A stretch of 64,000 bases of DNA from Candidatus Sulfurimonas baltica (GTDB taxonomy: Bacteria; Campylobacterota; Campylobacteria; Campylobacterales; Sulfurimonadaceae), in the NCBI RefSeq assembly GCF_015265455.1, contig NZ_CP054492.1, positions 2,666,001 through 2,730,000 of the forward strand, in the 5' to 3' direction. Under the pieces are notes generated by a model. The model was not told the origin of the DNA. It ran no database searches and was given only the letters and a program-made list of their open reading frames with translations. How positions within the stretch are numbered: position 1 is the stretch's first letter; every line of letters begins with the position of its first letter. The position numbers and the translations under genes are program-made. This document shows, one piece after another, positions 1-64,000 of the stretch.

Positions 1-1138
1 CATTTTCTTCAACTCTAACATTTTCAGCAGTAGCTAAAGCATCAATAATGAATGTAGCTCTTACACTTTTTTCTGAATTTTCTCTAAAAGTTTCACGAAG
101 TGTTTTTAATTTATCTGCATTTTCACGAAGCTCGTTAATCTCATCTTCGCTCATCTCGCCTGCTTTTTTATTTAATGCAACATCAATCTCTTGCTCAACA
201 ACAAACTCTGGTAATGCGAACATCAATTTATCTACAAAACTTTCTAAAAGAGCTGGCTTTAAATCATCATTATAAAGTTTAGCTACGGCCTCATTTTCAA
301 GCTGCTTTTTTATTTGATTTTTTAAGTTCTCTAAAGTCGGATTGTCTTGTCCGGCAAGAATTTTTTCTGCAAGAGCATCATCAATCTCCACTTTTACTTT
401 TTCTTGAATATTATGGACATTTACTTTAAACTCAGCATCTTTTCCAGCTAGTTTATCTCCTCCATAGTTTTCAGGAAAAGTAACTTTTACCACTTTCTCT
501 TCACCTATCTTCATTCCCGCAACTTGATCTTCAAAACCTGGAATAAATTGATTTGAACCAAGAACTAATGCAAACTCCTTAGCTGCACCGCCCTCAAATA
601 ATTCTCCATCAATAGAACCTTCAAAATCTAGTATAACGCTGTCACCCTCTTTTGCCGCTCTTTTTCTTTTAAGATCAATAAACTTTCCTTGAGAATCAGC
701 TAACTTCTCTAGTCTTTCATTAACTTCTTCTTCGCTTGCGCTAGGCTTATTAAATTCATCAACCATATCTGCATAGTTACCAAGGTCAATTTCTGGTCTT
801 AATGCTATTTTTACAATTACATCTATCTTATCATCACTCTTTACAAATTTAGATATGTTTGGCTCTCCAATTAGAGATTCGTTTGCAATTTTCAACTCAT
901 CAAGACCCATGCTTAGAACTTCACGAAGTGCTTCTGCTTCTGCATCTTGAACTAGACGATCTCCATACTGTTTCTTAACCACAGATACAGGCACTTTACC
1001 TTTACGGAAACCTTGGACAGAAGCTGTTTTTGTCAACTCTTTTGCTATTTTTTCTAAGTTTGCATCTATCTTTTCTTTTGGAATTACCGCTTCTATTTCA
1101 GCATTTGCAGCATCAATTTTATTTGTTTTGATTTTCAT
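1..1138 (-). CDS. tig: Trigger factor, C-terminus cut by window edge
   Basis: Ribosome-associated chaperone and peptidyl-prolyl isomerase that meets nascent chains at the exit tunnel. I translated this minus-strand frame from ATG at 1138 (MKIKTNKIDAANAEIEAVIP). It stays open to base 2, about 379 codons. The N-terminal ribosome-binding domain carries the signature GFRKGKVP at about residues 44-51. An FKBP-type isomerase domain follows (EGDSVILDFEGSIDG, then GGAAKEFALVLGSNQFIPGF), then the start of the helical C-terminal domain. The family is usually about 430 residues, so roughly the last 50 lie outside the window. An AAGGAAAT ribosome-binding site precedes the start. It is first in its direction here, separated from lspA by about 90 bases. 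Confidence 0.95.
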   Translation of the reverse strand, partial: MKIKTNKIDAANAEIEAVIPKEKIDANLEKIAKELTKTASVQGFRKGKVPVSVVKKQYGDRLVQDAEAEALREVLSMGLDELKIANESLIGEPNISKFVKSDDKIDVIVKIALRPEIDLGNYADMVDEFNKPSASEEEVNERLEKLADSQGKFIDLKRKRAAKEGDSVILDFEGSIDGELFEGGAAKEFALVLGSNQFIPGFEDQVAGMKIGEEKVVKVTFPENYGGDKLAGKDAEFKVNVHNIQEKVKVEIDDALAEKILAGQDNPTLENLKNQIKKQLENEAVAKLYNDDLKPALLESFVDKLMFALPEFVVEQEIDVALNKKAGEMSEDEINELRENADKLKTLRETFRENSEKSVRATFIIDALATAENVRVEEN

Positions 1139-1229
1139 CAATTTCCTTTATTTAAGTTTGTTATTTATAGTTTTATAACTATTATTTTTAGCAATATTAT
1201 CTAAATTCTGCTTTTGTATATCTTTAAGC

Positions 1230-1685
1230 TCAACTTTTGCACGATTTTGGTCTAAAATTAAGTATTAAAATCCACACGACTGCTACGTCAATCATTACAT
1301 CAGCGAAATTAAATACTGCGAAATCAAACCCGCAGTGCCAATATACCATATCAACTACACCCTCGTGTATAAACCTGTCATAGACATTTGAAAAAGCACC
1401 TCCAAGCATCAATCCTGCAGGGAATGCGTAACAAATATCATTAAGATAAACTACGTAGACTAAAATAGCAATAATAAGTATTAGTTGAATAAATTTTAGC
1501 CACTCATCCAAGAAAGCAAACATTGAGAATGCAACGCCTTTGTTGTAAACCAAAATCAAATCAATGCACTCAGTATAGTAGCGCCAGCCATCTACAAAAA
1601 GTGTTTTTATATTTTGATCAATAATAAAAACACCAACAATTGTAAGGGTTAGTATTGCTAATAAACGCAGAGTCTTATTATGCAT
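1230..1685 (-). CDS. lspA: Lipoprotein signal peptidase (signal peptidase II)
   Basis: Inner-membrane aspartyl protease that cleaves the signal peptide of prolipoproteins after lipidation. The 151-residue protein shows four hydrophobic segments. It has the family motifs around the two catalytic aspartates: SNVYDR at about residues 99-104 and FNFADV at about 126-131. Its length matches the family. The start overlaps the end of glmM by 8 bases, so the two are translationally coupled. A likely client is the lipoprotein encoded at 9387-10238. Confidence 0.93.
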
Positions 1686-3018
1686 TTAAAGCTTTTTGAA
1701 AAAAATCAACTATATCGTCTACATGTAGATTCATTTTTTTTGCATCCTTGCACTCAAGTAAAATTCTAAGCTTATTCTCTGTTCCTGAATAACGAATAAG
1801 ATGACGAATATTTTTTTCATCCAATTCTAACAACTTAGCTTCCAGCCCCTCAATCTTTTTTAGTGGTTTTTTATTTTTTATATTTATATTTACCAGCTTT
1901 TGAGGATATAGGGGAAACGGGCGAAGAGCCTCTGAAGCTTTTTGATTTGTTTTTATCAAAAGAGAGAGTGTTTGAAGTGCACTCACTAAGCCATCTCCAG
2001 TTTTTGCATAGTCACTTGTTATTACATGTCCGCTCTGCTCTCCGCCAAAGTTAATCCCCTCTTTTTTCATAATCTCTAAAACGTTTTTATCTCCAACATC
2101 AGATCTAAACAGTTTAAGACCTTTTTCCTTCATAAAATCATCCAAGCCTTGATTGCTCATAACAGTAGAGACTATACCGCCCCCTCTTAAAGTGCCATTA
2201 TCATTCATATACGAACCAAGAGCACCCAAAAGCTGGTCCCCGTCAACTATTTCACCTTTCTCATCTACTATAACCAGTCTATCTGCATCACCGTCAAGAG
2301 CTATACCTAAATCTGCTCTGTACTTAACAACAGCTTCGCGTAAATCTTTGGTGTGAAGTGCTCCACACCCCTCGTTTATATTAAATCCATCCGGTTTATT
2401 ATGTAAAACAATAACGTCAGCACCCAGCTCTTCTAAAACAGTAGGACCAACAATATATCCTGCACCATTAGCTGCGTCCAAAACTATCCGCATACCTTTT
2501 AGTGAGATATCTCTAGGAAATGAATTTTTTAGCTGAACAATATAGCGGCCGACTACATCATCAATTCTTTTAGCTTTTCCTATATTTTTTCCGGTAGTTT
2601 GCGCGTCTTGAAGCTTTTCATCATTGAAGTAGATATTTTCTATCTCCTGTTCGGCACATAAAGAGAGTTTATCTCCCTGTCCGTCAAAAAATTTAATTCC
2701 ATTATCTTCATAGGAGTTATGTGATGCACTAATCATAATACCTGCATCACAACGCATATTTTCAGTGATAAAAGCTATTGCCGGGGTTGGCATTGGACCA
2801 ATTTGTACAACATCATAACCAATAGCCGTCAATCCGCTGACTATTGCATTTTCTATCATATATCCACTTCTGCGTGTATCTTTTCCAACCAAAATTTTAT
2901 TAGTTTTAGCGCGAGTTTTAAAGTAAATTCCAGCAGCCATTGCCACTTTCATTGCTAACTCTGCACTTAAAAAAGTACCAGCCTCACCTCTGACTCCATC
3001 TGTTCCGAATAATTTCAT
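1678..3018 (-). CDS. glmM: Phosphoglucosamine mutase
   Basis: Interconverts glucosamine-6-phosphate and glucosamine-1-phosphate on the way to UDP-GlcNAc for peptidoglycan and LPS. From ATG 3018 the protein is 446 residues, the usual family length, and begins [14 protein letters not shown], the standard N-terminus. A longer frame reaching 3066 would add 16 residues unlike the family, so I reject it. The phosphoserine loop SASHN is at about residues 97-101, the metal-binding loop DGDADR is mid-protein, and the C-terminal phosphate-binding loop is [10 protein letters not shown]. Upstream is only a weak GGA-type ribosome-binding site. It leads a glmM-lspA pair. Near its 3' end Leu-His-Val is written as the palindrome CTACATGTAG (1719-1728). 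Confidence 0.95.
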
Positions 3019-3164
3019 ACATAATTCCATAATATTTAAGTGAAGTATTTTAACATAATTATCCAAATTATGCCCAAATCATAAAATTCTCCTTGTCTTT
3101 AACTTAATTTTAATTATATTTAAGCTAATATTCTGCACTAAAATTTAATGAGAAGGACTCATAC

Positions 3165-3425
3165 ATGGCAAATCACAAGTCATCAATTAAGAGAATTCGC
3201 CAAACTATCGTTCGTACAGAGCGTAATCGTTTCTACAGAACTCGTCTTAAAAACATTGTAAAAGACGTTCGTTCTGCAATCGAAGCAGGCAATAAAGAAG
3301 ATGCTACATCAGCAATGACAGTAGCTAACAAACAAATTCAAAAATTTGTAAGCAAGGGTATCTTAAAAAAAGAGACTGCTGCTAGAAAAATTAGTCGTCT
3401 ACACAGAGCTGTAAACGCAATATAA
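3165..3425 (+). CDS. rpsT: 30S ribosomal protein S20
   Basis: Small-subunit ribosomal protein that binds 16S rRNA. It has 86 residues, very basic, starting [20 protein letters not shown] as in S20 proteins and ending with the conserved HRAVN. A strong AGAAGGA ribosome-binding site lies 9 bases before the ATG. It is divergent from glmM and sits 13 bases before prfA, a pairing common in Campylobacterota. Confidence 0.97.
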
Positions 3426-3438
3426 GGTTAACAATTAA

Positions 3439-4506
3439 ATGTTAGCCGATAAACTAAATCCGTTTATCAATCGTTATAATGAACTTGGCGTTATGCTGAG
3501 TTCACCTGACATAACTTCCGACATCAAAAGAATGACAAAACTCTCCAAAGAACAATCTTCACTTTTAGCAATCGTCAACAAAGCAAAAGAATACAAATCA
3601 GTTATTGCACAAATTGCTGAATCTAAAGAGATGTTGAGTGATCCAGAGATGATAGATATGGCAAAAGAAGAGCTTAAAGAGTTAGAACCTCAACTTCCAA
3701 TTATGGAAGAAGAGATTAAACTTTTGCTTTTACCAAAAGATCCAAATGATGATAGAAATATCATTGTTGAGCTTCGTGCTGGAGCTGGTGGAGATGAAGC
3801 TGCTATCTTTGTTGGCGATCTTTTCGATGCCTACACGCGCTATGCAGATGTAAAAGGGTGGAAGGTTGAGCTTTTAAGCACATCTCCATCTGATGCAGGT
3901 GGATTTAAAGAGGTTATTGCACTTATTAAAGGTGATCAGGTTTATAGTAGATTGAAGTATGAAGGTGGAACTCATCGTGTTCAACGTGTTCCTGCAACAG
4001 AGTCACAAGGTCGTGTTCACACTTCAGCAATTACAGTCGCGGTTATGCCTGAAGTTGATGACGTTGAGATACAGATTAATGAAAATGACCTTAAAATCGA
4101 TGTTATGCGTTCATCTGGCTGTGGAGGGCAAAGTGTAAATACAACAGATTCTGCTGTTAGAATAACACACTTGCCTACTGGTTTGGTTGTAACAAACCAG
4201 GATCAAAAGTCTCAGCACAAAAACAAAGAAAAAGCTATGAAAGTTCTAAAAGCCAGACTTTTTGACCTAGAAATGCGAGAGGCACAAGCAAAAGACAGTG
4301 CAACAAGGTCAGCCCAAGTTGGAACTGGAGATAGAAGTGGAAGAATAAGAACATACAATTATCCACAAAATCGTATTAGCGATCATAGAATAACTTTGAC
4401 ACTTTATAGATTAAATGAGATTATGCATGGTGGACTTCTCGATGAAGTTATTGACAATCTTATAGCAGATCATCAAGCTAAAATTGTTGAAGCTGCAGGG
4501 CTCTAG
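3439..4506 (+). CDS. prfA: Peptide chain release factor 1
   Basis: Recognises UAA and UAG stop codons and triggers peptide release. It has 355 residues, the usual length. The catalytic GGQ is in [17 protein letters not shown] at about residues 229-231. The codon-recognition segment reads [19 protein letters not shown], with PAT in the position of the RF1 tripeptide anticodon region (PxT type, not the SPF of RF2). It is read in tandem with rpsT. Confidence 0.97.
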
Positions 4507-4533
4507 TCTCCAATAGACTAGGCTTTAGTGCCT
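4504..4533. terminator. Possible bidirectional terminator between prfA and dapF
   Basis: Two small inverted repeats lie back to back between convergent genes: TAGTCT-N5-AGACTA (4504-4520) and AGGC-N6-GCCT (4520-4533). AAATTTT follows on the plus strand. The stems are short, so this is a weak call. Confidence 0.35.
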
Positions 4534-5281
4534 AAATTTTCCACTCTGTTTCAAAAACTCTCTTAACCTTACCCTTAAAAGTAATAGTTTTGTCATTCAT
4601 CCCCAGATAAAGTGTATCTCCACTTTTTGGATAAACCTCAATATCGCCACTAATTTTTTTCTCCATCAATGCTCTGTAAAAACAAGCAGCCATTCCTGTA
4701 CCGCATGCTAAAGTTTCATCTTCAACACCACGCTCATATGTTCTAACTCTTAAATTATTTCCATCAACAAAAGCTATATTTACATTTGCATTATATTTAT
4801 ATCTAAGTTCTCTAGCTTCTAGAATGTCAAACTCTTTTATATTCTCTGTAAAGCTGACCATATGAGGAACACCGGTATCTAGTTTCCACCAGTTTTTTCC
4901 ACCAAATATTATATCTTTTTCTAAAATCTTTGGCGGGGTAAGTTCACTTAGGACCATCCCACTATTTGCATCAACTTCAGCATTTATTACACCAGCTTCA
5001 GTTAAAAAACTCATATTTTTAGGAGCTAGTTCATTATAAAAAGCATAATGAGCACAGGCACGACTTCCATTTCCGCACATCTCTGCAGTGCTTCCATCAG
5101 AGTTATAAAACTGCCACTCAAAATCATATTTATCGTGTGGAACTATAACTATAAGACCATCAGCTCCTACACCCTCTTGTCTATTGCAAACTATTTTTGC
5201 TAATTTACTTCTATCCGCTTTAACATCTGAGTGAAATATAACAAAGTCATTTCCATTTGCGCTATATTTTGATACTTTCAT
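4532..5281 (-). CDS. dapF: Diaminopimelate epimerase
   Basis: Converts LL- to meso-diaminopimelate for lysine and peptidoglycan crosslinks. It is a PLP-independent two-cysteine racemase. Both catalytic cysteines are visible in their motifs: EMCGNGSRACAHYAF at about residues 68-82, and ETLACGTGMAAC at about residues 189-200. The protein has 249 residues and starts MKVSKYSANGNDFV. It is convergent with prfA and lies downstream of coaE on the same strand. Confidence 0.95.
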   Translation of the reverse strand: MKVSKYSANGNDFVIFHSDVKADRSKLAKIVCNRQEGVGADGLIVIVPHDKYDFEWQFYNSDGSTAEMCGNGSRACAHYAFYNELAPKNMSFLTEAGVINAEVDANSGMVLSELTPPKILEKDIIFGGKNWWKLDTGVPHMVSFTENIKEFDILEARELRYKYNANVNIAFVDGNNLRVRTYERGVEDETLACGTGMAACFYRALMEKKISGDIEVYPKSGDTLYLGMNDKTITFKGKVKRVFETEWKI

Positions 5282-5288
5282 TTTTTTC

Positions 5289-5882
5289 CTATAAATACTT
5301 TTCTTTAATCATATCTACAAACTTTTCACACTCCTGCTGGAGGTGCTTTAAGTTTTTAGAATTGTCTATAACCCATGTGGCTCTTTTTTTCTTCTCATCT
5401 ATCGGCATCTGAGAGGCAATTCGTCTGAGTGATTCATCTTTTGAGTAACCATTTCTCTTCATAAATCTCTCTAACTGAATATCGCTTGGGGTATAAACAA
5501 CCACACTCTCTTTTATATCGTATGCACCGTTTTCAAAAAATAGAGGGATGTCTATGAGATACGGGAACTTGAAACTATCCTGCTTAATGCTTCTTGATTC
5601 AATTTCAGCCCTTATTTTCGGATGAAGAAACTCCTCTAATTTTTTCTTAGCATCAGCGTTTGAAAAAACCAAACTTCCAAGTTTGGCTCTGTCAACTTTT
5701 GAGCCATTAACATATTCATCACCAAAATTTTCTTTAACCCAGGAAGAAGAGGCATCCAAGATCTCATGAGATATACTATCGGCATCTATAACCCTCATTC
5801 CATTGAGGGCTAAAAGGGACGCTACAGTACTTTTACCTGTAGCAATTCCACCGGTTAAGGCAATAGCATACTTAAATGCCAT
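5289..5882 (-). CDS. coaE: Dephospho-CoA kinase
   Basis: Last step of coenzyme A synthesis, phosphorylating the 3'-hydroxyl of dephospho-CoA. The P-loop GGIATGKST is at about residues 11-19, and the conserved DAD (VIDADSISHEIL) follows. Its 197 residues fit the family. Its ATG overlaps the stop of the upstream spermidine-synthase-like gene by one base, so the two genes are coupled, with dapF 7 bases downstream. Confidence 0.94.
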   Translation of the reverse strand: MAFKYAIALTGGIATGKSTVASLLALNGMRVIDADSISHEILDASSSWVKENFGDEYVNGSKVDRAKLGSLVFSNADAKKKLEEFLHPKIRAEIESRSIKQDSFKFPYLIDIPLFFENGAYDIKESVVVYTPSDIQLERFMKRNGYSKDESLRRIASQMPIDEKKKRATWVIDNSKNLKHLQQECEKFVDMIKEKYL

Positions 5883-6427
5883 TAGTTTTTAACAATACCT
5901 AAATACTCTTTACGGATATGATTACCCATAGCAAAAGAAGCTACATGTACATCACAGTTGTAATAGCTTAACCCATCAATCATATCTGAACGGTGAAGAT
6001 TAATATCCGCTGTCGGGTGATACTCTTTAGAGCTGAGAAGCGCAGTTGAGCAGTTGCCAAGATTGTATGGCATAATCACTTTAAAGTATCTTCCTAAGGT
6101 TTTCATTAAGCTCTTGTTGGCTTCAGTCTCATCTAAAGCTGGATGAACTGTAACAAACTGCCCATCATCTTGTAAAACACGGTTTACATGTGAGATAAAT
6201 GCTGCATCAGCCTGCATTTCAGAGATAACTACATCATACGCTTTGTCATCTAAAGCGCTAATTGCCTCAAGCTTGCAAGAGATAACTCTTGAACCAACTT
6301 CTGCATGTCTTGCAAGCTCTTCACTTAAAAGTTCTGCTTTCTCACTGATAATTAAAACATTTTTTGGATCTTTATTGGTACACAAAGGGACATGTACCAT
6401 CATTTCTTGGTAAGTAAATTCATTCAT
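5882..6427 (-). CDS. Shortened spermidine-synthase-like protein, probably without the cofactor loop
   Basis: The 181 residues align by eye with the C-terminal two-thirds of spermidine synthases (SpeE): YQEMMVHVPL near the start resembles the YHEMMTHVPL of that family, and the end (LSYYNCDVHVASFAM) resembles the YYNxDIHxAAFALP ending seen in Campylobacterota SpeE. The N-terminal beta domain is absent. The glycine-rich loop that should follow VLIIGGGDGG reads VLIISEKAELLSEE instead. A ribosome-binding site (TTAGGAAAT) sits just before this ATG, so the short form looks genuine rather than mis-started. Aminopropyl transfer activity is doubtful. It may be a non-catalytic or repurposed Rossmann protein. 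Confidence 0.6.
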   Translation of the reverse strand: MNEFTYQEMMVHVPLCTNKDPKNVLIISEKAELLSEELARHAEVGSRVISCKLEAISALDDKAYDVVISEMQADAAFISHVNRVLQDDGQFVTVHPALDETEANKSLMKTLGRYFKVIMPYNLGNCSTALLSSKEYHPTADINLHRSDMIDGLSYYNCDVHVASFAMGNHIRKEYLGIVKN

Positions 6428-6530
6428 TTTTATATTTCCTAAATTTTTAAAAAGATTTTATCATATTTGTATTAAATAGCATTAAAAAGCATAGCAATTA
6501 GATATATTTAAGTATTAATTGATAATTAGA

Positions 6531-6536
6531 TATAAT
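6531..6536 (+). promoter_or_regulatory. -10 box upstream of the DUF2892 gene
   Basis: TATAAT in an AT-rich stretch 32 bases before the ATG at 6569. No clear -35 is visible, which is common for the main sigma factor of Campylobacterota. The ribosome-binding site AGGATATAAA follows. Confidence 0.5.
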
Positions 6537-6568
6537 TTCATCTATATTTAAATCAATTAGGATATAAA

Positions 6569-6757
6569 ATGAATTATAATAAAGTAAAAAGTACATGTAG
6601 AGTTGTTCGTATTGGAGCAGGTGTAGCATTAATTACTACAGGTGTAGTAACAGGCAATGCATGGTTTTATTTAGGTGTTGCACCTTTAGTTGCAGGCATT
6701 GTCAACTTCTGCCCAATATGTATCGTAAGTAAAAAGTGCGACCTTCCTAGTAACTAA
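6569..6757 (+). CDS. Small membrane protein, DUF2892 (YgaP-like) type
   Basis: The 62 residues contain two hydrophobic helices separated by a short turn. The layout VVRIGAGVALITTGVVTG, then GVAPLVAGIVNFCPICIV, fits the DUF2892 transmembrane domain that in YgaP-type proteins is fused to a rhodanese. Here it stands alone. CPIC at residues 49-52 and a further Cys near the C-terminus are notable. A good ribosome-binding site (TTAGGAT) is present. It lies just upstream of the FccB-like gene, but an operator-like palindrome separates them, so they may be separately transcribed. Its exact role is unknown. Confidence 0.75.
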   Translation: MNYNKVKSTCRVVRIGAGVALITTGVVTGNAWFYLGVAPLVAGIVNFCPICIVSKKCDLPSN

Positions 6758-6788
6758 AACTCAACAGTAAGAATCAAGTAAGTCAAAA

Positions 6789-6806
6789 TATGATAATATT
6801 ATCACA
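6789..6806. promoter_or_regulatory. Operator-like palindrome, site A (TATGATA-N4-TATCACA)
   Basis: Inverted repeat 23 bases before the start codon of the FccB-like gene, containing the perfect 14-bp palindrome TGATAATATTATCA. It shares arms and spacing with the sites at 11276, 48609 and 12989. Its place so close to the ribosome-binding site suggests a repressor site over the promoter; this is inference. Confidence 0.55.
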
Positions 6807-6829
6807 AAAAAGTTTTACAAGGGGTTTAT

Positions 6830-8170
6830 ATGGGCATATCAAGAAGAGAGATTCTAACATTGTCAGGTTTAGCAGTTGCATCCTCTGCACTAAGTGCTTC
6901 TGATAAACCAAAAACAAATACTAAAATTAAGAGTGAATATAAAGCTCCAATACCTGATACTACTAAACCAAGAGTAGTTGTTGTAGGCGGTGGGTGGTCA
7001 GGACTCTCAATCGCAAAAAACACAAAAATATTCGCTCCGGATGCAGAAGTAATCTTGGTTGAACAAAGACATGAGTTTACTTCTTGCCCTTTAAGTAATC
7101 TATGGTTAGTTAATAAAATTGAACTTGAATATTTAACACATGATTATCTCCAAGCTGCCAGAAACTACAACTATACTTATTTTCAAGCAACAGCTATCGG
7201 ACTAGATAAAGAGAATCAGATCCTAGAGACTAGTGGCGGTAGTATCAAGTACGACTATTTAGTTATGGCTCCGGGCATTGACTATGATTACTCACGTTGG
7301 ACAAAAGATATAGCTTTTGAAAATAGACTTAGACGTGATTACCCAGCAGGTTTTATCCCAGGCTCTGAGCATATTACGCTAAAGAACAAAATTTTAAACT
7401 TCAAGGGTGGAAACTTCTTGCTAACAGTACCTGCTGGAAACTATAGATGTCTTCCCGCACCTTATGAGAGAGCTTGTATCATAGCTGACCACTTTAAGCA
7501 GAACAACATAAAAGGTAAAGTGATTTTACTTGATGAAAACAATACTATAACTATTAAAGAAAAAGGTTTTCAAAGTGCTTTTACTGAGCTATACGCTGAT
7601 TATATAGAATATGTTCCAAGCTCTGTAATCCATAAAATCGACCTAGACAAAAAAACTGTTTACACAGAGTTTGATGAGTTTGAATTTGAAGATGCCTCTT
7701 TTTATCCTCATGTAAGAGGGGCTAAAGTCCTAGAGAGAATGGGTCTGGCGAAAGATGCAAAAAATATGATGGAAGGTAATATCAACCCTTTGACTTATGA
7801 AGCCATTGATGCAAAAAATGTATTTATAACGGGTGATGCTCGTCCTATGGGATTTTCAAAATCAGGAAATACTTCAAACTCCGAAGGATTCATTGTAGCG
7901 GCTAATATTGCACAAAAAATCAATAAAACACCGGCTTTAGCTTGGGAACCGCCTACTACAACTTGTTTTTCTGCCATATCAACAGAACCTGAAAAAGCAA
8001 TATACATTTATACTCAATACTCATACGACAAAAAGACGAAAGCTTTCGACTTTGCAGGAACAGTAAGTAGTGAAGATTGGAAAAAACACGGCGTAGTAAA
8101 CGCGGACTCAATATATAGTTGGGCTACTGCATTGTATCACGATATGTTTGGTGACACAAAAACTTCCTAA
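6830..8170 (+). CDS. FAD-dependent sulfide dehydrogenase flavoprotein (FccB/SoxF-like), Tat-exported
   Basis: Periplasmic flavoprotein that probably oxidises sulfide, passing electrons to a c-type cytochrome. A Tat signal with SRREIL (residues 4-9) and a hydrophobic stretch starts the 446-residue protein. The FAD-binding VVVVGGGWSGLSIAK is at about residues 49-63. The cysteine in EFTSCPLSNLW sits where flavocytochrome c sulfide dehydrogenases carry one active-site cysteine. A second FAD motif with VFITGDARPMG comes near residue 335. The C-terminal part (CFSAISTEPEKAIYIY) fits the FCSD flavin-binding domain. No haem subunit gene (fccA/soxE) is adjacent, so the electron acceptor is unknown. An AAGGGG ribosome-binding site precedes the ATG. 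Confidence 0.78.
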   Translation: MGISRREILTLSGLAVASSALSASDKPKTNTKIKSEYKAPIPDTTKPRVVVVGGGWSGLSIAKNTKIFAPDAEVILVEQRHEFTSCPLSNLWLVNKIELEYLTHDYLQAARNYNYTYFQATAIGLDKENQILETSGGSIKYDYLVMAPGIDYDYSRWTKDIAFENRLRRDYPAGFIPGSEHITLKNKILNFKGGNFLLTVPAGNYRCLPAPYERACIIADHFKQNNIKGKVILLDENNTITIKEKGFQSAFTELYADYIEYVPSSVIHKIDLDKKTVYTEFDEFEFEDASFYPHVRGAKVLERMGLAKDAKNMMEGNINPLTYEAIDAKNVFITGDARPMGFSKSGNTSNSEGFIVAANIAQKINKTPALAWEPPTTTCFSAISTEPEKAIYIYTQYSYDKKTKAFDFAGTVSSEDWKKHGVVNADSIYSWATALYHDMFGDTKTS

Positions 8171-8193
8171 ACTTGATTTATGCTCTAATAAGG

Positions 8194-8199
8194 TATAAT
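8194..8199 (+). promoter_or_regulatory. -10 box for purM
   Basis: GGTATAATTCC lies 35 bases before the purM ATG and is the typical extended -10 of this lineage. A TTGATT at 8173-8178 is only 15 bases upstream, so its role as -35 is doubtful. Confidence 0.5.
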
Positions 8200-8234
8200 T
8201 CCACACTTAATAAAAATATAGTATGGAGTTATAA

Positions 8235-9233
8235 ATGAGCCAAATTAGCTACAAAGATGCCGGCGTTGACATAGATGCCGGCAATAGTTTCGTTGAAAAC
8301 ATCAAGCCTCTTGTAAAATCAACTAAAATTCCTGGTGTCTTGGGTGGTATTGGTTCTTTTGCAGGTGCATTTGAACTACCAAAAGGTTTTAAAGAGCCTG
8401 TAATGCTTGCGGCTACTGATGGAGTTGGAACAAAATTAAAACTTGCAATTGACTCTGGAATACATAATACTGTAGGAATTGACTTGGTTGCAATGTGTGT
8501 TAACGATCTTCTTTGTAACTTTGGAACTCCATCATTTTTCCTAGATTATTACGCAACTGGTAAACTTGACGTTAAAACTGCGACAAGCGTTGTCGCAGGG
8601 ATAGCTGAAGGGTGCATAAGAAGCGAATGTGCTCTTATTGGCGGCGAGACAGCTGAGATGCCTGGTATGTATTCTGAAAATGATTATGACCTAGCTGGCT
8701 TTGCAGTTGGTGTTGCAGAGAAGAGTGAAATGGATAGAGTTTCTTTAGTACGTGCTGGTCATAAGCTTATAGCACTTCCTAGTTCTGGTCTTCACTCAAA
8801 TGGTTTTTCTTTAGCTAGAAAAGTTCTATTTGAAAAAATGAACTTAGACTTCAATTACGATTTTAATGGCAAGCCTCTTATAGAGACTCTGCTTGAGCCT
8901 ACAAATATCTATGTAAAAACATTCAAAGCACTTAAGAATGAGATAGTAGCAATGGCTCACATTACAGGTGGTGGTATAGTTGAAAACCTACCTCGAGTGC
9001 TTCCCCAAAATTTAAGAGCTGAAGTTAAAAAAGATGCTATTAAAGTTTTACCAATCTTTGACTTAATAGGTCAACATGTAGATTTAAATGAAATGTACAG
9101 AGCGTTCAACATGGGCGTTGGTATGATTCTTGTCGTTGAAGATAAAAATGTAAATACTGTTTTAGCAAAAGCCGAAGGTTCTTATTTGATTGGTGAAATA
9201 AAAGAGGGTAGCCGCGAAGCGGTAATGGTTTAA
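8235..9233 (+). CDS. purM: Phosphoribosylformylglycinamidine cyclo-ligase
   Basis: Fifth step of de novo purine synthesis, closing the imidazole ring to form AIR with ATP. It has 332 residues. It starts with SYKDAGVDIDAGNSFV, typical of the family. ATDGVGTKLKLA, the ATP/phosphate loop IGGETAEMPGMY and the segment AHITGGGIVENLPRVLP are all conserved. A TATAAT box lies 35 bases upstream and the gene appears monocistronic. The repeat element at 9261 follows it. Confidence 0.96.
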   Translation: MSQISYKDAGVDIDAGNSFVENIKPLVKSTKIPGVLGGIGSFAGAFELPKGFKEPVMLAATDGVGTKLKLAIDSGIHNTVGIDLVAMCVNDLLCNFGTPSFFLDYYATGKLDVKTATSVVAGIAEGCIRSECALIGGETAEMPGMYSENDYDLAGFAVGVAEKSEMDRVSLVRAGHKLIALPSSGLHSNGFSLARKVLFEKMNLDFNYDFNGKPLIETLLEPTNIYVKTFKALKNEIVAMAHITGGGIVENLPRVLPQNLRAEVKKDAIKVLPIFDLIGQHVDLNEMYRAFNMGVGMILVVEDKNVNTVLAKAEGSYLIGEIKEGSREAVMV

Positions 9234-9260
9234 ATAATCACTCATACCTCTAATTTATAA

Positions 9261-9369
9261 ACTAGATTCCAAGTCAAGCTTGGAATAACGATATTTTAGT
9301 CATTCTGGACTTGATATTCGTCATTCTGGACTTGATTTTCGTCATTCTGGACTTGATCCAGAATCTAGT
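9261..9369. repeat. Intergenic palindromic repeat element with three 17-bp direct repeats
   Basis: A 109-base unit between purM and the convergent lipoprotein gene. It is bounded by 9-bp inverted ends, ACTAGATTC (9261-9269) and GAATCTAGT (9361-9369). Inside are a hairpin, ATTCCAAG-N4-GCTTGGAAT with some overlap (9266-9286), and three exact copies of GTCATTCTGGACTTGAT at 9299, 9320 and 9341, a 21-base period. Related units lie at 13086 and 20157. It resembles REP/miniature non-coding repeats; there is no coding capacity. Confidence 0.8.
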
Positions 9370-9386
9370 TACACGAAGAGTATAAC

Positions 9387-10238
9387 TTACTTAAAAGGCT
9401 TCGTTAAGTCTTTGATAACATCCCCAGGAATAGACGCAATTGTAGCGAACTGCATCATACCCAATAATGGATAATTCATAGCTATATAGTACTCAGCTTG
9501 AAGCATAGTAGCTTTTCCGCCACTCACAACAATTGGCCAAGGCAATAAGCCGGCATTAGCACGACCAATTTTCTTTACAAATCTTTGTGTACCACGTCCA
9601 ACACTATAACCAACTAAAGTTGTATCATCAGAAAGCTTTAGCTCATATGCCAATTCTTTACCTTTTTTGTAACTTCTTAACTTAGCCAATAACTCATCAT
9701 TTGACCCCTCACCAAGAACTTTTGTATCTTCATAGTAAGGCATTCCTAAAGTAAAGTGAAAACCTGCCAAATCATCAAATTCCATTTTATCTTCAGAATT
9801 TTTAAGACCAGGAAATGCACCTTCAAGCTTAGATTTTACAGCTGAGAATGTAGCATGATTATAATCTTTTTGCATAAACGCTTTACCGAAGTAAATTGGA
9901 TTAGTTAAAGAGATTGTCTTTTCTTGATCATCAACAAACAGTTTCATTACGGCAATGTTTGCACGATTTGGCTTTGCAGCCTCTTTTTTTAGTGTAGGGC
10001 AAGTAAAAACTATAGTTTTACCTTTTGCAACACTATCATATTTTGAAAGTACTTCAAAACCTGCAGCTGCAAGTTTAGCTTCTGCATCACCGACAGCAAT
10101 ATAATCGCCTTGGAGATATGCACTTACATTGCCTGAAGGCTCAGAACTGCTAGATGCTTGAGCTTGAGTGCTTTTGCCGGCGCAACCACAAAAAGTAAGT
10201 GCAGCTACACTAAATATTAATGTTAAAAACTTTTTCAT
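9387..10238 (-). CDS. Lipoprotein of unknown function
   Basis: I do not recognise this family. The 283-residue protein begins with a lipoprotein signal ending in TFCGC (cleavage before Cys19), followed by a Ser/Gln-rich linker, so it is probably anchored in the outer or inner membrane and facing the periplasm. The body is mixed alpha/beta with a conserved-looking NPIYFGKAFMQ and ends in a hydrophobic stretch. Its start overlaps the stop of the upstream gene by 4 bases (ATGA), so the two are co-translated. The pair lies behind operator site B. Confidence 0.7.
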   Translation of the reverse strand: MKKFLTLIFSVAALTFCGCAGKSTQAQASSSSEPSGNVSAYLQGDYIAVGDAEAKLAAAGFEVLSKYDSVAKGKTIVFTCPTLKKEAAKPNRANIAVMKLFVDDQEKTISLTNPIYFGKAFMQKDYNHATFSAVKSKLEGAFPGLKNSEDKMEFDDLAGFHFTLGMPYYEDTKVLGEGSNDELLAKLRSYKKGKELAYELKLSDDTTLVGYSVGRGTQRFVKKIGRANAGLLPWPIVVSGGKATMLQAEYYIAMNYPLLGMMQFATIASIPGDVIKDLTKPFK

Positions 10239-11248
10239 ATCTCTTTAGCTCCTAAACTTATCATGATTTCTTTAATTTTAGAATCCATATCTTTGATAAA
10301 CTGAAGTCTTTTAGGATCAGTAATTTTACCAAAAGCTGCCCAGTTATCAACACTTGGCATACCAACTTTTAAAGTGTTTGAATCTTTTTCTAAATACATA
10401 TACATTGAACATGGAGCAGACGCACCTAACTCTGGATGTTCCCAAACATTAAACACTGTATAAGAGAAAGTAAAATGACATAGTGAGTAAACCCAATAAG
10501 CGTCATATTTATCATTTTCTAAATCATTGTCAGCCCAGAACTCAGCAAAATCTCTTTTACCAGCAATTATATATTCTTCTGCTTCAAATGCTTTTTCAAA
10601 CTTTTCCATAAAGTTAAATTTTGCATCTAAAACATCTTCTCCTCTGTTGAATGGAACTTCCCACTCTATTAACGTTTTTGCTGGAAGCTTATCAATTTCA
10701 ATATACTCAACTTCTCCGCCCATACCTGCATCCGTAGCAGCACTAAGAGCATCAATTTTTTCAGTAAAAACTTCTCTAACACCAGCATCTTTAATCTCTG
10801 CAATATCTAGCATTGCTTGTGGAGTTAAAGTACCAACATAAGTTTTATTTTCACTCTTTTTCTTATAGATAAGGTAATTAAGAGGAGCAAATGAACCAAG
10901 TTTTGGCTCTTTCATAAGAAGTTCACGCATCCACTCTTCATTAGAAATAGTAATAAAACCAAGATTGTCTAAGTTTCCAACATAGTCAGTTTTAAACTGA
11001 GGATTCGGCTTACCGTCTTTTAATAGTTCAGTACCGTAAAAAAGCTTGTAATAGTACTCAATTTTTGGGTGAATATCTTTTGGAGTAAATCCAGCATCTT
11101 CTAAATCAACCTCTAAGATACCGTTAAATGCGTCATTTCTCTCTTTATATGTACCTTCTGATACATTCAATCTTATAGCCTGATAACCAAATGCCATACT
11201 TGCTGTCAACGATAATAAAACCGCTATTTTTACAAATGCTTTAAACAT
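10235..11248 (-). CDS. Exported protein of unknown function with DUF302-like C-terminal part
   Basis: The 337-residue protein has a Sec signal peptide ending at AFG-Y (about residue 21). The rest is soluble. Near the C-terminus APCSMYMYLEKDSN followed by VGMPSVDNWAAF recalls the DUF302 fold; that assignment is by eye and uncertain. The ribosome-binding site AAGGAAACAC is strong. It is first gene of a two-gene operon with the lipoprotein gene. The 18-bp palindrome at 11276-11293 lies 27 bases before the start, the same layout as upstream of the FccB-like gene and the secreted metallohydrolase. That suggests a link to sulfur metabolism or its regulator, which is inference. Confidence 0.65.
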   Translation of the reverse strand: MFKAFVKIAVLLSLTASMAFGYQAIRLNVSEGTYKERNDAFNGILEVDLEDAGFTPKDIHPKIEYYYKLFYGTELLKDGKPNPQFKTDYVGNLDNLGFITISNEEWMRELLMKEPKLGSFAPLNYLIYKKKSENKTYVGTLTPQAMLDIAEIKDAGVREVFTEKIDALSAATDAGMGGEVEYIEIDKLPAKTLIEWEVPFNRGEDVLDAKFNFMEKFEKAFEAEEYIIAGKRDFAEFWADNDLENDKYDAYWVYSLCHFTFSYTVFNVWEHPELGASAPCSMYMYLEKDSNTLKVGMPSVDNWAAFGKITDPKRLQFIKDMDSKIKEIMISLGAKEI

Positions 11249-11275
11249 GTGTTTCCTTTTTATTTAACTTAATTA

Positions 11276-11293
11276 TGTGATAGTTTTATCACA
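11276..11293. promoter_or_regulatory. Operator-like palindrome, site B (TGTGATA-N4-TATCACA)
   Basis: Perfect 7-bp arms TGTGATA and TATCACA around GTTT, with a run of A on the gene-distal side. It lies 27 bases before the start of the minus-strand gene at 11248. It is the best copy of the four-site family. Confidence 0.6.
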
Positions 11294-11460
11294 AAAAATC
11301 TGAAATAATTATATCATACAAATCTGTAAACTTTCTGAATTTTTGAACTATATTATATGAATAAGAAGTATTAAGGTACTTTGAAACACTTAAATTCATA
11401 AAGCTTAAAAAGTCAGGAGTATATATAAAAGTTTATTGATTGTTTTTTGTTTTGTTGCTT

Positions 11461-11481
11461 ACCCCATGCAGAGCATGGAGT
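11461..11481 (-). terminator. Hairpin downstream of fadL-type gene
   Basis: On the minus strand ACTCCATGC-TCT-GCATGGGGT forms a 9-bp stem (one G-T pair) with a 3-base loop, 13 bases beyond the stop codon. No U-run follows, so termination is uncertain; it may only protect the 3' end. Confidence 0.4.
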
Positions 11482-11493
11482 AAAGTTGTATTT

Positions 11494-12750
11494 CTAGAAA
11501 GCGTAGTTAAGTTGGAAACTGTAACTTGTCTCTGAGTGAGCTACAGTAATATCTTGGCCTGCAAAGTTTGTGAAAGTTTGCTTATTTTCAGCAGCAAATA
11601 CAGCAGCTAAATCAACAGAAATCATGTCGCTTATGTTGTACGTTCCACCAATAGTAAAGTGTGATTCAACATTCCCTGGAAAACCTAATGCATTAAATGT
11701 ATTAACTGTTCCAGCAGATAAACCAGCACTATTTACGCCAGCATATGTTTGTTTTTCTACTGCACTATCAGCAAAAGCATAACCAACACGAGCAGCCCAG
11801 CCACTAGTTGTATATTCATAACCTATTGAAATAACATCTTGGTCTGCCCATTCAAAGTCTTTATAGCCAGTAGCATCTTCCCAATTAATTTGCTTCCAGT
11901 CTAAAGCAACAGTATGCTCATTCATCTTATAACTAACACCTATACCCATCTCAGATGGTGTTGACAACTTGTCATTTGCATAAACACCGGTTGGAGTAAA
12001 CGGTGCAATTACAGAACTCATAACACCTTTGTATTCCATTTCTATTTCAGACTTATAAACAGCACCAATTGTAATCCCATTAATCTCATATGCAAGACCT
12101 ATATTGTAACCAAATGCTAAATCATCATTAACACCAGCTCCAACTTGATCTCCTGCAACTAGAGTTGGTGTCATAGCATTAGCACCACCTGGGAATTCAT
12201 AATTAATATCTAAAGAACCATATTGCACGATTGGAGTAATACCAATTGAGTAATTATCTCTTGCATAAACCAAAGGAACACCAAACTGCATAAGTTGTAA
12301 AGCTGTAACCATTTGCATATGTGCACTTCCAGGGCCAGCAGTCATTGAATTAGTATCACGATAATCAACACCTAAGCCACCTGTCCCCCACATACCAACA
12401 CCAGCATAAAAGTTATCATTAATTTTGCTAGCAACTGAAACAGAAGGGATAACAAACATATCAGCATCACTATCGGCTGTTACAGTGCCATTACCAATAT
12501 TATTTGTAGCAGTTACATCTGGCATAAATAATGTACCACCAAAAGAGATTTCATTCTCTTTTTTAATTGTAGTGATTAAAGCAGGATTTGAAAGTGCAGA
12601 TTCAGCACCATGACCTTTACCAATACCAATTCCACCCATACCGCGAGTTTTTGCACCCATACCAAGCATAGTTGAACCGTTTGTTGCGAATGCAGAAGTT
12701 GCACCTAAAGCTAATGCAGCTACTACTGCTAATTTAATTGTTTTTTTCAT
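11494..12750 (-). CDS. FadL/OmpP1/TodX-family outer-membrane transporter
   Basis: Outer-membrane beta-barrel for uptake of hydrophobic compounds. I place the start at ATG 12750 because TAGGAGAG lies 5 bases upstream; a frame opening at 12780 would put ten residues before the signal peptide. The 418-residue product has a Sec signal (MKKTIKLAVVAALALGATSAFA). It then has the FadL-type N-terminus NGSTMLGMGAKTRGMGG and SALSNPALITTI, matching the NPA motif of the hatch domain. It ends in a strand with terminal Phe (SFQLNYAF), the barrel-assembly signal. A substrate cannot be read from sequence; hydrocarbons, fatty acids or hydrophobic polysulfur species are possibilities. Confidence 0.88.
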   Translation of the reverse strand: MKKTIKLAVVAALALGATSAFATNGSTMLGMGAKTRGMGGIGIGKGHGAESALSNPALITTIKKENEISFGGTLFMPDVTATNNIGNGTVTADSDADMFVIPSVSVASKINDNFYAGVGMWGTGGLGVDYRDTNSMTAGPGSAHMQMVTALQLMQFGVPLVYARDNYSIGITPIVQYGSLDINYEFPGGANAMTPTLVAGDQVGAGVNDDLAFGYNIGLAYEINGITIGAVYKSEIEMEYKGVMSSVIAPFTPTGVYANDKLSTPSEMGIGVSYKMNEHTVALDWKQINWEDATGYKDFEWADQDVISIGYEYTTSGWAARVGYAFADSAVEKQTYAGVNSAGLSAGTVNTFNALGFPGNVESHFTIGGTYNISDMISVDLAAVFAAENKQTFTNFAGQDITVAHSETSYSFQLNYAF

Positions 12751-12988
12751 TTTCTCTCCTACGAGTAATTTTGAATACAAGCATTATAGGCAAGTAAATT
12801 TTAACTGTATCTTAAACGAAAAATAAATATTAATAAATAAAGCAAAAACATATTATTTAAGTACAATTTATATAATAAATATATATAAATAAAATTATAT
12901 TTGTATATAAAAATCACTATTATCTTATATAAATAAGATAATTATATGCTTGAGATAAGTATTAAGAAATATTGTTGATAAAAATATT

Positions 12989-13006
12989 TGTGATAAAAAT
13001 ATTACA
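12989..13006. promoter_or_regulatory. Operator-like palindrome, site D (TGTGATA-N4-TATTACA)
   Basis: It has the same arm length and 4-base spacer as sites A-C with one mismatch, but lies 238 bases upstream of the fadL-type start rather than 20-27. It may therefore be fortuitous in this AT-rich stretch. Confidence 0.35.
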
Positions 13007-13085
13007 TAGTGTATTTTTGTAACATAATAATTACAAAAGTTTGATATAAATAAATTAAATATAAACTTTTTAGATAATTGAACTC

Positions 13086-13156
13086 TCTGGATAATTAGCT
13101 ATTAGACTCTGGATAAAGTACGGAGTGACAGAACTCTCGTCATTCCAAGCTTGAAT
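13086..13156. repeat. Intergenic palindromic repeat, degenerate copy
   Basis: CTCTGGATAA is present twice in degenerate form. An inverted repeat GGAGTGAC-N9-GTCATTCC (13122-13146) runs into CGTCATTCCAAGCTTGAAT (13138-13156), which matches the reverse complement of the unit at 9261. Confidence 0.6.
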
Positions 13157-13282
13157 TGAAATTTAGTTTATGAATTAATCAGAGGTCTTAATTAGTAAAA
13201 AATTTGATTTAATAAAGATAAATTAGTTTGAAAGTAAGTTAATTAAATGATTGTTAGTAAAGATTAGAAGTAAATTGATCAA

Positions 13283-13397
13283 CTAGGCAGCGACCTACAT
13301 TTCCACACCTGAAAGATGCAGTATTATCAGCGATGAGAGGCTTAGCTTCTGGGTTCGGAATGGAGCCAGGCGTTTCCCTCTCTCTATAGCCACCTAG
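13283..13397 (-). rRNA. rrf: 5S ribosomal RNA
   Basis: Minus strand. It carries the 5S signature region GGGAAACGCCTGGCTCCATT and CCGAACCCAGAAGCTAAG, with complementary ends CTAGGTGG and the 3' end. It is about 115 nt; the ends are set by pairing and are good to a few bases. It is the last gene of the rRNA operon. Confidence 0.93.
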
Positions 13398-13553
13398 ACA
13401 ATCAAGTGTAAAGACATCTAGATGTTCTTACATTTGACTGTTAGAGTCAATTAAAGTGAGTGTTTATACTATTTCTAGTATAGATTATTGTTTAAGTTAA
13501 CATTTTCTAAATAACTGTATCAGTACACGGTTCATTAAATAGTGTGTTTACAC

Positions 13554-16517
<2,964 letters not shown>

Positions 16518-16713
16518 ATGTATCTCTACTTAAAGTAAGTCAGTGTACTGTTGATTGTAGTTATTTAGTTAATATAATTAATAATTGAATAAATTCTTTT
16601 ATCTTTTATATATGTTGACTTTGACAATAATAATTTAATGAACGATAGACTTTGAAGTCTAATAGAAAAACTAATACTTAGTTCTTTTATTAAACTTGAA
16701 AATTTGTTTTAAA

Positions 16714-16790
16714 TGGTGGGCCTACCTGGACTTGAACCAGGGACCTCACCCTTATCAGGGGTGCACTCTAACCAGCTGAGCTATAGGCCC
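16714..16790 (-). tRNA. tRNA-Ile (GAT anticodon)
   Basis: A 77-base cloverleaf on the minus strand. The acceptor stem is GGGCCTA with TAGGCCC, and CCA is encoded. The anticodon arm is CACCC-CTGATAA-GGGTG with GAT, and the T arm is CCTGGTTCAAGTCCAGG. It lies in the 16S-23S spacer. No tRNA-Ala accompanies it. Confidence 0.96.
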
Positions 16791-16827
16791 TAAAGTGTGT
16801 TGTTAAATTCAAATGAACTCAAATCAC

Positions 16828-18694
<1,867 letters not shown>

Positions 18695-18774
18695 ATGATC
18701 TCAAACATATTCAAAAGCTTCTACTCGAAGTCTCTCTAGGCCTTAACTTAAGGTCATATTGTTTGTGGATGGGA

Positions 18775-18803
18775 ATTATAGGAGATTATTTATTCAATGT
18801 CAA
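18775..18803 (-). promoter_or_regulatory. Consensus sigma70-type promoter of the rRNA operon
   Basis: On the minus strand TTGACA (18798-18803) and TATAAT (18775-18780) are separated by exactly 17 bases, a full match to consensus, with an A/T-rich tract just upstream that could act as an UP element. The start of transcription would be near 18768, giving a leader of about 330 nt before 16S. Confidence 0.85.
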
Positions 18804-19006
18804 GGCTTTTTTAAAAGAATTTAAAAAGTTTTTCTGGAGTGTTTAGTTTCTATGCTTTTTTAATTTTCTTTGTTAAATAAATCTCATTTAGCTCTATACG
18901 TTAAATGAGTTTATATACATGTTGCTATCTATTAACTCTTTATATATAAAATTCTTATATACAATTGTATAGCAATTAAGATGCTATGCACAAATAAAGG
19001 ATAGAT

Positions 19007-19705
19007 ATGGGACTTTACGATCGTGATTATGCAAGGGGCAATGCTTCTACTTATGCTTCTAACTCTAAGAGTGACACGCAAATAGTATCTTTTGTCAAAG
19101 AGACTTATAAATTGTTTGCTGCTTCAATGATGGCTGGCGCTGTTGGTGCTTATGTGGGTGTACCAATGGCCGGAACTATTGCTGCCAATTTTATCCCTCT
19201 ATTTATTTTAGAGATTGGACTTTTAATTGGACTGCATTTTGTAAAACATAAGCCTGGCATTAATTTATTAGTAATGTTTGGTTTTGTATTTATGACGGGG
19301 CTAATGCTAGCACCTTTACTTTCTCACACGCTTGGTATGAGTGGCGGTGGAAGTATAATTGGAAATGCTTTTGCCATGACTTCAGTTATTTTTGGTGCTA
19401 TGAGTTTTTATGCAATTAAAACAACAAAAGATTTTTCAGGATATGGAAAACCACTTATGATTGCTCTAGTTGTAATAATTGTTTTTTCTATAATAAATAT
19501 GTTCATGGGCAGTTCATTGATGTCTATACTAATCTCAGGAGCTGTTGTTATACTGTTTAGTATCTTGGTAACATATGACACTCAAAATATAATCAAAGGT
19601 GCTTATGAAACACCTATTGACGGTGCAATTGCGCTTTATTTAGACTTTTTAAATATATTTACTGCACTTCTTCATCTATTTGGTATATTTGGAAGAGATG
19701 AGTAA
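19007..19705 (+). CDS. Bax inhibitor-1/YccA-family membrane protein
   Basis: Integral inner-membrane protein with seven predicted helices over 232 residues. The family signature is seen near residues 30-45 (VKETYKLFAASMMAGAVGAY) and in the last third (ILVTYDTQNIIKGAYETP). It ends LDFLNIFTALLHLFG, as bacterial BI-1 (YbhL/YccA) proteins do. Members have been linked to calcium leak or membrane stress, but the bacterial role is not settled. A ribosome-binding site AAAGGAT precedes the ATG. The 3' end overlaps the next gene by 8 bases. Confidence 0.9.
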   Translation: MGLYDRDYARGNASTYASNSKSDTQIVSFVKETYKLFAASMMAGAVGAYVGVPMAGTIAANFIPLFILEIGLLIGLHFVKHKPGINLLVMFGFVFMTGLMLAPLLSHTLGMSGGGSIIGNAFAMTSVIFGAMSFYAIKTTKDFSGYGKPLMIALVVIIVFSIINMFMGSSLMSILISGAVVILFSILVTYDTQNIIKGAYETPIDGAIALYLDFLNIFTALLHLFGIFGRDE

Positions 19706-20099
19706 TCAACTTTCACCCGAGCTATTTCGGGTGCTTGATGCAAACCTAAACCGCCTTAAAGAGGGGATTAGAGTTGTTGAAGATATAATGAGATACCGCG
19801 ATAATAACAAAACTATATCCACAAAGTTAAAACTCCTAAGACACAAATCAAAAATTAACGAATCAATAGAACTCCTTAAATATCGTGACAGTATCAATGA
19901 TGTTCAACGGGCAACAATTAAGAGTGAATTAAACCGTCCAAACATAGAGAGTATTATTATTGCCAATCTAAAAAGAGCCCAAGAGTCATCAAGAGTTCTA
20001 GAAGAGATATATAAGCTTAGCAGTGCTGAGTATAGTGAGAATTTTAAGTATATAAGATATGAACTATACAGTATAGAGAAAGAAATTTTAACAGACTAG
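19698..20099 (+). CDS. Stand-alone ThiD2-like protein (thiamine pathway)
   Basis: I start at ATG 19698 (MSNQLSPELFRVLDANLNRL), preceded by GGAAGAG; an in-frame ATG at 19680 gives six unconvincing extra residues. The 133-residue all-helical protein has the hallmark RVLDANLNRLKEGIRVVEDIMRY and the later ANLKRAQESSRVLEEIYKL. These repeats are typical of the ThiD2 domain usually found N-terminal to thiamine-phosphate synthase ThiE. ThiD2 has been reported as a hydroxymethylpyrimidine-phosphate kinase. Here it is free of ThiE and overlaps the BI-1 gene, so they share a transcript. The enzymatic role is inference from the family. Confidence 0.7.
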   Translation: MSNQLSPELFRVLDANLNRLKEGIRVVEDIMRYRDNNKTISTKLKLLRHKSKINESIELLKYRDSINDVQRATIKSELNRPNIESIIIANLKRAQESSRVLEEIYKLSSAEYSENFKYIRYELYSIEKEILTD

Positions 20100-20156
20100 C
20101 TATTTTATGACATCTATCTTCTTGCTTTATATTTAACCTTATGATTATAGAATAAA

Positions 20157-20187
20157 TTAGATTCCAAATCAAGTTTGGAATGACGAC
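20157..20187. repeat. Intergenic palindromic repeat, short copy
   Basis: Inverted repeat ATTCCAAA-N5-TTTGGAAT (20161-20181) flanked by TTAG and GACGAC. About 26 of 29 bases match the unit starting at 9263. It lies between convergent genes and might also help terminate transcription. Confidence 0.7.
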
Positions 20188-20301
20188 ATGTCAGGTTTGT
20201 GATGCTGTTTGCTTTACCATTAAATCCAATGCGAGCATATTTTATTAATAGAAATATATTTGAGGGTTTTATTTTTTTTTAAAATGTAGCTAAAAAGAGG
20301 T

Positions 20302-20327
20302 GATTTGACTTAATTAAAAGTCAAATC
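20302..20327 (-). terminator. Terminator of the sox operon
   Basis: Perfect 10-bp inverted repeat GATTTGACTT-N6-AAGTCAAATC, 15 bases past the last stop of the minus-strand operon, followed on that strand by ACCTCTTTTT. Confidence 0.65.
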
Positions 20328-20342
20328 TGAGTTGGAGAGTTA

Positions 20343-21338
20343 TTACATCATCTCAATTTCTTGATATGCAAAATCAAGATTGTTGTTATGTAAAATATCA
20401 TACATTGCTTTTTCTTTAAACTCTATCATTGGCACTTTACCTTGAATATCAGCAGCATCTACACCATCTTCAATAGCTTTAGCAACTCTATCTCTCATAA
20501 ATGTGAAATAGTCTCTTGCTTCGTTAACAGCTGTTTTGTCTGTAATAAAACCGTGTCCTGGAATTAATGTTTCCCAACCTTTAGCATCAATCATATCAAG
20601 TGCTTTGATTTGACCAAGAACTGCTCCATCACGGCCAGAAGTTATACGACCATTCATTACTAAGTCACCAGCAAATAATACTTTAGACTTTGGCATGAAA
20701 AGGAAATAATCTTCAGCAGTATGTGCTTTTACACCAATCGTTATAACTTCAAAATCAATACCTTTTAGATTAAACTTATAGTTTTCTGTAAGTGTTCTAT
20801 CTACTGGTATAATATTTGTACCAGCAATTGCATTTTTTGGTAAAACTCTATACATTCTAGTTTGATCACCAGCTTTGTATTTTTTATTAATTATTGATGG
20901 CCCAATTAACTCTGCACCAAATGTTTGCTTGTAAAAATCATTACCTAACCAGTGATCATCATGCTCATGAGAGTTAACAACAACTTTAACAGGCAATGGG
21001 CCAGCTACTTTACTCATAGCATCATATGCTTGTTTTGCAAAAATAAATGATGGTCCTGTATCAAATACTACAAAGCTGTCATCTGTTTTTACATAACAGT
21101 TATTTGCCATATTACCAGCATTTTCTTTTGTTGGTGCCTCAATTGCTCCAAAGAAACACCATACATTCTCACTAACTTGTTTTGGTTTCAATTTGTAATC
21201 AAATTCATCACTTTTTACAACTTTTGCTGCAGTTGTTGCCGCTGAAGCTGATTCAGCAGTAGCGTCTGAACAAGCCGTCATCATTGGAAGTAAAGCTATA
21301 GCAGATACTACTAACGGATTAATCATTTTTTTTATCAT
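20343..21338 (-). CDS. soxH: Metallo-beta-lactamase-fold protein, SoxH-like, probable lipoprotein
   Basis: Start set at ATG 21338 because AGGTGA lies just upstream; a GTG at 21347 overlaps that site. The 331-residue protein begins with an export signal ending MMTAC, a plausible lipobox. The metal-binding HEHDDH motif (VVNSHEHDDHWLGN) falls at about residues 126-131. Further His and Asp ligands lie in KAHTAEDYF, FAGDLVMNG and IPGHGF. Genes of this type close the second sox cluster in Sulfurimonas-like bacteria (soxCDYZH). The substrate is unknown; hydrolysis of a sulfur-conjugated intermediate is a guess. Similar in fold to the secreted hydrolase at 48647. Confidence 0.75.
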   Translation of the reverse strand: MIKKMINPLVVSAIALLPMMTACSDATAESASAATTAAKVVKSDEFDYKLKPKQVSENVWCFFGAIEAPTKENAGNMANNCYVKTDDSFVVFDTGPSFIFAKQAYDAMSKVAGPLPVKVVVNSHEHDDHWLGNDFYKQTFGAELIGPSIINKKYKAGDQTRMYRVLPKNAIAGTNIIPVDRTLTENYKFNLKGIDFEVITIGVKAHTAEDYFLFMPKSKVLFAGDLVMNGRITSGRDGAVLGQIKALDMIDAKGWETLIPGHGFITDKTAVNEARDYFTFMRDRVAKAIEDGVDAADIQGKVPMIEFKEKAMYDILHNNNLDFAYQEIEMM

Positions 21339-21470
21339 AAGGTTCACCTTTTTTTAGTTTATTCTTGAAAGAATATATTTAACATGTCATAAACAGGTTA
21401 AATATATTCTATCTTTTGGAGTAAAGCCAAACCCTAAAATTACTTAAAAGGTTTGACTTAAAAGAAAATA

Positions 21471-21764
21471 TTATTTAACTTTCTTGCTTGCTTTTGCAGT
21501 TTTTCCTAAATTATTAACCCAGTCAATATCAATAGTATCACCTTCTTTTGCTCCAGTGAATGAAAATTGAAAATAAGGATCTTTAGATAGGAATGGTCCT
21601 GTAGACGCCTCCCATACAACTGTACCGTTTAATTTTGCAGTCATGTGAGTGATAAACTCTACATTGATTTTTTTAAGTTTTGCTTCTTCTTTACCAGCCA
21701 TTGGGCTTTTAGCTAAAACTTTAACTTCTACTACGCCTTTTTTTAACTTTGCTTTTACTTTCAT
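21471..21764 (-). CDS. soxZ: Sulfur carrier complex subunit SoxZ
   Basis: Partner of SoxY in the periplasmic carrier that holds sulfur-cycle intermediates. It has 97 residues of beta-sandwich character, without a signal peptide; SoxZ is exported bound to SoxY. Typical features are VEFITHMTAKLNGT and the C-terminal GDTIDIDWVNNLGKT, which matches SoxZ proteins. A strong AAGGAATA ribosome-binding site is present. It lies 55 bases after soxY. Confidence 0.9.
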   Translation of the reverse strand: MKVKAKLKKGVVEVKVLAKSPMAGKEEAKLKKINVEFITHMTAKLNGTVVWEASTGPFLSKDPYFQFSFTGAKEGDTIDIDWVNNLGKTAKASKKVK

Positions 21765-21819
21765 AATTATTCCTTTTTAATTTCTATTTATTTTATTTCA
21801 ATGAGCGGCGGGGGTTAAA

Positions 21820-22272
21820 TCAACCTCCACAACCACCAATAGAAACTTCTACTTTTTGTACAGCTGAGTATAATTTACCATCTCTACCTTTTGCAACAAC
21901 AGTTACATTAGCAGTTTTTCTCATTTTGATTTTAGTTTTAATGTCAAAAACACCATTTTCACCTAATTCAAATACTACAACAGCAGATCTAGGATTAGCA
22001 TCTTGAAATAAAGCAACAGACTCTACTGCTATTTTAGAACTAATTCCGATTGGCACAGCGCCACCATTTTCAGCTAATTTAGGAGCTTTAATTTCGATTT
22101 TACCATCAATCATTGCAGCAGTTCCAAATAGTGCTTCAATAGCCTCTTTACTTGTAGCAGCTTCCCAAGCTTTTGGAGCAGTCGCTCTGAAATCTGTAGC
22201 ACTTAAACTAGCAGGTAATACTGATGCAGCAGCAGCTACTGCACCTAAACTTAAAAATTTTCTTCTTTGCAT
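21820..22272 (-). CDS. soxY: Sulfur carrier protein SoxY
   Basis: Periplasmic carrier that binds thiosulfate-derived sulfur covalently through a cysteine on a mobile C-terminal arm. The arm is intact: the 150-residue protein ends VSIGGCGG. It begins with a Tat signal (MQRRKFLSLGAVAAAASVLP), which would also carry SoxZ across the membrane. A strong AAGGAATT ribosome-binding site is present. Lies between soxD and soxZ in the operon. Confidence 0.95.
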   Translation of the reverse strand: MQRRKFLSLGAVAAAASVLPASLSATDFRATAPKAWEAATSKEAIEALFGTAAMIDGKIEIKAPKLAENGGAVPIGISSKIAVESVALFQDANPRSAVVVFELGENGVFDIKTKIKMRKTANVTVVAKGRDGKLYSAVQKVEVSIGGCGG

Positions 22273-22313
22273 TTTAATTCCTTTTTATAATGTTGGGCAA
22301 ACCATAGCAAGTT

Positions 22314-23408
22314 TTACTTACTAGATTCTACCATAAATTTAACAATATCTTTTACTTGCTCATCTGTAAGATCCATAGCTCCACCCTTAGGAGGCATTCC
22401 ATTAAATCCTTTGATAGCGTGACTATTAACCGTATCCATACCTTGTGCTACAACAGCAGCCCATGCATCATGATTACCAACAGCTGGAGCTCCCATTGCA
22501 TCAGTTTTATGACAAAGTGAACAAGAAGCATCGTACATTTTTTCAGCAGCTGATTTAGAACCTGTAGAAGTCTCTACTGGTAAATCTCTAACAGTTGAGT
22601 ATGCTGGAACTACATTTGTAATTTCCATTCCAATGCTTTTAACTGCCTCTTTTTTACAATCTTTCATACAACGAGTACCAACTGCACCATAGTTTTTACG
22701 ATCTTTAAAGAAAGCTCTTACGTTTTCAACACCTTGTGGACCGTTTACATCTGGATAAAAACCATCACGGTTTGGTAAAACTACTTTTAGTAATTGTTCT
22801 TTGTCAAGAACAAACTCTTCATCTAATGTTTCACCATCAATTTTTATATCATTAGCAGCTAATAAGTAGGCAGTCATTGCATACAACTCATTATTAGTAA
22901 GGCTTTTTGGATGCGCGTATGGCATTGCATCACGGATGTACCAGATTAGAGTACTAACTTGTGGCCAATATGAGCCGATAGTTCTTTTTGGAGCATCTTT
23001 ACCTGGACATGTTCTTTGATTTTTAAGTGATGCAACTGTACCGCCAGCAAGAGTAGGATAACCCTTACCACCAGCTCCGAATTCGCCGTGACAAGAAGCA
23101 CATTGCTTTTCGTATAGTAAATCACCCTCTTCAACAGAGCCTGAACCTTCTGGAAAACCTGTTCCATCTGGCATCATATCTGTATCCCAAGCTTTTAACT
23201 CAGCAGCTGTTGGAACTCTACCGTAGTTAAGTTTTGACATAGCTTGCGTATTGTATCTATATGCAGTTTCAACACCGTTTGCTCTAGGGTAAGTCATACC
23301 ACCATCTAAAGCATCTTGTTTTCCATTGTAAACACCAGCAGTTGCAAGAGTCGATGCTAGTGCTAAGATAACACCAGTAACAATTAATTTATTATTTAAT
23401 TTAAACAT
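22314..23408 (-). CDS. soxD: Dihaem cytochrome c SoxD
   Basis: Electron-transfer subunit of the SoxCD sulfane dehydrogenase, which takes six electrons from the SoxY-bound sulfane sulfur. The 364-residue protein has a Sec signal ending at about residue 24 and two haem sites, CASCH at about residues 103-107 and CSLCH at about 296-300, with downstream Met ligands in TDAMGAP and GMPPKGGAM. AAGGAGGAG is a strong ribosome-binding site. It follows soxC by 15 bases. Confidence 0.9.
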   Translation of the reverse strand: MFKLNNKLIVTGVILALASTLATAGVYNGKQDALDGGMTYPRANGVETAYRYNTQAMSKLNYGRVPTAAELKAWDTDMMPDGTGFPEGSGSVEEGDLLYEKQCASCHGEFGAGGKGYPTLAGGTVASLKNQRTCPGKDAPKRTIGSYWPQVSTLIWYIRDAMPYAHPKSLTNNELYAMTAYLLAANDIKIDGETLDEEFVLDKEQLLKVVLPNRDGFYPDVNGPQGVENVRAFFKDRKNYGAVGTRCMKDCKKEAVKSIGMEITNVVPAYSTVRDLPVETSTGSKSAAEKMYDASCSLCHKTDAMGAPAVGNHDAWAAVVAQGMDTVNSHAIKGFNGMPPKGGAMDLTDEQVKDIVKFMVESSK

Positions 23409-23423
23409 TTATACATCTCCTCC

Positions 23424-24749
23424 TTATTTACTTGGACAATTATCTGTTCTAACTTGAACATTATGTACTGAATTGTCTGCTTTTACTTCCCAAGTAACAA
23501 TTGAGTTTCTGTGATAAACACCTTCTACACCAATAATATCTTTCTCTTGAGAAACTGTTGGCTGAACGTTGCCACTATCATCCATTGAACGAGACTGAAG
23601 CAATAATGGCTTACCATCATATTTATGCATAAACGAGAATCTAGTCCATGACTTAGGTAACACTAAACCTTTTAACTGAGCTTCTGTATAGTTTTGTCCA
23701 CCATCTATTGATACATCTACATTAGTAATTGTTCCATGACCTGACCATGCAAGACCTTCTATCTCAATCATTTGACCAACTTTAAGATTTTTCCATGGTT
23801 TTTCAGGACATGGAGAAGTAATAATCGAGTTAGTCTCTAATGGATAGAAATGCTGAATTGCTTTACCGCTCTTAGTAAGAACTGTATACTTAGAAGTCTC
23901 TTCTTTACAGTACCAAGGCTCTGCACCGAACTCTAAACGCTTTAACCATTTAATACATAGGTTTGCTTCCCAGCCTGGTAACATTAAACGAACAGGATAA
24001 CCTTGTTCTGGTCTAAGTGCTTCACCATTTTGAGCCCAAACAATCATTGCATCGTCTAAAACTTTTTCAACAGGAATTGTTCTGCTCATTTCTGAACCAT
24101 CAGAACCTTCAGCCAACATCCATTTTGCAGTTGGTTTAATACCTAAATCATCAAGAATTACAGAAAGACGAACACCTGTCCACTCAGAGTTACTCATCAT
24201 ACCTTTTACAAACTGTAAAGAGTTGAACTGAGGACCTTTCCATTCAGCAGCACCATTTGCAGGGCACTCCAAGAAAAGTATTCTACTCTCAGATGGATAT
24301 TGCTTTAATTCATCAAGAGTTAAAACAATTGGTTTCTCAACTAAACCATGAATCATAAGTCTAAATTTGTTAGGATCTACATGTGCAACACCGTTGTGAG
24401 TTCTAGTAAAGTGTAAACCATTTGGTGTAATGATACCTTCTAACTCGTGTAATGGTGACATAGAAACAGCAGCATGCATGTCTCCAGCAGATGACATAAG
24501 ACTTGATGTTCTTCTTACAACATTATGCTCATATTTTGATGGAATACCATATGGATACTTATTAAGCTCATCACCTAAAGTTGTTCCCCACTTAACATGG
24601 TGTATTATATTTTCATCATCAGCTAACAACTTAGCAGGTGCTAAAACAGCAGCTGCAGTGATAGCACTAACAGAATAAACAGCTGTTTTCTTAAAGAAAT
24701 CTCTTCTACTATTAGTAGTTTCTAAATTATTTTCAGAAATTTTACTCAT
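23424..24749 (-). CDS. soxC: Sulfane dehydrogenase molybdoprotein SoxC
   Basis: Molybdenum-cofactor subunit of SoxCD, homologous to sulfite oxidase. The 441-residue protein carries a Tat signal (SRRDFFKKTA then a hydrophobic stretch). The pterin-binding domain has ILFLECPANGAAEWKG, in which the Cys is the expected molybdenum ligand. A C-terminal dimerisation domain follows (ITNVDVSIDGGQNYTEA). Typical SoxC proteins have a Gly-Asn after this cysteine; here it reads PANG. AAGGAGGT is an optimal ribosome-binding site. First gene of soxC-D-Y-Z-H, about 86 bases behind the promoter. soxXA and soxB are not in the window, so they must lie elsewhere if present. Confidence 0.92.
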   Translation of the reverse strand: MSKISENNLETTNSRRDFFKKTAVYSVSAITAAAVLAPAKLLADDENIIHHVKWGTTLGDELNKYPYGIPSKYEHNVVRRTSSLMSSAGDMHAAVSMSPLHELEGIITPNGLHFTRTHNGVAHVDPNKFRLMIHGLVEKPIVLTLDELKQYPSESRILFLECPANGAAEWKGPQFNSLQFVKGMMSNSEWTGVRLSVILDDLGIKPTAKWMLAEGSDGSEMSRTIPVEKVLDDAMIVWAQNGEALRPEQGYPVRLMLPGWEANLCIKWLKRLEFGAEPWYCKEETSKYTVLTKSGKAIQHFYPLETNSIITSPCPEKPWKNLKVGQMIEIEGLAWSGHGTITNVDVSIDGGQNYTEAQLKGLVLPKSWTRFSFMHKYDGKPLLLQSRSMDDSGNVQPTVSQEKDIIGVEGVYHRNSIVTWEVKADNSVHNVQVRTDNCPSK

Positions 24750-24790
24750 TTAATATCTACCTCCTTTAATGTAACTTGTAGATTTTATAG

Positions 24791-24830
24791 TATGCAATAG
24801 TACAAAACTTAATTATGCATAGTACAAAAT
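24791..24830. promoter_or_regulatory. Direct repeat in the sox leader
   Basis: ATAGTACAAAA occurs at 24797-24807 and again at 24819-24829, each preceded by TATGCA, a 22-base period (two helical turns). The copies lie just downstream of the predicted transcription start, where a repressor would block elongation. No other copies were noticed in the window. Confidence 0.45.
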
Positions 24831-24841
24831 GCAAGGTGAAG

Positions 24842-24871
24842 ATTATATAGCAAGTTTTATTCAATTGTCAA
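24842..24871 (-). promoter_or_regulatory. Consensus promoter of the sox operon
   Basis: TTGACA (24866-24871) and TATAAT (24842-24847) with an 18-base spacer on the minus strand. The transcript would begin near 24835 and have an 86-nt leader before soxC. Confidence 0.8.
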
Positions 24872-25033
24872 GCATTCTCACAAAAATGTAATAATTTTCT
24901 CACATTTTTATAATAACTACACACTTTTTATTACTAATATTCATTAATATATTGATAATAATAATAAAAGTATGTTATTCGCATAAATAAAAATTATGTT
25001 AAAATTACAAATATACTAACACAAGGCGCATCT

Positions 25034-25474
25034 ATGTCAAACAAAAAAGTTGGAGAGGTTTTAAAGCTTTTTATATCTAAGTCTGGCACTTCACAAAGAT
25101 TTGAAAAGTCTGACATCTCTTTGGACATGTTGGGCGTTGTTGGAGATAAATTTTACAATAAAGATGCGCAACGCTCTGTTTTGATTGCCTCTATTGAGAG
25201 TTATGAGCTTATTAGAAAGTACGGTATAGAGATGCCGTTTGGTTATTTGGGTGAGAATATTTTATTGGACTACAATCCATACAATTTAGAGATAGGAACA
25301 CAGTTTAAAATAGGTGAGGTAATTTTAGAGATAAGTCAAAACTGCACTATATGTAACCATCTTGCTGTTTTAGATGTAAAGATACCTACACTGCTGAAGA
25401 ACGATAGGGGTATATTTGCACAAGTTGTTAAAGCAGGGGAAGTAAAAGAGGGTGATGAAGTTTATCTGGTGTAG
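25034..25474 (+). CDS. MOSC-domain protein
   Basis: MOSC domains occur in molybdenum-cofactor sulfurases, YiiM and mARC, and handle sulfur or Mo cofactor ligands. The 146 residues cover one compact domain. It has DMLGVVGDKFYNKDAQRSVL near the start, FGYLGENILLD mid-protein, and the conserved cysteine region ISQNCTICNHLAVL at about residues 103-116. It is divergent from soxC, whose product needs Mo cofactor, a suggestive context. The last 13 bases overlap the end of the bioC-like gene. Confidence 0.85.
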   Translation: MSNKKVGEVLKLFISKSGTSQRFEKSDISLDMLGVVGDKFYNKDAQRSVLIASIESYELIRKYGIEMPFGYLGENILLDYNPYNLEIGTQFKIGEVILEISQNCTICNHLAVLDVKIPTLLKNDRGIFAQVVKAGEVKEGDEVYLV

Positions 25475-26148
25475 ATAAACGCCACTTCAAACTCTAAGTA
25501 GTTGAGAGGGTATTCATTAAGAAGCTTTTTACTCTCTTTATATGAGAGTATTTTTCTAGCTCCACTAACACCGCTTTTTTTTATGTATTTAAACATATCC
25601 CTTGTAGATTCAAACTCCAGCTTATAATTTAAAATCTCAAAATCTGCGTTGAAATATTTTTTTTGAAGTTCATTTACCTCATCGGCACTTCTAAGCAGTG
25701 AGCTTATAGATGCTGTCTCATTTAGGGTTCTAAAAGTGTTTGATGTAAATATAGCTAGTGCAACGGGAGCATTGAGTTGTTTGATACTTGCAAATACACT
25801 CTCTAAACTATTCGCCCACTGCAGTGCTGAAGCTGAAAAAATATAATCATACTTATATGTAAGCAGGTTATCAAATAGTGCCTCATCATTAAAGTCACCG
25901 TAAACAGACTCTATCTTTTTAGACTTAGGGTGAAGTTCCAGCATCCCTGGAGCAAAATCAACTCCGGTAAAGTGCTCATAATCCCAATCTATTGCTTTAC
26001 ACACACTACCGCTTCCACAACCAAGGTCTAAAATATTTTTTGGTTTATGTTTTACCGTGCTTAGCAGTTTTTCTATTACCTTGTTTTGTATCACATTGTA
26101 TGTATTGTAATCCAGGGCATGCTTGGAAAACTCCGAACTAATTTTCAT
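25462..26148 (-). CDS. bioC: SAM-dependent methyltransferase, BioC-like
   Basis: Probable malonyl-ACP O-methyltransferase that starts biotin synthesis by masking malonyl-ACP. I start at ATG 26148 (MKISSEFSKHALDYNTYNVIQ), as BioC proteins begin with an F-x-x-A-x-x-Y segment; the frame is open to 26193 but those residues overlap znuB. The SAM loop ILDLGCGSGSVC is at about residues 38-49 and GVDFAPGML at about 61-69. The length is 228 residues. Its start overlaps the upstream permease stop by 4 bases. No other biotin gene is in the window, so a different methyl acceptor is possible. Confidence 0.7.
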   Translation of the reverse strand: MKISSEFSKHALDYNTYNVIQNKVIEKLLSTVKHKPKNILDLGCGSGSVCKAIDWDYEHFTGVDFAPGMLELHPKSKKIESVYGDFNDEALFDNLLTYKYDYIFSASALQWANSLESVFASIKQLNAPVALAIFTSNTFRTLNETASISSLLRSADEVNELQKKYFNADFEILNYKLEFESTRDMFKYIKKSGVSGARKILSYKESKKLLNEYPLNYLEFEVAFIYTR

Positions 26149-26942
26149 TTTCTGTTTACAGCCAAAGATATTATAAAAATAACGATTACACATATAACAA
26201 TAGTCGCACCCGATGGGAGAGAGAAATAAAAAGAGAGAGTCATTCCGGCAATAACGCTAAGTACAGCAATAAATAGAGAGATAATCACTGTTTTAAAAAA
26301 ACCTTCTTTAAACTGCAGAGCAGAAACTGTCGGGATTACCATAAGAGCACCTATAAGTAGACTTCCAACAACTCTTATAGATAGTGCAATAATGACAGCG
26401 ACCACACTTACCAACAAAAAATTTAGCGCTTTTACTTTAATACCACTTGTTTTTGCCACCTCTTCATCATAAGCTATAAAATAAAGCTCTTTTGAAAAAA
26501 ACAATAAAGAGCCTAAAGACAGGGCTCCAAAGATGGCTATTGTCACAACATCTTCACTACTAACAGAGAGAATAGAGCCAAAAAGGTATGAAAATAGCGA
26601 GTTGTTAAAAGCACCGCCTAGAGAAACTATTATGACTGCAACAGCCAATGAACCTGAGAGCAAAATAGCCAACACTGCATCGGAGTAAAGCTCAAAAGAG
26701 CTTCTTAAATACTCGATAAGCCAAGCGGAGACAACGGCAAAAACAACGGCAATCCAAAGAGGGTTAAGTCCGGCTACAAGACCTACCGCAACACCGACTA
26801 AAGCCGAGTGAGCAAGTGTTTCACTAATCATTGAGTAGCGACGAAGCACAATAAAAGTCCCACTTATGGAAGCAAGTATGGCAATAATAATACCTGCTAT
26901 AAAAGCTCTTTGCATAAATTCATATTCAAACATCTCTAACAT
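26145..26942 (-). CDS. znuB: Metal ABC transporter permease (ZnuB-like)
   Basis: Inner-membrane permease of an ABC-3-family zinc or manganese importer. The 265 residues show seven or eight hydrophobic helices and the family region RRYSMISETLAHSALVGVAVG at about residues 34-54. It lies one base after the ATPase gene and is followed by the overlapping bioC-like gene. Confidence 0.88.
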   Translation of the reverse strand: MLEMFEYEFMQRAFIAGIIIAILASISGTFIVLRRYSMISETLAHSALVGVAVGLVAGLNPLWIAVVFAVVSAWLIEYLRSSFELYSDAVLAILLSGSLAVAVIIVSLGGAFNNSLFSYLFGSILSVSSEDVVTIAIFGALSLGSLLFFSKELYFIAYDEEVAKTSGIKVKALNFLLVSVVAVIIALSIRVVGSLLIGALMVIPTVSALQFKEGFFKTVIISLFIAVLSVIAGMTLSFYFSLPSGATIVICVIVIFIISLAVNRK

Positions 26943-26943
26943 G

Positions 26944-27714
26944 TTAATGCTCGTGCTTATGCATGTGAATTAGATGAGCATCTATGCCATAAAGCTCGCT
27001 CATCTCTTGGCAGCTTAGAACTTGTTTAGGATTATTGCAGACTGTAGCTTTTTGATTTATGGTAAAAAGCCTTGCTATATCATCTGCGATTACGCCAATG
27101 TCATGCGTTATAAAAACGATAGTCATCCCCTCTGCCTTGTTTAATTCTCCTAAGAGTGTATAAAAACGTTTTTGAGAGAGTACATCCACCCCTGTGTTTG
27201 GCTCATCCAGTATAAGAATCTCTGGCTTTGAGGCAAGGGCGCGGGCAATCATAACTCTTTGTCTTTGCCCACCCGAGAGCGTCCCTATCATCTTATCTTT
27301 TAAATTTACAACATCCATTTTAGACATTGCGTCATTAACCAAATGCTTGTCCTGTTCGCTGTATGTGGAAAAAAAGCCTCTTTGAGAAGTTCTTCCCATT
27401 TTCACAATATCTAAAACCGTTGCAGGAAAAGATGAGTCTACATGTGAAGCGCGCTGTGGAACATAACCAATTTTATGCCAATCATTAAAATCTTTTAGTT
27501 TTTTGCCAAATATTTTTATTTCGCCGTCTGTAGGTTTTTCAAGACCTAAAAGCATACGAATAAGAGTTGTTTTACCGCCACCGTTTGGTCCGATTATAGC
27601 TATATACTCCCCGCCAAAAATCTCCAGTGATATGTTTTTAAGGATACTCTGACCCTTCACGCTAAAACCTAAGTTCTTAATGTCAAAAATAGGAACTTTA
27701 AATTTCATCTGCAC
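26944..27714 (-). CDS. znuC: Metal ABC transporter ATPase (ZnuC-like)
   Basis: ATP-binding subunit. It has Walker A GPNGGGKTT at about residues 42-50, the signature LSGGQRQRV, Walker B ILILDEPNTGVD and a switch histidine (FITHD). A His-rich tail (HLIHMHKHEH) is common in zinc-type ATPases. Its start overlaps the binding-protein gene by 10 bases. An ATG two codons downstream is an alternative start. Confidence 0.88.
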   Translation of the reverse strand: MQMKFKVPIFDIKNLGFSVKGQSILKNISLEIFGGEYIAIIGPNGGGKTTLIRMLLGLEKPTDGEIKIFGKKLKDFNDWHKIGYVPQRASHVDSSFPATVLDIVKMGRTSQRGFFSTYSEQDKHLVNDAMSKMDVVNLKDKMIGTLSGGQRQRVMIARALASKPEILILDEPNTGVDVLSQKRFYTLLGELNKAEGMTIVFITHDIGVIADDIARLFTINQKATVCNNPKQVLSCQEMSELYGIDAHLIHMHKHEH

Positions 27715-28634
27715 TCAAGGGCCTTTGAAATTTTTTCTAAATTGCTTCTCATAATATCTTCATAACTAAGGTTTTTCTCTGCTTCATCAGCCGTAATATT
27801 TCCAAGAGGCTGGAGAGTATTAACACTTACCTTCGCTTCAGTGGCTATGCTTTTAATAGCTTTATCGCTTGCGAAACTCTCAAAAAATATGGTTGAGATA
27901 TTGTGCTCTTTAACATGCTCAATCAAAGTCAGCATACTTTTTGCGCTCGGCTGCGCATCAGGAGAGAGACCGCTAAGAGCCTCTATATTAAAGCCATAAA
28001 TGTTTGAGATATATGAAAAAGCATTGTGGTTTACGATAATTGTAGAGACTCTACATGTAGAGAGTTTTTCTTTATAATCTTTGTGAAGTCTTTTTAGCAT
28101 ATCAACATAAGTATCTCTATTTTTACTATAAAGCTCTCTGTTAGCCGGCAAGAGTGCTATAAGTTCTTTGGTAATAAACTCTGTCGCTTTTATCATATTT
28201 TGTAAATCAAGCCAATAATGGGGATCAACTTTGCTGTCAGAATGGTTATGATTCTCTTTGTCCTGCCCATCTTCTATAAAGTTTTTTAACTCTACATGTA
28301 GGCTCATGTCGATAGCTTTGTTTTTAAAATCAAAACCATCTATCCATGGCTCCAGACCTGCTCCGCTGTAAACTACCAAATCACTTTTATAGAGCTTTAT
28401 CACCTCTTTGGGCGAAGGCTCATAGCTATGTGCGTCAACACCCAAAGGTAAAATTAAAAAAGGTTCTGCTGTATCGCCGACAAGATTTATTGCTATATCA
28501 TATAAAGAGAATGTGCTAAGTGCAATAGTTGGCTTATGAGTGGTCTCTTTTATTTTTGCATCTTGCTTCATAACTATTAACTGAAAAATAAAAAGTATAA
28601 TCACAGCAATAAATATGGTATTTTTTAAGTTCAT
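27705..28634 (-). CDS. znuA: Metal-binding periplasmic protein (ZnuA-like)
   Basis: Solute-binding protein of cluster A-I for zinc or manganese, 309 residues, with an N-terminal hydrophobic anchor. Metal ligands are visible: His in GVDAHSYEPSPKEV, His in DPHYWLD, His in IVNHNAFSY and a late Glu/Asp. The short HNHSD loop before DPHYW is the histidine-rich loop typical of zinc binders, but short. First gene of znuA-C-B-bioC. Zinc rather than manganese is inference. Confidence 0.82.
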   Translation of the reverse strand: MNLKNTIFIAVIILFIFQLIVMKQDAKIKETTHKPTIALSTFSLYDIAINLVGDTAEPFLILPLGVDAHSYEPSPKEVIKLYKSDLVVYSGAGLEPWIDGFDFKNKAIDMSLHVELKNFIEDGQDKENHNHSDSKVDPHYWLDLQNMIKATEFITKELIALLPANRELYSKNRDTYVDMLKRLHKDYKEKLSTCRVSTIIVNHNAFSYISNIYGFNIEALSGLSPDAQPSAKSMLTLIEHVKEHNISTIFFESFASDKAIKSIATEAKVSVNTLQPLGNITADEAEKNLSYEDIMRSNLEKISKALECR

Positions 28635-28692
28635 GATATTCCAAATATTTTTTGAAATTATAGCTAAAATTGTATTATAAAAAATTTTTGGG

Positions 28693-28698
28693 TATAAT
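28693..28698 (+). promoter_or_regulatory. -10 box for secG
   Basis: TGGGTATAATTCGC, an extended -10, 29 bases before the secG ATG, preceded by a T-rich tract rather than a -35. Confidence 0.55.
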
Positions 28699-28727
28699 TC
28701 GCAACTTTTACAACCCAGGATATATAT

Positions 28728-29048
28728 ATGACAACCGGTTTTTTACTTATTATTCAAATCATTTTAGTAGTGGTACTAGTGATTGCAGTACTACTGCAAA
28801 AAAGTTCAAGCATTGGCCTAGGTGCTTACAGTGGCTCGAATGAGTCTGTGTTTGGAGCAAAAGGTCCAGCTAGCTTTTTGGCAAAAACAACATTCCTTAT
28901 TGGCTTTTTATTTGTTGCTAACACCATAACTTTAGGCTACATGTACTCATCAGCTAGAGAAGAATCTGTTGTTGACAACATGGTTGAGTCTACAAATGTA
29001 GTAGCTCCATCTGCAACTACTACACCTGTTGCACCTGCTACAAAATAA
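28728..29048 (+). CDS. secG: Preprotein translocase subunit SecG
   Basis: Small membrane subunit of SecYEG. The 106 residues include two hydrophobic helices joined by the typical loop LLQKSSSIGLGAYSGSNESV followed by FGAKGPASFL. The C-terminal tail is rich in Ala, Thr and Val, as in other Campylobacterota SecG. Transcribed ahead of frr. Confidence 0.93.
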   Translation: MTTGFLLIIQIILVVVLVIAVLLQKSSSIGLGAYSGSNESVFGAKGPASFLAKTTFLIGFLFVANTITLGYMYSSAREESVVDNMVESTNVVAPSATTTPVAPATK

Positions 29049-29115
29049 CTTAAAAGAGTAGTTGCACTTTTTGCAGCTATCTCTCCCTCTTTTGTTTCTT
29101 TAAACATTTCTATTG

Positions 29116-29121
29116 TATAAT
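29116..29121 (+). promoter_or_regulatory. -10 box for frr
   Basis: TTGTATAATCCCG, an extended -10, lies 34 bases before the frr ATG, after T-rich sequence (TCTTTTGTTTCTTT) of the kind that stands in for a -35 in this phylum. Confidence 0.55.
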
Positions 29122-29155
29122 CCCGAATTATTTTTCATACATCAAGGAAACAAAC

Positions 29156-29713
29156 ATGCTAAAAGAAATATTTGACAAATGTGAAGCAAAGATGAAATCA
29201 AGCATAGAGCATATGCAAAGAGATTTCAAAACGCTTAGAACAGGAAAAGTTACAACATCAGTTTTGGACAATGTAAGAATTGATTACTACGGAACTATGA
29301 CAGCTCTTGACCAAGTTGGTTCTATTATTGTAACAGATGCAACGACTATAGTTGTAAACCCGTGGGAAAAAAACCTATTGGCTAGTATTGAGACAGCAAT
29401 ATCAAAAGCGAATGTTGGAGCAAATCCAAATAACGATGGTGAGCAAATTAAACTATTTTTCCCGGCTATGACAGTTGACCAGAGAAAAGAGTCTGTTAAA
29501 CAGATGAAAGTTATGGGTGAAAATGCAAAAGTATCTGTTAGAAATGACAGAAAAAACTCAAATGACCAAATTAAAAAACTTGAAAAAGACAAAGAAGTAA
29601 CTGCTGATGAGTCTAAATCTGCTCAAGACAATATACAAAAAATAACTGACAAATACTCTACAATGATTGAAACAATATTAAAAGACAAAGAAATCGAAAT
29701 ACTTAAAGTATAG
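29156..29713 (+). CDS. frr: Ribosome recycling factor
   Basis: Splits post-termination ribosomes together with EF-G. It has 185 residues, the standard length. KDFKTLRTGKVTTSVLDNV-type N-terminal sequence (here FKTLRTGKVT) and VRNDRKNSNDQIKKLEKD at about residues 130-150 are family signatures. CAAGGAAAC is the ribosome-binding site. Confidence 0.96.
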   Translation: MLKEIFDKCEAKMKSSIEHMQRDFKTLRTGKVTTSVLDNVRIDYYGTMTALDQVGSIIVTDATTIVVNPWEKNLLASIETAISKANVGANPNNDGEQIKLFFPAMTVDQRKESVKQMKVMGENAKVSVRNDRKNSNDQIKKLEKDKEVTADESKSAQDNIQKITDKYSTMIETILKDKEIEILKV

Positions 29714-29715
29714 AA

Positions 29716-29818
29716 GCATCAAGATGCGAGAGCCTTACGCTGAGTAAAACTAAGCGTTAGCGCAAACAAAGGAATTACTTCCTTTGTTGTGATAAATAAA
29801 TATGAAGGTTTCCTTCAT
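29716..29818 (+). repeat. Four consecutive hairpins between frr and pyrE
   Basis: Inverted repeats in tandem: GCATC-N2-GATGC (29716-29727); ACGCT..AGT-AAA-ACT..AGCGT (29737-29757); AACAAAGGAA-N4-TTCCTTTGTT (29765-29788, perfect 10 bp); ATGAAGG-N3-CCTTCAT (29802-29818, followed by TTTTA). They could end frr transcription or act as a leader controlling pyrE. Confidence 0.6.
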
Positions 29819-29846
29819 TTTATGTAATAAAATTAAGGGTAATAAG

Positions 29847-30455
29847 ATGGATGTTAAAAAAATATATATGGATGCAGATGCTCTTTTAGAGGGGCATTTT
29901 AAACTAAGCAGTGGCAACCACTCACAGTTTTACCTGCAATCTGCAAAAGTTTTAGAAGATCCAAAAACAGCTAAACTTCTTGCTGATGCGCTAGCAGTAC
30001 AAATCAAAGAGAGTGGATTGAAAATAGACACGGTTTGCGCCCCTGCACTTGGTGGACTAATTGCCGGTTTTGCTCTTGCTCAAGCTCTTGATGTTCGTTT
30101 TATATTTGCTGAGAGAGTTGAAGGCGTGATGAATATTCGCCGTGGTTTTGAAGTTAGCAAAGGCGAGAGAGTTTTAATGTGTGAAGACATCATTACAACC
30201 GGTGGTTCGGCTATGGAAGCTGCCGCTGTTGTTAAACAACTTGGCGGAGAGATTGTTGGTGTCGCAGCATTGGCTAATCGTGGTTTTTGTAAACGTGAGC
30301 ATAGCGATGTCAAAACTCAGCCAAACTGTAAACTTCCTCAAGATATTCCATTTTTTGCACTTGCTGATTTTACATTTGAGATGCATAAACCAGATACTTG
30401 TCCTCTGTGTAAAGATGGCAGCGAAGCTATAAAACCTGGCTCTAGAGGTAACTAA
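29847..30455 (+). CDS. pyrE: Orotate phosphoribosyltransferase
   Basis: Adds ribose-5-phosphate from PRPP to orotate in pyrimidine synthesis. I start at ATG 29847 ([20 protein letters not shown]), which has AAGGGT 9 bases upstream; an in-frame ATG at 29802 lies inside a hairpin. The resulting 202 residues fit the family. The PRPP motif [18 protein letters not shown] is at about residues 109-126 and the orotate loop [10 protein letters not shown] near the N-terminus. A C-terminal CPLC pair is present. Confidence 0.94.
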
Positions 30456-30475
30456 ACTTTTTTAAGGCATCGTTT

Positions 30476-31582
30476 GTGAAATTAATCAAACTATTTTTAA
30501 CTCTTGCGCTTATTTTTCAAACACTAAGTGCAACTGAGACAACAAACGATGATGCTAAACTCAAAAAGATGATAGGGAGGATGCTTCTTGTCGGATTCCC
30601 AAATGAAAATATTAACGAAAACAGTGAGATAGTAAGACAAATCAAGAGTTATGAACTTGGCGGTGTCATCCTTTTTGACCGTTTTTACAGTGACAGAAAT
30701 AAAACAAAAAACATAAGCTCACCCAAACAACTTCAAGAGCTAACCTCGAAACTAAAATCTTTTTCAACTAAACCGCTTTTAATCTCCGTAGACCAGGAGG
30801 GCGGAAAAGTTGCACGTCTAAAACCGGCTTACGGCTTTAGTGTAACACCATCGGCAAAGCAAATCTCCACTCTACATGTTAAAGAGGCAAAAGCGATATA
30901 TAATGCTCAGGCTCAAATGCTTAAAGAGAGTGGAATTAACTGCGATTTTGCACCTGTTGTTGACTTGGCAGTAAATCCTAAAAATATAGTTATTTACGGA
31001 CTTGAACGCTCTTATGGTAGTGATTCTAAAGAGGTAGTTAAATACGCGAAAATATTTATGGATTCCCTTGATAGTGAGAGTATCTTTAGCGTTTTAAAAC
31101 ATTTCCCCGGTCATGGCTCATCTCTTAGCGATTCACATAAAGGTTTTGTAGATATATCAGATACTTGGAGCGAAATTGAGCTAGAACCCTACATAGAGCT
31201 GATAAAATCTAATGATGTTTCTATGATAATGACAGCACATGTCTTTAACTCACAGCTTGATTCCAAATATCCTGCAACACTCTCATACAAAGTAAATACT
31301 GAACTTCTAAGGGAGAAGCTTGGCTACAAAGGTATTATAATAAGCGATGATTTACAGATGAATGCAATCTCTGAGCACTACTCACTAGAAGAGAGGGTAA
31401 CTTTAGCCATAAACTCTGGAGTTGACATTTTGCTTTTTGGAAACCAGCTTGCTATTCAGGATATTGATGAATTAGTAGAAGTTATTTTAGCCCAAATAAA
31501 AAACGGTGCAATCTCACAAAAGAGAGTTTCAGACTCAAACAAGAGAATTGAAGAGCTTCACAAAAAAAGAAAAAAACTATAA
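30476..31582 (+). CDS. nagZ: Family 3 glycoside hydrolase, NagZ-like beta-N-acetylhexosaminidase
   Basis: Probably removes GlcNAc from 1,6-anhydro-muropeptides or from cell-wall fragments. It starts with GTG and a Sec signal (MKLIKLFLTLALIFQTLSA), so the enzyme is likely periplasmic, unlike cytosolic NagZ of enterobacteria. The family motifs are SVDQEGGKVARL at about residues 103-114, and KHFPGHGSSLSDSHKG at about 208-223 with the general acid/base histidine loop. The nucleophile Asp lies in IISDDLQMNAI. The stop overlaps the start of the symporter gene by one base, beginning the recycling operon. Confidence 0.85.
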   Translation: MKLIKLFLTLALIFQTLSATETTNDDAKLKKMIGRMLLVGFPNENINENSEIVRQIKSYELGGVILFDRFYSDRNKTKNISSPKQLQELTSKLKSFSTKPLLISVDQEGGKVARLKPAYGFSVTPSAKQISTLHVKEAKAIYNAQAQMLKESGINCDFAPVVDLAVNPKNIVIYGLERSYGSDSKEVVKYAKIFMDSLDSESIFSVLKHFPGHGSSLSDSHKGFVDISDTWSEIELEPYIELIKSNDVSMIMTAHVFNSQLDSKYPATLSYKVNTELLREKLGYKGIIISDDLQMNAISEHYSLEERVTLAINSGVDILLFGNQLAIQDIDELVEVILAQIKNGAISQKRVSDSNKRIEELHKKRKKL

Positions 31583-33045
31583 TGCAGAGTGCCTTCTCAA
31601 GCCTTGACTGGCTGGTATTTATCTCTTACTTTCTTCTTCTTGGCGTCACTTCCATAATTTTAAGTAAAACCAAAATAACATCTTCAAGAGAGTACTTTTT
31701 AAGTCCTACTGCAATGCCCATGTTTGCTGTTGCAATCTCAGTTCTTGCAACAAGCCAATCGGCTGCTACATTCTTGGGTGTTCCAGAATTTGCTTATGCT
31801 CACGACTTTACATTTATAGGCTTTTACTTCTCTGCTTTGCTCGCTGTTATTTTTGTAGCATTTGTGCTAATTCCAAAATATTACGAAATGAAGGCAGTGA
31901 CAGTTTATGAGCTATTGCAAAAGCGTTACGGAGAGAGTTCAAAAAAACATGCTGGAGTGATGTTTCTAATTGGTCGAGTATTGGCGAGCGGAGCACGTCT
32001 GTACATTGGAGCACTCGCTATCTCTATGATTCTATTTGGCGATATTATTTTCTTACATGTAGCGATTTCTATTTTAGTTTTAATGCTTGGAGCACTCGCT
32101 TACACCTACTTCGGCGGTGTCCGTTCCGTAATCCTTAGCGATATTATCCAAGCAGTTACTTACGTTGGTGCAGGTGTAGCGGTTTTTGTTTTTCTTTATT
32201 ATTCACTGGAGAACATAGATATATTTGCCACGCTAAAAGAGCACAATAAACTAAACTTTTTAGACACAAGCATTGATGGGAAGTTTAGCCTTATAGGGCT
32301 TTTAAGCGGTTGGTTATTACTAAATATTGCGGCATTCGGACTTGATCAGGATATGACCCAAAGAGTTCTTACATGTAAGGATAAAAATGAGGCTGCTAAA
32401 TCTTTGATTATCTCAATTGCTTTAACCATCCCCATTGTTCTCCTCTTTTTAGGTATAGGCGCACTTCTCTTTCTTTTTTATCTGCAAAGCGATGTTACGC
32501 AGAGTTTTGAGGGTGAGAAAATAACCATTTTTATGTACTATATTTTAAATGAGATGCCTGCGGGTCTGCGAGGTTTGGTTACAGTAGGAGCAATTGCGGC
32601 GGCACTCTCAAGCACTAACTCTGTTCTTGGTGCTATGGCTTCAGTTGCAGTTGAAGATCTCTACAAACCGTGGAAGTTAAAGCAGGGTAAAATTGATGAG
32701 TACCATTTTGTAAAAGCGTCCAGATTAGCGGTACTTCTCTTTGCTCTACTGCTCTCTATAATGGCTATGGTTAGTTACTTTTGGCAACACTACAGTGACC
32801 TCTCTCTCATTAGCTTCGCTCTTGGTGTTATGACTTTTGCATATACTGGTCTTTTAGGCGTCTATTTTTCGGCAATCTTTACCTCTCGCGGAAATGAAAA
32901 AACTGTTCTTTTAGGACTTATAGGGGGATTTGTTTCTGTTTTAGCACTTCAGCCCTACACTTTTGGAATCAGCATCGGCTTCTCATGGCAGATGGTTATT
33001 GGGACTTTGGTTTCATTTTTGATTGTCCAAAGTGCAAAGAGATAA
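31582..33045 (+). CDS. Sodium/solute symporter (SSS family)
   Basis: Inner-membrane transporter of 487 residues with about 13 hydrophobic helices. ATSQSAATFLGVPEFAY near residues 51-67 and GLLSGWLLLNIAAFGLDQDMTQR at about 237-259 are typical of SSS sugar/substrate symporters, as is LSSTNSVLGAMASVAVEDLY. Placed between NagZ-like hydrolase and AnmK, it is a good candidate importer of anhydro-MurNAc or a related wall sugar, replacing AmpG. That substrate is inference from context. Confidence 0.82.
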   Translation: MQSAFSSLDWLVFISYFLLLGVTSIILSKTKITSSREYFLSPTAMPMFAVAISVLATSQSAATFLGVPEFAYAHDFTFIGFYFSALLAVIFVAFVLIPKYYEMKAVTVYELLQKRYGESSKKHAGVMFLIGRVLASGARLYIGALAISMILFGDIIFLHVAISILVLMLGALAYTYFGGVRSVILSDIIQAVTYVGAGVAVFVFLYYSLENIDIFATLKEHNKLNFLDTSIDGKFSLIGLLSGWLLLNIAAFGLDQDMTQRVLTCKDKNEAAKSLIISIALTIPIVLLFLGIGALLFLFYLQSDVTQSFEGEKITIFMYYILNEMPAGLRGLVTVGAIAAALSSTNSVLGAMASVAVEDLYKPWKLKQGKIDEYHFVKASRLAVLLFALLLSIMAMVSYFWQHYSDLSLISFALGVMTFAYTGLLGVYFSAIFTSRGNEKTVLLGLIGGFVSVLALQPYTFGISIGFSWQMVIGTLVSFLIVQSAKR

Positions 33046-33101
33046 AATTATTGATTTTGGATATAATTTAATCTTTTAGAAAAACTCAAAGGTTGTTTAA
33101 A

Positions 33102-34187
33102 ATGAGTGAATTATATATTGGTGTAATGTCTGGAACATCTCTTGATGGTGTTGATGTAGTTTTATGTAAGATAGACTCTAACTCTTGCGAACTTGTATTT
33201 TCATGCGAATACCCCTTTGATGATGATTTAAAAGAGGATATCTTAGGTGCAATAAACACATCTACAACCCTTAAAGCCATAGGCGAGATTGATACCCGTT
33301 TGGGCAAACTATATGCAAACTATATAACCGCTTTTATGGATCACTACAAAATCAGCCAAAAAGATGTCATCGCTATCGGTCTACACGGGCAAACGCTTTG
33401 GCATGAGCCAAATGGCGAGTATCCTTTTTCTATGCAGCTTGGAAATGCCAGCGTTATAACAGCACAAACAGGTGTTAGTGTTGTTAGTGATTTTAGACAA
33501 AAAGATATAGCTCTCGGCGGTCAAGGTGCACCTTTTGCACCCGCCTTTCATCAAGAGATATTTTCCAATATTAACCGCAAAACGGCCGTTTTAAATATTG
33601 GTGGAATGGCAAATATAAGCATTTTAGGTGAGAAGCTTCTAGGGTATGACACTGGGTGCGGGAATGTTCTTTTGGACTACTGGATTTTTTATAACCACGG
33701 TAAAGTATATGACAAAGACGGGGAGTGGGCAGAGTCCGGACATGTAAGCGCAGAGCTACTCGACTCTATGTTAAGTGAGCCATACTTCAAAAAAGAGGCT
33801 CCTAAAAGCTGTGGCCGCGAACTCTTCAATGCAAAATGGCTTGAGAAACATTTAGAAAATTTCCCACTTGTGATTAGTGAAGATGTTCAGGCAACACTTT
33901 TAGAGCTAACCGCACTTACAATAGCTAACGAGGTGAAAAAAACCTCAACAGAGCTACTAATAGTTTGTGGCGGAGGCGCAAGGAACGCTGCACTTATGAA
34001 AAAGCTACATGTAGAACTAAAAGATATTGATGTAATGCTAAGTGACAAATACGGCGTAAGCAGTGAGTTTATGGAAGCGATGGCATTTGCGTGGCTTGCC
34101 TACAAACGTATCCACAAAGAAAAAGTTGAACTCTCTTCAGTTACAGGTGCTTCAAGAGACTCTATTTTGGGTTGTATATATGAATAA
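33102..34187 (+). CDS. anmK: Anhydro-N-acetylmuramic acid kinase
   Basis: Opens 1,6-anhydro-MurNAc and phosphorylates it to MurNAc-6-phosphate. I start at ATG 33102 (MSELYIGVMSGTSLDGVD); three extra codons upstream are possible. The ATP loop GVMSGTSLDGVD at about residues 7-18 and NIGGMANIS plus GYDTGCGNVLLD are hallmarks, as is LIVCGGGARNAALM near the C-terminus. The length is 361 residues. A -10 box TATAAT sits at 33062-33067. The gene overlaps the next by 8 bases. Confidence 0.93.
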   Translation: MSELYIGVMSGTSLDGVDVVLCKIDSNSCELVFSCEYPFDDDLKEDILGAINTSTTLKAIGEIDTRLGKLYANYITAFMDHYKISQKDVIAIGLHGQTLWHEPNGEYPFSMQLGNASVITAQTGVSVVSDFRQKDIALGGQGAPFAPAFHQEIFSNINRKTAVLNIGGMANISILGEKLLGYDTGCGNVLLDYWIFYNHGKVYDKDGEWAESGHVSAELLDSMLSEPYFKKEAPKSCGRELFNAKWLEKHLENFPLVISEDVQATLLELTALTIANEVKKTSTELLIVCGGGARNAALMKKLHVELKDIDVMLSDKYGVSSEFMEAMAFAWLAYKRIHKEKVELSSVTGASRDSILGCIYE

Positions 34188-34627
34188 AATAAAAGAGTGG
34201 CTCTCTACTTCAAAATACAAAAATCATAAGCTTGAGATAGCCTCTGCTGATGCAAGCTTTAGAAAATACTACAGACTTAGTAAAGATAATGAGAGTGTAC
34301 TATTAATGGACTCATCACTTGAAAAAGAGTCATTAAAACCATTTTTAGACGTAACCCAAAGACTTCTACATGTAGGAGTTAACGCACCTGAGATTTTAGA
34401 GCAAAATCTAGAGGATGGGTTTTTGATTATTAAAGATTTTGGAAACACTCACTACTTAAATGTGCTTAACCAAGAGAACTTCAAAACTCTCTACTCAAAT
34501 GCCATTGAGACCATAATAACAATGCAAAAAGCAGATACTTCCGGACTACCGATTTATGACAAAGCTTTTCTACATGTAGAGATGGATTTGATGCAAGATT
34601 GGTACCTGGAAAAACTTCTACATGTAG
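34005..34627. repeat. Cluster of the palindrome CTACATGTAG
   Basis: Four of the ten exact copies found in the window lie here, at 34005, 34366, 34570 and 34618, inside anmK and the amgK-like gene. All are read in frame as Leu-His-Val. The other copies are at 1719, 28051, 28292, 38509, 38668 and 40741. Confidence 0.8.
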
Positions 34628-35118
34628 AGTTAAGCATATCTCAAAAAGAGCTTATTGCAACTACTCTGAATGTAATTTCAAACATTGTGCTTGAACAGCC
34701 CCAAGGGGTGTTTGTACACCGCGATTTTCACTCAAGAAACATAATGATTACGGATGATAATAAAATCGGAGTTATTGATTATCAAGACGCAATGAGCGGT
34801 GCTGTTACTTACGATTTGGTCTCACTTTTAAAAGATTGCTATATAGCTTATAAGAGAGAAGAGATAGAGGGATTGGCGCTGGAGTTTCGCGATAAAAAAA
34901 ATCTCGATGTAGATGACAAAACATTTATAAAATGGTTTGATTTTATGGGTCTGCAAAGACATATAAAAGTGTTAGGAATATTCTCGCGTTTATACTTGCG
35001 TGACTCCAAAGATGGATACCTAAAAGATATTCCACTTACACTTAAGTATGTCATAGAGACGGCAGACAGATACAGTGAGACCAAAGAGTTGGCAGAGTTT
35101 TTAAGGAGTATTGCATGA
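34180..35118 (+). CDS. amgK: AmgK-like N-acetylmuramate 1-kinase (aminoglycoside-phosphotransferase fold)
   Basis: In Pseudomonas AmgK phosphorylates MurNAc or GlcNAc at the anomeric carbon, feeding MurU. The 312-residue protein begins MNKIKEWLSTSKYKNHKLEI at ATG 34180. A longer frame back to 34063 lies inside anmK and is not family-like. The kinase signature is VHRDFHSRNIMI at about residues 182-193 and VIDYQDAMSG at about 203-212. It is followed by the MurU-like gene with a 4-base ATGA overlap, the gene order of known amgK-murU pairs. Confidence 0.82.
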   Translation: MNKIKEWLSTSKYKNHKLEIASADASFRKYYRLSKDNESVLLMDSSLEKESLKPFLDVTQRLLHVGVNAPEILEQNLEDGFLIIKDFGNTHYLNVLNQENFKTLYSNAIETIITMQKADTSGLPIYDKAFLHVEMDLMQDWYLEKLLHVELSISQKELIATTLNVISNIVLEQPQGVFVHRDFHSRNIMITDDNKIGVIDYQDAMSGAVTYDLVSLLKDCYIAYKREEIEGLALEFRDKKNLDVDDKTFIKWFDFMGLQRHIKVLGIFSRLYLRDSKDGYLKDIPLTLKYVIETADRYSETKELAEFLRSIA

Positions 35119-35774
35119 AAGCAATGATATTAGCGGCTGGCCGTGGTGAGAGGATGAGACCCCTTACCGACCACATTCCAAAACCACTACTGGAGATTCA
35201 CGGCAAAGCACTTATTGTCTGGCATATAGAAAAACTCGCTTCTTTGGGGTTTAGTGAAATCATAATAAACATCGCTCACCTTGGCTTTAAGATACCGATG
35301 GCTCTGGGTGACGGCTCAAAATGGGGAGTTAAACTAATCTACTCCAATGAGCAAAAAGAGGGAGCGCTGGAGAGTGCAGGCGGGATTATAAAAGCACTTC
35401 CACTACTTGGAGAAGGTACTTTTTTGGTAGTAAACGGAGATATCTGGTGCGATTATGAGTTTGATTTCAATTTTGATTTGGAAGATGATTTGGCTCATCT
35501 GATTTTAGTTCCAAACCCAAAGCACAATCCAGACGGTGATTTTGTGTTAAAAAACAGAAGAGTTTTCAATGAGGGGGAAGAGAGACTCACGTTCTCAGGA
35601 ATCGGCTACTACAGCCCGGAACTTTTCAAAGGTTTGAAAAGTGAAAAAAAAGCCTTGGCCCCGATATTGCGAGAGGCAATGATTCAAAAAAGAGTTGGCG
35701 GGTCCATTCACAAAAGCAGATGGTACGATATTGGAACACCGCAAAGACTTAACAGTATAAACAACGAGGTTTAA
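35115..35774 (+). CDS. murU: MurU-like N-acetylmuramate-1-phosphate uridylyltransferase
   Basis: Converts MurNAc-1-phosphate to UDP-MurNAc, skipping MurA/MurB. The 219 residues form a sugar-nucleotidyltransferase domain: AMILAAGRGERMRPLTDHIP at the N-terminus with the GxGxRxxPLT loop, then KPLLEIHGKALIVWHIEKL, and VVNGDIWCDYEF with the metal-binding Asp near residue 107. WYDIGTPQRL near the end is typical. Start overlaps the amgK-like stop. Other sugar-1-phosphate substrates are possible, but the gene order favours MurU. Confidence 0.83.
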   Translation: MKAMILAAGRGERMRPLTDHIPKPLLEIHGKALIVWHIEKLASLGFSEIIINIAHLGFKIPMALGDGSKWGVKLIYSNEQKEGALESAGGIIKALPLLGEGTFLVVNGDIWCDYEFDFNFDLEDDLAHLILVPNPKHNPDGDFVLKNRRVFNEGEERLTFSGIGYYSPELFKGLKSEKKALAPILREAMIQKRVGGSIHKSRWYDIGTPQRLNSINNEV

Positions 35775-35847
35775 TACCTAACTCAGACAATGAGAGGTAC
35801 AATGTCTTCAAAAGCAGACATTAAATTTATTATTCAGAGTGTAAACA

Positions 35848-37353
35848 ATGACAATTAAACAAATTATATTTCGCATTGCAATTATTCTACTTATAGTAGA
35901 AGCTATCATAATGCTAGTTCTGGATTTTTTGGCATTAAATTTGGACTGGATAACAGAAGCGATTGTTGATGCCCTATCTTTAACTATATTTGCTACGCCG
36001 ATAATATACAAGTTGGTAATAAAGCCGTTTGTGTTAATGAGAGAAACAGCAGAGAACAGAGTTACTTATTTGGCATATCATGATGAGTTGACATCCCTTG
36101 CAAACAGAACAAAACTTCTGGAGTGGCTCGACCATAGTATAAAAACATCATACGGAAAAAATAACATCTCAATAATATTGTTAGAATTAGACCGCTTTAA
36201 AGATATACAGGACACCTTTGGACATGCGATAGTAGATAATCTTGTTCTAGATGTTGCTGAGAGATTAAGATGCAATGTAAGCGGTGTACATCTATTTGCC
36301 AAAATCGATACCTACATGTTTGCCTTTGTTGTTGAGAACATCCTCTCTGATGATGATATATATCTAAAATCAAAACAGATTATCACACTTGTGCAAACAC
36401 CGATTAGCTGCAAAAACGGTCACGCTTTCAATATAGAGGCGAGTATAGGAATTAGCAGATTTCCAAAAGATGCCTCAAACAAGACCGACCTTCTAAAATA
36501 CGCCTACACTGCCATGAGACAGGCTAAAACAATCAGCAAAGATAAAATAAGTTTTTACACTCAATCTCTTACAGAGATGTCACAAAGACACCTTACGCTT
36601 GAAGAGGACCTCAGACATGCCATTGAGAATAATGAGTTTCACCTCCTCTATCAGCCGAAAATTGATGCGCTCACAAATAAACTCGTTGGCGTTGAAGCGC
36701 TAATACGATGGGAACACCCGAAAAATGGGCTTATCAATCCAGTAGACTTTATCCCACTGGCCGAAGAGACGGGACTCATCATACCTATTGGGGAGTGGGT
36801 TTTACAAGAGGCACTCAAACAACAGGAGATATGGCAAAAAGATGGCAAAGAGCCAATTGTTATGTCCATAAACCTCTCGGGCAGACAATTGCAGATAGAG
36901 CATATTGATCAGATTTTAAGGGTCTTAAACCTGACACCGGTTCCTAAAAAATATATAGATTTTGAAATAACAGAGACATATCTTATGGAGGATGCTCTTT
37001 TGTCGCAAATGCTTCTTGAAAAACTTCACTCCACCGGAGTCTCTTTGTCGATGGATGATTTCGGCACAGGCTACTCCTCTTTGGCTTATCTAAAACGTTT
37101 CAAAGTAAATACCCTTAAAATTGATAGAGCACTTATACAAGACATAGAAGAGGATAAAAATGATTTTGCAATTGCAAAAGCGATTATCGCTATGGGTCAC
37201 ACGCTTGAGATGAAGGTTGTAGCAGAGGGTGTTGAAACTGAAGAGCAGTCAAGAATGCTAAAGCAGATAAGCTGTGACTATATTCAGGGGTTTTATTTCT
37301 CAAGACCTGTTCATCCTTACGCTGTCTACTCAAGCGATAATTACACTTACTAA
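35848..37353 (+). CDS. GGDEF/EAL protein with intact EAL and degenerate GGDEF
   Basis: Membrane-anchored cyclic-di-GMP phosphodiesterase of 501 residues. Two N-terminal helices (about residues 5-55) are followed by a GGDEF domain (about 75-235) whose signature reads DTYMF in the frame AKIDTYMFAFV, so it cannot make c-di-GMP. The EAL domain (about 245-490) keeps VEALIRW, SINLSGRQL, EITETYLM, MDDFGTGYSS, LKIDRALI, VVAEGVET and QGFYFSRP, all catalytic positions. It follows murU after 73 bases and precedes the lytic transglycosylase by 6 bases, so it may be co-transcribed with wall genes. Confidence 0.87.
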   Translation: MTIKQIIFRIAIILLIVEAIIMLVLDFLALNLDWITEAIVDALSLTIFATPIIYKLVIKPFVLMRETAENRVTYLAYHDELTSLANRTKLLEWLDHSIKTSYGKNNISIILLELDRFKDIQDTFGHAIVDNLVLDVAERLRCNVSGVHLFAKIDTYMFAFVVENILSDDDIYLKSKQIITLVQTPISCKNGHAFNIEASIGISRFPKDASNKTDLLKYAYTAMRQAKTISKDKISFYTQSLTEMSQRHLTLEEDLRHAIENNEFHLLYQPKIDALTNKLVGVEALIRWEHPKNGLINPVDFIPLAEETGLIIPIGEWVLQEALKQQEIWQKDGKEPIVMSINLSGRQLQIEHIDQILRVLNLTPVPKKYIDFEITETYLMEDALLSQMLLEKLHSTGVSLSMDDFGTGYSSLAYLKRFKVNTLKIDRALIQDIEEDKNDFAIAKAIIAMGHTLEMKVVAEGVETEEQSRMLKQISCDYIQGFYFSRPVHPYAVYSSDNYTY

Positions 37354-37359
37354 AGGAAC

Positions 37360-38340
37360 ATGTTGTTAAAATCCATACTTATTCTATCTCTGAGCACTCT
37401 TCTTTTTGCTAAATATACAAACTGCGAATTTCAAAATAAAGACTATATAGACATCTGCGAAAAAGTTGTAAAAAACGGTGTTTCTCATGAGTATGCAAAT
37501 AAATTTCTCCTCTCATATTTCAAAACAAAAAAATTCGATGAAGTGAGCTATAAGTATCTACAGCCGAAGTATATCAAGACTCATAAAAAAAATGAAAAAA
37601 AAGCCAACAATGTTTTAGTTAAATATATACCTGACATGATTGAGCATCTCAATATGTACTCAGAAGTTTATGATTATTCGGAAAAAAAGTATGGGGTAAA
37701 TCGTGAGGTTATAGCTGCTATTTTAATAAAAGAGACAAGACTCGGGAAAATAAAGCCGACCCATGATGCGTTTATAGTATTCAACACTTTGGTAGTGCGG
37801 ACAAAGCCAAATACTAGTCGTGAAAAATGGCTCCTAAACATGGGCAAGACAAATATGGCGTCTATTATCATGTACTGCTATAAAAAGGGTGTAACCCCAG
37901 AGAGTTGCAACCTCCCTAGCTCTTACGCCGGAGCTGTAGGAATACCGCAGTTTATGCCAAACAGTTTTATCTATGCAGAGGGGTATAAAAGTAAAGTTGC
38001 TGATTTGACAAATATGGAAGACGCAATAGTCTCTGCAAGTAAATTTTTAAACAATAAAGCTGATTTCTCTAAGCTGATAGAGTGGGATATTATGCCTGAT
38101 ATTGAAGATATAGAATCTCAATGGTATGAGTATGAGTTTAACAACGAAAATGCCTCATTTGTTTATGAGAAAAACACAAAGTCCGGAAAAGTTTATGACT
38201 GCTTCACATGTGGAAAAGATAAGCTGGGATACCTTAAAGAGTATACTAAAAAAATCATGCGCTATAACAACTCATCTAACTATGCCGTTGGCGTAATGCG
38301 CTTGGCCTACGAATCACATAAGGGTCTTAGTAAAGAGTAG
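37360..38340 (+). CDS. MltB-type lytic murein transglycosylase
   Basis: Cleaves glycan strands to give 1,6-anhydro-MurNAc ends, the substrate class of the NagZ/AnmK steps encoded upstream. The 326-residue protein has a signal peptide ending near LFAKY. The catalytic Glu is in AILIKETRLGK at about residues 122-132 and the second family motif SYAGAVGIPQFMPNS at about 187-201. CFTCGKDK in the C-terminal half is a lineage feature of unknown role. AAAGGAAC is the ribosome-binding site. The 3' end overlaps the convergent mutarotase gene by 14 bases. Confidence 0.88.
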   Translation: MLLKSILILSLSTLLFAKYTNCEFQNKDYIDICEKVVKNGVSHEYANKFLLSYFKTKKFDEVSYKYLQPKYIKTHKKNEKKANNVLVKYIPDMIEHLNMYSEVYDYSEKKYGVNREVIAAILIKETRLGKIKPTHDAFIVFNTLVVRTKPNTSREKWLLNMGKTNMASIIMYCYKKGVTPESCNLPSSYAGAVGIPQFMPNSFIYAEGYKSKVADLTNMEDAIVSASKFLNNKADFSKLIEWDIMPDIEDIESQWYEYEFNNENASFVYEKNTKSGKVYDCFTCGKDKLGYLKEYTKKIMRYNNSSNYAVGVMRLAYESHKGLSKE

Positions 38341-39175
38341 CTTTGAGGGTGTGTGACTTATTTGGTTTTATCACTCTTGCATCTTCAAATGCGTTAGCAG
38401 ACTCTATGCAGACCATGTTTTTATAAGCATCATCATTCATGGCGCTCATTCTCTTACATTTATCTATCCACGGGTTCCAAACGACTATAGAGCTAGAGCC
38501 TTCATTCTCTACATGTAGAGTTCTGTTTGTATCTTTTAATATAACTTCATCCGAGACCTCTTGATAAACTCTGTCAACCTCTTGGTTAAAAGTTATATCT
38601 GCGTTTTGAATCTCTCTTTTGTAAGTAAGTGCATCCAAATAAGGCTTTTTATCTAAGCCCTCAATAGCTACATGTAGAATGTCTGAAACTCTGAAATATG
38701 TGTGAAGAGCTTGAGTTATCTCAAAAGGTTTATCATCTATATTTGTTGTTTTCAACTCCATAACAAGTCTATCTGAGATCCTTACATGTAACTCAAGTTC
38801 AAACTTATACGGCCATAGTTTTAAACTCTCTTTTGTATATTGCAGTTTAAATGTAATCTCTGTTGTATTAGCGTCTGCTTCGTTAGTGTTAGTTAGCTTC
38901 CACAAAGCCGTTCTTGCAAAACCATGCTGAGGCAAACTCTTATCTTTGTTTAGCCCAAACCATGGCCAGCAGATTGGAACTCCGCCACGTATGGATTTTG
39001 CCATCTCAAAATCGCTAGTATCACTCAGCCAAAGGAGAGGCTCTTTTGAGTTTTGTTCATAGTGAAAAATGTGCGCTCCCTGAAGTGCAATTTTTGCAAC
39101 TGCAGAAGAGTTTTCAATCTCTATATATTCAAAACCGTTGGATAGTTTTTTATACTCAATCAATGCATTTTCCAT
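38327..39175 (-). CDS. D-hexose-6-phosphate mutarotase-like protein (YeaD family)
   Basis: Aldose-1-epimerase fold, 282 residues. IRGGVPICWPWFGLN at about residues 62-76 and LPQHGFARTALW are YeaD-family motifs. His in GFAR and HTYFRV (about 163-168) and Glu in VCIESANAFED are likely catalytic residues. It overlaps the end of the MFS gene by 16 bases and closes a minus-strand operon. Two copies of CTACATGTAG lie in it (38509, 38668). Confidence 0.82.
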   Translation of the reverse strand: MENALIEYKKLSNGFEYIEIENSSAVAKIALQGAHIFHYEQNSKEPLLWLSDTSDFEMAKSIRGGVPICWPWFGLNKDKSLPQHGFARTALWKLTNTNEADANTTEITFKLQYTKESLKLWPYKFELELHVRISDRLVMELKTTNIDDKPFEITQALHTYFRVSDILHVAIEGLDKKPYLDALTYKREIQNADITFNQEVDRVYQEVSDEVILKDTNRTLHVENEGSSSIVVWNPWIDKCKRMSAMNDDAYKNMVCIESANAFEDARVIKPNKSHTLKATLY

Positions 39176-40428
39176 GATGTGATTTTATGCCACTTCATAG
39201 CGTATGCCAAAATGAAAGAGTAGCAGATTATCCCCATCAGATATGTTGATTGCATATCTCCGCTCACATGTGCTATTTTTCCAAAAACAAGAGGGAGGAT
39301 AGCTCCACCTGCAATTGCCATAATCAAAAGGGCACTCCCCTGAGCCGTATATTTTCCCAAGCCCTCAAGTGCAAGAGGCCAGATGGTAGGCCAGACCAGA
39401 GCGTTTGCAAAACCCAATAGCGCTACGAATGTTACCGTGTCCGGCAGAGTTCTAATACCGCTCCACCCCCACAAAAGCTCTGAAACCAAACTGCTATCTG
39501 CCGATGAATACACAACGCCAAAGAGAAATAAAATCCCCAACAGTGCTGAGCTGATTAGTGCTTTTTCCTGCGAAAGATATTTTGGTATAAACAAAACTCC
39601 AATAAGATATCCAAACACCATAAAAATCATAGTGAATGAAGTTAAAGAGGTGAAATTTTTCAAACCCAAGAACTGCCCGTATAACCCTATGGTATCCCCG
39701 GCTATAACCTCAATACCGACATAAAAGAAAAGTGCAGTTGCTCCCAAAACCACACGTGGAAACTGAAATATACTGCTCTTGTCTGAGTGTTCATCTTTTT
39801 CAAACTCAATCTCTGGAAGTGATGAGTATTTAACTAAAGCAATAAGCCCTGTCAAAACAGCCGCCATAATAATATATGGAATAATAAGACGTGAAGAGAG
39901 AGACTCTTTTGTTTCGTTGGAAAGATTCTCTAGTGAACCAATATCTGATAGTATAACAGCGGTAAAAAGAAGCGGTACAAGAACACCAGCACTTTTGTTT
40001 ATAAGTCCCATTATGCTTATTCTCATCGCAGCACTCTCTATAGGTCCTACCAAAACTATATATGGATTTGACGCCGTTTGCAGTATTGTAAGTCCTGTAC
40101 CGAGTATAAAAAGAGCAAGCAAAAACATTGCGAAACTTGCACTCTGAGCAGCAGGTATAAAAACAAGAGAGCCTACAACCATAACACCCAAACCTATCGC
40201 CATCCCATTTTTATAGCCGGTTTTATCAAGCATAAAGGACATAGGAAGAGCCATAACGGTATATGCGATATAAAAAGCAAAAGTAACAAAGAGTGCCTGA
40301 AACTCATTGAGGTCACAAATGACTTTTAAAAATGGGATAAGTGAACCGTTGAGCCAAGTAACAAAGCCAAAAATAAAAAATAAAACTCCTATAATTACCA
40401 TAGGTACAAGAGTAGACCTGTTATCCAT
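39160..40428 (-). CDS. MFS sugar permease (FucP/GluP type)
   Basis: Twelve-helix major-facilitator transporter, 422 residues. GFVTWLNGSLIPFLK at about residues 21-35 and LGTGLTILQTASNPYIVLVG at about 109-128 are the marks of the fucose/glucose/galactose-proton symporters. Its start overlaps the HAD gene by 8 bases and its end overlaps the mutarotase gene. A sugar importer next to a mutarotase and a phosphatase, facing wall-recycling genes, suggests uptake of a hexose or wall-derived sugar. Substrate unknown. Confidence 0.85.
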   Translation of the reverse strand: MDNRSTLVPMVIIGVLFFIFGFVTWLNGSLIPFLKVICDLNEFQALFVTFAFYIAYTVMALPMSFMLDKTGYKNGMAIGLGVMVVGSLVFIPAAQSASFAMFLLALFILGTGLTILQTASNPYIVLVGPIESAAMRISIMGLINKSAGVLVPLLFTAVILSDIGSLENLSNETKESLSSRLIIPYIIMAAVLTGLIALVKYSSLPEIEFEKDEHSDKSSIFQFPRVVLGATALFFYVGIEVIAGDTIGLYGQFLGLKNFTSLTSFTMIFMVFGYLIGVLFIPKYLSQEKALISSALLGILFLFGVVYSSADSSLVSELLWGWSGIRTLPDTVTFVALLGFANALVWPTIWPLALEGLGKYTAQGSALLIMAIAGGAILPLVFGKIAHVSGDMQSTYLMGIICYSFILAYAMKWHKITSWKMH

Positions 40429-41248
40429 TTTTAAGCCCTTTTAGATATTTTGCAACTGCGTCTTCGTCGTTTGTGTGGGGAAGCACTATGTCTGCCAACT
40501 TTTTAACGCCCTCTTGTGCATTTGCAACCGCCACGGAGACCCCCGCCAGTTCAAACATACCGACATCATTGAAGTTGTCCCCAAAAACAGTCAGTCGGCT
40601 TAGATCAAAACCTACGTATTCGCTAACACTTCTAATGCCGTGGGACTTGTCTGCATCTTTATGCAATATAGTCAAAAAATAGCACCCAACATAAGCTTCC
40701 GGCGCAAGAATATATTTTAAACTATTTCCGAATATTTTCTCTACATGTAGAGCCAATTTTCGCAACATTTTTTCCTCACCCATATAAACAATCTTAAAGT
40801 TCTCATCCATGGCACGTATATCTTTGCACTCAACCAAGTTGTCATCTTCTGAGTATCTACTCAGCACCTCTTTTTGGTGTTCATTTAAAATAACAGAGAA
40901 TAAAAATGCTTCATTAAGATTTTTATCCGCAAGTGCCAAAACAAAAGGGTAGATTCCAAATTTGCCACCCTCATCAATAATGGCATCTGCTACCTCTTTG
41001 TTTATAAACTTTGTCTCTATTATCTTCTTATCCATTGTGGCAATAAGAGCACCGTCAAGCAAAATCATAGGTGCATTGACATGTATGTTCTTTAAAAATT
41101 GTGCGGTTTTTTTGTATGTTCTGGCAGTTGCCACACTAATGATAGATTTCTCAGAGAAGCTATTCCAGACCTCTTTTGTAAAAGAACTCACAGAGAGGTC
41201 ATTTCGTAAAAATGTATGATCGAGATCTGTTATATAAATATTCTTCAT
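40421..41248 (-). CDS. HAD-superfamily IIB (Cof-type) phosphatase
   Basis: Start set at ATG 41248 (MKNIYITDLDHTFLRND), preceded by TTAGAGAAG; a frame reaching 41272 overlaps the antiporter gene. The 275-residue protein has the HAD nucleophile loop ITDLDHTFL (Asp8, Asp10) and the C-terminal metal loop FGDNFNDVGMFELAG. It is probably a sugar-phosphate phosphatase. By context it might remove phosphate from an imported hexose-phosphate or from MurNAc-6-phosphate, the one step missing from the recycling run at 30.5-35.8 kb. That is speculation: known MupP is a different HAD subgroup. Confidence 0.75.
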   Translation of the reverse strand: MKNIYITDLDHTFLRNDLSVSSFTKEVWNSFSEKSIISVATARTYKKTAQFLKNIHVNAPMILLDGALIATMDKKIIETKFINKEVADAIIDEGGKFGIYPFVLALADKNLNEAFLFSVILNEHQKEVLSRYSEDDNLVECKDIRAMDENFKIVYMGEEKMLRKLALHVEKIFGNSLKYILAPEAYVGCYFLTILHKDADKSHGIRSVSEYVGFDLSRLTVFGDNFNDVGMFELAGVSVAVANAQEGVKKLADIVLPHTNDEDAVAKYLKGLKNG

Positions 41249-41253
41249 CTTCT

Positions 41254-42873
41254 CTAATATTTCAACTTGCATGTTATCATTCTCTCTACCAGTATTCTGC
41301 CTATCTCCTCTTTGCTGTCAATAACAGATGTGATATCCAAATCTTTTAGATTATTTTTATCTCTTAGAGTTGCTACCTTAACTATTAAATTAATATTTTT
41401 AGTATGGGCAAGGATTGCCTCGCAGATTGCTCTTTTTTTATCCATATTATCGAGGGTTACTATCACTCCGGCCGAACTCTCTGCATGTATGGCCTCCAAA
41501 AGGGAGAGCTTTGACATATCACCCAGATATGCCTCTTTCCCTTCCGCCAAGGCCTCTTGAACATGTTTTGGGTTATTATCTATAATTACGTAAGGGGCGG
41601 CTATCTTGTCCAAAGACTTTGCTGCAAACTTACCTACAATACTGTATCCGCACAAAATAACATGGTTTTTCCTCGAAATAAAGTCGGAAGTATCTAAGCC
41701 CAAATATTCAAAATGGGTAATGCGACCTACGAGTTTATTAATTCTAGATATAAAAAATGGAGTTACAATCATAGAGAAAATCACAACCAAGATAAAAAGC
41801 GCTTCCAACTCTTTGTCCAACAGACCCCCCATACTTGCAACTGCAAATATTACAAAAGAGAACTCACCAACTTGAGACAAGGCCAAAGCAGTTTTAAGTG
41901 ATAATACATGTGAAGATGTAATGCGTAGCAAAAGGTACATAATAACAGCTTTTAAAACAAGCACCAGTGTAAAAATACCTATAATTATTCCTATGTTGTC
42001 TATAAAGTAGAGCACATCTATCTTCATACCAACGATGATAAAAAATGTACCTAAAAGAATATCTTTAAAAGGGGCAATGTCTGATTCAACCTTATGATGA
42101 TACTTCGTCTCTGCAATTACCATACCAGCAACAAAGGCACCAAGAGAGTAGGTGAAACCCATATATGATGCAAAAAGAGAAGCGGCAACCACAATAAATA
42201 AAACCGAACCCATAAAAAGCTCATCAACTTCACTTGAAGCAGAGAAGTGCAGTAGCCATGTAATAACTCTCTTACCCACAACAAACAAGAGGACCATAAC
42301 GATAACAGCACTTATAAAAGTATCTCTTAAAATCACTCCAACCGATTGGTCACCCTCACTCGTTAAAAAACTCAGAAAAATCAAAATAGGAATTACTGCA
42401 ATATCCTGAAAAATAAGTATCCCCGCTGCACGCTGACCATACGGGTTATGTATCTCTTTTGAACTTTTAAGGTAGCTCAAAACAACTGCCGTAGACGAGA
42501 GCGCAAAAGCCAAAGAGAGAATAATAGCCGACTTCGATTCAAGTGAAAAAATATAGTGGCTGACAGCATAAACAACTAAGGCAGTAAATATTACCTGCAT
42601 AGCACCATTGAAAAATATCTCGGTTTTCATACTGTTCATTTTGCGCAGAGATATCTCAAGCCCAATGGTAAACATCAAAAACACTATACCAAATTCACCA
42701 ATATACTCTAAAGTGTGCGAATTATTCATCTCTCTTAAGTCAAAAGCGTAGACCAAAATTGTGCCGGTTATGATATAGCCAATAATTTGTGAAACACCCA
42801 TTCGTTTCAAAAAGAGGTTTAAAACCGTTGAAACACCAAGAGCCATAACGATATAAAGAAGTGCAGAATCCAT
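41254..42873 (-). CDS. Monovalent cation:proton antiporter of the CPA2/KefB type
   Basis: Membrane antiporter for K+ or Na+, 539 residues: about twelve helices (residues 1-380) with LALSSTAVVLSYLKSSKEIH and GFTYSLGAFVAGMVIAETKYH, then a cytoplasmic TrkA-N nucleotide-binding domain opening with HVILCGYSIVGKFAAKSL at about residues 401-418. It is first in a minus-strand run with the HAD, MFS and mutarotase genes, with 5 bases to the HAD start. Ion specificity cannot be read. Confidence 0.87.
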   Translation of the reverse strand: MDSALLYIVMALGVSTVLNLFLKRMGVSQIIGYIITGTILVYAFDLREMNNSHTLEYIGEFGIVFLMFTIGLEISLRKMNSMKTEIFFNGAMQVIFTALVVYAVSHYIFSLESKSAIILSLAFALSSTAVVLSYLKSSKEIHNPYGQRAAGILIFQDIAVIPILIFLSFLTSEGDQSVGVILRDTFISAVIVMVLLFVVGKRVITWLLHFSASSEVDELFMGSVLFIVVAASLFASYMGFTYSLGAFVAGMVIAETKYHHKVESDIAPFKDILLGTFFIIVGMKIDVLYFIDNIGIIIGIFTLVLVLKAVIMYLLLRITSSHVLSLKTALALSQVGEFSFVIFAVASMGGLLDKELEALFILVVIFSMIVTPFFISRINKLVGRITHFEYLGLDTSDFISRKNHVILCGYSIVGKFAAKSLDKIAAPYVIIDNNPKHVQEALAEGKEAYLGDMSKLSLLEAIHAESSAGVIVTLDNMDKKRAICEAILAHTKNINLIVKVATLRDKNNLKDLDITSVIDSKEEIGRILVERMITCKLKY

Positions 42874-42950
42874 TAAAATCTTTCTAGAATAATTTTTTAT
42901 GTATTATATAGTATTAAAACATTTTTTTACATATATAGTAAAACACTTCC

Positions 42951-43469
42951 TGGAAATAACCTCCCGATACAACAACTAGAGTCTTTAAGATGTATGGCGC
43001 TTCTGCTGCTGGTGTTGCTGGTGTAACAATGGCTGTAACTGCTACAAACGCACAACCAACAGATGCAACTTTGGCTTGTCTTGGTTGCCATGATGGTATC
43101 AGTGCTATGAACAGCGTTATAAATGCTCCTGGTTCAGGTGCAGGAGGCTCTAATACGACTGGAATCCTCATAGGTGGTACATTACAACTTCCAAGGTCTA
43201 TGGGGAATTTGGATACAAACTCAATTGGCGGTCAGGGTCTTTTGACAGATGACCACCCTATGTCTATTGTATATACTCCAGGAAAAGCAAACTTAAAAGC
43301 TTTAAATTCTGGCCTTACTGATTTTGTCGGTGCTACCCAGATATCTGAGCTACTAAGAGGTGGGAAGGTTCATTGTGTTAGCTGCCATGACCCACACACA
43401 GCTAGGTCTAGGTATCTTAGAAACGAGAATACTAACAGTGCTCTTTGTCTTGGTTGCCATAACAAGTAA
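42951..43469 (+). pseudogene. C-terminal remnant of a multihaem cytochrome c
   Basis: An open frame from ATG 42990 gives 159 residues with three haem sites: CLGCH, CVSCH and CLGCH, with DDHPMSI and SCHDPHTARSRYLR as in doubled-CxxCH cytochromes. No signal peptide and no ribosome-binding site precede the ATG, which a periplasmic cytochrome needs. Upstream in the same frame, past a TAA at 42957, codons for PPDTTTRVFK continue the protein-like sequence, and TGG-AAA stands before the stop where related proteins have an LWN-type segment. I read this as a truncated, decaying gene whose N-terminal part was lost up to the antiporter gene. A GTG/ATG-started small cytoplasmic product is the less likely option. 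Confidence 0.6.
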
Positions 43470-43491
43470 CACCAAAAAATATAACCACACT

Positions 43492-43523
43492 ATTCACAAA
43501 GTTTTAAAGAAAACTTTGTGAAT
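43492..43523. terminator. Strong hairpin between cytochrome remnant and pyrG
   Basis: Perfect 14-bp inverted repeat ATTCACAAAGTTTT-AAAG-AAAACTTTGTGAAT. TCTCCTTTAT follows on the plus strand, so the U-run is poor, but the stem is the longest perfect one seen in the window. Confidence 0.6.
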
Positions 43524-43562
43524 CTCCTTTATAAACTACATAGATTTTAAGAGATTTTATAA

Positions 43563-43568
43563 TATAAT
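43563..43568 (+). promoter_or_regulatory. -10 box for pyrG
   Basis: TAATATAATTCGCG with TATAAT 33 bases before the pyrG ATG, preceded by T-rich sequence. Confidence 0.5.
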
Positions 43569-43601
43569 TCGCGATTATTAAAATACTTTTTGGAGTTTCG
43601 C

Positions 43602-45230
43602 ATGACTAAATACATTTTTGTTACCGGTGGGGTTTTAAGCTCTCTTGGAAAAGGGATTACAGCTGCTAGTGTTGGTACTTTACTTAAACACTCTGGTAAA
43701 AAAGTGGGCATGCTAAAGATAGATCCATATATCAATGTTGACCCTGGAACTATGTCTCCGTTAGAACATGGTGAGGTTTTTGTAACTAAAGACGGTGCAG
43801 AAACTGACCTTGACATTGGAAACTACGAGAGATTTCTTGACTCCTCTTATCTCAAATCAAGTAACTTCACTACCGGACAAGTTTATCTAAGCGTTATTGA
43901 GCGCGAACGTGCCGGCGGCTACCTTGGTCAAACTATTCAAGTTATCCCACATATTGTTGGTGAAATTGTAAAACGGATTAAGCTTGCAGGCGAAGGTCAC
44001 GATATTCTTGTTGTTGAACTCGGCGGAACAGTTGGTGACATTGAGGGACTCCCTTTTATGGAAGCTATTCGTCAAATGAAGCATGATGATGAAGTTGCTG
44101 GCACATATTTTATACATGTAACACTTATCCCTTTTATAAAAGCTGCAGGTGAGTTGAAATCTAAGCCTACTCAACACTCAGTTCAGGAACTTCGCCGTAT
44201 CGGTATCACTCCGCAAATGATTATTGCTAGAAGTGAAAATGCTCTTCCTAAAACTTTCAAGAAAAAACTCGCAATGAGCTGTGATGTCCATCCTGACTGT
44301 GTTATTGAAGCACTAGACGCTGCAACTATTTATGATATTCCTGTTACATTTTTAAGACAACACATCTTAAAGCCAATTGCAAAAGAGCTCGATCTTGGTG
44401 AATTAGACCCTGACATGGAGGAGTGGGATTCCCTGGTTAAGAAAATTGTTCAGCCAAAAAACAGAGTTGTTGTCGGTTTTGTCGGAAAATATCTTGAACT
44501 CAAAGAGGCCTACAAATCTTTAACAGAATCACTTATCCACTCTGGAGCCCACTTAGATACTCGTGTCGAAATATGCTGGGTTGACAGCGAAGAGGTTGAA
44601 GAGAGAGGTGCTGAAGCTCTTCTTGGAGACTGCGATTCAGTTTTAGTTGCTGGTGGTTTTGGAAATCGTGGTGTTGAGGGTAAAATTTTAGCAATCGAGT
44701 ATGCTCGTGTTAACAAAGTCCCATATCTTGGTATCTGTCTTGGTATGCAGCTCACACTTGTTGAGTACGCTAGAAATGTTCTTGGCCTAGAGGGTGCAAA
44801 CTCTATAGAGTTTGATGAAAACACACCGCACCCAATGGTTTATCTAATTGACAACTTTTTAGACCAGAGCGGTGGCATGCAACTGAGAACTCACACATCA
44901 CCAATGGGTGGCACTCTAAGGCTTGGAGAATATCCGTGCGATACAAAAGAGGGTTCAATCATTAGAGAAGCTTACAATGGTGCAAAAACTATTCATGAGA
45001 GACATCGTCATCGCTATGAAGCAAACCCAGCATACCGTGCGCAGTTAGAAAAAGCTGGAATGATAGTTACGGGTGAATCTAATGGATTAATTGAAACAGT
45101 TGAAATAGAGGGTCATCCTTGGTTCCTAGGTGTTCAGTTTCATCCTGAGTTTACTTCAAGACTTCAAACTCCAAATCCATCTATCTTGGCATTTGTTCAA
45201 GCCTCTTTAAATATTTCACAAAATATATGA
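43602..45230 (+). CDS. pyrG: CTP synthase
   Basis: Makes CTP from UTP with glutamine as nitrogen donor. Start at ATG 43602 ([20 protein letters not shown]), which follows TTTTGGAG; an in-frame TTG at 43590 is inside that ribosome-binding site. The synthetase domain (about residues 1-270) holds the P-loop [10 protein letters not shown]. The glutaminase domain (about 290-540) has the nucleophile in [10 protein letters not shown] and the His/Glu in [10 protein letters not shown]. The length is 542 residues, standard. Confidence 0.96.
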
Positions 45231-45293
45231 TTTCTTTGTATAAAATTGGCACATTTTTTTGTGCCAAAAGATACTAAATAAAAGATTTTATAT

Positions 45294-46901
45294 ATGTCAA
45301 AATTTGATAATATTCCTCTTCTAGACAAATCTGCTCTTTTTGAATTACTTACGCAAAGATTTGACAAAGAAGAAAAAAAGCTCTCTCAAATAGCAAGTCC
45401 CTCTCTACTTCAAGATGCTCCAAAAGCTGCTAAAAAAATAGCCGATACAATAAGAGAAAAGAAAAAAATAACTCTTGTAGGCGATTACGACGTTGATGGA
45501 GTAAGCTCTACAGCGATAATGGTAGATTTTTTCAGACAAATTCCTTATCCTCTTGAGGCAATCATTCCCAATCGTTTCAGTGACGGCTACGGTGTGAGTC
45601 CGACAGTGTTGGAGAGAATAGAGAGTGACCTGGTTATTACCGTTGACAACGGAATAAGTGCTATAGAAGCAGCAAATATTTGTGCACAAAGAGGGATAGA
45701 GCTTATAATAACCGACCATCATACACCCTCAGAAATTCTGCCTGAAGCTTATGCAATAGTAAATCCGAAACTCCCTACATGTAAATACCCTTTTAAAGAA
45801 ATTTGCGGCGCACAGGTTGCCTGGCTACTGCTTGGACTTGTAAAAAAAGAGTTAAATCTAAAAATTGATATGAAACAGTTTTTAGATATATTATCCATTG
45901 CTATTGTTGCTGATGTAATGCCTCTAATAGATATCAATCGTATGCTTGTTAAAGAGGGTTTAAGGGTCTTAATGAGCTCAAGCAGACCAGCCTCTATAAT
46001 TATAAGAGATTTTTTAAACAAGTCAATAATCACCTCTGAGGATATCGGATTTCAAATAGCTCCACGAATAAATGCGGCCGGAAGGCTAGAAGATGCAAGT
46101 ATAGCTCTTGAGTTCTTCACAGCGACTAATACTAACACAGCCTACAAACAATTTGAAAAACTAAATTCTCTTAATGAACTTAGGCGTGAAACAGAGGCTC
46201 AAACAACCAAAGAAGCATTGGTTCAAGGGAACTGTTCGGATAATGTAATAGTTGTTGCAGGGGAAAATTGGCACGAGGGTGTTGTTGGGATTGTTGCATC
46301 ACGCTTAGTAGATCACTTTCTTAAACCCGCAATTGTACTAAGTTGTGAAAATGGAGTTGCCAAAGGGAGTGCAAGAAGCGTAGGAGATGTGAGTATTTAC
46401 GAACTTATAAAGGCTAATGAGTGCTATTTGACAAAATTTGGCGGACATAAGATGGCAGCCGGTCTTGGGCTTGATGTTAATAATATAGATAGGTTCAGGA
46501 GTGCAATCAACGAGAGTGCCTCCAAAATAGACCCGAATGATTTCATTCCATTAGACGATTTAGTTGGAATAATGCCAAGCAGTGAGATTGATTTAGAGCT
46601 TTTGGGTCTATTAGATAATTTTGAACCTTATGGTGAGGCAAACTCCCGCCCTACTTTTTTAATAAAAGATAGTGAAATAGTAGAGATAAAACTTTTTGGA
46701 AAAGACAAGTCTCACTCTAAAATAAGCGTTAGACAATTTTCACATGAAAGAGAAACAATAGAGTTGATTCTATTCAAAAAAATATTCAAAATGCCTGACA
46801 ATAAAAAGCTTACATGTAGCTACAGAGTGACTAAAAATGAGTTCAACAGTAGAATATCAGCTCAACTTATTATAAATAAAATCTATGATTATCAATTATA
46901 A
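45294..46901 (+). CDS. recJ: Single-stranded-DNA exonuclease RecJ
   Basis: 5'-3' exonuclease of DNA repair in the DHH phosphoesterase family. Catalytic motifs in order: VGDYDVDGVSST at about residues 62-73, VDNGIS at about 117-122, ITDHHTPSE (DHH) at about 139-147 and IVADVMPL. The DHHA1 motif FGGHKMAAGLGL is at about 383-394. The 535 residues make it a compact RecJ. It lies 63 bases after pyrG with a weak ribosome-binding site. Confidence 0.93.
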   Translation: MSKFDNIPLLDKSALFELLTQRFDKEEKKLSQIASPSLLQDAPKAAKKIADTIREKKKITLVGDYDVDGVSSTAIMVDFFRQIPYPLEAIIPNRFSDGYGVSPTVLERIESDLVITVDNGISAIEAANICAQRGIELIITDHHTPSEILPEAYAIVNPKLPTCKYPFKEICGAQVAWLLLGLVKKELNLKIDMKQFLDILSIAIVADVMPLIDINRMLVKEGLRVLMSSSRPASIIIRDFLNKSIITSEDIGFQIAPRINAAGRLEDASIALEFFTATNTNTAYKQFEKLNSLNELRRETEAQTTKEALVQGNCSDNVIVVAGENWHEGVVGIVASRLVDHFLKPAIVLSCENGVAKGSARSVGDVSIYELIKANECYLTKFGGHKMAAGLGLDVNNIDRFRSAINESASKIDPNDFIPLDDLVGIMPSSEIDLELLGLLDNFEPYGEANSRPTFLIKDSEIVEIKLFGKDKSHSKISVRQFSHERETIELILFKKIFKMPDNKKLTCSYRVTKNEFNSRISAQLIINKIYDYQL

Positions 46902-47028
46902 AATAGTGATAAAAATTGCTACAAATTACCTAATATGCTCTAAATCATAAAGAAAACCTTAAAATTTAAAACTATCTTAAGGCTCAAGAATGTAGAATTG
47001 GTGACTTTATCAAAAAAAAGGGAAAAAC

Positions 47029-48525
47029 ATGAACAAAAACCAGATTTTAGAAGAAATTTTAAACGAAGTAGACAAACACCCAGAGATTATGTCTCGTCGT
47101 GATGCTTTAAAGTATTTAACAATATCTCCATTAGCTGCGTCAGTTTTAGCTAGTGCGACAGTAGGTACTACTGCAGCTGTTGCATCAGCAGATGTAAGCG
47201 GTAAGATAGTTATAGTTGGTGGTGGTTTAGCTGGTATGAGTACAGCTGCTCGTCTTAACAACTCAATCAGCAATGCAGATATTACTGTTATTGAGCCAGA
47301 TCCATTGTCTGTTTCTTACCAGCCTGGTCAAACTCTAGTTGGTGGTGGTGTTTGGGAAATTTCTGATATTCAATATAAAAGAGATGATTATGTACCAAGT
47401 GGTGTTAAGCTAATTAAAGGTAGTGTTACTGCTTTTGACCCAGACAACAATAAAGTAACTGTTGATGGTAATCAGGAAGTTTCTTACGATCAATTGGTTG
47501 TAGCAACTGGTGTAGTACTTAACTATGCTGCTATTAAAGGTCTTGATGGTGTAATCACTTCATCTGGTAAAAACAATGCAGCTACAAAACAAACAATTAC
47601 TAGAGATGGTCTTCACTCAATCTATTTCCAAGATGGTGCAGAAGCTACTTGGAAAGGTATTCAAGAGTTAATTGAAAAAGCTAAAAATCATACTGGAAGT
47701 GAAAAATTACAAGCTATATTTACTCACCCAAACACGCCTCTAAAGTGTGGTGGAGCTCCTAAAAAAATCATGTATCTAACACATGCTCGCTTAGTAGATG
47801 CTGGTGTACGTGACAAAGTTGAACTTACTTTCTATCCAAATGGTGGTGGTATGTTTGGTATCAAAGATTACCATACTGCAATCGTTAAGCAATTTGAAGA
47901 GAGAGGTTTCAAATGGAACTATAAGCATAACTTAATTGCAGTAGACACAGCAACTAAAACAGCAACATTCGACAAATGGGCAATGGTTAAACAAGAAGTT
48001 GAAGATGATATGGGCGATAAAGTTATGAAAGAGGTAAGAGTTAGCGAGCCAGTTGAAGTTAAATATGACTTTATGCATGTATCTCCTCCTCAAAAAGCTC
48101 CAGATGTAGTTGGTAAGTCTAAACTAGGTTCAGCAAAAAGCTGGGTAACAGTTGATAAAGAGACTCTACAAAGCTCTTTCTACCCTAATGTTTGGTCACT
48201 AGGTGATTGTGCTGGTGTTCCAATGGGTAAAACTGGTGGTTCTGCTCGTAAACAATACAAAGTTGTTGTTGACAATATGATTTCAGTTATGGGTGGTAAA
48301 GCACCTACTGCTAAGTATGATGGTTATACAGTTTGTCCACTTATTACAGGTCTAGGTACAGTTATGCTTGCTGAGTTTAACTGGGCTTCTAAAAAGCCAG
48401 GAAGTGGTGTAAATGCTGCATCATTCCCATTAGACCCAACTAAAGAGAGATGGATCATGTGGTTATTAAAAGTTTATCTTCTAAAACCAATGACTATCCA
48501 TGGTATGCTTTCAGGTAAAGCGTAA
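47029..48525 (+). CDS. sqr: Sulfide:quinone oxidoreductase, type II, with Tat signal
   Basis: FAD enzyme that oxidises sulfide and reduces the membrane quinone. The 498-residue protein has a long N-region and then SRRDALKYL (about residues 22-30) and a hydrophobic stretch, a Tat signal. FAD-binding KIVIVGGGLAGMST follows at about residues 59-72. LKCGGAPKKIMYLTHARL at about 238-255 matches the type II (eukaryotic SQOR-like) cysteine region with KCAGAPQK. A second FAD motif, VWSLGDCAGVP, and YTVCPLITG are also present. The hydrophobic C-terminal helices would dock on the outer face of the inner membrane. GGGAAAAAC is a ribosome-binding site. Confidence 0.85.
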   Translation: MNKNQILEEILNEVDKHPEIMSRRDALKYLTISPLAASVLASATVGTTAAVASADVSGKIVIVGGGLAGMSTAARLNNSISNADITVIEPDPLSVSYQPGQTLVGGGVWEISDIQYKRDDYVPSGVKLIKGSVTAFDPDNNKVTVDGNQEVSYDQLVVATGVVLNYAAIKGLDGVITSSGKNNAATKQTITRDGLHSIYFQDGAEATWKGIQELIEKAKNHTGSEKLQAIFTHPNTPLKCGGAPKKIMYLTHARLVDAGVRDKVELTFYPNGGGMFGIKDYHTAIVKQFEERGFKWNYKHNLIAVDTATKTATFDKWAMVKQEVEDDMGDKVMKEVRVSEPVEVKYDFMHVSPPQKAPDVVGKSKLGSAKSWVTVDKETLQSSFYPNVWSLGDCAGVPMGKTGGSARKQYKVVVDNMISVMGGKAPTAKYDGYTVCPLITGLGTVMLAEFNWASKKPGSGVNAASFPLDPTKERWIMWLLKVYLLKPMTIHGMLSGKA

Positions 48526-48538
48526 CTATCTTCCCCTT

Positions 48539-48559
48539 TTTCCCTCTTCTTGAGGGAAA
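48539..48559 (+). terminator. Hairpin after sqr
   Basis: Perfect 8-bp inverted repeat TTTCCCTC-N5-GAGGGAAA 13 bases after the sqr stop; ATTTTTTG lies further downstream. Confidence 0.55.
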
Positions 48560-48608
48560 TACTATCCCATTTTTTGTAATCTTAAGTTTAAAAAAGTATA
48601 ATATTTTT

Positions 48609-48626
48609 TGTGATAATTTTATCAAA
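48609..48626. promoter_or_regulatory. Operator-like palindrome, site C (TGTGATA-N4-TATCAAA)
   Basis: It has the same arms and 4-base spacer as sites A and B with one mismatch, 20 bases before the ATG of the secreted metallohydrolase. Confidence 0.55.
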
Positions 48627-48646
48627 AAAATACAATAGGAGAAATA

Positions 48647-49621
48647 ATGAAAAAAATTAGTTTAATAATTGCAATGATTATTACATTTTCTTTATCATTA
48701 AATGCGTTTTCTTTAGGAAAACTAGGTGAATATAAATTCGAAAAAGTAAATGGTAACGTTTGGATTATGCACGGGCCACCAGAGAACCCTAGTGTTGAGA
48801 ATGAAGGTTTTATGAATAACCCTTCTTTTGTAGAGGGTGAGAATGGTACTATCGTAATTGACCCAGGTGGAAACTACAATGTTGGTAAAAAAATTGTAGC
48901 TGAATACAAAAAAGCTACAAATAAGCCTGTTCTAGCTATCTTAAACACTCATAAACATGGAGATCACTGGTTTGCCGGTAAAGCTTTTGCTGAAGCATTT
49001 CCAGATGCACAAAGCTATGCTCATCCAAATATGATTAAAGCTTCAAAAGATGGTGAAGCTAGATTATGGTACAACATCCTAGAGGGTCTCTCTAAAAACC
49101 TAAAAGGTACTGACGGGCCATTCCCTTTCCCAACTAAAGTTTTACATAATGGTGATGTTCTTAAAGTTGATGGGCATACTTTTAAAGTTTTTCACCCAGA
49201 ACGTGCACACACAGATACAGATATCTTAATAGAGCATGTAGAATCTAAAACACTTTGGTTAGGTGATAATCTTATGGATTGTCGTCTTGGCGGGATGGAT
49301 GAGAGTTCTAGTGTACACGGAAATATAGCGCTTCTTGAAGATATCGTTGCTCAAAAAAATGGTTATGTAAAATATGACCTTTATGTTCCAGGTCATGGTC
49401 CATCAAACGAAATGCACAAAGTTATAGATCCTTTCTTAAACTACTTTAAAACAGTTTTAAAATGGGCTAAGAAAGCTTATACAGACGGCAAAGAGAGTTA
49501 TGAAGTTAAACCAGATGTAGCCGCTGAGTTAAAAGATATCCAACATTGGGATGAATTTGACCGCCAAATGGGTAAACACCTAATGAAAGCTATGGCTGAA
49601 GTAGAAGCAAGAGATATGTAG
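48647..49621 (+). CDS. Secreted metallo-beta-lactamase-fold hydrolase
   Basis: The 324-residue protein has a Sec signal ending near LNAFS. Metal ligands THKHGDHW at about residues 101-108, HTDTD, WLGDNLMD and VPGHGPS are all present, so it should bind two metals. It resembles the SoxH-like protein at 20343 and the hydrolases associated with quinoprotein systems. It lies directly after sqr but has its own operator-like site C and an AGGAGAAAT ribosome-binding site. Its substrate is unknown; a sulfur compound is a reasonable guess from context. Confidence 0.8.
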   Translation: MKKISLIIAMIITFSLSLNAFSLGKLGEYKFEKVNGNVWIMHGPPENPSVENEGFMNNPSFVEGENGTIVIDPGGNYNVGKKIVAEYKKATNKPVLAILNTHKHGDHWFAGKAFAEAFPDAQSYAHPNMIKASKDGEARLWYNILEGLSKNLKGTDGPFPFPTKVLHNGDVLKVDGHTFKVFHPERAHTDTDILIEHVESKTLWLGDNLMDCRLGGMDESSSVHGNIALLEDIVAQKNGYVKYDLYVPGHGPSNEMHKVIDPFLNYFKTVLKWAKKAYTDGKESYEVKPDVAAELKDIQHWDEFDRQMGKHLMKAMAEVEARDM

Positions 49622-49669
49622 TTTCAAATGCTGAATCACTCTTTGTGGTTTGGCACCCTCTTTTTAAGA

Positions 49670-49675
49670 TATAAT
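49670..49675 (+). promoter_or_regulatory. -10 box placed for a leaderless transcript
   Basis: AGATATAATATTCT: the TATAAT ends 5 bases before the ATG at 49681, so transcription should start at or next to the start codon. No Shine-Dalgarno sequence is present. Confidence 0.55.
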
Positions 49676-49680
49676 ATTCT

Positions 49681-51825
49681 ATGTCAAAAATCCATGAATG
49701 TCAAAAATCTAAATCTAATATTACTAATTTAAAAGTTTTAGATAACAACACTTTTGCTTACAGCACTAAACTTCATGGCATTATACTTATAGACTTAGAT
49801 GAATGTAAAGTTAAAAAAAATATTACAAATAAGTATCTAAACTCCACTGTAACAGCCCACTCTTTTAGTCCAAACTCCAAAATGTTTGCTTTTGTCAATA
49901 ATAGAGTAATCTATATAATTGATATATATACTAACGAAACTCTGCAAACTATACAAACGGCAGATGAAGATATTACTATAATAAACTTTGATACATCATC
50001 AACATATATTATTGCAGGAACTGTAAATGGAAGAGTGCTCCAATATAGATATAATAAAACATCACTTCTATCAAGACTATGTTCATTTCCGCATTATCGC
50101 TCTAGTATATATTTAAATATTAAAGATAATGAAAACTTTGTAAGTGCCTTTGCGTTTCATAAAAACATGTTTGCATGTAGCGGCTATGGCGGTGCAATTA
50201 TTATAATAGATTTATATTCACACAGAGAGTTAGAGATAATCACCCACAATAGAACTCGCGTTGAAGCCTTATGTTTTATAGGTAATAATACTGTAATTAG
50301 CGGCAACGGTGATGGAACTATTGATATTACATCACTTGGCAATACAAAAGTTCATAAAACAATAAATACTCCTCTATCGACCGTAAGACATATTATAGTA
50401 ATGCCAAATCCTGACTACATAATGGTTGCTGGAACAACAAATATTATTTCAATAATTGATATAAAAAAATTAAAAATTACACATAGTAAGTATGTTGAAT
50501 TAGACTCAAATATAATTAAGATAGGAATAATCGATGGTGAATCTTTAGTCGTTGCCCAAGAAAATAATAAAATTGTAATCATAGAGCTTGCAAGCGTTTC
50601 AAAATTAAAATCACTAATTGTTAATAACTGTCTTGAAGATGCTTACAAGCTTATACATAAAGAGCCAATGCTTCGAGGTTCATATGAGCATAAAATACTT
50701 GAAGAGAGATTTAATGATGATTATTTAAAATCTGCAAAAGCATTAATAAATCAAAATAAAGCACAAGCATCTGATATATTAGCACTGTATAAAAATGTAC
50801 ACTCTAAGCAAAGCGAAATTAAAAACCTTTTTGAAGCGTTTGCAAATTTAAAAAGATTTAATGATCTCTTTTTGGAAAAGAAATATGCCTTAGCATATTC
50901 TATATCTTCCAAGTTTCCTCCTCTTAAGTTAACTGCTCAATATAAAAAAATGGAACAGATATTTAAAATAGCCTTTTCAAATGCTCAAAAGCACGTTCTG
51001 AATGGAAATTTAGATGCTGCTAAAGCTCTTTTAAACGAATACAATGTAGTAGCATCTAAAAAAACAATAATTAGGCTTATATTAACTCAAAATAGAGAAT
51101 TTGTTGAGTTCTTGGAAGCTGTCAAAAAAAAAGATTTTATTAATATTGACAAACTAATTAATAAAAATGCTCTTTTTACACAAATTCCTACTTATCTTGC
51201 CCTCAACGATGAGATAGAAGAAAAATTGGATGCTATAAAACATAATATAAATATTAGTGAGCTAGATATTGTAAAAAATCTTCTTTGTGAGCTTGAAAAC
51301 ATTCCATCAATCAGCAAAAGAGTTCAAATACTAAATATTGAGTACAAAAATTTACAACTGCTTCAAGCAGCATATGAAAAGAATAATTTTAAATTATGTT
51401 ATGAAATTTTAGACTCACATAAATCCCTTGCTAATACAGAACTAGCGAGACTTCTTGAAAAACACTGGTCAAAACTAATGCAGCAGTGTGAGGAGTATGC
51501 ACTACAGGGGAACATAAAAGATATCAAAAAGACACTTGGTAATCTTATTGGCTTGTCAACTAGGCACAGCAAAATTGGTGATTTAGTAAGAGTTAGTTTT
51601 CATGTAAGAATAAAATTTTTAATGGATGAAGAAAACTTCAGAGGTGCGGAAACTATCATTTACACATATATTGATATATTTGGCAGTGACAGCGAGATAA
51701 ACCAGATAATGAAAAGGTTTGAAAAAATATCATCTATTAAACTAGCTATTAGTCAAAATCAATCAAACAGACGCCCAAGAAACGGTTGGACAGATTCAAG
51801 TATGATTATGAGGCAGGAGTCATAA
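49681..51825 (+). CDS. WD40 beta-propeller plus alpha-helical repeat protein, function unknown
   Basis: 714 residues, no signal peptide and no membrane helix, so probably cytoplasmic. Residues 1 to about 310 show repeated beta-blade sequence ending in short ID, IDLY, ITSL or IDIK turns (for example VIYIIDIYTNETLQTI and AIIIIDLYSHRELEII), fitting a WD40-like propeller. From about 320 to 690 it is nearly all helical, Lys/Glu/Asn-rich, with repeating helix pairs, resembling an alpha-solenoid. A propeller followed by an alpha-solenoid is rare in bacteria. Its end overlaps the convergent fliI by 20 bases. Start ATG 49681 lies 5 bases after a TATAAT. I do not know its function. Confidence 0.7.
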   Translation: MSKIHECQKSKSNITNLKVLDNNTFAYSTKLHGIILIDLDECKVKKNITNKYLNSTVTAHSFSPNSKMFAFVNNRVIYIIDIYTNETLQTIQTADEDITIINFDTSSTYIIAGTVNGRVLQYRYNKTSLLSRLCSFPHYRSSIYLNIKDNENFVSAFAFHKNMFACSGYGGAIIIIDLYSHRELEIITHNRTRVEALCFIGNNTVISGNGDGTIDITSLGNTKVHKTINTPLSTVRHIIVMPNPDYIMVAGTTNIISIIDIKKLKITHSKYVELDSNIIKIGIIDGESLVVAQENNKIVIIELASVSKLKSLIVNNCLEDAYKLIHKEPMLRGSYEHKILEERFNDDYLKSAKALINQNKAQASDILALYKNVHSKQSEIKNLFEAFANLKRFNDLFLEKKYALAYSISSKFPPLKLTAQYKKMEQIFKIAFSNAQKHVLNGNLDAAKALLNEYNVVASKKTIIRLILTQNREFVEFLEAVKKKDFINIDKLINKNALFTQIPTYLALNDEIEEKLDAIKHNINISELDIVKNLLCELENIPSISKRVQILNIEYKNLQLLQAAYEKNNFKLCYEILDSHKSLANTELARLLEKHWSKLMQQCEEYALQGNIKDIKKTLGNLIGLSTRHSKIGDLVRVSFHVRIKFLMDEENFRGAETIIYTYIDIFGSDSEINQIMKRFEKISSIKLAISQNQSNRRPRNGWTDSSMIMRQES

Positions 51826-53119
51826 GTTTTAAAAGAATCTCTAAACTCTCATCAAAGGGAGCTTGAAATGTTGAGCCTTGGCTCATAAATCTCTCCATCT
51901 CATCTTTCTTGTTTATAGCTTCATCCAACTCATAGTCACTCCCTTTTGCGTATGCGCCAATACGGATAAGAACTTCATTCTCTTTTAAAAGTGTGTATAG
52001 TCTTCTGAATTTTATTGCTGCTCTAAAATGCTCAGGTGAGATTATATCATTCATAACCCTTGAAGCTGAATTTAGAATATGGATAGGGGGATAAATTCCG
52101 AAATCTGTAAGCTCACGAGACAATACTATATGCCCGTCCAATATAGAGCGCGACTGATCAGCGATTGGGTCACTCATGTCATCACCCTCAATCAAAACTG
52201 TAAAGAATGCAGTTATAGAACCCTTTCCTTCCTCTTTTCCAGCACGCTCCATTAGTTGCGGAAGCAACGTTAAAGATGAAGGGGGATAGCCTTTTGAGGT
52301 TGGCGGTTCACCGAGTGCTAGACCAATCTCTCTTTGAGCCATTGCAAATCTAGTAACAGAGTCCATAATAAAAAGAACATCCAATCCCTGATCTTTGAAA
52401 AATTCGGCAACACTCATAGCTGCAAAGGCACCATATTTTCTCATTAGTGGAGAGTCATCGCTTGTCGCAACTACAATGACGGTATTCTCTAAATTTCCAC
52501 CTAAATTTTTCTCTATAAATTCAGGTACTTCCCTGCCCCTCTCGCCAATAAGAGCAACTACTTTTATGGGTGCATTTGACCCACGTACAATCATCCCCAT
52601 AAGAGTTGATTTTCCCACTCCGCTTCCAGCAAAAATACCTAGTTTTTGACCTTTTCCACATGTTAAAAGTCCATCTATACTTTTCACTCCCACGCTAAAC
52701 ACTTCATCTATCATTCCACGCTTCATAGCTGCTATTGGAGATTTTATAATTGGGGCTAGCCTTGAAGTATTAATAACTCCCTTGCCATCAATTGGCCTCA
52801 TAAACGGGTCTACTACTCGCCCAAGTAAAGAATCGCCAACAGGGATGTTAAGACCTGTCTGATCTAAAAATACTTTGTCACCTGAGCAGAACCCCTCAAC
52901 GAAACTAAACGGAGTTATGAAAAAAGTTTCCCCATCAATCTCAGTGACCATTCCCATAGTTTCCTGATTTTTGTCGTTGGATACAATCTTGACCATATCA
53001 CTAATGCTAACTTTAAGGCCCGTAGCAGTTACTACAGTAGCATTTATTTTAACAACTTGACCAAATGATGTAGAGTAGTTTCTGTCTGAGATTCTTTTCT
53101 TTAGTGAGCTAAATGGCAT
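51806..53119 (-). CDS. fliI: Flagellum-specific ATP synthase FliI
   Basis: ATPase of the flagellar type III export apparatus, 437 residues. It has Walker A GIFAGSGVGKSTLMGMI at about residues 162-178, Walker B DVLFIMDSVTRFAMAQRE and the type III ATPase segment EPPTSKGYPPS. It is isolated from other flagellar genes here, which is usual in Campylobacterota where flagellar genes are scattered. It lies 5 bases downstream of folE. Confidence 0.95.
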   Translation of the reverse strand: MPFSSLKKRISDRNYSTSFGQVVKINATVVTATGLKVSISDMVKIVSNDKNQETMGMVTEIDGETFFITPFSFVEGFCSGDKVFLDQTGLNIPVGDSLLGRVVDPFMRPIDGKGVINTSRLAPIIKSPIAAMKRGMIDEVFSVGVKSIDGLLTCGKGQKLGIFAGSGVGKSTLMGMIVRGSNAPIKVVALIGERGREVPEFIEKNLGGNLENTVIVVATSDDSPLMRKYGAFAAMSVAEFFKDQGLDVLFIMDSVTRFAMAQREIGLALGEPPTSKGYPPSSLTLLPQLMERAGKEEGKGSITAFFTVLIEGDDMSDPIADQSRSILDGHIVLSRELTDFGIYPPIHILNSASRVMNDIISPEHFRAAIKFRRLYTLLKENEVLIRIGAYAKGSDYELDEAINKKDEMERFMSQGSTFQAPFDESLEILLKLMTPAS

Positions 53120-53124
53120 ATATA

Positions 53125-53709
53125 TTAGTATCTAGTTCCGGTCGGAGAATTGATTAAAGAGAAGAATTCACTTCTGGTCTTTTCATCTTTTTTAAATAAA
53201 CCGCGAAGAGCTGATGAAGTTGTGGTTGAGTTAATCTTTTCAACTCCTCTCATCTCCATGCACATATGACGTGCTTGAATTACGACTGCAACACCTTTTG
53301 GCTGAATTGACTCCATTATTGAATCTGCTATCTGTTCTGTTAGCTGTTCTTGAATCTGCATACGACGTGCAAAAACATTTACTACACGTGGAATCTTAGA
53401 TAAACCTACAACTTTCCCATCAGGGATATAAGCTACATGCACTCTTCCTATAATAGGCAGAAGATGATGTTCACATGTAGAGTAAAACTCTATATCTTTT
53501 AGTAAAACCATCTCATCGTTAGAGCTTGTAAACATAGCAGACTCCAGTATCTCTTTTGGATCTTCTTTGTAACCGCCAAAAATAAACTCATGAGCTTTTC
53601 TAACCCTTTGAGGTGTTTTTAAAAGGCCTTCTCTGCTTGGATCTTCTCCAACATGAAACATCATCGTTCTGACAGCATTTTCAAATTCTAAATCTTGTTT
53701 GTTTGACAA
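53125..53709 (-). CDS. folE: GTP cyclohydrolase I (TTG start)
   Basis: First step of folate synthesis from GTP. I choose TTG at 53709 (reading (M)[20 protein letters not shown]), 8 bases after AAAGG; the frame extends to another TTG at 53748, but that has no ribosome-binding site and adds 13 odd residues. Zinc and active-site residues are in [21 protein letters not shown] and [12 protein letters not shown]. The length is 194 residues, close to the family. In tandem with fliI. Confidence 0.9.
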
Positions 53710-53837
53710 CTTTATACCTTTAAAGTTTTTGTTATGATAGGGTATCAATAAACAGCTGAAAGTTTATATATGAAAGATATGAATAGTAATTAACATGTAG
53801 AGTTTTCTACATGTTAATAATTTAAATTTTTTATAGC

Positions 53838-55772
53838 TTATTGCACAAATACATGTGGAACAATAAGTGGATACTTTTTCATTTTTCTGTAGATGTGTTT
53901 TCTAACAACTTGGCGAAGATCATTTTCCATTGCTCTAGGATTCTCAATTAATCCAGCTTTTATATTTAATAAAAACTGTTCCAATATATCTTCCATCTCT
54001 TTGGCAAAGAATCTATCTTGCTTATCAGCTACTATACCAAATGATGTAACTATCGGCTTAGATAGAAGTTTAGAGTGCTGTCCATCAACCTGAGCAACAA
54101 TCATAACGATACCGTCAGAAGCTAGCTTTTGTCTATCTATTACTATATCATCTTCAATCTTATGATTATTTTGATTATCAATATATGTTTTTCCTGTTCT
54201 AACAGACTTAACTTTTCTCATATATTTTGGTGCGATCTCTACGGTATCACCATCATTCATAATATAAATATTACGTTCAGGGACACCACACATCATACCT
54301 GTCTCTTTATGTCTCATAACATGGTTATACTCACCGTGTATTGGCAAAAAGAACTTAGGGTTAACAAGGCGAAGCATAAGCTTTTGCTCTTCAATAGAAG
54401 CGTGACCTGAAACATGAATATCTTTTTCAGATGCCACTTTAGCTCCTGCACGTTGTAAATGATTTAACATTCCTGAAATTGAACCCTCATTACCAGGAAT
54501 TGCACGAGACGATAGAACGATTAAATCTGTTGGCTTAATCTTTACATGTCTATGCTCGCCGATTGACATTCTAAACAGAGCTGAACTTGGCTCACCCTGT
54601 GAACCTGTTGTTACAATAAGAACATCTTTGTCACTCATAGTAGCAATCTGCTCTGGTTCAACAAATATACTCTTTGGCAATTTAATATAATCATACTGCA
54701 TTGCAGTCTCTATATTTCTCTCCATAGAACGACCAATTACACAAACTTTACGACCATGTTTTACACCATACTGTATAGCTTGGTAAACACGATGAATATT
54801 TGAGCTAAATGTAGACAAGATAACTCTACCCTCAGCTTTTGCAAACACTCTGTCAAGAGCTGGAGCTACACTAAGTTCTGATTGAGTTGGATTTACGTTG
54901 TACGAGTTTGTAGAATCACTCAACAGAGCTAAAACACCTTTGTCTCCATAATAAGCAAGTCTATGTAAATCTGCTGTATAACCATCTACCGGAGTGTGAT
55001 CTATCTTAAAGTCACCAGTATGAATAACTGTTCCCGCAGGTGTTGTAATTGCCAAAGATGATGAATCTAAAATAGAGTGAGTCATGTGCATCCACTCAAT
55101 TTTGAAATCATTACCTATCTCATAAATTTTTCTTTTCTCAACAGGATTGAAATATTTTCTGAACTCTTTAATATGGTGCTCATCAAACTTGTTTCCTATC
55201 ATTGCCAATGGAAGCGGTGAAGCATATATAGGAAACTGCATCTCTTTATAAAGATACGGCATAGCACCAATATGGTCTTCATGAGCATGAGTTATAATTA
55301 CTGCTTTAATTTTGTCTTTTATCTCTCTAATGTAAGTGAAATCTGGAACTAAAATATCTACGCCATGCATATCTTCATCTGGAAAACTCATACCAACATC
55401 AACCAAAATCGCTTCTGTTTCAGTTTCAAAAACTGTTATATTTCCACCAATCTCACCAAGTCCACCAAGTGGAGTAATGCGGATTTTATCTCTTGAGTTT
55501 AAATCTAATTTATAATGAGGGTTAAGTCTCTGCTTGTGAGCTTCTTGATTGATAGCAACAAAGGATTTTAGATTTTCATCTACCGGCGTGCTTTGACGAC
55601 GACGTCCTCTTGATGCAGTTTTGTTCTTATTGGCACCACCATTTGGTTTGCCACTAGGTTTGCTATTGTTATTTGGTCTTCTATTGTTATTTGTATCTGG
55701 TTTGCTATTTTCTTGAGGGTTGCTTACGCTAGCTGTATTGCTCTCGTTATTACCCTGATTCTCTTCTGCCAT
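53838..55772 (-). CDS. rnj: Ribonuclease J
   Basis: Exo/endoribonuclease of the metallo-beta-lactamase/beta-CASP group that matures and degrades RNA. The first 80 or so residues are low-complexity (Asn, Ser, Gly, Lys-rich), a feature of the Campylobacterota enzyme. The metal motif ITHAHEDHIGAMPYL is at about residues 158-172, and HTGDFKID comes near residue 251. The beta-CASP domain follows with VSGHASIEEQK and LPIHGEYNHV. The length is 644 residues. AAAAGGAG is a strong ribosome-binding site. It lies 15 bases after ksgA; the pair is conserved in Helicobacter. Confidence 0.94.
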   Translation of the reverse strand: MAEENQGNNESNTASVSNPQENSKPDTNNNRRPNNNSKPSGKPNGGANKNKTASRGRRRQSTPVDENLKSFVAINQEAHKQRLNPHYKLDLNSRDKIRITPLGGLGEIGGNITVFETETEAILVDVGMSFPDEDMHGVDILVPDFTYIREIKDKIKAVIITHAHEDHIGAMPYLYKEMQFPIYASPLPLAMIGNKFDEHHIKEFRKYFNPVEKRKIYEIGNDFKIEWMHMTHSILDSSSLAITTPAGTVIHTGDFKIDHTPVDGYTADLHRLAYYGDKGVLALLSDSTNSYNVNPTQSELSVAPALDRVFAKAEGRVILSTFSSNIHRVYQAIQYGVKHGRKVCVIGRSMERNIETAMQYDYIKLPKSIFVEPEQIATMSDKDVLIVTTGSQGEPSSALFRMSIGEHRHVKIKPTDLIVLSSRAIPGNEGSISGMLNHLQRAGAKVASEKDIHVSGHASIEEQKLMLRLVNPKFFLPIHGEYNHVMRHKETGMMCGVPERNIYIMNDGDTVEIAPKYMRKVKSVRTGKTYIDNQNNHKIEDDIVIDRQKLASDGIVMIVAQVDGQHSKLLSKPIVTSFGIVADKQDRFFAKEMEDILEQFLLNIKAGLIENPRAMENDLRQVVRKHIYRKMKKYPLIVPHVFVQ

Positions 55773-55787
55773 CCAAACTCCTTTTAA

Positions 55788-56558
55788 TTATATTATTTTA
55801 TTATAGAGTTGGTGATAGTCAACGGTAGAAACCTGATGAGGACGAATCGATGGTGCAAGTTCAAGCTCTAAAAAAGCTTCTTGAAGTATTGTTTTTTCGT
55901 AAATAACAGATAAATTTTTTATAAGAGTTTTTCTAGGCTGCTTAAATGCAACTCTAAGCATGCCTTCAAAATTCTCATCACATCTATCAGTTTTTTTTTC
56001 AATCAAAAAAACTGCAGAATCTATTTTTGGCGGAGGTTCAAAAGCAGTTGGCGGAACTTTCACAACTATATGTGCGTTTCCTACACTTTGAGTTATTACA
56101 CTCAAAGAACCAAATACCTTCTCACCCTCCTCTGCACAAAATTTTTCTGCAACTTCAAGTTGTACCATTACAAGTATATTTTTACATTTTGGATCTGCGA
56201 GTGCTTTAAGAATGATATTCGTCGCTATGTAGTATGGCAAATTTGCCACCAAATCATATGACTCTTCTATTAAGCTGCCCTGCCAAGCATCAAGTACATC
56301 CCCACAATTTAGTTGGAGCTGCTTGGTTGCGATCTCTTTATCAAATTTACGTTGTAACAGTTTACACAAATCGGTATCGACCTCAAAAGCTTCTACACTC
56401 TTGACATCTACTAAATATTTAGTTAAATCACCTAAGCCAGGCCCAATTTCAACGATTTTATTATCATTATTGGGCATCGCTTCGACGATTTTTTGTAAAA
56501 CAGTTTGATCTTTTAAGAAATTTTGTCCAAATTTCTTTTTTGCTACAATTTTTTCCAT
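55788..56558 (-). CDS. rsmA: 16S rRNA (adenine1518/1519-N6)-dimethyltransferase
   Basis: KsgA, which dimethylates two adenines in the 3' hairpin of 16S rRNA. Residues near the N-terminus KKKFGQNFLKD, the SAM loop VEIGPGLGDLTKYL at about 36-49, and the catalytic VANLPYYIATNII at about 103-115 are all typical. The length is 256 residues. First gene of ksgA-rnj, divergent from hisF. Confidence 0.96.
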   Translation of the reverse strand: MEKIVAKKKFGQNFLKDQTVLQKIVEAMPNNDNKIVEIGPGLGDLTKYLVDVKSVEAFEVDTDLCKLLQRKFDKEIATKQLQLNCGDVLDAWQGSLIEESYDLVANLPYYIATNIILKALADPKCKNILVMVQLEVAEKFCAEEGEKVFGSLSVITQSVGNAHIVVKVPPTAFEPPPKIDSAVFLIEKKTDRCDENFEGMLRVAFKQPRKTLIKNLSVIYEKTILQEAFLELELAPSIRPHQVSTVDYHQLYNKII

Positions 56559-56661
56559 TAAACGACAGTGTATAGTAATTTTGCTTATAGTTAGTTAATA
56601 TGAACAATAAAAATTACTTTTTATAATATATATCCCTTTTATTCCCAACTTATTTATTTAA

Positions 56662-56677
56662 TGTTTCATGTGAAACA
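56662..56677 (+). promoter_or_regulatory. parS-like centromere site 1
   Basis: TGTTTCATGTGAAACA differs at one central base from the ParB-binding consensus TGTTTCACGTGAAACA. It lies in the intergenic region between rsmA and hisF. The identical 16-mer in opposite orientation is at 60252. Confidence 0.7.
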
Positions 56678-56701
56678 TATCTATTTATAAGTCATAAATA
56701 G

Positions 56702-56707
56702 TATAAT
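56702..56707 (+). promoter_or_regulatory. -10 box for hisF
   Basis: AGTATAATTTC with TATAAT 31 bases before the hisF ATG, 25 bases after the parS-like site. Confidence 0.45.
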
Positions 56708-56738
56708 TTCAAATATATATAAATTGGATTATTAAACT

Positions 56739-57497
56739 ATGAACTATTTTGCTAAAAGAATTATCCCATGTCTTGATGTTAAAGATGGACGCGTTGTAAA
56801 GGGTGTAAACTTTGTTGGACTTAAAGATGCGGGCGATCCTGTAGAAGTTGCAAAACGCTACAACGAAGAGGGTGCTGATGAAATTACTTTTTTGGATATA
56901 ACAGCTTCAAGTGACAATAGAGACACAATAGTAGATATAGTTGCTCAAGTTGCGCGAGAGATTTTTATACCTTTAACTGTTGGCGGCGGAATAAGAAAAC
57001 TAGAAGATATATATAAACTTTTAAATGTTGGCTGTGACAAGGTAAGCGTAAACTCTGCGGCAATTAAAAGACCTGAGCTAATAGATGAAAGCGCTAAAAG
57101 ATTTGGATCACAATGTATTGTTACGGCGATTGATGTAAAAAAATGCGGAGATAGATACCACGTATTCTTAAATGGTGGGCGCGTTGATACAGGTATAGAT
57201 GCTGTAGAGTGGGCTAAAGAGGTAGTTAATCGCGGTAGCGGTGAAATACTTTTGACATCAATGGATGCTGATGGGACTAAATCAGGGTTTGAGCTTAACA
57301 TAACAGAACAAATATCTAAGGCAGTTAATGTTCCTGTAATTGCAAGCGGTGGGGCAGGAACAATGCAACATATAAAAGAAGCATTTGAGCATGGTGCCGA
57401 TGCTGCACTTGCTGCTAGTATTTTTCACTATAAAGAGATAGATATTATGGATTTAAAACATTATCTACACGATAACAATATACCAGTAAGACTGTAG
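56739..57497 (+). CDS. hisF: Imidazole glycerol phosphate synthase, cyclase subunit
   Basis: TIM-barrel subunit that with HisH forms imidazole glycerol phosphate and AICAR. The N-terminus [21 protein letters not shown] has the catalytic Asp11, and Asp131 lies in [18 protein letters not shown] and [10 protein letters not shown] are the phosphate-binding loops. The length is 252 residues. Not near other his genes. Confidence 0.96.
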
Positions 57498-57506
57498 GAA
57501 CTGCTT

Positions 57507-58064
57507 ATGATTATCTGCGCTGGAAACAACGAAACTTTTGATTTTGCACAACCAACTGGAGTAGGGCTTATAGAAACTGCAATAAATCTGACAAGACTTT
57601 GTTTGTTTGATAAACCTGAGTTTTTACTTTTTGTAGGTAGCGCAGGAAGCTACGGAAAACATAAAATATTTGATATTATTGAATCAAAGACAGCTTCAAA
57701 CATTGAGCTTGGGTTTTTAAATAATGATGCTTACTCCCCTTTAGATAATGTTGTTTCTACTAACATAGATAAAACAAAAAAAGATGTTATAGTAAATTCA
57801 TCAAACTATATATCAACAAACGAAGAACTAACAAAAAAATTTCTAAACATCGGTGTAGAGTGTGAAAATATGGAATTTTTTGCTGTTTTAAGAGTAGCGC
57901 AAGAGTTTGATATTCCTGCTGGCGGTGTCTTTTGCATAACTAACTACACTAACAAAAATGCTCATGAAGATTTTTTAAAAAATCACGAAGAAGCTAAAGA
58001 GCTGCTAACTCTACATGTAAAAAAAAGAATCAAAGAACTAACAGCATACCGGGAGGTTCCTTAA
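57507..58064 (+). CDS. Nucleoside-phosphorylase-superfamily protein
   Basis: The 185 residues fit a short member of the PNP/MTAN superfamily. LFVGSAGSYG at about residues 47-56 is the usual Gly-rich turn. VECENMEFFAVLRVAQEFDIPAG at about 120-142 holds the Met-Glu that binds the ribose. It is shorter than true PNP or MTAN (about 230-240). In Campylobacterota such proteins could serve purine salvage or futalosine hydrolysis for menaquinone; I cannot choose. It lies 9 bases after hisF and 3 before rlmN. Confidence 0.65.
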   Translation: MIICAGNNETFDFAQPTGVGLIETAINLTRLCLFDKPEFLLFVGSAGSYGKHKIFDIIESKTASNIELGFLNNDAYSPLDNVVSTNIDKTKKDVIVNSSNYISTNEELTKKFLNIGVECENMEFFAVLRVAQEFDIPAGGVFCITNYTNKNAHEDFLKNHEEAKELLTLHVKKRIKELTAYREVP

Positions 58065-58067
58065 AAA

Positions 58068-59141
58068 ATGAGCGAAATAAAACCTTCACTTCTAGACTTC
58101 ACACAAAAAGAGCTAATGCTTCTGATTAAGCCATCATTTCGTGTAAAACAAATTTTCGGCTGGCTTTACCATCAATATGCACAAGATTTTGATGATATGA
58201 AAAATGTCCCAAAAGCTCTTAAAGATGAACTGTCAAAAAAGTTTGTAGTAAATCCTTTAACTATTGTAAATAAAGAAGAGTCAACTGATGGAACTATAAA
58301 GTATCTTCTGCAGATGCAAGATGGTAAAACAATGGAAGCTGTTTGGCTTAAGATGAAAGATACTCAATTCGATGAGAGTGGCGAAGTTATACAAGAAGCA
58401 AGATACACCATTTGTGTCTCAACGCAAGTAGGTTGTAAAGTAGGGTGCTCATTTTGTCTTACTGCCAAAGGTGGATTTACAAGAGACTTAACTGCCGGTG
58501 AGATAGTAGCTCAGGTAGTAACCCTTAAACGAGATAATGACCACAAACATAACAGAAAAATAAATATAGTATATATGGGAATGGGTGAACCACTCGACAA
58601 CCTAAGTAACTTAGCTAAAGCGATAGAGATATTTAAAGAGGATGATGGGCTTTGTATATCAGCAAAACGCCAAACAGTCTCCACTAGCGGCTTAAGCAAT
58701 AAGATAGACCAATTGGGAGCTATGGACCTTGGAGTACACATCGCTATATCTCTACATGCAGTAGACGATGAACTAAGAACTGAGCTAATACCTATGAATA
58801 AGGCCCACAATATCAACTCTATTATAGAAGCAGTTAAGCGCTTTCCGATAGATACAAGAAAAAGAGTTATGTTTGAATATTTAGTAATTAAAAATAAAAA
58901 TGATGACATAGCTTCTGCGAAAAAGCTTGTGAAGCTTTTAACAGATATCAAAGCTAAGGTAAATCTTATATTCTTTAACCCTTATCCTGGAACTGACTAT
59001 GAAAGACCTACAAGAGCAGATATGGTAGCTTTTCAAGAGTATTTAGTCAACCACGGCTTACTATGCACAATACGTGACTCTAAAGGTATAGATATTAGTG
59101 CTGCATGTGGACAACTAAAAGAAAAAGAGTTAGGTAAATAA
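58068..59141 (+). CDS. rlmN: 23S rRNA (adenine2503-C2)/tRNA methyltransferase RlmN
   Basis: Radical-SAM enzyme that methylates C2 of A2503 in 23S rRNA and A37 of some tRNAs. The cluster motif CKVGCSFC is at about residues 124-131. The methyl-carrying Cys is in ISAACGQL near the C-terminus. YMGMGEPLDNL is the conserved GEP region. The length is 357 residues. In tandem with the nucleoside-phosphorylase-like gene. Confidence 0.95.
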   Translation: MSEIKPSLLDFTQKELMLLIKPSFRVKQIFGWLYHQYAQDFDDMKNVPKALKDELSKKFVVNPLTIVNKEESTDGTIKYLLQMQDGKTMEAVWLKMKDTQFDESGEVIQEARYTICVSTQVGCKVGCSFCLTAKGGFTRDLTAGEIVAQVVTLKRDNDHKHNRKINIVYMGMGEPLDNLSNLAKAIEIFKEDDGLCISAKRQTVSTSGLSNKIDQLGAMDLGVHIAISLHAVDDELRTELIPMNKAHNINSIIEAVKRFPIDTRKRVMFEYLVIKNKNDDIASAKKLVKLLTDIKAKVNLIFFNPYPGTDYERPTRADMVAFQEYLVNHGLLCTIRDSKGIDISAACGQLKEKELGK

Positions 59142-59143
59142 AA

Positions 59144-59242
59144 ATGAGTTATGTTGATAGTTTTCAGATAGTTTTTTTAGTCGTTGTATTTGCTATTGCT
59201 GTGATTGGTTTTCTTAAAGCTGCAACGAGTGATAAAAAATAA
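59144..59242 (+). CDS. 32-residue single-span membrane protein
   Basis: A small ORF two bases after the rlmN stop: a polar start (MSYVDSFQ), one hydrophobic helix (IVFLVVVFAIAVIGFL, about residues 9-24) and a charged tail ending in DKK. It is a plausible co-translated product of the rlmN transcript, with weak TTAGGT as ribosome-binding site. Function unknown; conservation in relatives would decide whether it is real. Confidence 0.5.
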   Translation: MSYVDSFQIVFLVVVFAIAVIGFLKAATSDKK

Positions 59243-59336
59243 AATTAGTAAACTTATTATAATATTCTTATGATAAAATTACAAAAGTAAATATAACCTA
59301 CACTCAAGTAGACTAAATTAATGAAGGAAAATAATA

Positions 59337-59576
59337 ATGGCTGAGAATAAAACAAATACAGACCGTATTAAAAGAATTTATGATCTTTGTGAAGATCACT
59401 TTGGAGATGTTCGTTTTGTTGGCGTAAAATTACAAAATAAAATTGGTTGGGTAGCAAAAGTGCAATTTGATGGTGATTTTGAAAGCTTGACTGCAGATGG
59501 TGAAACAAGTATTGATGCGCTTCGTAAACTTAAAAACCGTGTTAAAAAAATCATAAAAAGATATAACGGCGTTTAG
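59337..59576 (+). CDS. Small conserved-looking protein of unknown function
   Basis: 79 residues, no signal or membrane segment. The pattern is alpha-beta-beta-alpha: DRIKRIYDLCEDHFGD, VRFVGVKLQNKIGWVAKV, FDGDFESLTADGETSIDAL, then a basic helix RKLKNRVKKIIKRYNGV. An AAGGAAAA ribosome-binding site precedes the ATG. The basic C-terminal helix could bind nucleic acid, which is a guess. It is followed by a hairpin and the AT-rich segment discussed below. Confidence 0.65.
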   Translation: MAENKTNTDRIKRIYDLCEDHFGDVRFVGVKLQNKIGWVAKVQFDGDFESLTADGETSIDALRKLKNRVKKIIKRYNGV

Positions 59577-59602
59577 GCAATATTTTATACTTGATTTTAG
59601 TA

Positions 59603-59631
59603 AAACGACCAACACACCAGGGAGGTCGTTT
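59603..59631 (+). terminator. Hairpin after the 79-residue gene
   Basis: AAACGACC-N13-GGTCGTTT, perfect 8-bp stem, 26 bases past the stop, followed by ATAAG. Confidence 0.5.
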
Positions 59632-60034
59632 ATAAGTATAATAATACCTTACTATACTTATAAATAAATAATCTTCTTCTCTTTCTATTTCTCTCTTAAA
59701 AATATTTTATTATTTTAAAATATTACTAAATTCGTTCAATATGTAGAGTATTCACACAGTGTTCTAATGTGTGAATAGCACAAAACTTTATTCAACCTAA
59801 ATTTGATAATTCTTTATTATTTTAAGAACAAATTTATATAAATTTATCCTGAAACAAATATATATTTAAATCCCATAAATACCTATTATATGGACTTACC
59901 AACCTTTTATTAGTTCTAATTATTTTTATAATTATTTTTAACTTGTGTCTGTATTAAGTTATTCACATTGATAGTCTTTAATATAATATTATTTTTTTAA
60001 CATAAAAAAATTAACTGTTACTGAACTGTCTCTT
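59632..60034. other. AT-rich gene-free segment with DnaA-box-like motifs
   Basis: About 400 bases with no credible ORF. It holds an inverted pair TATTCACACA (59749-59758) and TGTGTGAATA (59768-59777), and a separate TTATTCACA (59959-59967), all with the TTCAC core reported for DnaA boxes of Campylobacterota. The rest is A/T-rich runs that would melt easily. dnaA is not in the window. The minus-strand pseudouridine synthase gene ends at its right edge. Confidence 0.45.
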
Positions 60035-60925
60035 TTATAAGCTCATGCAATCAAAACAAAGTTTAGAAAAGTTAACTTTACTATTAATGTGGAATTTTTT
60101 ATTGTAAAGATCAAACTCTAATTCGTTTGCATGTAGAAGTAGTCTTGATGCGCCGCTGTTATTTATTCGCTCTTGGGGAGTTAATTCTTTATCTAAAAAT
60201 TTTACTATGTTCTCTTCGCTCTGTCCATAAATCGGATCACCAACAATAGAATGTTTCACATGAAACAAATGCACTCTAATCTGGTGCTGCCTTCCCGTTA
60301 ATGGTGAACACTCAACAAGAGTCATATCTTTGTCTGGAAAGTATTTCAAAGGCTTTACATCTGTTTTTGACTTCTTGCCGTCTTTATGAACTTTAACTAC
60401 CATCCTTACTATTGCACTCTCATCCTGCTTTCTTAAAAGTGGTGCTTCAATGCAGATATCGTCTTTTACTTCCCCATGAACCATCGCTAAATACTTCTTC
60501 TTCATATCTCGCTCTTGAAACATCATTTTTATATCTCGTTCACTCTTTTTATTTTTAGAGCATAATACTAAGCCACTTGTCTCTTGATCAATCCTATGAG
60601 CAATATTAGCATCTCTTCCAAATTGGTATTTAAGTTCATCTATAAGTGAGTAAGGTGTATTTCTATTTTGAGGATGAATAAGAACTCCGCTTGGTTTATC
60701 AAAAACAACAAACTCATCATATTCTACATGTACTTGCAGCCCTCTACTGATTGGCTCAAAATATATAAACTCGATTTCACCTTCTATCTCTGTTGATGAT
60801 TTATCCATGATTTCACCATTAACAAGCACTCTACCTTTTGATATAAAACGTTGTGCTTCTTTTTGCGTATAACCTAACTCTTTTACAATAAATAAGAAAG
60901 CTCTTTGCTTTTCTTTAATAAACAT
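60035..60925 (-). CDS. RluA-family 23S rRNA pseudouridine synthase
   Basis: Isomerises uridine in 23S rRNA (RluD/RluC-like). Start at ATG 60925 (MFIKEKQRAFLFIVKELGYT) is favoured; an ATG seven codons upstream (60946) is possible. An S4 RNA-binding domain (about residues 1-60, ending RVLVNGEIMDKSS) is followed by the catalytic domain with the Asp in AHRIDQETSGLVL at about residues 133-145. CSPLTGRQHQIRVHLF is the second family motif. The length is 296 residues. It contains the second parS-like site. The exact target uridine is not determined. Confidence 0.88.
   Translation of the reverse strand: MFIKEKQRAFLFIVKELGYTQKEAQRFISKGRVLVNGEIMDKSSTEIEGEIEFIYFEPISRGLQVHVEYDEFVVFDKPSGVLIHPQNRNTPYSLIDELKYQFGRDANIAHRIDQETSGLVLCSKNKKSERDIKMMFQERDMKKKYLAMVHGEVKDDICIEAPLLRKQDESAIVRMVVKVHKDGKKSKTDVKPLKYFPDKDMTLVECSPLTGRQHQIRVHLFHVKHSIVGDPIYGQSEENIVKFLDKELTPQERINNSGASRLLLHANELEFDLYNKKFHINSKVNFSKLCFDCMSL
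60252..60267 (-). promoter_or_regulatory. parS-like centromere site 2
   Basis: TGTTTCACATGAAACA on the plus strand, i.e. the same 16-mer as at 56662 on the minus strand. It lies inside the pseudouridine synthase coding sequence, where it is read as Phe-His-Val-Lys-His. Confidence 0.7.
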
Positions 60926-61059
60926 TTTTTTTAAAATAAATGGCAAACTTTAATCCCTATTTAATGAATCTTTAATCAATATTTTACATAGATTTATGTA
61001 GAATAAATCACTGAATTTTAACATAAAAACAATAGATAACTATCATAGGGGTTTAATAA

Positions 61060-62388
61060 ATGATCGAAAGATATTCCAGAGAAGAGATGAGTTCAAAATG
61101 GACAATGCAGGCGAAGTATCAAGCTTGGCTAGACGTAGAAAAAGCAGTTGTGAAAGCTTGGGCAAAACTAGGAAAAATTCCACAGGATGATGCAGATAAG
61201 ATTGTTGCTAATGCTGGTTTTAATATAGAGCGTATCGATGAGATAGAAGCAGTTACTCGCCACGACCTTATAGCATTTACAACAAGTGTCTCTGAAACAC
61301 TTGGTGATGAGAGCAGATGGTTTCACTATGGTATGACAAGTTCAGACACTGTTGATACTGCTGTTGCTCTTCAAATGAAATCTTCTTTAGAGTTAGTTAT
61401 AGAAGATGTTAAAATGATTATGGAGTCTATTAAAAAAAGAGCTATGGAACATAAGATGACTCTTATGGTAGGACGCAGTCATGGTATACATGGAGAACCA
61501 ATAACATTTGGTCTTGTGTTAGCTGTTTGGTATGATGAGATGGCAAGACACTTGGAGAATTTAGAACAAACTCTAGTTGTTATATCTGTTGGTCAAGTTA
61601 GTGGAGCAATGGGTAATTTCGCACATGCTCCTTTAGAACTTGAAGAGTATGCATGTGAAGAGTTGGGTCTAAAACCGGCACCGGCATCTAACCAAGTTAT
61701 ACAACGTGATAGATATGCGAGACTAGCAACTGCTCTAGCATTAATGGCGAGCTCTATTGAAAAGTTTGCAGTACAAGTTCGTCACTGGCAGAGAACCGAG
61801 GTTTATGAGTGTGAAGAGTATTTCGCAAAAGGGCAAAAGGGCTCATCTGCAATGCCTCATAAAAGAAACCCTATCCTAACAGAGAACATAACAGGATTAG
61901 CCAGAATGATAAGAGCTTATGCAATACCGGCTATGGAAAATGTAGCTCTATGGCACGAAAGAGATATATCACACTCTTCAACCGAAAGATTTTGGTTGCC
62001 AGACAGTTTTATAACAACTGACTTTATGCTTCATCGCATGAATAACGTTATTGCTAACCTAACTGTTTATCCTGAAAATATGATGAAGAACTTAAACCTT
62101 ACCGGCGGATTGGTTTTTTCTCAACGTGTTTTACTTGAACTTCCTATCAAGGGTGTTAGTCGTGAGGATGCATATAGAATTGTTCAAAGAAATGCTATGA
62201 AAGTTTGGGAAGAGATTCAACAAGGAAAACCTACTACTAATGAAGCTGGAGAGTCTCTATATCTTAACCATCTTTTAGCAGATGAAGAGCTAAGAAACTC
62301 TCTTTCAGAAGAGCAGATAAGAGAGTGTTTCAACTATGATTATTACACTAAAAACGTAGATAATATTTTTGCGAGAGTTTTTAAATAA
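61060..62388 (+). CDS. purB: Adenylosuccinate lyase
   Basis: Acts twice in purine synthesis, releasing fumarate from SAICAR and adenylosuccinate. It has 442 residues. The superfamily signature GSSAMPHKRNPI is at about residues 262-273, and TSSDTVDTA and GRSHGIHGEPITFG hold the catalytic histidines. It starts MIERYSREEMSSKWT, typical. TAGGGG is the ribosome-binding site. nrdA follows after 25 bases. Confidence 0.96.
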   Translation: MIERYSREEMSSKWTMQAKYQAWLDVEKAVVKAWAKLGKIPQDDADKIVANAGFNIERIDEIEAVTRHDLIAFTTSVSETLGDESRWFHYGMTSSDTVDTAVALQMKSSLELVIEDVKMIMESIKKRAMEHKMTLMVGRSHGIHGEPITFGLVLAVWYDEMARHLENLEQTLVVISVGQVSGAMGNFAHAPLELEEYACEELGLKPAPASNQVIQRDRYARLATALALMASSIEKFAVQVRHWQRTEVYECEEYFAKGQKGSSAMPHKRNPILTENITGLARMIRAYAIPAMENVALWHERDISHSSTERFWLPDSFITTDFMLHRMNNVIANLTVYPENMMKNLNLTGGLVFSQRVLLELPIKGVSREDAYRIVQRNAMKVWEEIQQGKPTTNEAGESLYLNHLLADEELRNSLSEEQIRECFNYDYYTKNVDNIFARVFK

Positions 62389-62413
62389 AAGTTTAAAATA
62401 TATAGGATAACCC

Positions 62414-64000
62414 ATGATAACAATTATAAAGAGAAATGGCAGAACAGAAGCACTTGATATTACTAAAATACAAAAGTACACTTCAGCTGCAGTTTCTGGA
62501 TTAAGCAATGTATCGCAAAGTGAATTGGAAGTTGATGCGCAGATTCACTTTCGTGATGGCATAACATCTAAAGAGATACAACAAACTTTAATCAAAACGG
62601 CTGTAGATAAAATAGATATTGATGCTCCTAACTGGACATTTGTTGCATCACGTCTTTTTCTATTTAACCTATATCATCAAGTAAATGGTTTTACAGGTTA
62701 CTGCTCACTGGAAAAATATTTTAAAAGAGGGGAGAAAGAGGGGAGACTTCTGTTAGGCATCAGTGATATGTACGACCTTGAAATATTAGAAAAACATATA
62801 AAGCCTGAACGCGATATGCTTTTTAACTATCTAGGCGTCAAAACACTCTATGACAGATATCTTATTAAAGATAGGAACTCTGACCCTATAGAACTTCCTC
62901 AGCATATGTTTATGGCTATTGCCATGTTCTTGGCTCAAAGAGAAGAGGACAAGCATGAATGGGCTATTAAGTTCTATGATATGATAAGTCAGTTTCAAGT
63001 TATGCTTGCAACTCCAACTCTATCAAATGCAAGAACAACAAGACATCAGCTTAGCTCATGCTACATCGGTTCTACACCTGACAATATAGAGGGCATATTT
63101 GACTCTTACCAAGAGATGGCGATGCTTTCCAAATTTGGCGGAGGAATTGGCTGGGATTGGACTGGTGTTCGTTCAATGGGCTCTTATATTGATGGACATA
63201 AAAATGCAGCAGGCGGAACAGTTCCATTTTTAAAAATCACAAATGACATTGCTATTGCAGTTGACCAGCTGGGAACTAGAAAAGGTGCGATTGCCGTTTA
63301 TTTAGAACCTTGGCATATTGATGTAAATGACTTTTTGGACCTAAAGAAAAACTCTGGTGAAGAGCGTCGCCGTGCTCATGATCTTTTTCCCGCAATGTGG
63401 CTAAATGATCTATTTATGCAAAGAGTTCAAGAAGATGCTATATGGACACTTTTTGATCCTTATGATGTTGGAGAGTTAGCTACACTTTTTGGTGATGATT
63501 TTAACAAGAGATACAAAGAGCTTGAAGAAGATGAGAGTATCATCAAAGAGAAGGTTAAAGCTAAAGCTCTCTGGAAAAAGATTTTAACATCTTACTTTGA
63601 GTCTGGTTCACCTTTTCTATGTTTTAAAGATAATGCAAACAGAGCTAACCCAAATAGTCACACCGGTGTTATTAGAAGTTCAAACCTTTGCACAGAGATT
63701 TTTCAAAACACTAACCCTAACACTTATAAAATAAAGTTTATATTTGAAAACGGAGAGAGCATCTCTTATGAAGAAGAAGAGATAGTAAAAGTTGACAGTG
63801 GACTAGAAAAACCTGCTAAGAAAGTTACTGCACTTGACTCTCTTGGTGGTCAACCAATCTATGTTGTAGAGAAAGAAAAAATAAATGGTGATACGGCCGT
63901 TTGTAACCTTGCTTCTGTAAATCTATCTCGAATAAATACAAAAGAAGAGATTGATAGAGTTGTACCGATTGCAGTTCGTGCCTTAGATAACGTGATTGAC
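62414..64000 (+). CDS. nrdA: Ribonucleoside-diphosphate reductase alpha subunit, 3' end cut by window
   Basis: Class I reductase that makes deoxyribonucleotides. I translated 529 codons from ATG 62414 (MITIIKRNGRTEALDITKIQ), open to the window end. An ATP-cone domain occupies about residues 1-90. The catalytic barrel has ATPTLSNARTTRHQLSSCYI, with the first redox Cys, and FGGGIGWDWTGVRS. After SSNLCTEIF (about residues 420-428) there is a segment of roughly 60 residues before VCNLASVNLS; most class Ia enzymes join these directly. I believe it is a lineage insertion known from Campylobacterota NrdA. The remainder, including the C-terminal cysteines, lies beyond the window. TAGGAT is the ribosome-binding site. 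Confidence 0.94.
   Translation, partial: MITIIKRNGRTEALDITKIQKYTSAAVSGLSNVSQSELEVDAQIHFRDGITSKEIQQTLIKTAVDKIDIDAPNWTFVASRLFLFNLYHQVNGFTGYCSLEKYFKRGEKEGRLLLGISDMYDLEILEKHIKPERDMLFNYLGVKTLYDRYLIKDRNSDPIELPQHMFMAIAMFLAQREEDKHEWAIKFYDMISQFQVMLATPTLSNARTTRHQLSSCYIGSTPDNIEGIFDSYQEMAMLSKFGGGIGWDWTGVRSMGSYIDGHKNAAGGTVPFLKITNDIAIAVDQLGTRKGAIAVYLEPWHIDVNDFLDLKKNSGEERRRAHDLFPAMWLNDLFMQRVQEDAIWTLFDPYDVGELATLFGDDFNKRYKELEEDESIIKEKVKAKALWKKILTSYFESGSPFLCFKDNANRANPNSHTGVIRSSNLCTEIFQNTNPNTYKIKFIFENGESISYEEEEIVKVDSGLEKPAKKVTALDSLGGQPIYVVEKEKINGDTAVCNLASVNLSRINTKEEIDRVVPIAVRALDNVID

What the first reader, a model, noticed from the sequence alone, without database searches (positions are those of the whole stretch)
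1719..40750. Palindrome CTACATGTAG seeded inside genes, nearly always read as Leu-His-Val
Ten exact copies: 1719, 28051, 28292, 34005, 34366, 34570, 34618, 38509, 38668, 40741. All lie within coding sequence. Nine are in the frame CTA-CAT-GTA (Leu-His-Val); the one at 28051 is in another frame. Many near copies keep ACATGTA (for example 32054, 45777, 46808, 53472, 53810, 58010, 60724). With independent bases at about 35% G+C, a given 10-mer of this composition is expected about 0.07 times in 64 kb. Five copies extend to TCTACATGTAGA. Possible roles: DNA uptake signal, recognition site of a nucleoid or segregation protein, or methylation motif. Being palindromic and frame-compatible, it is tolerated in genes on either strand.
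Basis: partly seen in the sequence, partly recalled or inferred. Interest (0 to 1): 0.75.

Follow-up and report, generated by a model that had tools for sequence, protein, structure and literature searches.

The report
Palindromic DNA uptake-like tag in Sulfurimonas
This bacterium's chromosome is peppered with hundreds of copies of a short palindromic tag, which looks like one dialect of a family of 'self-DNA' uptake tags known in two other bacterial families and apparently not described in this group; the uptake function itself is inferred, not shown.

Summary
Confirmed: CTACATGTAG occurs 10 times in the window (0.06 expected) and 229 times in the 2.74 Mb genome (reversed control 2). Selection acts on DNA: Leu-His-Val is itself 4-fold in excess, and 45 of 67 sampled are spelled CTA-CAT-GTA against 2.2 expected. 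The frame bias follows from a stop in one frame and Cys in another. The core TACATGTA (718 copies) is enriched in 6 of 29 genomes of the window's family (Sulfurimonas group) and 27 of 28 of a second family, with genome-specific flanks; none of 241 genomes of 21 other families reaches 50. Many relatives without it carry another, mostly non-palindromic tag (TCCACATGCCA, TAAACGCAG, CTCACGCA and others). Close pairs often sit just past stop codons as hairpins. Two stretches with mobile genes lack it. No methyltransferase cluster tested tracks it. This is the anatomy of DNA uptake sequences, described in Neisseriaceae and Pasteurellaceae. Best reading: an uptake-sequence system in Campylobacterota with many dialects, one palindromic. 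Uptake and receptor are untested. The paper searches made found no report of it.

The parts
1719..1728 (.). exact decamer CTACATGTAG (12-mer TCTACATGTAGA from 1718), frame Leu-His-Val; no relative aligned
28051..28060 (.). exact decamer (12-mer from 28050), other frame (Ser-Thr-Cys-Arg)
28292..28301 (.). exact decamer, Leu-His-Val; 43 relatives aligned, commonest forms KYV, EHV, KHV, KFV
34005..34014 (.). exact decamer, Leu-His-Val; 6 relatives aligned, none Leu-His-Val
34366..34375 (.). exact decamer, Leu-His-Val; 6 relatives aligned, none Leu-His-Val
34570..34579 (.). exact decamer (12-mer from 34569), Leu-His-Val; 3 of 6 relatives have Leu-His-Val and 3 have ACATGTA at the place
34618..34627 (.). 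exact decamer (12-mer from 34617), Leu-His-Val; 2 of 6 relatives have Leu-His-Val
38509..38518 (.). exact decamer (12-mer from 38508), Leu-His-Val; 0 of 12 relatives
38668..38677 (.). exact decamer, Leu-His-Val; 0 of 12 relatives
40741..40750 (.). exact decamer (12-mer from 40740), Leu-His-Val; 1 of 12 relatives
5942..5949 (.). core TACATGTA
6592..6599 (.). core TACATGTA
28938..28945 (.). core TACATGTA
32054..32061 (.). core TACATGTA
32370..32377 (.). core TACATGTA
38783..38790 (.). core TACATGTA
44113..44120 (.). core TACATGTA
45776..45783 (.). core TACATGTA
46811..46818 (.). core TACATGTA
58012..58019 (.). core TACATGTA
60725..60732 (.). core TACATGTA

Best explanation
The motif is most likely a DNA uptake sequence: a short tag that the cell's competence machinery prefers on incoming DNA. 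Tagged DNA of the same or a related species is taken up and recombined, so each tag that arises by mutation spreads by biased uptake until hundreds are spread over the chromosome, in genes and between them, limited by what the proteins tolerate. The consensus here is tCTACATGTAGa with a strict inner ACATGT. It is one dialect of a set found in the window's family and a second family of the order. Most of the other tags found are not palindromic (for example tTCCACATGCCAa, tAAACGCAGc, CTCACGCag), and the palindromic one may be two overlapping inverted half-sites. Many close pairs form hairpins just past stop codons, probably as terminators. Shown here: abundance, DNA-level selection, genome-specific tags, near-equal orientation for most asymmetric tags, pairs past stops. 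Inferred: that uptake is the driver, that a minor-pilin-like receptor reads the tag, and that the pairs terminate transcription.
For: Abundance: 229 decamers and 718 cores in G000 against 2 and 70 for the reversed controls. Selection on DNA: 41 copies in genes against 2.66 in synonymous shuffles; Leu-His-Val 67 against 15.8 expected; 45 of 67 spelled CTA-CAT-GTA against 2.2 expected. Eight Leu-His-Val copies of the window had alignable relatives: Leu-His-Val is not among the forms listed at five, in 1 of 12, 2 of 6 and 3 of 6 relatives at the others. No shared flanks: 256 of 256 distinct, both strands counted. Dialects: of 81 pyrG neighbourhoods 38 are assigned a tag, 43 none; consensuses; four tags confirmed in 60-464 kb samples at z 12-59 against null maxima of 5.2-7.7 from five simulations each. 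Orientation: CTCACGCA 42/40, AAACGCAG 50/55, AAACGCCA 20/17. Close pairs: G102 33 against about 4 expected, G000 26 against about 5 (my arithmetic). Within 25 bases past a stop: the first 19 of 33 G102 pairs, 17; 25 G000 pair places, 11 (two of the 25); single cores 2 of 22 and 5 of 122; asymmetric A tag 13 of 18 distinct pairs. Stretches L143 (integrase, C5 methylase) and L151 (two transposases) have no core.
Against: No uptake or transformation data. ComEC (64 of 66 genomes) and secretin (67 of 68) are also found in tag-free genomes; ComEC has no hit in G306 (472 cores, completeness unknown) and secretin none in G249 (1019 cores, 98% complete). G125 (3 pairs, about 4.5 expected), G180 (6, about 8) and G276 (2, about 3) show no excess of close pairs; 14 of 25 G000 pair places are inside genes; of 13 pairs read from other TACATGTA genomes 4 lie within 25 bases past a stop, 6 in genes, 2 between divergent genes. 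The A tag is unevenly oriented (72/40; with/against gene 55/20), and tag E is 9/4. The tags do not all share one core. Some loci show two related variants (L001, L061, L064). Seven samples of the window's family show no clear tag. Spacing is not more even than random (G102 CV 1.19). The full decamer (229) is rarer than DUS in meningococcus (about 1900, PMC3630211). No receptor identified.
Confidence: 0.75

Rival explanations
1. A highly iterated palindrome like cyanobacterial HIP1: a solitary DNA methyltransferase recognises the core (CATG or ACATGT) and methyl-directed repair builds up the sequence.
For: Palindromic, iterated, strict inner core with graded edges, much as HIP1 is described (PMC4390886). 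That paper also reports some HIP1-rich genomes without the CGATCG enzyme, so absence is not fatal.
Against: No cluster tested tracks the tag: the 13-member D12 cluster is absent from G000, G222, G264, G171, G125 and G091 and present in tag-poor G037; of 30 best PF02384 and 30 best PF00145 frames no cluster is common to the tag-rich genomes and absent from tag-poor ones (searches list more places). Motif-rich G125 has no PF01555, PF02086 or PF00145 hit; its three PF02384 hits have frames of 504-659 aa, of type I (HsdM)-like size. Relatives carry asymmetric tags at like density. Families such as PF07669 were not searched.
Confidence: 0.09
2. Binding site of a chromosome-organising or nucleoid-occlusion protein (as SlmA, Noc or MatP; recalled).
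For: Palindromic; roughly even, 0-10 cores per 20 kb over 21 stretches.
Against: 718-1724 cores per genome is far above such systems (their numbers recalled); related genomes use asymmetric sequences in the same manner; the only tag-free stretches of 21 are two with mobile genes.
Confidence: 0.06
3. A Chi-like or KOPS-like recombination or segregation signal.
For: Short, abundant, lineage-specific sequences; the A tag is unevenly oriented.
Against: Such signals are strand-polar (recalled); the palindrome has no polarity, and tags F, B and H are near 1:1 in orientation and relative to genes. Replichore polarity was not tested.
Confidence: 0.03
4. Codon usage, codon pairs or Leu-His-Val abundance alone.
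For: The codons CAT and GTA are common (68% of His, 33% of Val codons).
Against: Synonymous shuffles give 2.66 against 41; LHV (67) exceeds its five permutations (11-21); tags also lie between genes.
Confidence: 0.01

Closest known systems
DNA uptake sequence (DUS) dialects of Neisseriaceae, receptor ComP (PMC3630211: passages and section 11 read)
   Same: Hundreds to thousands of roughly 10-12-mers per small genome; dialects; copies in genes; a stop codon in one frame of most dialects; inverted pairs as putative terminators; overlapping dyad pairs reported in Simonsiella.
   Different: Different phylum and sequences; here one dialect is a full palindrome; the tags do not all share one core; dialects change often among Sulfurimonas (tree); no ComP-like receptor was sought.
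Uptake signal sequence (USS) of Pasteurellaceae, predicted receptor PpdA/ComN (PMC12616744: start of abstract in a listing, passages read)
   Same: Short core plus less strict flanks, two described dialects, terminator-like pairs.
   Different: Core GCGG and asymmetric; two dialects, against at least seven candidate tags here.
Highly iterated palindromes of cyanobacteria (HIP1, GCGATCGC; PMC4390886: abstract, section 9 and the first part of section 18 read)
   Same: Palindrome at very high frequency; alternative palindromes replace it in some genomes.
   Different: HIP-bearing genomes generally carry cognate methyltransferases, with exceptions; no tested cluster tracks the tag here, and most alternatives here are not palindromes.
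Methylation-dependent uptake in Campylobacter jejuni (RAATTY, CtsM; PMC10046745: passages read)
   Same: Same order (placement recalled); self-recognition of transforming DNA.
   Different: There the mark is a methyl group on a degenerate six-base site; here it would be a longer sequence made frequent in the genome.

Membership tests
DNA uptake sequences (DUS/USS) | Hundreds to thousands of copies of one short tag per genome | tested here: met
   718 cores and 229 decamers in G000; up to 1727 cores in the second family
DNA uptake sequences (DUS/USS) | Dispersed, mostly in genes, no strand polarity, no shared flanks | tested here: met
   tags A (72/40) and E (9/4) are uneven
DNA uptake sequences (DUS/USS) | Dialects that vary by lineage around one conserved core | tested here: inconclusive
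   lineage-specific tags: yes. One core: within the TACATGTA genomes yes; A and P share ACATG; other tags have other centres
DNA uptake sequences (DUS/USS) | Inverted close pairs as terminator-like hairpins past stop codons | tested here: met
   G102 17 of 19 pairs, G000 11 of 25, tag A 13 of 18; but 4 of 13 in other TACATGTA genomes and no pair excess in G125, G180, G276; termination itself not tested
DNA uptake sequences (DUS/USS) | Poor in mobile or recently acquired DNA | tested here: inconclusive
   both core-free stretches of G000 carry integrase or transposases; only two stretches
DNA uptake sequences (DUS/USS) | Competence machinery in the genome | tested here: met
   ComEC 64 of 66, secretin 67 of 68; not discriminating
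DNA uptake sequences (DUS/USS) | Tag raises DNA binding, uptake or transformation | not testable with these tools
   needs an experiment
DNA uptake sequences (DUS/USS) | Cognate surface receptor (minor pilin such as ComP) | not tested
   no receptor search was made
Highly iterated palindromes (HIP) | Cognate solitary methyltransferase in tag-rich genomes | tested here: not met
   four Pfam families; G125 has only HsdM-like PF02384 hits; no cluster tracks the tag; other families not searched
Highly iterated palindromes (HIP) | Iterated sequence is a palindrome | tested here: met
   met for the window's genome and the other TACATGTA genomes; not for most tags of relatives
Chi/KOPS-like signals | Strand polarity | tested here: not met
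   orientation in sample and against genes (tag A uneven); replichores not tested

The most novel reading that the evidence does not exclude
Campylobacterota have their own uptake-sequence system, arisen apart from those of Neisseriaceae and Pasteurellaceae. It has at least seven candidate dialects that switch often among related species, including a full palindrome that would be read as two overlapping inverted half-sites by a dimeric or two-armed receptor. Each switch would act as a genetic barrier between species, and loss of the preference would let the tags decay (as perhaps in G158, G078 and G294).
Probability: 0.55. Interest if true: 0.87.

Novelty: new variant of a known kind. Interest (0 to 1): 0.8.

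Why it matters
Genome-wide uptake tags are described in two families, Pasteurellaceae and Neisseriaceae (start of the abstract of PMC7811141, seen in the listing). A further phylum with many dialects, one of them palindromic, would make the evolution of tag, receptor and species barrier testable by comparison. It could also give tag-based transformation tools for chemolithotrophs and organohalide respirers, and would show that one order uses both a sequence tag and, in Campylobacter, a methyl tag to recognise its own DNA.

Tried and rejected
Methyltransferase search: PF01555 and PF02086 in 24 genomes, PF02384 and PF00145 in 21; frames clustered (in one search only the 30 loci fetched for each of PF02384 and PF00145); none tracks the tag. 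ComEC and secretin as discriminators: present nearly everywhere, so uninformative. The D12 cluster of 13 looked promising at first (present in most genomes with moderate decamer counts) and failed when the core was counted. Other families of the order: seven genomes sampled, no comparable tag in the five of f9 and f18; the two of f11 show a milder GAAATTTC/AAATTTCA-type signal. Even spacing of cores: the first 60 in G102 have CV 1.19, not more regular than random. Literature: the decamer in three unrelated papers; no paper holding both 'DNA uptake sequence' and Sulfurimonas or 'uptake sequence' and Sulfurospirillum; wider searches showed nothing on it, but searches list only the first 20 of 667 and 34 papers. 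Only an open-licence PMC library was searched, no preprints.

Caveats of counts: G302 is the same genome as G201 (both counted) and G307 the same as G275; L324 and L334 repeat L323 and L333 and were dropped from the 18 distinct A pairs. G000 pairs: 26 places, one overlapping triple counted once, 23 read and two. The first ten G000 pairs fetched were picked by eye for symmetric loops; the rest were fetched afterwards, so the 25-place count is not selected. G102 pairs are the first 19 of 33 in genome order. Class labels used seeds chosen from the same loci and under-call: L042, L045 and L049 are labelled none, yet their genomes hold 320, 221 and 227 cores, so the change counts of the tree are rough. 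I did not look for a receptor.
Full report
WHAT WAS CHECKED. All lie in ORFs, nine as CTA-CAT-GTA and one (28051) as Ser-Thr-Cys-Arg. Six, not five, extend to TCTACATGTAGA. The window lies in a single-contig genome of 2,737,757 bases (G000), which has 229 copies against 2 of the reversed string. The nearest named relatives by pyrG are Sulfurimonas MAGs (up to 95% identity in the best segment).

DNA-LEVEL SELECTION. I took 20 spread stretches of 20 kb and with the window analysed 464 kb. It holds 46 copies: 41 inside genes, 34 of these in the Leu-His-Val frame and 7 in the Thr-Cys frame, none in the third frame, which contains the stop TAG; 5 are between genes, about as expected from the non-coding fraction. 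Synonymous-codon shuffles give 2.66 copies in genes (maximum 7 of 50 shuffles). Leu-His-Val occurs 67 times against 15.8 expected and 11-21 for its permutations, and 45 of the 67 use CTA-CAT-GTA against 2.2 expected. So the DNA motif shapes the protein. Relatives were aligned at nine of the ten copies, 6 to 43 each. At the eight of these that encode Leu-His-Val, that peptide is not among the forms listed at five (at 28292 the list covers 41 of 43 relatives), and occurs in 1 of 12 (40741), 2 of 6 (34618) and 3 of 6 (34570). The copies share no flanks (256 distinct of 256, both strands counted), so this is not a dispersed repeat.

DISTRIBUTION. In 298 genomes of the order, 12 have ten or more decamers. 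The core TACATGTA is more informative (same 298). Counting as enriched at least 90 copies and more than twice the reversed control, it is enriched in 6 of 29 genomes of the window's family (G000 718, G180 848, G125 611, G102 608, G201 221, G158 99; controls 29-70) and in 27 of 28 of a second family (104 to 1727; controls 16-74; the weakest ratio is G078, 109 to 50; the exception is G037 with 28). G229 (61 to 29) and G263 (54 to 21) are borderline. None of 241 genomes in the 21 other families reaches 50 (closest ratio of note: G289, 36 to 8). Seven further Sulfurimonas genomes reached through pyrG loci have 227 to 690.

DIALECTS OF THE CORE. Flanks differ by genome: T-C-TACATGTA-G-A in G000, CTT-TACATGTA-AAG in G171, CT-TACATGTA-AG in G102, T-TACATGTA-A in G125, loose in G180. 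In G000, substitutions at positions 2 to 4 of the core are near background (0.7-1.7 fold), while C or G at position 1 is enriched 6.7 and 3.6 fold: a strict ACATGT centre with graded edges.

OTHER TAGS IN RELATIVES. Scanning the pyrG neighbourhoods (the best 80 of 320 relatives; those over 9 kb) showed that many tag-poor relatives carry another iterated 8-mer. With fixed seeds, 38 of 81 neighbourhoods (window included) are assigned to a tag and 43 to none, several of them short; a few show two related variants (L001, L061, L064). Consensuses: tTCCACATGCCAa (A), tAAACGCAGc (B), AAACGCCA (H), tAACACGCaAc (E), CTCACGCag (F), GATGCTaAgg (D), with weaker candidates. Separate samples of 60-464 kb confirm CTCACGCA (G016 z 25, G076 z 21), TCCACATGCC (G275 z 23), AAACGCCA (G049 z 12) and TACATGTA (G000, G171, G125, G102, G180; z 27-59) against null maxima of 5.2-7.7; seven samples of the window's family (G229, G255, G238, G158, G191, G147, G034; best z 5-8) show no clear tag, and G263 is confounded by local repeats. 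A pyrG protein tree of 81 rows needs 6 changes for each of the two largest tags (shuffled mean 9.6); the palindromic label is not clustered at all (6 changes, shuffled mean 5.9), but the labels under-call it (and see caveats). The asymmetric tags F, B and H lie in both orientations nearly equally: 42/40, 50/55 and 20/17; A is 72/40, partly because one orthologous site recurs in several relatives, and E 9/4.

PAIRS AND HAIRPINS. Two cores within 25 bases of each other occur 26 times in G000, 33 in G102 and 43-60 in six genomes of the second family; the reversed-pattern control is 0 in all 17 genomes. From the core densities I expect about 5, 4 and 17-26. G125 (3), G180 (6) and G276 (2) show no excess. 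Of 25 pair places read in G000, 11 lie within 25 bases downstream of a stop codon and 14 inside genes; of the first 19 of 33 in G102, 17 lie past a stop. Single cores do so in 5 of 122 and 2 of 22. Of 13 pairs read from other TACATGTA genomes, 4 lie past a stop, 6 in genes, 2 between divergent genes and 1 at a contig edge or without a neighbour, so the habit is not uniform. The asymmetric TCCACATGCC tag forms inverted pairs in all nine distinct genomes of that dialect searched (6-45 each) and in none of G000, G016, G049 and G125; 13 of 18 distinct examples read lie within 25 bases past a stop, 2 are divergent and 2 in genes. The same organisation is reported for DUS in Neisseriaceae (PMC3630211, section 11).

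WHAT DOES NOT TRACK THE TAG. No cluster of PF01555 or PF02086 methyltransferases follows it, nor any among the 30 fetched frames each of PF02384 and PF00145: the large clusters mix tag-rich and tag-poor genomes or miss G000, G125, G171 and G102. Tag-rich G125 has no hit to PF01555, PF02086 or PF00145 and three PF02384 hits of 504-659 aa frames, the size of type I subunits; tag-rich G102 has two PF02086 and one weak PF02384 hit. Other methyltransferase families were not searched. ComEC (64 of 66) and secretin (67 of 68) are nearly universal and do not discriminate; the misses include tag-rich G306 (ComEC) and G249 (secretin), both fragmented or of unknown completeness.

MOBILE DNA. Two of the 21 stretches have no core. 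Of nine proteins scanned from them, L143 gave an integrase, a C5 methylase and an AAA ATPase, L151 two transposases beside a histidine kinase and a TonB-type receptor. This fits tags that build up slowly in resident DNA, but two stretches are few.

INTERPRETATION. Abundance, DNA-level drive, genome-specific tags, little polarity, and pairs past stop codons together match uptake sequences better than any rival I considered. The palindrome is one dialect; its half TCTACATG resembles the left part of TCCACATGCC, so it may be two overlapping half-sites, as Frye and colleagues suggest dimer-based recognition for dyad pairs in Simonsiella. That uptake drives it, and which receptor reads it, remain inferred. 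No paper in the held library combines these genera with uptake sequences under the terms used.

Noticed in passing
G000 sample L141-L160 and window: A second, longer dispersed repeat (TCGTCATTCCAA..., 16 copies of the 12-mer; GAATGACG with 35 distinct flanks among 42 counts) is scattered in the genome.
   Followed up: no
G154 and G085 (family f11), L297-L302: GAAATTTC and AAATTTCA or CAAATTTA are over-represented (G154 z 10-11, G085 z 6-7); AAATTT is one form of the RAATTY site used for uptake in Campylobacter jejuni. Could be codon bias.
   Followed up: no
G000:C1:2232070-2232110 and G180:C3:155098-155138: In both genomes a pair of cores with the same 41-base span lies inside the comEC match.
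   Followed up: no
L143 (G000:C1:380001-400000): Stretch with integrase, C5 DNA methylase and a large AAA protein, free of the core; looks like a mobile island.
   Followed up: partly
L003, L005, L018, L029, L076: Several Sulfurimonas loci share an enriched GATGC/GCATC element with different extensions (GATGCTaAgg, AGCATCTG, TAGATGCA, AGTGCATC), perhaps further dialects.
   Followed up: partly
G263, L271-L273: GGTCTTAA/GGGTCTTA (19-23 distinct flanks) beside local repeats of a GACCCCTG type.
   Followed up: no
G158, G078, G116, G294: Intermediate core counts (99, 109, 342, 104) beside genus mates with 608 (G158's), 657-1727 (G078's and G116's) or 28-491 (G294's), perhaps decaying tags after loss of the preference.
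   Followed up: no
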